12,458 nucleotides of DNA from a bacterium (GCA_030615855.1 JAUWYL010000029.1:1-12458), one strand, 5' to 3'. Numbered from the stretch's first letter, positions 1-12,458 are shown. The notes: generated by a model from the letters alone, not told the origin. Translations and numbers: made by a program.

Positions 1-361
1 CATCTTCTGGATAGAGGACTTTGCAAAGATAATGCCTCTTGCTACAGGAGAAGAGGCCTTTGGGAGCGTTGAGGAACTATTGAAGATTGGTGAGAGGCAG
101 GTGAATGTCAAGCGAGCCTTCAATATCAGGGAGGGATTGACTAGGGCAGATGATACCCTGCCTAAGAGATTTACTGGTGTGCCCATGCCAGAAGGCCCGG
201 GAAAGGGTCAGGTGGCCAATCTAAAGATTATGCTTGATGAATACTATCGGCTACGCGGCTGGGATTTAGAGACTGGCATGATTAAGAGAAAGACCCTGAA
301 GAGATTAAACCTACCAGAGACAGAGAAAGAACTCGATAAACTGAAGAAAATGGTGGATTAA
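1..361 (+). CDS. Aldehyde:ferredoxin oxidoreductase family protein, C-terminal part (AOR1, cut by window start)
   Basis: Only the C-terminal ~120 residues are present. The open frame runs in from the window edge (first full codon at base 2) and stops with TAA at 359-361, so the internal ATG at 32 is not the true start. The visible part has the family's closing region: a helix ending KIGERQVN, then FNIREGLTRADDTLPKRF, PMPEGPGKGQV, and MLDEYYRLRGWD, which follow the end of Pyrococcus furiosus AOR as I remember it. The same blocks end AOR2 and AOR3 here, so this is a paralogue of both. It lies 162 bases upstream of AOR2 and on the same strand. The cluster cysteines and catalytic residues lie outside the window, so activity cannot be judged. 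Family membership is certain; substrate is unknown. Confidence 0.96.
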   Translation, partial: IFWIEDFAKIMPLATGEEAFGSVEELLKIGERQVNVKRAFNIREGLTRADDTLPKRFTGVPMPEGPGKGQVANLKIMLDEYYRLRGWDLETGMIKRKTLKRLNLPETEKELDKLKKMVD

Positions 362-365
362 AAAA

Positions 366-414
366 GGTTTACGGTTAACGGTTTACGGTTAACGGTTTAC
401 GGTGAACGGTAAAC
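366..414. repeat. Iterated GGTTTACGGTTAAC word tract
   Basis: Three successive copies of a GGTTTACGGT-type word, alternating with TTAACGGT or GAACGGT, fill this part of the AOR1-AOR2 gap. The end reads GTTTACGGTGAACGGTAAAC, which can fold on itself (GTTTAC with GTAAAC). A reverse-oriented word, AACGGTAAACCC, lies further downstream at 489-500, so the tract also has a partner for a larger fold. Related but not identical tracts occur at 6604-6649 and 7185-7296. The copies are contiguous with no spacers, so this is not a CRISPR. Function unknown. Confidence 0.8.
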
Positions 415-442
415 AGCCCCGACGGTTGTCGGGACGGGCAAA
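411..442. repeat. Dispersed 32-base hairpin element, copy 1
   Basis: This 32-base stretch matches 6650-6681 at 27 of 32 positions. The core is a hairpin, CCCGAC (418-423), a four-base loop, and GTCGGG (428-433), flanked by AAACAG on the left and ACGGG(C/T)AAA on the right. Several differences fall in the loop and at the stem tip while the stem is kept, as expected if the fold matters. This copy lies upstream of AOR2; the other is upstream of the first ferredoxin. It is not followed by a T run, so it does not look like a simple intrinsic terminator. Confidence 0.75.
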
Positions 443-443
443 T

Positions 444-460
444 TGAATAATAATTATTCA
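444..460. repeat. 17-base perfect palindrome upstream of AOR2
   Basis: TGAATAAT and ATTATTCA are exact reverse complements around a single central A. A second inverted pair, AGCGG (463-467) and CCGCT (483-487), follows at once. The symmetry would suit an operator, but the whole gap is built of palindromic words, so regulatory meaning is speculative. Confidence 0.5.
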
Positions 461-523
461 TCAGCGGGGCAAGTAAAACGCACCGCTCAACGGTAAACCC
501 ATTACCCCAGATTGGAGTGAGAG

Positions 524-2413
524 ATGACTTTCAAAGGTGGCTATGCAGGAACACTTCTTTACGTCGATCTGACGAAAGAGAAGATTAAGAAGGTTCCCTT
601 AGATGAAGAATTAAGTAAGAAGTATATCGGGGGAGCAGGCCTGGCAGCTAAACTATTACTCGATATGATTCCAAAAAGGGTCGACCCATTATCTCCCAGG
701 AATGTCCTGGGATTTTTTGTCGGGCCGTTAACCGGAACTCTCTTTCCTCAGGCCTCGAGATATACTGTGGCGGCTAAGAATCCTTTGACCAATGCCTGGG
801 GCGAGGCTCATGCAGGAGGCTTCTGGGGCCCGGAATTAAAGTTGGCTGGATATGATGGGATAATCTTTACCGGAAAGGCAAAGAGACCGGTCTATCTCTT
901 CATTGATAATGACGAAGTAGAGATTCGTAGTGCAAAGAACCTCTGGGGAATGAAAACCTCTGAAGCAATGGATAGGGTGATTGAAATTCATAAAGACCCC
1001 CAGATAGAGTCTGTAGCCATCGGCCCGGCAGGGGAGAACTTAGTACGCTTCGCCTGTATCTTTACCAGAAATGGACGGGTAGCAGCGCGCAGCGGCATGG
1101 GCCTTGTGATGGGCTCAAAGAACCTGAAACTCATCGCTGTTCGGGGAACGAAGGGTCTGGATGTTGCCAAACCGGATGAATACTTGGATGCTGTAAAGGT
1201 CTGGTATGATAAGGTCCTGAATCATCCCTATACTGAGGGAAGGGTGAAGTATGGGACGACAGAATTAATAGATCTCATGCAATCCATTGGCAGACTTCCT
1301 ACCTATAATATGAGACAGGGGGTCTTCGATGAGTGGGAGAATATCTCCTGTGACACCTATCGGGATAAGTATTTCTTAAGAGCCAGGGCAGACTACGCCT
1401 GTATTCAGAGGTGCGGTCGCTTCGTTTCTGTAGGAACCGGGCCCTATAAGTGCATGGGCAAGGGGCCGGAGTATGAATGTATCTCTGCTTTAGGTTCCAG
1501 ATGCGGAAATTCCAATTTGGCTTCTATTATCTATACCCATCATCTCTGCGATGAATACGGGATGGATTCTATCGGAACAGGAAGCGTCATTGCCTGGGCC
1601 ATGGAGTGTTACGAAAAAGGTTTGTTGACTGAGAAGGATACCGGGGGGTTGGCCTTTAACTGGGGAGACTATGAGTTAATTATCAAGTTAGCAGAAATGA
1701 TTGCCAAAAGAGAGGGGATCGGTGACCTATTGGCCGAAGGAAGCTACCGGGCAGCCAAGAGGCTTGGCCGGGGTTCAGAAAAATATGTTATGCATGTCAA
1801 GGGACAGGATATGGCCTCCCAGGAGCCCAGAGCCCAGAAGTCTATGGGATTATCCGCTGCTACTGCTGCCCGAGGGGCAGACCACCTCTACGCCTTTCCC
1901 GTGCTTGATGAGGGCCAGATCTTTACTAAGGAGATAAAGCAGTGGTATGGAACAAAGTATCTTCCTGAAATAGGAGAGAGATTAAGTCCCAAGAATAAGG
2001 GGTTTATGGTCTCTCATAATGAGAATTACTCTGTCTTAATCGAATCCTTAGGGGTCTGTAAGTATGGCACCATGGTTCCTCCTGCCTTATATTATGAGGA
2101 TATTATAAGAGCCATAGAAGTGACCATGGGCTGGAAGATGACGGAGAAAGAGTTAAAGAAGATTGGAGAGAGGATCGTCAATCTTAATCGACTATTTAAT
2201 ATCAGAGAGGGAATCACTCGCAAGGATGATTCCCTACCCGATAGATTGACCAAGGAACCAGCTCCTCTGGGGGTCCCCAAGGGCCAGGTGGTGGAACTCG
2301 ATCAGATGCTCGATGAATACTATAAATATCGCGGCTGGGACAAAAAGACTGGAAAACCAACCAAGAAAAAACTTAAGGAACTGGGACTTAGCGAAGAAGC
2401 GAAATTCGAATAA
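524..2413 (+). CDS. Aldehyde:ferredoxin oxidoreductase family tungstoenzyme, large subunit (AOR2)
   Basis: At 629 residues this is full length for the AOR family, whose cytoplasmic enzymes hold a tungsten- or molybdenum-bis-pterin and one [4Fe-4S] cluster and normally oxidise aldehydes to acids with ferredoxin-like acceptors. The N-terminal pterin domain is clear (GGYAGTLLYVDL; GPLTGTLFPQASRYTV; AGGFWGPELKLAGYDGIIFTG; SGMGLVMGSKNLKLIAVRG near residue 200). The GPEYE motif is at 314-318, YGMD at 345-348, and the RGADH histidine is H454. The cluster motif is altered: the usual C-x2-C-x3-C reads D290-x2-C293-x3-C297, with the distal cysteine C512 intact. Y337 stands where I recall Glu332 in P. 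furiosus AOR. The start is supported by GGAGTGAG just upstream of ATG 524. Family assignment is firm; substrate and cluster type are open. Confidence 0.96.
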   Translation: MTFKGGYAGTLLYVDLTKEKIKKVPLDEELSKKYIGGAGLAAKLLLDMIPKRVDPLSPRNVLGFFVGPLTGTLFPQASRYTVAAKNPLTNAWGEAHAGGFWGPELKLAGYDGIIFTGKAKRPVYLFIDNDEVEIRSAKNLWGMKTSEAMDRVIEIHKDPQIESVAIGPAGENLVRFACIFTRNGRVAARSGMGLVMGSKNLKLIAVRGTKGLDVAKPDEYLDAVKVWYDKVLNHPYTEGRVKYGTTELIDLMQSIGRLPTYNMRQGVFDEWENISCDTYRDKYFLRARADYACIQRCGRFVSVGTGPYKCMGKGPEYECISALGSRCGNSNLASIIYTHHLCDEYGMDSIGTGSVIAWAMECYEKGLLTEKDTGGLAFNWGDYELIIKLAEMIAKREGIGDLLAEGSYRAAKRLGRGSEKYVMHVKGQDMASQEPRAQKSMGLSAATAARGADHLYAFPVLDEGQIFTKEIKQWYGTKYLPEIGERLSPKNKGFMVSHNENYSVLIESLGVCKYGTMVPPALYYEDIIRAIEVTMGWKMTEKELKKIGERIVNLNRLFNIREGITRKDDSLPDRLTKEPAPLGVPKGQVVELDQMLDEYYKYRGWDKKTGKPTKKKLKELGLSEEAKFE

Positions 2414-2416
2414 GCG

Positions 2417-2527
2417 CAATTCCCAATTCCCAATTTCTAATTTCCAATGAGTGAAAGGTAGTTGGGTTAAGGTAAGGTAGTGAGTTTAGTAGTTGGGTAA
2501 GGGTTAGGTGTTTAAAAAGACCAACTA
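2417..2527. repeat. Word-iterated intergenic tract between AOR2 and the permease gene
   Basis: The AOR2-permease gap holds no gene. It begins with repeats of CAATTCC/CAATTTC (2417-2448), then a G/T-rich part in which TAGTTGGGT occurs twice (2459-2467 and 2490-2498). CCAACTA at 2521-2527 is the reverse complement of the start of that word, so a stem with about 24 loop bases can form. The build is the same as in the other gaps here (iterated words plus an inverted copy), but the words differ. Function unknown. Confidence 0.65.
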
Positions 2528-2554
2528 CAGAAATTTAATGGAGGATTACTGATA

Positions 2555-2914
2555 ATGGATATGTTATTCTATGTCCTATTAGGTCTGGGAGCAGGAGTCT
2601 TAAGTGGCTTAATCGGGATAGGAGGGGGAGTAATCATCATTCCTGCTTTGGTCTATCTCTTCGGGCTTACCCAACATCAAGCCCAGGGAACAACCTTGGC
2701 CTTGTTAGTTCCCCCCATCGGTCTACTTGCTGCCTGGACCTATTATAAGCACGGGCACGTGGATCTGAAGATTGCCGCCCTTATATGTCTGGGTTTCTTT
2801 GTGGGTGGTTTAATGGGCGCCCGGGCAGCCGTCGGGATATCCGGCGAAGTGCTCAGGAGGGTTTTTGGATGCGCCCTATTATTTTTGGCTCTAAGAATGA
2901 TTTTAGGAAAGTAA
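2555..2914 (+). CDS. Half-size TauE/SafE family membrane permease
   Basis: This 119-residue hydrophobic protein matches one repeat unit of the TauE/SafE family, whose usual members are ~250 residues with two such halves and move sulfite, sulfonates or related organic anions across the inner membrane. The diagnostic opening is LGAGVLSGLIGIGGGVIIIPALVYLFG, with the glycine-rich GIGGG at the end of the first helix. About four membrane segments fit roughly at residues 3-33, 44-63, 70-91 and 98-116. A family member of this size would have to dimerise. GGAGG at 2540-2544 supports ATG 2555. It begins a tight run with two small genes and a dehydrogenase. A 42-base decayed copy of its 3' end lies at 4311-4352. 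The family is clear; the substrate is unknown. Confidence 0.9.
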   Translation: MDMLFYVLLGLGAGVLSGLIGIGGGVIIIPALVYLFGLTQHQAQGTTLALLVPPIGLLAAWTYYKHGHVDLKIAALICLGFFVGGLMGARAAVGISGEVLRRVFGCALLFLALRMILGK

Positions 2915-2944
2915 CTCATTACTAAGCAAAAGGAGGAAGAAAGA

Positions 2945-3151
2945 ATGGCTAAGAAGAAAGAGAAGAAAGGGAGGAAAAAGATTAAGAAGGAAAAGAAGGT
3001 AAAGCAAGTCTTTACTATCACTATGGAGAGCAGTGACCCCTATGTGGGCACCATCCAAGAGAATGTTAAGGGTAAGAAAGCGCGCTTTACCAGTGCCGGA
3101 GCCCAGATAAATTTTGTGGCCAAGAACATCATTGCTCCCGAAAAGGAATAA
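2945..3151 (+). CDS. Small lysine-rich protein of unknown function (68 aa)
   Basis: I do not recognise this protein. The first ~20 residues are almost all lysine with some glutamate, arginine and glycine (MAKKKEKKGRKKIKKEKK), probably disordered and strongly basic. The rest (VFTITMESSDPYVG, then KGKKARFTSAGAQINFVAKNII) looks like a compact beta-rich stretch. There is no cysteine, no membrane segment and no C-terminal Gly-Gly, so it is not a MoaD/ThiS-type sulfur carrier. AAAGGAGG lies about nine bases before the ATG. It starts 30 bases after the permease gene and ends one base before the next small gene, which argues for real expression. A nucleic-acid or membrane-surface contact by the basic tail is only a guess. 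Confidence 0.7.
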   Translation: MAKKKEKKGRKKIKKEKKVKQVFTITMESSDPYVGTIQENVKGKKARFTSAGAQINFVAKNIIAPEKE

Positions 3152-3152
3152 T

Positions 3153-3293
3153 ATGAACGAGAGACTTTTTTTGGCTTTAAAGGGGACCATCCGGGATTTT
3201 GTTAAGACCACGCGGGACGATGGTTGGGAGGAAAGAGAGATAAAGAAGGTCATCCGCCATATGACCCGGGATACTCTTAAGGAGTATAAATAG
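3153..3293 (+). CDS. Very small protein of unknown function (46 aa)
   Basis: This 46-codon frame begins with ATG 3153, one base after the stop of the preceding gene, and ends with TAG at 3291-3293. The product reads MNERLFLALKGTIRDFVKTT, then a charged part with DDGWEEREIKKVIRHMTRDTLKEYK. Two amphipathic helices joined by the DDGW turn are likely; there is no signal peptide, cysteine or membrane segment. AAGGA lies about six bases upstream, inside the end of the previous gene, which fits translational coupling. The dehydrogenase gene follows after 12 bases. Tight spacing on both sides is the main evidence that the gene is real. I do not recognise the family. Confidence 0.6.
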   Translation: MNERLFLALKGTIRDFVKTTRDDGWEEREIKKVIRHMTRDTLKEYK

Positions 3294-3305
3294 AAAAGGT
3301 AAGTT

Positions 3306-4304
3306 ATGAAGATAACCTTCTTTGAGTGCAAAGATTATGAAAAGAAGAGATACTGTGCCGAACTAAAGGAGCATACGATAAACTGCACCAGTTCTATTTT
3401 AACCGCTCAAACTTTAAAGGATTACCGGGATTCAGAAGTCATCTCTGTCTTCATTCGTTCCACATTAGATAAAAAGAACCTTGCTCAATTCGCTAACTTA
3501 CGTCTTATTGTTACCCGCTCTACTGGCTTTGACCATATCGATTTAGAGGAATGCCAGAAAAGAAAGGTTGCGGTTACTAACGTTCCTTTCTATGGGGAAA
3601 ATACGGTTGCCGAGCATGCCTTTGCTCTCATTCTATCTCTTTCCCGCAATATCCATAAATCCTATGTACGAACCCTAAAGGATGATTTTACCATTGAGGA
3701 TTTACAGGGTTTTGACTTAAAAGGAAAGATTTTAGGAGTAATAGGGACGGGACATATCGGTTCTCATGTGATTAAGATGGCCAAGGGATTTGGAATGGAG
3801 GTTTTGGCCTATGACAAATATCCTGATTCCCTTCGGGCTGATGTTCTACAGTTTAAATATGTTCCCTTAGAAGAATTACTAAAGGAATCGGATATTGTTA
3901 CCATTCATATGACTCTTACTCCCGAAACCCGGCATTTCATAAATGAAGAGAGTCTACGCCAGATGAAGAAGGGGGCCATTCTGGTCAATACTGCCCGAGG
4001 AGATATTGTAGATACCGATGCCTTATACAAGGCCTTGAAAGATAAACACTTAGGAGGAGCAGGATTGGATGTGATTGAAGGAGAAGAACTTATTAAAGAA
4101 GAGCATGAGTTACTCTATAAAACGGGAAATCCTGAGAAATTAAGAACTCTCTTCCAGGATAAGGCTATCTTCAAGATGGATAACGTGGTTTTTACTCCCC
4201 ATAATGCCTTTAACAGTAGGGAAGCGGTTAATAGGATTATGGATACTACTATTGAAAATATTCTTTCTTTCTGTAAGGGAAAAATTATTAACCAGATTAA
4301 ATGA
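3306..4304 (+). CDS. D-isomer-specific 2-hydroxyacid dehydrogenase (D-lactate dehydrogenase-like)
   Basis: The 332-residue length and layout are those of NAD-dependent D-2-hydroxyacid dehydrogenases, cytoplasmic enzymes that interconvert 2-oxoacids and D-2-hydroxyacids. The NAD-binding fold is marked by G147-T-G149-H-I-G152, with D170 at the end of the second strand favouring NAD over NADP. The family signature after it is IVTIHMTLTPETRHFI, then VNTARGDIVDTDAL with the substrate arginine R231, the acidic partner in LDVIEGEE (258-261), and the catalytic histidine H299 in TPHNAF. The N-terminal STGFDHIDLEECQKRKVAVTN and the TVAEHAFALILSLSRN helix resemble the D-lactate/VanH branch. ATG 3306 has AAAAGG upstream. 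It ends the permease run. Natural substrate (pyruvate, an aromatic 2-oxoacid or another) is not determined. Confidence 0.95.
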   Translation: MKITFFECKDYEKKRYCAELKEHTINCTSSILTAQTLKDYRDSEVISVFIRSTLDKKNLAQFANLRLIVTRSTGFDHIDLEECQKRKVAVTNVPFYGENTVAEHAFALILSLSRNIHKSYVRTLKDDFTIEDLQGFDLKGKILGVIGTGHIGSHVIKMAKGFGMEVLAYDKYPDSLRADVLQFKYVPLEELLKESDIVTIHMTLTPETRHFINEESLRQMKKGAILVNTARGDIVDTDALYKALKDKHLGGAGLDVIEGEELIKEEHELLYKTGNPEKLRTLFQDKAIFKMDNVVFTPHNAFNSREAVNRIMDTTIENILSFCKGKIINQIK

Positions 4305-4310
4305 ACCAGT

Positions 4311-4352
4311 GCCTTGTTATTTTCGGCTCCAAGAATGATTTTGGGAAATAAC
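4311..4352 (+). pseudogene. Decayed 3' fragment of a TauE/SafE permease gene
   Basis: Seven bases after the dehydrogenase stop, this 42-base stretch aligns with the last 43 bases around the end of the permease gene (2873-2915). About six substitutions and one deleted base are seen. Read in the matching frame it gives ALLFSAPRMILG against ALLFLALRMILG in the intact gene, and the deleted base removes the in-frame stop. The similarity does not extend visibly on either side. It is best read as the remnant of a second permease copy lost by deletion, or as a short duplicated segment. It lies at the left edge of the A+T-rich segment. Confidence 0.65.
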
Positions 4353-4374
4353 GGCGCGCTTCGCTCTCCGCCGT
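4351..4374 (+). terminator. Possible intrinsic terminator after the dehydrogenase gene
   Basis: ACGGCG (4351-4356) can pair with CGCCGT (4369-4374) around a 12-base loop and is followed by CTTT. The stem is G+C-rich but short and the T run is weak, so termination here is uncertain. The reverse strand of the loop contains GAGCGAAGCGC, loosely like the motif upstream of nuoE and nuoF. It may therefore be a dispersed repeat, not a terminator. Confidence 0.3.
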
Positions 4375-4433
4375 CTTTCACTTATTGAAATTCCGATACC
4401 TTAAAATAACGTTTGATAGATGAGAAAAGACAT

Positions 4434-4457
4434 TCCCGCATTCCCGGGAATGCGGGA
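4434..4457. repeat. Perfect 24-base palindrome
   Basis: The sequence is its own reverse complement over all 24 bases, with TCCCGCATT on the left, a central CCCGGG, and AATGCGGGA on the right. It lies in the 290-base gene-free gap 4305-4594 ahead of the protease gene. Apart from the permease remnant, the hairpin at 4351-4374 and A-rich sequence, I see nothing else in that gap. Palindromes of the ATTCCCGC...GCGGGAAT type are common dispersed elements in bacterial genomes; only one copy is in this window. Confidence 0.7.
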
Positions 4458-4594
4458 CTGAAGAAAATAATAGAAATAGTGAGAAGTAAAAAGAAGAAGT
4501 AAGTATTAGATGAAGCGAAAAAGATAGATTGAAATTTGGCCTTTTTGAACCTAAAAAAATTAAGTGAATTGGCTTCAAAGAAAAAAGGGGGGTT

Positions 4595-5722
4595 GTGATG
4601 TTTTGGAAAATAATGAAACCAGCTGCAGCTATAACCATTTTAGCTTTAGCTATTCTCTTTTCTGTGACCGCTTATAGCAGTGAGAAAATGATGAAAGAAA
4701 GTAATGTAGATGGAAATATGAATAAAATGTTAAACGAAATTAAAAAAACTGTAGTTTTTCTTGGTGAAATTAATGGGGCCGTTACAAAATTAGTATTTTT
4801 AAAAATAAAAGACTTAGATGAGTCGAAGTCTGAAGAAGTTTTTAATGAATTAATAGAAAAGGGGTATTTAGATGTAGATGGCAAGATACTGCATAAATTT
4901 TGGCCACATAAAAACGAATTTACATTAAGACTCAGTAAAAAATTTGCTAAATATGAAAAGGAAATAATTGATATTTTAACACAAGAAGTAAGGCTCCGAT
5001 TTTACGCAACTGGGTTTTTAGTTAGTATTCAAAATGTTTATCATCTGCTCACCGCAAAACATGTAGTTGCAAGTATGAAAACTGGAAAGTTGCAGGATGA
5101 AGGAATGCTCGTATTCTTTAACTCGAAAGATGGAAGGATTGGTCTGCGTTCTATAGAAAGTGTAAAGAAAAATTACGGAGTGAATTGGATTTTTCATAAG
5201 AATGTAGAAGTAGATGTTGCTATAATTCCATTTGGATTAGACTCCCAAAAAGATGATGTAAAAGTAATTCGTAATAAGTGGTTTCTTCTTTCCGATAGAA
5301 TATTTGAACTTTACGATGTTTTCTTTTTATCTTATCAGCCAGGCATTGAACCTCAAAGAAAAATTTCCCCAGTTATCAGAGCTGGAATAATAAGCATAAT
5401 CAATGATGACAAATCATTCTATATAGATGCTTCTGCTTTTCCAGGGAATAGTGGCAGTCCTGTATTTCTCAAACCTTCTCCTATAAGATTTGATAAAAAT
5501 AGAATCTCTCTCGGAAAGGATCCATTAGGCGGTAAATTCGTAGGAATTATCGGCGAATATATTCCATATCAAGAAATAGCTATAAGTACTCAAACTGGTC
5601 GTCCGCGTGTAATATTTGAAGAAAATACAGGGCTTTCGAAAGTGTGGTCTGTAGAGTTCATTAAGGAAATTCTTGACTCAGATGTATTTAAAGAACAGAT
5701 TGATAAAATACCAAGGAAATAA
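4595..5722 (+). CDS. Exported trypsin-like serine protease with an N-terminal insertion
   Basis: This 375-residue protein has a signal peptide or membrane anchor (basic start, hydrophobic ~10-26). The PA-clan catalytic triad is visible: H156 in LLTAKHVVAS, D207 in VEVDVAIIPF, and S286 in AFPGNSGSPVF. It is expected to act outside the cytoplasmic membrane. Residues ~56-130 separate the first strand (KTVVFLG) from the usual ATGFLVS. They hold a charged helical part and ELIEKGYLDVDGKIL...KFWPHKNEFTLRL, which looks like a small helix-turn-strand module not typical of DegP-type proteases. No PDZ domain follows. The frame can start at GTG 4595 or ATG 4598; the G run at 4587-4592 fits either, and I favour 4598. 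Its DNA is visibly A+T-richer than the redox genes. Substrate unknown. Confidence 0.85.
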   Translation: MMFWKIMKPAAAITILALAILFSVTAYSSEKMMKESNVDGNMNKMLNEIKKTVVFLGEINGAVTKLVFLKIKDLDESKSEEVFNELIEKGYLDVDGKILHKFWPHKNEFTLRLSKKFAKYEKEIIDILTQEVRLRFYATGFLVSIQNVYHLLTAKHVVASMKTGKLQDEGMLVFFNSKDGRIGLRSIESVKKNYGVNWIFHKNVEVDVAIIPFGLDSQKDDVKVIRNKWFLLSDRIFELYDVFFLSYQPGIEPQRKISPVIRAGIISIINDDKSFYIDASAFPGNSGSPVFLKPSPIRFDKNRISLGKDPLGGKFVGIIGEYIPYQEIAISTQTGRPRVIFEENTGLSKVWSVEFIKEILDSDVFKEQIDKIPRK

Positions 5723-5858
5723 AAGTCGCCCCTTTACCTATCAACAACTCCTATGAAGATCGTACAACACGGGCTTTGTGGCTTACTTCGTTTATTTGAA
5801 TGCTTCGTACTTTGCAAACACGCAAAACATTGATTAAATCGTGTAAGGAAAAATTTCT
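5723..5858. other. Gap between protease and membrane-protein genes; nothing recognised
   Basis: These 136 bases hold no convincing gene, tRNA or strong hairpin. Unlike most other gaps in the window, the stretch shows no obvious iterated word. A promoter for the next gene could be here, but I see no clear -35/-10 pair. Confidence 0.5.
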
Positions 5859-6263
5859 ATGGAATATCCAGTCAAATATGTAGAATCTTTTCGGGGAAGT
5901 ATTGGTTTATTCGGCAAAGGTCTAGTTTGTCTGGAAGAGAATGTAGTATATTTTCAAGGAAGAAAACATTGGCTCGGTATAGTAAGGATAGGGATATTCT
6001 TAGTTATAACAGTATTACTTGGATCTTTTATGGGTATTGGTTTTTTAATAGCTGTGCTAATATTTCACTATGCATGTGCCTCATCAGTTAATCTTAAAAT
6101 TCCATATTCAAATCTTTCCGATGTAGATCGGTTGAATAGTAAGATACAAGTAAAAGTTCGGTTGAATAATAAAGTAAAGAATCTTATTTTTATATGCAAA
6201 CAAAATGCTAGTGAGATCGAAGGGCAATTAAAGGAAAGAATTACTGATGGAACAAACTTTTAA
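5859..6263 (+). CDS. Membrane protein with PH/GRAM-like flanks around a two-helix hairpin
   Basis: The 134-residue product starts with a soluble part whose GSIGLFGKGLVCLEENVVYFQG resembles the first strands of bacterial PH/GRAM-like domains. A hydrophobic stretch at ~38-74 is long enough for two membrane helices. It resumes with IPYSNLSDVDRLNSKIQVKVRL and KNLIFICKQNASEIEGQLKE, again like the last strands and helix of such a domain. The split-domain reading is inference from pattern, not a database match. AAGGA lies about 11 bases before ATG 5859. The 3' end overlaps the next gene by 17 bases. Codon use is A/T-ending, like the protease gene. Function unknown. Confidence 0.75.
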   Translation: MEYPVKYVESFRGSIGLFGKGLVCLEENVVYFQGRKHWLGIVRIGIFLVITVLLGSFMGIGFLIAVLIFHYACASSVNLKIPYSNLSDVDRLNSKIQVKVRLNNKVKNLIFICKQNASEIEGQLKERITDGTNF

Positions 6264-6558
6264 TCCATTAAATTGGTTAGCAATTATGCTTATTGCTCAT
6301 ACTGTAGGAATTTTTGCTGCGTTTTATGTATACGATGATGGTAGAAAAAGATATGCTAGTAAATTTTGGGTTATTGGTTGGGCAATAGGTGTTTATCTTG
6401 CATTTATTATTGTTTTTTGGTTTTATCTACTTTCAAGACCACCAGTTACTTTTTTTGATGCTCCAGAATTATCAGGAGGAAAAAAACTTTTAATTTATTT
6501 TGTTTCTTTTCCGTTGGGGATGGGGTTGATCGCATTTTTATCTTTAATTTTTGCATGA
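6247..6558 (+). CDS. Small integral membrane protein of unknown function (103 aa)
   Basis: I do not recognise this protein. Three hydrophobic segments are visible, at about 8-29, 40-62 and 80-102, with a basic GRKRY stretch between the first two and a short hydrophilic loop (SRPPVTFFDAPELSGGKK) before the third. The ATG overlaps the last 17 bases of the preceding membrane-protein gene in another frame, so translation is probably coupled and the two products may form one complex. A+T content is as high as in that gene. No motif points to a function. Confidence 0.75.
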   Translation: MEQTFNPLNWLAIMLIAHTVGIFAAFYVYDDGRKRYASKFWVIGWAIGVYLAFIIVFWFYLLSRPPVTFFDAPELSGGKKLLIYFVSFPLGMGLIAFLSLIFA

Positions 6559-6603
6559 CTCGATAGAACCGTCAAACTGTCTCACTTGGTGTTAAGGAAA
6601 TAT

Positions 6604-6649
6604 GGTTTACGGTTACGGTTTACGGTGTACGGTAAAGACCGTAAACGGT
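6604..6649. repeat. GGTTTACGGT word tract with inverted arms
   Basis: Words of the GGTTTACGGT type run to about 6634 and then switch orientation to ACCGTAAACGGT. ACGGTTTACGGT (6615-6626) and ACCGTAAACGGT (6638-6649) pair at 11 of 12 positions around an 11-base loop. The tract runs directly into the second copy of the 32-base element. It occupies the gap between the small membrane protein and the first ferredoxin. Confidence 0.75.
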
Positions 6650-6681
6650 AAACAGTCCCGATAGATGTCGGGACGGGTAAA
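6650..6681. repeat. Dispersed 32-base hairpin element, copy 2
   Basis: This copy matches 411-442 at 27 of 32 positions. GTCCCGA (6655-6661) pairs with TCGGGAC (6668-6674) around a six-base loop. It lies about 30 bases upstream of the first ferredoxin start. As with copy 1, it follows a GGTTTACGGT tract and has no T run after it. Confidence 0.75.
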
Positions 6682-6713
6682 CCGTAAACGATTACTGAGA
6701 CTCAGGAGGTATC

Positions 6714-7184
6714 ATGTCTAAAGTTTTAATGATTGATGCCGAAAAGTGTAGCGGATGTCGCTTGTGTGAACTGGCCTGTGCCTTTAATAAGGAGAAGAGG
6801 ATTATTCCCATTCTGGGAAGGGTAAACGTCTTCCAGAACTATGAACAGGGCTTAAGCGTCCCGGTGGTCTGCACCCAGTGCGAGGAGGCGCCCTGCATCA
6901 GGGTCTGTCCCACAGAGGCCCTTTATCGCGACCCGGAGACGAATGCTGTCAAGGTGAAAGAGGAGAAGTGTATTGGATGTAAGATGTGCACCCAGGCCTG
7001 TCCCTATGGAGCGGTGGTCTTTATCCCTGAGAAGAAGGTGGTCATTAAGTGCGACCTCTGTGACGGAGACCCGGTCTGCGTCAAGTTCTGCCCCACCGGC
7101 GCTATCAAATACGAAGAGCCAGTGAAAGCCACCCTTTCCAAGAGGAGGGAGCAGGCGGAGAAGGTGTGGGAGACCCTTACCTAG
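6714..7184 (+). CDS. Four-cluster [4Fe-4S] ferredoxin-like electron-transfer subunit (Fd1)
   Basis: This 156-residue protein carries 16 cysteines in four groups, at 12/15/18/22, 53/56/61/65, 86/89/92/96 and 113/116/122/126. That is enough for four [4Fe-4S] clusters in the arrangement of DmsB/HycB-type subunits and of the small subunits of bacterial WOR and BamC-type complexes. There is no signal peptide, so it works in the cytoplasm, most likely passing electrons from an AOR large subunit. ATG 6714 has AGGAGG at 6704-6709. A close paralogue (Fd2) follows after a 126-base palindromic gap, and AOR3 lies further down. Which AOR it serves cannot be told; one partner per ferredoxin is a reasonable guess. 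Confidence 0.93.
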   Translation: MSKVLMIDAEKCSGCRLCELACAFNKEKRIIPILGRVNVFQNYEQGLSVPVVCTQCEEAPCIRVCPTEALYRDPETNAVKVKEEKCIGCKMCTQACPYGAVVFIPEKKVVIKCDLCDGDPVCVKFCPTGAIKYEEPVKATLSKRREQAEKVWETLT

Positions 7185-7296
7185 TTTACGGTAAACGGTT
7201 AGGGTAACGAAGCCCGTATCGTTTAAGGGTTACGGTTACGTAACCGAAAAACGTGACCGAAACGGGCATCGTAACCGATAAACGATTAACGAATTA
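7185..7296. repeat. Word-iterated gap with a 56-base imperfect palindrome
   Basis: The Fd1-Fd2 gap is made of GTTTACGGTAAAC, GGTTACGG and related words. Bases 7212-7239 and 7240-7267 form two 28-base arms that pair at about 22 positions with no loop, bounded by GCCCGT and ACGGGC. The centre, 7233-7246, is a perfect 14-base palindrome (CGGTTACGTAACCG). On DNA this could extrude as a cruciform; on RNA it would be a long hairpin between two ferredoxin cistrons. No gene is visible. Confidence 0.75.
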
Positions 7297-7310
7297 TTCA
7301 AGGAGGTTTT

Positions 7311-7790
7311 ATGAGTAAGATACTTGTGGTGGATATTGAGAAGTGTTCCGGATGTCGAATATGTGAGTTGGCCTGTTCTTGGTATCATGAAGAGGAGTTC
7401 AATCCCGCCAAAGCCCGGCTGTCTATCGTGAGTTGGAAGAAGGCGGCCATCCACTATCCCATGATCTGCGAGCAGTGCGAGAAGGCCCCCTGCGCCGAGG
7501 TCTGTCCTACAGATGCTATTTACAAGGATGAGGAGAGTGGATCTTGGAAGGTGGATGAAGCCAAGTGCATTGGGTGTAAATTCTGTATCCAGGTCTGTCC
7601 TTTGGGTGCCATCTCTTTCTTTGAGGAGAAAAGGGGAGCAATAAAGTGTGATCTCTGTGATGGAGACCCCCAGTGCGTCAAGTTCTGTCCCATGGAGGCC
7701 ATTGAGTTCGTGGAAGAGGATAAGGTAGGCTTGAAGAAGAAACGCATCTCAGCCGAGAAACTCTTTGCCACCATGCAGGAGGTAAAATAG
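7311..7790 (+). CDS. Four-cluster [4Fe-4S] ferredoxin-like electron-transfer subunit (Fd2)
   Basis: This 159-residue paralogue of Fd1 has 16 cysteines at exactly the same positions (12/15/18/22, 53/56/61/65, 86/89/92/96, 113/116/122/126), predicting four [4Fe-4S] clusters. Sequence outside the cysteine motifs has diverged, most in residues 23-50 and in the C-terminal tail, the likely partner contacts. AAGGAGG precedes ATG 7311. Its stop codon abuts the ATG of the HEAT-repeat gene, which is followed at 11 bases by AOR3, so Fd2 and AOR3 are very likely made from one transcript and are the best candidate pair. The fold is firm; the pairing is inferred. Confidence 0.93.
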   Translation: MSKILVVDIEKCSGCRICELACSWYHEEEFNPAKARLSIVSWKKAAIHYPMICEQCEKAPCAEVCPTDAIYKDEESGSWKVDEAKCIGCKFCIQVCPLGAISFFEEKRGAIKCDLCDGDPQCVKFCPMEAIEFVEEDKVGLKKKRISAEKLFATMQEVK

Positions 7791-9275
7791 ATGTTTCAAA
7801 GGAAAGCATTGGGCTTTAGTCTAAGTTTATTATTGCTGATTTCGGCAGTAAGCAAGGCTGAAGAGAGAAGACCGAATTCTATAGATGATTTGGTTAAGGC
7901 ATTGAAAAGTAAGGATAGCAAAATCCGAATAGCTGCAATCGAAAAATTAGGAAAGTCCAATGATAAAAGAGCTATAGAGCCCTTGATTGAGGTTTTGAAG
8001 AAGGACGAAAATGATAGAGTGAGAGCAGAGTCTGTTGAAGCATTGGGTTTTTTGGGAGATAAAAGGGCAGTGGAACCATTAATTTATGCATTAAAGTATG
8101 ACGATTCCAGGAGCGTTCATTGGGAAGTTGCCAGAGCTTTTGAGACAATAAGAGCTAAAGAAGCCTATCAACCATTAATAGAAGAATTTAACAATGCCAT
8201 TACAAGGCAGTGGAGAGATAGCGCTCATCATGTTGCATCAGCAATTGGTAATACTAGAGACCCAAGAGCGTATGACTTTTTAACAAAAGAGATATTGGAT
8301 AAAAAGACTTACCATCCTTTTATTAGGAGTGGGGCAGCAGTAGGCTTGGGAAAATTAGGTGATAAAAGGGCGGTAGAAATACTCATTGGAATGTTAGAAG
8401 AGCATGACCCAGCGGCATATGGTGCTGCTGATGGATTGGGACTATTGAAGGATAAAAGAGCAGTAAAGCCTTTAATTGATGCCTTAGATAAAGAAGCCGA
8501 GCACAGAAGCCATATAGCAGAAGCTTTGGGCGAAATAGGGGATAAAAGGGCAGTGGAACCACTCATTAATCTATTGAGGGATAGTCGCTCCTATACCCGT
8601 GACAAAGCAGTTGAAGCCCTGGGTAAGATAGGCGATAAAAGAGCGATTGAGCCATTAAAATATGTTGCCAAGATCGATAGAAATTCTCATACCCGCTCTA
8701 ATGCCCGGGAGGCTCTTGGTATATTGATACCTGAGGAAATGAAAAGAAGAGGCTATACCTTTGATTTTCTTAAATCGACCTTGACAGCTGATAATCTTCC
8801 CTATATTGTTTTTGCTTTGAAAAGTAAGAGTAAATATGTTCGTAAATTAGCAGCGTTCGATTTAGGAGAGTTGAGAGATAAGAGAGCAATAGATTATCTT
8901 AAGGAAGCTTTGAAGAATGAGAAAGAAGAAGAGGTTAAAAAAGAAATTACAAGAGCTTTAAGTAAAATTGAAACTGGCATAAAAGGCTTATTAGCTGAGT
9001 TAACATCAGGCAAGACTGAAGAGGAGAGGATTAACGCTGCTATATCCTTAGGTTATTCTGATGATAAACGAGCAGTATCCTATTTGATTAAAGGATTGGA
9101 AGACAAGAATGCTCGAGTTCGGAGATATGTGATTAATTCTCTTGGAAGATTAGGAAGCAAAGAGGCCATTAAGCCTTTAACTGATTTACTTCATAGAGAG
9201 GATTCGGAATTAAATAAACAGATAATAGAATACGCATTGAAAGCATTACGAGAAGGGAGCCCTTTTTTATTTTAG
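7791..9275 (+). CDS. Exported HEAT-repeat protein
   Basis: This 494-residue protein begins with a clear Sec signal peptide (basic MFQRK, a leucine-rich core to ~20, a likely cut after SKA at 23). The rest is about eleven HEAT/PBS-lyase-type helical repeats of ~31 residues with the signature DKRA(V/I)xPL; the DKRA tetrapeptide occurs eight times, with variants such as SKEAIKPL. Such solenoids bind other proteins; no catalytic motif is visible. A looser stretch near residues 310-340 (PEEMKRRGYTFDFL) may split two blocks. ATG 7791 directly abuts the Fd2 stop, and AGGAGG at 7777-7782 lies in the Fd2 gene. Its DNA is A+T-richer than that of Fd2 and AOR3. An identical 21-base segment at 8058-8078 and 8541-8561 suggests internal duplication. 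Confidence 0.92.
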   Translation: MFQRKALGFSLSLLLLISAVSKAEERRPNSIDDLVKALKSKDSKIRIAAIEKLGKSNDKRAIEPLIEVLKKDENDRVRAESVEALGFLGDKRAVEPLIYALKYDDSRSVHWEVARAFETIRAKEAYQPLIEEFNNAITRQWRDSAHHVASAIGNTRDPRAYDFLTKEILDKKTYHPFIRSGAAVGLGKLGDKRAVEILIGMLEEHDPAAYGAADGLGLLKDKRAVKPLIDALDKEAEHRSHIAEALGEIGDKRAVEPLINLLRDSRSYTRDKAVEALGKIGDKRAIEPLKYVAKIDRNSHTRSNAREALGILIPEEMKRRGYTFDFLKSTLTADNLPYIVFALKSKSKYVRKLAAFDLGELRDKRAIDYLKEALKNEKEEEVKKEITRALSKIETGIKGLLAELTSGKTEEERINAAISLGYSDDKRAVSYLIKGLEDKNARVRRYVINSLGRLGSKEAIKPLTDLLHREDSELNKQIIEYALKALREGSPFLF

Positions 9276-9279
9276 GAGG
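9273..9279 (+). promoter_or_regulatory. Ribosome binding site overlapping the HEAT stop codon
   Basis: TAG, the stop of the HEAT gene, is the first part of TAGGAGG, the ribosome binding site of AOR3, which starts at 9287. Termination and reinitiation are therefore physically linked and the two products are probably made in a set ratio. Confidence 0.8.
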
Positions 9280-9286
9280 TTTTGTT

Positions 9287-11263
9287 ATGAATGATGGTTA
9301 TGCTGGTAGATATCTGAGGGTTGATTTGCCGAGAGAGAAGTTCACTGTCCTGCCTACGCCCGAAGAATGGAAGAGGAAGTATCTGGGTGGAGTAGGAATG
9401 GGTGCCCGCATTATGTGGGACGAGGTGCCTCCAGAGGTCAAGCCCCTATCCCCCCAGAATAGGATCATTTTTGCTACTGGTCCCGTGAATGGAACCCTAT
9501 TTCCTCCTTCGGGAAGATATGAGGTCATCTCCAGGTCTCCCTTGACCGGCTGGTGGGCCCACGCTTCTGCTGGTGGATTCTTCGGCCCGGAGATGAAGTA
9601 TGCCGGATATGATCTCATTATTATCCAGGGGAAAGCGAAGAAACCTGTCTATTTACATATCGATAATGACTTAATTGAATTGAAGGATGCTAAGCATCTG
9701 TGGGGGAAGAACGTCATAGAGACTACTGACCAGATCATAAAGGAACTTAAAGATCCCGATGTCAAGGTGGCCTGTATTGGGCAGGCGGGTGAGAACTTGG
9801 TAAAGTATGCCTGCATTATGAGCGATTACTTCCGAGCCGCAGGGAGAACCGGATTGGGCGCTGTCTTAGGCTCTAAAAACTTAAAGGCCATTGCCATAAG
9901 GGGAACAAAGGGAATAAAGATCGCCAATAAGGAAAAGTTCAATAAATTATTGGAGGATGCCTTTAAGCGCCACTCACCAGAAGGAAGATACTGGGAGTAT
10001 ATTGAGAGTTTTCGCAAGTATGGAACATTCTCTTTGACTGATTGGGAGAATGCTATCGGAAGATTACCCACCAAGAACCACTGGACGGGCTACTTTGAGA
10101 ATGCTGAGGAGACCATCGGGATGGAGCCCATGAAAAAGAGGCATTATAAACGACATGCCTCCTGCTTCGGCTGCGGTATCCAGTGTAAGTATTCCTCTAT
10201 CGTAAAGGAAGGGAAATATGCCGGAACAGAGTCCGAGGGCCCAGAGTATGAGACCGTAGAAGGCTTCACCTCTAACTTCTTATCTACTGATACCAATGCC
10301 TTGATTCGGGCCAATTACCTCTGCAATATCTATGGTATGGATACCATCTCTGTTAGCCACTCTATCTCCTGGGCCTATGAGTGCTATGAACATGGCCTCT
10401 TAACAAAGGATGATACCGATGGTAGGGAGCTAATCTGGGGTGAGGATGGGATGGATCATGTAATTGAATTATTGGAAGAGATTCCTTTTAGGAAAACCAA
10501 GTTCGCCAGTCTCCTGGCCGAAGGATCACAGGAGGCAGCGCGTAGAACAGGCAAAGGCTCTGAGGCCTATGCCATCCACGTCAATGGCTTAGAGGCCTCT
10601 GGTCAGGATGGAAGACCCCATAAGTCATTAGGTTTAACCTATGCCATCAATGTTCGGGGGGCGGACCATCTTACCTCCCTCTCCAGTCTGGATGAGTTGG
10701 GTTATAAGGAAGAGATCAGAAGAAGGTATAAGAAGGAGACAGTCGATATCTTAGCCGAGAGATGGGATGAGAAATTAAAGGGATATCTGGTAGCGGATAT
10801 GGAGGAGTTATATGCCCTCTGTGACTCTGCCCTACTCTGTAAGTATGGTGTTATGTGGCCCCCCATCTACTATCATCAGGACTTTGGGAAGATTATCTCA
10901 ACCATCACTGGCTTTACTGAGTATGAAAACCCGAAAGAACTGAATAAATTAGCCAAGAGAATCTGTCATCTCAGAAGATGCTTCAATGTCAGGCTTGGCT
11001 GGTCGAAAAAGAACGATGCTCTGCATCCCCGGTTTACTGAAGAGCCCATGCCTACCGGTCCGGCAAAGGGGCAGGTGGTTCATCTGGAGCCCATGTTAAG
11101 GGAGTATTATCAGGCAAGAAAATATGATTGGAAGACCGGTTATCCCACCAAGAAGGAGTTGGAAGAGGTGGGATTGGAAGATGTGGCAAAGGAACTAAAG
11201 AAAAGGAAGAAGTTAATTCCAGTATATCGAGGCAAGAAAGCCTTCCAGATCAGAAAGAAGTAA
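9287..11263 (+). CDS. Aldehyde:ferredoxin oxidoreductase family tungstoenzyme, large subunit (AOR3)
   Basis: At 658 residues this is a complete AOR-family subunit, with pterin-domain blocks (YAGRYLRVDL; ATGPVNGTLFPPSGRYEVI; GGFFGPEMKYAGYDLIIIQG; GLGAVLGSKNLKAIAIRG). The cluster ligands are canonical: C293-x2-C296-x3-C300 and the distal C518. GPEYE is at 318-322 and the RGADH histidine is H461. R341 and N347 occupy the places I recall as Glu332 and Asp338 in P. furiosus AOR, so the pocket differs from the archaeal enzyme and from AOR2. A ~25-residue basic tail follows the usual end. AGGAGG overlapping the HEAT stop drives ATG 9287. Electrons probably pass to Fd2 or Fd1 and on to NuoE/NuoF; the substrate is unknown. 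Confidence 0.96.
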   Translation: MNDGYAGRYLRVDLPREKFTVLPTPEEWKRKYLGGVGMGARIMWDEVPPEVKPLSPQNRIIFATGPVNGTLFPPSGRYEVISRSPLTGWWAHASAGGFFGPEMKYAGYDLIIIQGKAKKPVYLHIDNDLIELKDAKHLWGKNVIETTDQIIKELKDPDVKVACIGQAGENLVKYACIMSDYFRAAGRTGLGAVLGSKNLKAIAIRGTKGIKIANKEKFNKLLEDAFKRHSPEGRYWEYIESFRKYGTFSLTDWENAIGRLPTKNHWTGYFENAEETIGMEPMKKRHYKRHASCFGCGIQCKYSSIVKEGKYAGTESEGPEYETVEGFTSNFLSTDTNALIRANYLCNIYGMDTISVSHSISWAYECYEHGLLTKDDTDGRELIWGEDGMDHVIELLEEIPFRKTKFASLLAEGSQEAARRTGKGSEAYAIHVNGLEASGQDGRPHKSLGLTYAINVRGADHLTSLSSLDELGYKEEIRRRYKKETVDILAERWDEKLKGYLVADMEELYALCDSALLCKYGVMWPPIYYHQDFGKIISTITGFTEYENPKELNKLAKRICHLRRCFNVRLGWSKKNDALHPRFTEEPMPTGPAKGQVVHLEPMLREYYQARKYDWKTGYPTKKELEEVGLEDVAKELKKRKKLIPVYRGKKAFQIRKK

Positions 11264-11521
11264 ACACGAATAAACGCGAACTGAATAGTAGAAGACGTAA
11301 GAAACATGACACGAATCAACACGAATTACGAGTAAATAAGAGAATAAGTTAATAAGTTGATACGAATTGCGAGTCACGGGTTACGAGTTAAGTGATTAAA
11401 TCATAAAACCATACAACTATACAACCATCAAACCATAAAACTATTAAATTATTCAACTATCTAGCCGAACTCTGCATTCAATTATCTGTGCTCATCTGTA
11501 ATAAATCTGTGTAAATCTGTG
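11264..11521. repeat. Multi-block word-iterated gap upstream of nuoE
   Basis: This gene-free gap is a patchwork of at least three word families. The first (11264-11395) repeats ACACGAA, ACGCGAA, ACGAATTACGAG and TTACGAGTTAAG forms. The second (11397-11462) is A+T-rich with about seven variants of AACCATA/AACTAT. The third (11481-11521) has four ATCTGT words, at 11484, 11494, 11505 and 11515. Each block is internally repetitive but shares little with the others. I see no open frame in it that looks like a gene. Confidence 0.7.
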
Positions 11522-11538
11522 TGCGAACGAAGTGAGCA
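11522..11538 (+). promoter_or_regulatory. GAACGAAGTGAG motif just upstream of nuoE
   Basis: TGCGAACGAAGTGAGCA has TGC/GCA ends that can pair, and lies immediately before ATG 11540. A related motif, GCCGAACGGAGTGAGGC, precedes the nuoF start. Its AAGTGAG is the only ribosome-binding-like sequence near the nuoE ATG. An in-frame GTG at 11519 falls at the left edge of the motif, so starting there would translate the element. Confidence 0.5.
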
Positions 11539-11539
11539 A

Positions 11540-11992
11540 ATGAGAAAGATTAATCAAATTATAGATAGGTATAAGAAGGAAAAAGGAGCCTTGGTACCTC
11601 TTCTTCAGGATGTAATGGGGGAGTATGGTTATCTTCCGGGAGAGACCCTAAAGAAGATTGCTCAGGAGTTAGATACCCCTCTCTCCCGGGTTTATGGCCT
11701 GGCCACCTTCTATAAATCCTTTAGCCTCACTCCCCGGGGAAAGCATCTGGTAAGTGTCTGTCTGGGAACCGCCTGTCATGTGAGAGGGGCTCCCCGGATT
11801 GTGGAGAAATTAGAAAGGGATTTGGGAATAAAAGCAGGAGAAACGACCAGGGACTTGAAGTTTACCTTAGAGACAGTCAATTGCCTGGGGGCCTGTGCTT
11901 TAGGACCCTTGATAACCATCGATGGAAAATACTATGGCCGGATGAACTCTGCCAAAATGGATAAAGTATTGAAAGAGTATCTCAAAAGATAG
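11540..11992 (+). CDS. nuoE: NuoE/HndA-like thioredoxin-fold [2Fe-2S] subunit
   Basis: From ATG 11540 the product has 150 residues, the usual size of the 24-kDa (NuoE, HndA, BamG-type) subunit. Four cysteines, C74-x4-C79 in VCLGTACHVRGAP and C115-x3-C119 in VNCLGACALGP, bind one [2Fe-2S] cluster in a thioredoxin-like fold. The N-terminal helical bundle (LVPLLQDVMGEYGYLP, then RVYGLATFYKSF) is typical. It acts in the cytoplasm with the NuoF-type flavin subunit that follows. The in-frame GTG at 11519 would add MCERSEQ, which is translated repeat motif, so I chose the ATG. The position after AOR3 suggests a link from the tungstoenzyme ferredoxins to NAD(H). The gene symbol denotes family only; the parent complex (hydrogenase, AOR or Bam-type) is not settled. 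Confidence 0.92.
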   Translation: MRKINQIIDRYKKEKGALVPLLQDVMGEYGYLPGETLKKIAQELDTPLSRVYGLATFYKSFSLTPRGKHLVSVCLGTACHVRGAPRIVEKLERDLGIKAGETTRDLKFTLETVNCLGACALGPLITIDGKYYGRMNSAKMDKVLKEYLKR

Positions 11993-12003
11993 GGAGTTTA
12001 AAA

Positions 12004-12087
12004 GGATTCAAACGGATGATAACGGATGCAAACGGATAAACTATCGCAAAAAGGTCCGTCTGCATCTGTTTAAATCTGTCTGAATCT
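12004..12087. repeat. Long imperfect hairpin between nuoE and nuoF
   Basis: Two 33-base arms, 12004-12036 and 12055-12087, pair around an 18-base loop. Counting G-U pairs, 28 of 33 positions pair; the exceptions are a three-base internal mismatch and two single mismatches. The left arm repeats AACGGATG-type words and the right arm repeats ATCTGT words, so the arms are built from complementary iterated words. It begins 12 bases after the nuoE stop and has no T run after it. It could stabilise or process the transcript, or be a mobile-repeat relic. Confidence 0.8.
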
Positions 12088-12094
12088 GCGTCTT

Positions 12095-12111
12095 GCCGAA
12101 CGGAGTGAGGC
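12095..12111 (+). promoter_or_regulatory. GAACGGAGTGAG motif just upstream of nuoF
   Basis: GCCGAACGGAGTGAGGC resembles the motif upstream of nuoE, again with pairing ends (GCC/GGC). GGAGTGAGG within it is the best ribosome binding site for ATG 12121, at about ten bases. Both redox subunits thus seem to take their translation start signal from the same element. Confidence 0.5.
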
Positions 12112-12120
12112 TTATTTAGA

Positions 12121-12458
12121 ATGAAATTAACGAGACCATCTGATTTACAGAAAGCGAGAAAGATGATTCGTTCTCGCTACGATCCAAAGAAGACCTGTGT
12201 TACTGTCTGCTGTGGGACAGGATGTATTGCCTCTGGTGCCCAGGGTGTGGCTGAGGCCTTTAGAAAAGATATCGATAAAAGAGGCCTGAGACCCAGGGTG
12301 AATCTCAGGATAACCGGATGCCATGGATTCTGCGAAAGGGGCCCATTGGTAGTCATCTATCCCAAGAAAATCTTTTATCAAAGAGTAAGAGTAGGGGATG
12401 TAAAGGAGATTATCTCTCAAACCATCCTTAAAGAAAAGATAATCGAACGCCTCCTCTA
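12121..12458 (+). CDS. nuoF: NuoF/HndC-like NADH-binding flavoprotein subunit, N-terminal part (cut by window end)
   Basis: The frame is open from ATG 12121 to the window end (112 codons). The visible part is the extra N-terminal thioredoxin-like [2Fe-2S] domain found in HndC/HydB/BamH-type NuoF proteins and absent from classical NuoF. C30-x4-C35 in VCCGTGCIASGAQ and C67-x3-C71 in GCHGFCERGP are the cluster ligands, and FRKDIDKRGLRPRVNLRITG is typical. The NAD, FMN and [4Fe-4S] parts should lie beyond the edge. This longer form occurs in NAD-linked and electron-bifurcating hydrogenases and related complexes, which fits a bifurcating or confurcating role here but does not prove it. The full gene and its downstream neighbours would decide which complex it belongs to. 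Confidence 0.9.
   Translation, partial: MKLTRPSDLQKARKMIRSRYDPKKTCVTVCCGTGCIASGAQGVAEAFRKDIDKRGLRPRVNLRITGCHGFCERGPLVVIYPKKIFYQRVRVGDVKEIISQTILKEKIIERLL

Follow-up and report, generated by a model that had tools for sequence, protein, structure and literature searches.

Three AOR-family genes lie within a predicted reductive purine-degradation cluster of a UBP18 bacterium in which no xanthine dehydrogenase was found

The stretch of DNA analyzed here (the window) is 12,458 bp long and constitutes an entire contig (C10; GCA_030615855.1, JAUWYL010000029.1) of a 1.375-Mb genome that is distributed over 45 contigs and is 93.6% complete. The named relatives of this genome, at 89 to 96% identity, are the metagenome assemblies CSMAG_2758, CSMAG_2684, HyVt-354, and UBP18_UBA7526, and the host was therefore assigned to the candidate phylum UBP18. 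The designations CSMAG and HyVt presumably denote cold-seep and hydrothermal-vent samples, and the host is an uncultured seafloor bacterium. Its genome carries five AOR genes, and genes of this family are present in all six UBP18 genomes examined, whose completeness ranges from 53 to 94%. Because the window is a whole contig, the genes next to it were invisible to the first-pass annotation, and the contig edges hid their context.

As that annotation reported, the window contains three AOR-family genes, two 16-cysteine ferredoxins, a NuoE gene, and the beginning of a NuoF gene, all on the + strand, with AOR1 represented only by its C-terminus. The 3′ end of AOR1, a tungsten AOR-family large subunit, occupies positions 1 to 361 (ORF 2–361) and specifies the last 119 residues (Pfam AFOR_C, 111 bits). 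It is followed by AOR2 (524–2413), a large subunit of 629 amino acids (AFOR_N, 258.6 bits; AFOR_C, 446 bits). Two WorS-like small subunits, Fd1 (6714–7184), with 16 cysteines for four [4Fe-4S] clusters, and the 16-cysteine Fd2 (7311–7790), lie farther downstream. The third large subunit, AOR3 (9287–11263), has 658 amino acids (AFOR_N, 278 bits; AFOR_C, 340 bits) and takes the WorL position. It precedes a NuoE-like 2Fe-2S subunit in the WorC position (11519–11992; 2Fe2S_thioredx, 176.7 bits), whose true start is probably the ATG near position 11540, going by the starts in sister genomes. The N-terminal part of NuoF, including its 2Fe-2S domain, fills the WorB position (12121–12456), and the remainder is found on contig C4.

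Several other + strand genes are interspersed among these. A one-domain TauE/SafE-like protein (2555–2914), a D-2-hydroxyacid dehydrogenase (3306–4304), and a trypsin-like protease (4595–5722; Trypsin_2) were recognized with Pfam, two membrane proteins follow the protease within the stretch 4595–6558, and a HEAT-repeat protein (7791–9275; HEAT_2, 252 bits) is encoded between Fd2 and AOR3. These genes probably are not part of the system, because they are different or absent in sister genomes. Specifically, the stretch of about 4 kb between AOR2 and Fd1 holds other genes in the sister genomes G003 and G005, and neither has space for a HEAT-repeat gene between Fd2 and AOR3, where such a gene is inserted in two species.

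Neighboring contigs extend the locus in both directions. The final 141 bp of contig C8 (reverse complement) match the window's opening 141 bp exactly, and joining the two yields a complete AOR1 ORF of 654 amino acids. Upstream of AOR1, C8 carries a third 16-cysteine ferredoxin (Fd0), PreA, PreT, and an 8-oxoguanine deaminase. At the 3′ edge of the window, a DNA search for an overlapping contig end found none; the join to C4 is based on the continuity of NuoF, which resumes there at residue 131, and on a sister contig. C4 continues with a NuoG-like protein of 256 amino acids (NuoG′), SsnA, a PLP enzyme, and the start of YgeY, whereas C39 supplies the rest of YgeY, two carbamoyltransferases, and a carbamate kinase. 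The joined locus (C8, C10, C4, and C39) spans about 37 kb and has the order 8-oxoguanine deaminase, PreT, PreA, Fd0, AOR1, AOR2, variable stretch, Fd1, Fd2, AOR3, NuoE, NuoF, NuoG′, SsnA, PLP enzyme, YgeY, two carbamoyltransferases, and carbamate kinase. An unbroken sister contig (C86 of G004; JAUXAI010000004.1) has the same order from the deaminase to the second carbamoyltransferase.

What was described as one locus consists of two operon-like runs separated by about 4 kb of variable genes. The first run is PreT-PreA-Fd0-AOR1-AOR2, with the deaminase upstream, and the second begins Fd1-Fd2-AOR3-NuoE-NuoF-NuoG′-ssnA. The passage from PreT-PreA-Fd0 into AOR1-AOR2 and that from AOR3-NuoE-NuoF-NuoG′ into ssnA are kept in the sister genomes that cover those places. 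AOR1 and AOR2 are adjacent in three sister genomes, Fd1 is conserved among them, and Fd2 is located immediately 5′ of AOR3 in G003.

The components of the second run correspond to the subunits of a known tungsten enzyme complex. AOR3 finds its best PDB match in 9mqx_D (422 bits), with BamB the weakest of its PDB matches (233 bits), and Fd2 finds its best match in 9mqx_E (139.7 bits). The full-length NuoF of a sister genome matches 9mqx_B with 793 bits as its third-best PDB entry, and the best PDB match of the NuoG-like protein is chain A of the same structure. Going by its chain names, we regard 9mqx as a bifurcating WOR like the Acetomicrobium mobile enzyme of PMC13328260. Fd2 is the likely partner of AOR3, and the 16 cysteines of Fd0, Fd1, and Fd2 occupy identical positions. 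This agrees with the earlier suggestion of several AOR paralogues served by common four-cluster small subunits and by one NuoE/NuoF module.

In a bifurcating hydrogenase (HydABC), NuoF would be followed by a hydrogenase catalytic subunit, but the 256-residue protein after NuoF lacks an H-cluster motif, and no FeFe motif was found in the genome. Beyond the 3′ end of the window, NuoF is thus followed by NuoG′ and then ssnA, with no hydrogenase catalytic genes. A NuoE/NuoF pair next to XDH and SsnA in genome G027 at first seemed to be a parallel, but was dropped as support because the gene after the pair reads, by inspection, as a hydrogenase-type subunit.

The genes that flank the AORs strongly indicate a reductive urate or purine-degradation cluster, and judging from gene content, purine degradation is very probably the pathway of the locus. 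In the reductive urate pathway described previously (PMC12507026), XdhD converts urate to yanthine, YgfK or the PydA-like UacX reduces the ring, and SsnA, HyuA, YgeW/UacY, YgeY, and YgeX carry the product to pyruvate. SsnA surpasses both NCBIfam cut-offs (558.8 bits versus 444 for the sister copy; 536 versus 455.5 for the copy of this genome), YgeY likewise exceeds its curated cut-off (469.6 bits versus 321), and so do PreA and the 8-oxoguanine deaminase. The carbamate kinase-like protein is 34% identical to YqeA. The two carbamoyltransferases fall under the YgeW cut-off (181 versus 453), yet their family recurs beside SsnA and YgeY elsewhere. Indeed, both the carbamoyltransferase (42–57% identity) and the PLP enzyme (31–58%) recur at SsnA loci of other families, with counterparts of the PLP enzyme in three other SsnA loci at 53 to 58%.

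SsnA neighborhoods of up to 20 kb were surveyed in 40 genomes outside UBP18, and they often contain a homologue of PreA or YgfK. In a tree with E. coli PreA and with this genome's second PreA, a member of a pyrimidine operon, the PreA of our locus clusters with SsnA-adjacent PreAs of other families (support 95/97; 69% identity to that of L188). It stands apart from the other two, and its substrate loops differ (NFSCP to SFSCP, TPN to TPM, and AINT to ASNT). YgeX has no match in the genome, and a different PLP enzyme occupies its place. HyuA is not in the cluster, and its sole match in the genome is a dihydropyrimidinase at the pyrimidine locus on contig C6. Searches with the E. coli purine permeases XanQ, GhxQ, and UacT detected no homologue in the genome. 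Adenine deaminase, Rnf, and a membrane NiFe hydrogenase-like complex are encoded, as are MoaA and MoaC. A TupABC-like transporter, named by sequence inspection, lies next to MoeA, in line with the tungstate-transport genes that the first-pass annotation had proposed to look for.

One absence concerns the xanthine dehydrogenase (XDH) family. Its large subunit (PF02738) is encoded by 39 of the 40 genomes that carry SsnA and by 68 of the remaining 244, all of them outside UBP18 (Fisher p about 5e-18). Thus, SsnA strongly predicts XDH. All six UBP18 genomes lack a PF02738 match, a count that is less striking than it appears because UBP18 represents a single evolutionary event, and tblastn searches of the genome with E. 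coli XdhA, XdhB, XdhC, XdhD, and YgfM gave no match. Three AORs are present in the locus where other clusters have XDH, and they are arranged in the runs that adjoin PreA and SsnA. Outside UBP18, a single SsnA genome, G082, lacks XDH; its two AORs are on contigs other than that of SsnA, and the genome therefore provides weak support at most. In G145, the AOR beside SsnA is very divergent and is accompanied by XDH. Furthermore, no amidohydrolase gene was found within 10 kb of the listed AORs in 18 other genomes chosen for close AORs or for a lack of XDH. The link between AORs and purine genes was seen only in UBP18, and the case is limited accordingly.

To our knowledge, activity on purines or any other N-heterocycle has not been described for an AOR-family enzyme. 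A literature search, including a term search of PMC13328260, found no link between AOR-family enzymes and purine degradation.

In a tree that did not include the nearest outside AORs (for example, that of G092 at 44%), AOR1, AOR2, and AOR3 fall into one clade with a fourth paralogue, encoded on contig C2 (support 100/98), and the AOR on C6 lies apart from it. The three AORs of the window thus do not belong to unrelated clades, an outcome that would have told against the single-system idea. Relative to PfAOR, whose numbering is used here, Tyr427 is replaced by Gln, Cys447 by Asp, and Tyr452 by Leu or Phe in all 12 locus-type AORs aligned, whereas Thr243, Tyr312, Glu313, and His448 are retained in the same 12. 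Position 427 is Tyr in the PDB AORs and in five plasmid-borne AORs, and His in the AOR of C6 and in one from an archaeon; Gln427 is absent from all of these other AORs in the alignment. A previous review (PMC12096430) notes that Thr243, Glu313, Tyr427, and His448 are common to most AORs, that a role in positioning the aldehyde has been proposed for Tyr427, and that an altered Tyr427 accompanies either loss of activity toward aldehydes (WOR4) or a switch to a new substrate (WOR5).

The paralogues also differ among themselves at active-site positions, as had been pointed out from the window sequence. AOR2, which has Gln at 427 and Asp at 447, carries Asp in place of the first Fe-S cysteine (PfAOR Cys288), and its orthologues in G003 and G005 do likewise. 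An AlphaFold2 model of AOR3 built from six sequences had a pLDDT of 38 and was set aside.

We propose that the window is the middle of an anaerobic cluster for reductive purine (urate) degradation in which AOR-family tungstopterin enzymes replace the missing XDH family as purine hydroxylases and dehydroxylases, a reading to which we assign a probability of roughly 0.5. Activity on purines is suggested because these AORs are in operons where XDH-type enzymes would act, because XDH is absent, because the active site is altered in all of them, and because adding or removing oxygen at R-CH=N corresponds, for a heterocycle, to the interconversion of aldehyde and acid. More tentatively, the Gln427/Asp447 clade may hydroxylate and dehydroxylate purines as the tungsten counterpart of the molybdenum XDH family, with one member working within an electron-bifurcating complex. 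The gene content and its kept order, the absence of XDH, the altered active site, and the subunit match to a bifurcating-type complex are evident at the level of sequence. From there, we infer the substrates of the AORs, the direction in which each operates, tungsten as their metal, and bifurcation.

Under this proposal, adenine would be deaminated to hypoxanthine and 8-oxoguanine to urate. AOR1 and AOR2 with Fd0, and AOR3 with Fd1 or Fd2 and NuoE-NuoF-NuoG′, would add oxygens to the ring or take them off, for example in the steps from hypoxanthine to xanthine to urate, or from urate to 2,8-dioxopurine (yanthine). On an N-heterocycle, conversion of R-CH=N to R-C(=O)-NH parallels what known AORs do with aldehydes and acids. 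PreT-PreA with NAD(P)H might then reduce the pyrimidine ring of yanthine, SsnA and a hydantoinase would open the rings, and a YgeW-like carbamoyltransferase with carbamate kinase would conserve ATP. YgeY would release diaminopropionate, from which the PLP enzyme may form pyruvate and ammonia. In the AOR3 complex, the reaction would be coupled to ferredoxin and NAD together. By our reasoning, starting from hypoxanthine, two oxidations would equal two reductions, which would suit enzymes that share ferredoxins and NAD.

The main rival explanation is that the AORs oxidize aldehydes from nucleoside breakdown, such as acetaldehyde from deoxyribose 5-phosphate or semialdehydes from base degradation, and that AOR3 splits the electrons by bifurcation between ferredoxin and NAD, which feed PreT-PreA; the AORs would supply electrons for purine reduction and would not be purine enzymes. 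Acetaldehyde is a plausible AOR substrate because deoxyribose-phosphate aldolase (DeoC) is encoded, together with phosphopentomutase and nucleoside phosphorylases. Moreover, the AOR3 operon matches the bifurcating, aldehyde-oxidizing type of WOR, Glu313, His448, and Thr243 are retained, and the C6 AOR belongs to a pyrimidine operon, where a semialdehyde is the intermediate to be expected. However, this explanation accounts neither for the XdhD step nor for the absent xanthine dehydrogenase, and it needs three aldehyde enzymes, yet the published pathway intermediates include no aldehyde. In addition, the proposed aldehyde-positioning Tyr427 is Gln in all of the locus AORs, whereas the C6 AOR has His, as does a characterized AOR. 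We consider it rather unlikely. The "aldehyde or acid chemistry" envisaged in the first-pass annotation is not supported as the pathway, given that both operons are made of purine-degradation genes.

That annotation also drew on class II benzoyl-CoA reductase. One AOR could be a BamB-like reductase that dearomatizes the purine ring through NuoE/NuoF with ferredoxin and NAD(H), in place of YgfK. Class II benzoyl-CoA reductase belongs to the same superfamily, has similar NuoE/NuoF partners, and is the only known non-aldehyde WOR (PMC13328260). This reading does not hold up, because Glu313 and His448, reported to be lacking in BamB (PMC12096430), are retained in the AORs and because PreA, in an SsnA-adjacent-type PreT-PreA pair, already fills the ring-reduction role in the operon. 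BamB is also the weakest PDB match, and no HdrA-like (BamDEF) genes were seen on reading the ORFs of the locus and the sister contig. Such an enzyme is very unlikely here. Incidental co-location, in which a tungsten system for aldehyde detoxification merely adjoins purine genes without a common pathway, is consistent with a linkage not seen beyond the UBP18 lineage and with two runs split by unrelated genes. Against it, in the sister genomes that cover these places, AOR1-AOR2 directly follow the PreT-PreA-Fd0 genes and AOR3-NuoE-NuoF-NuoG′ lead into ssnA, and the AORs outside the locus also adjoin nucleobase genes; we regard chance proximity as highly improbable.

A 2026 classification (PMC13328260) lists 92 clades of tungsten oxidoreductases, of which 5 include an enzyme of defined physiological role, benzoyl-CoA reductase being the only non-aldehyde one among these. 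The locus offers a concrete and testable role for one AOR group, namely purine ring oxidation or reduction in the place of XDH. If this is so, AOR-family enzymes would handle both aldehydes and N-heterocycles, as the molybdenum hydroxylase family does, and XDH genes alone would be insufficient for inferring anaerobic purine degradation.

Among known systems, the urate clusters of E. coli and C. difficile (PMC12507026) resemble the locus in uniting SsnA, PreA of the SsnA-adjacent type, YgeY, a YgeW-like carbamoyltransferase, carbamate kinase, and a PLP enzyme. Our locus differs in having three AORs, three 16-cysteine ferredoxins, and a NuoE/NuoF/NuoG′ module with no XDH homologue found genome-wide, another PLP enzyme for YgeX, a hydantoinase encoded elsewhere, and an extra 8-oxoguanine deaminase. 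The XDH family (XdhA/XdhD) performs the chemistry that is proposed for the AORs, the addition or removal of purine-ring oxygen, but is an unrelated protein family. With class IV electron-bifurcating WOR (WorSLCBA; PMC13328260; 9mqx), the locus shares AOR3, Fd2, NuoF, and NuoG′ as matches to chains D, E, B, and A, NuoE by Pfam, and the type 1 order S-L-C-B-A, which appears as Fd2-AOR3-NuoE-NuoF-NuoG′ in G003, G004, and G005. Unlike that enzyme, AOR3 has Gln, Asp, and Leu for Tyr427, Cys447, and Tyr452, with Gln replacing Tyr427 in all AOR3 orthologues aligned, and the operon continues into ssnA and has acquired the HEAT-repeat insertion in two species. Class II benzoyl-CoA reductase (BamB-I) likewise combines an AOR-family subunit with NuoE/NuoF-type partners, whereas the locus AORs keep Glu313, His448, and Thr243, and neither HdrABC-like subunits nor benzoate genes were seen. 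Finally, WOR5/ASOR (aliphatic sulfonate ferredoxin oxidoreductase) is also an AOR-family enzyme with a polyferredoxin subunit, an exchanged second-shell Tyr, and an Fe-S cluster held by three Cys ligands and one Asp, as the AOR2 motif suggests; it has reportedly lost the Thr and carries His at the Tyr position, whereas the locus AORs keep the Thr and have Gln.

The fourth AOR of the Gln427 clade (PfAOR numbering) resides with its neighbors at L006:4806-15363 on contig C2, in another nucleobase-type setting. The adjacent genes encode FdrA, a DUF1116/YlbE-like protein (assigned by reading), an amidohydrolase resembling cytosine deaminase, a cyclase-like protein, and uridine phosphorylase. The AOR of contig C6, which falls outside this clade, is part of a pyrimidine-degradation operon (L008, 25000-44000) that also encodes a fused PreT-PreA, an aminotransferase, a dihydropyrimidinase, an amidase, and a CoA-transferase, and that is adjoined by genes for a biotin carboxylase and Na+-pumping decarboxylase subunits. 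This gene content, together with these neighbors, suggests that the C6 AOR oxidizes malonate- or methylmalonate-semialdehyde, wherein the product then undergoes CoA transfer and sodium-pumping decarboxylation.

In the window, the first cysteine of the Fe-S motif of AOR2 (524-2413) is replaced by Asp, and the same Asp is present in both of the aligned orthologues from sister genomes. The genes for a TauE-like protein (2555-2914) and a hydroxyacid dehydrogenase (3306-4304) are 100% and 99.7% alike, respectively, between the window genome and its sister G004, whereas the flanking AORs are only about 96% alike. Because this likeness exceeds that of the surrounding AORs, the sequences suggest that both genes were exchanged recently.

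Outside UBP18, genome G082 carries a YgfK-SsnA pair (L192, contig C20) and two AOR genes elsewhere, and no match to XDH was found in this genome. In G145, from another family, a divergent AOR, accompanied by a ferredoxin of its own (L197:2873-5399), is located ∼4 kb from SsnA, YgeY, XDH, and YgeW.

On contig C4 of the window genome, the place expected for YgeX is occupied by a 489-amino-acid PLP enzyme of the cysteine-synthase type (L019:281-1750), whose relatives occur at 53 to 58% identity in three other SsnA loci. This enzyme is a possible replacement for diaminopropionate ammonia-lyase.
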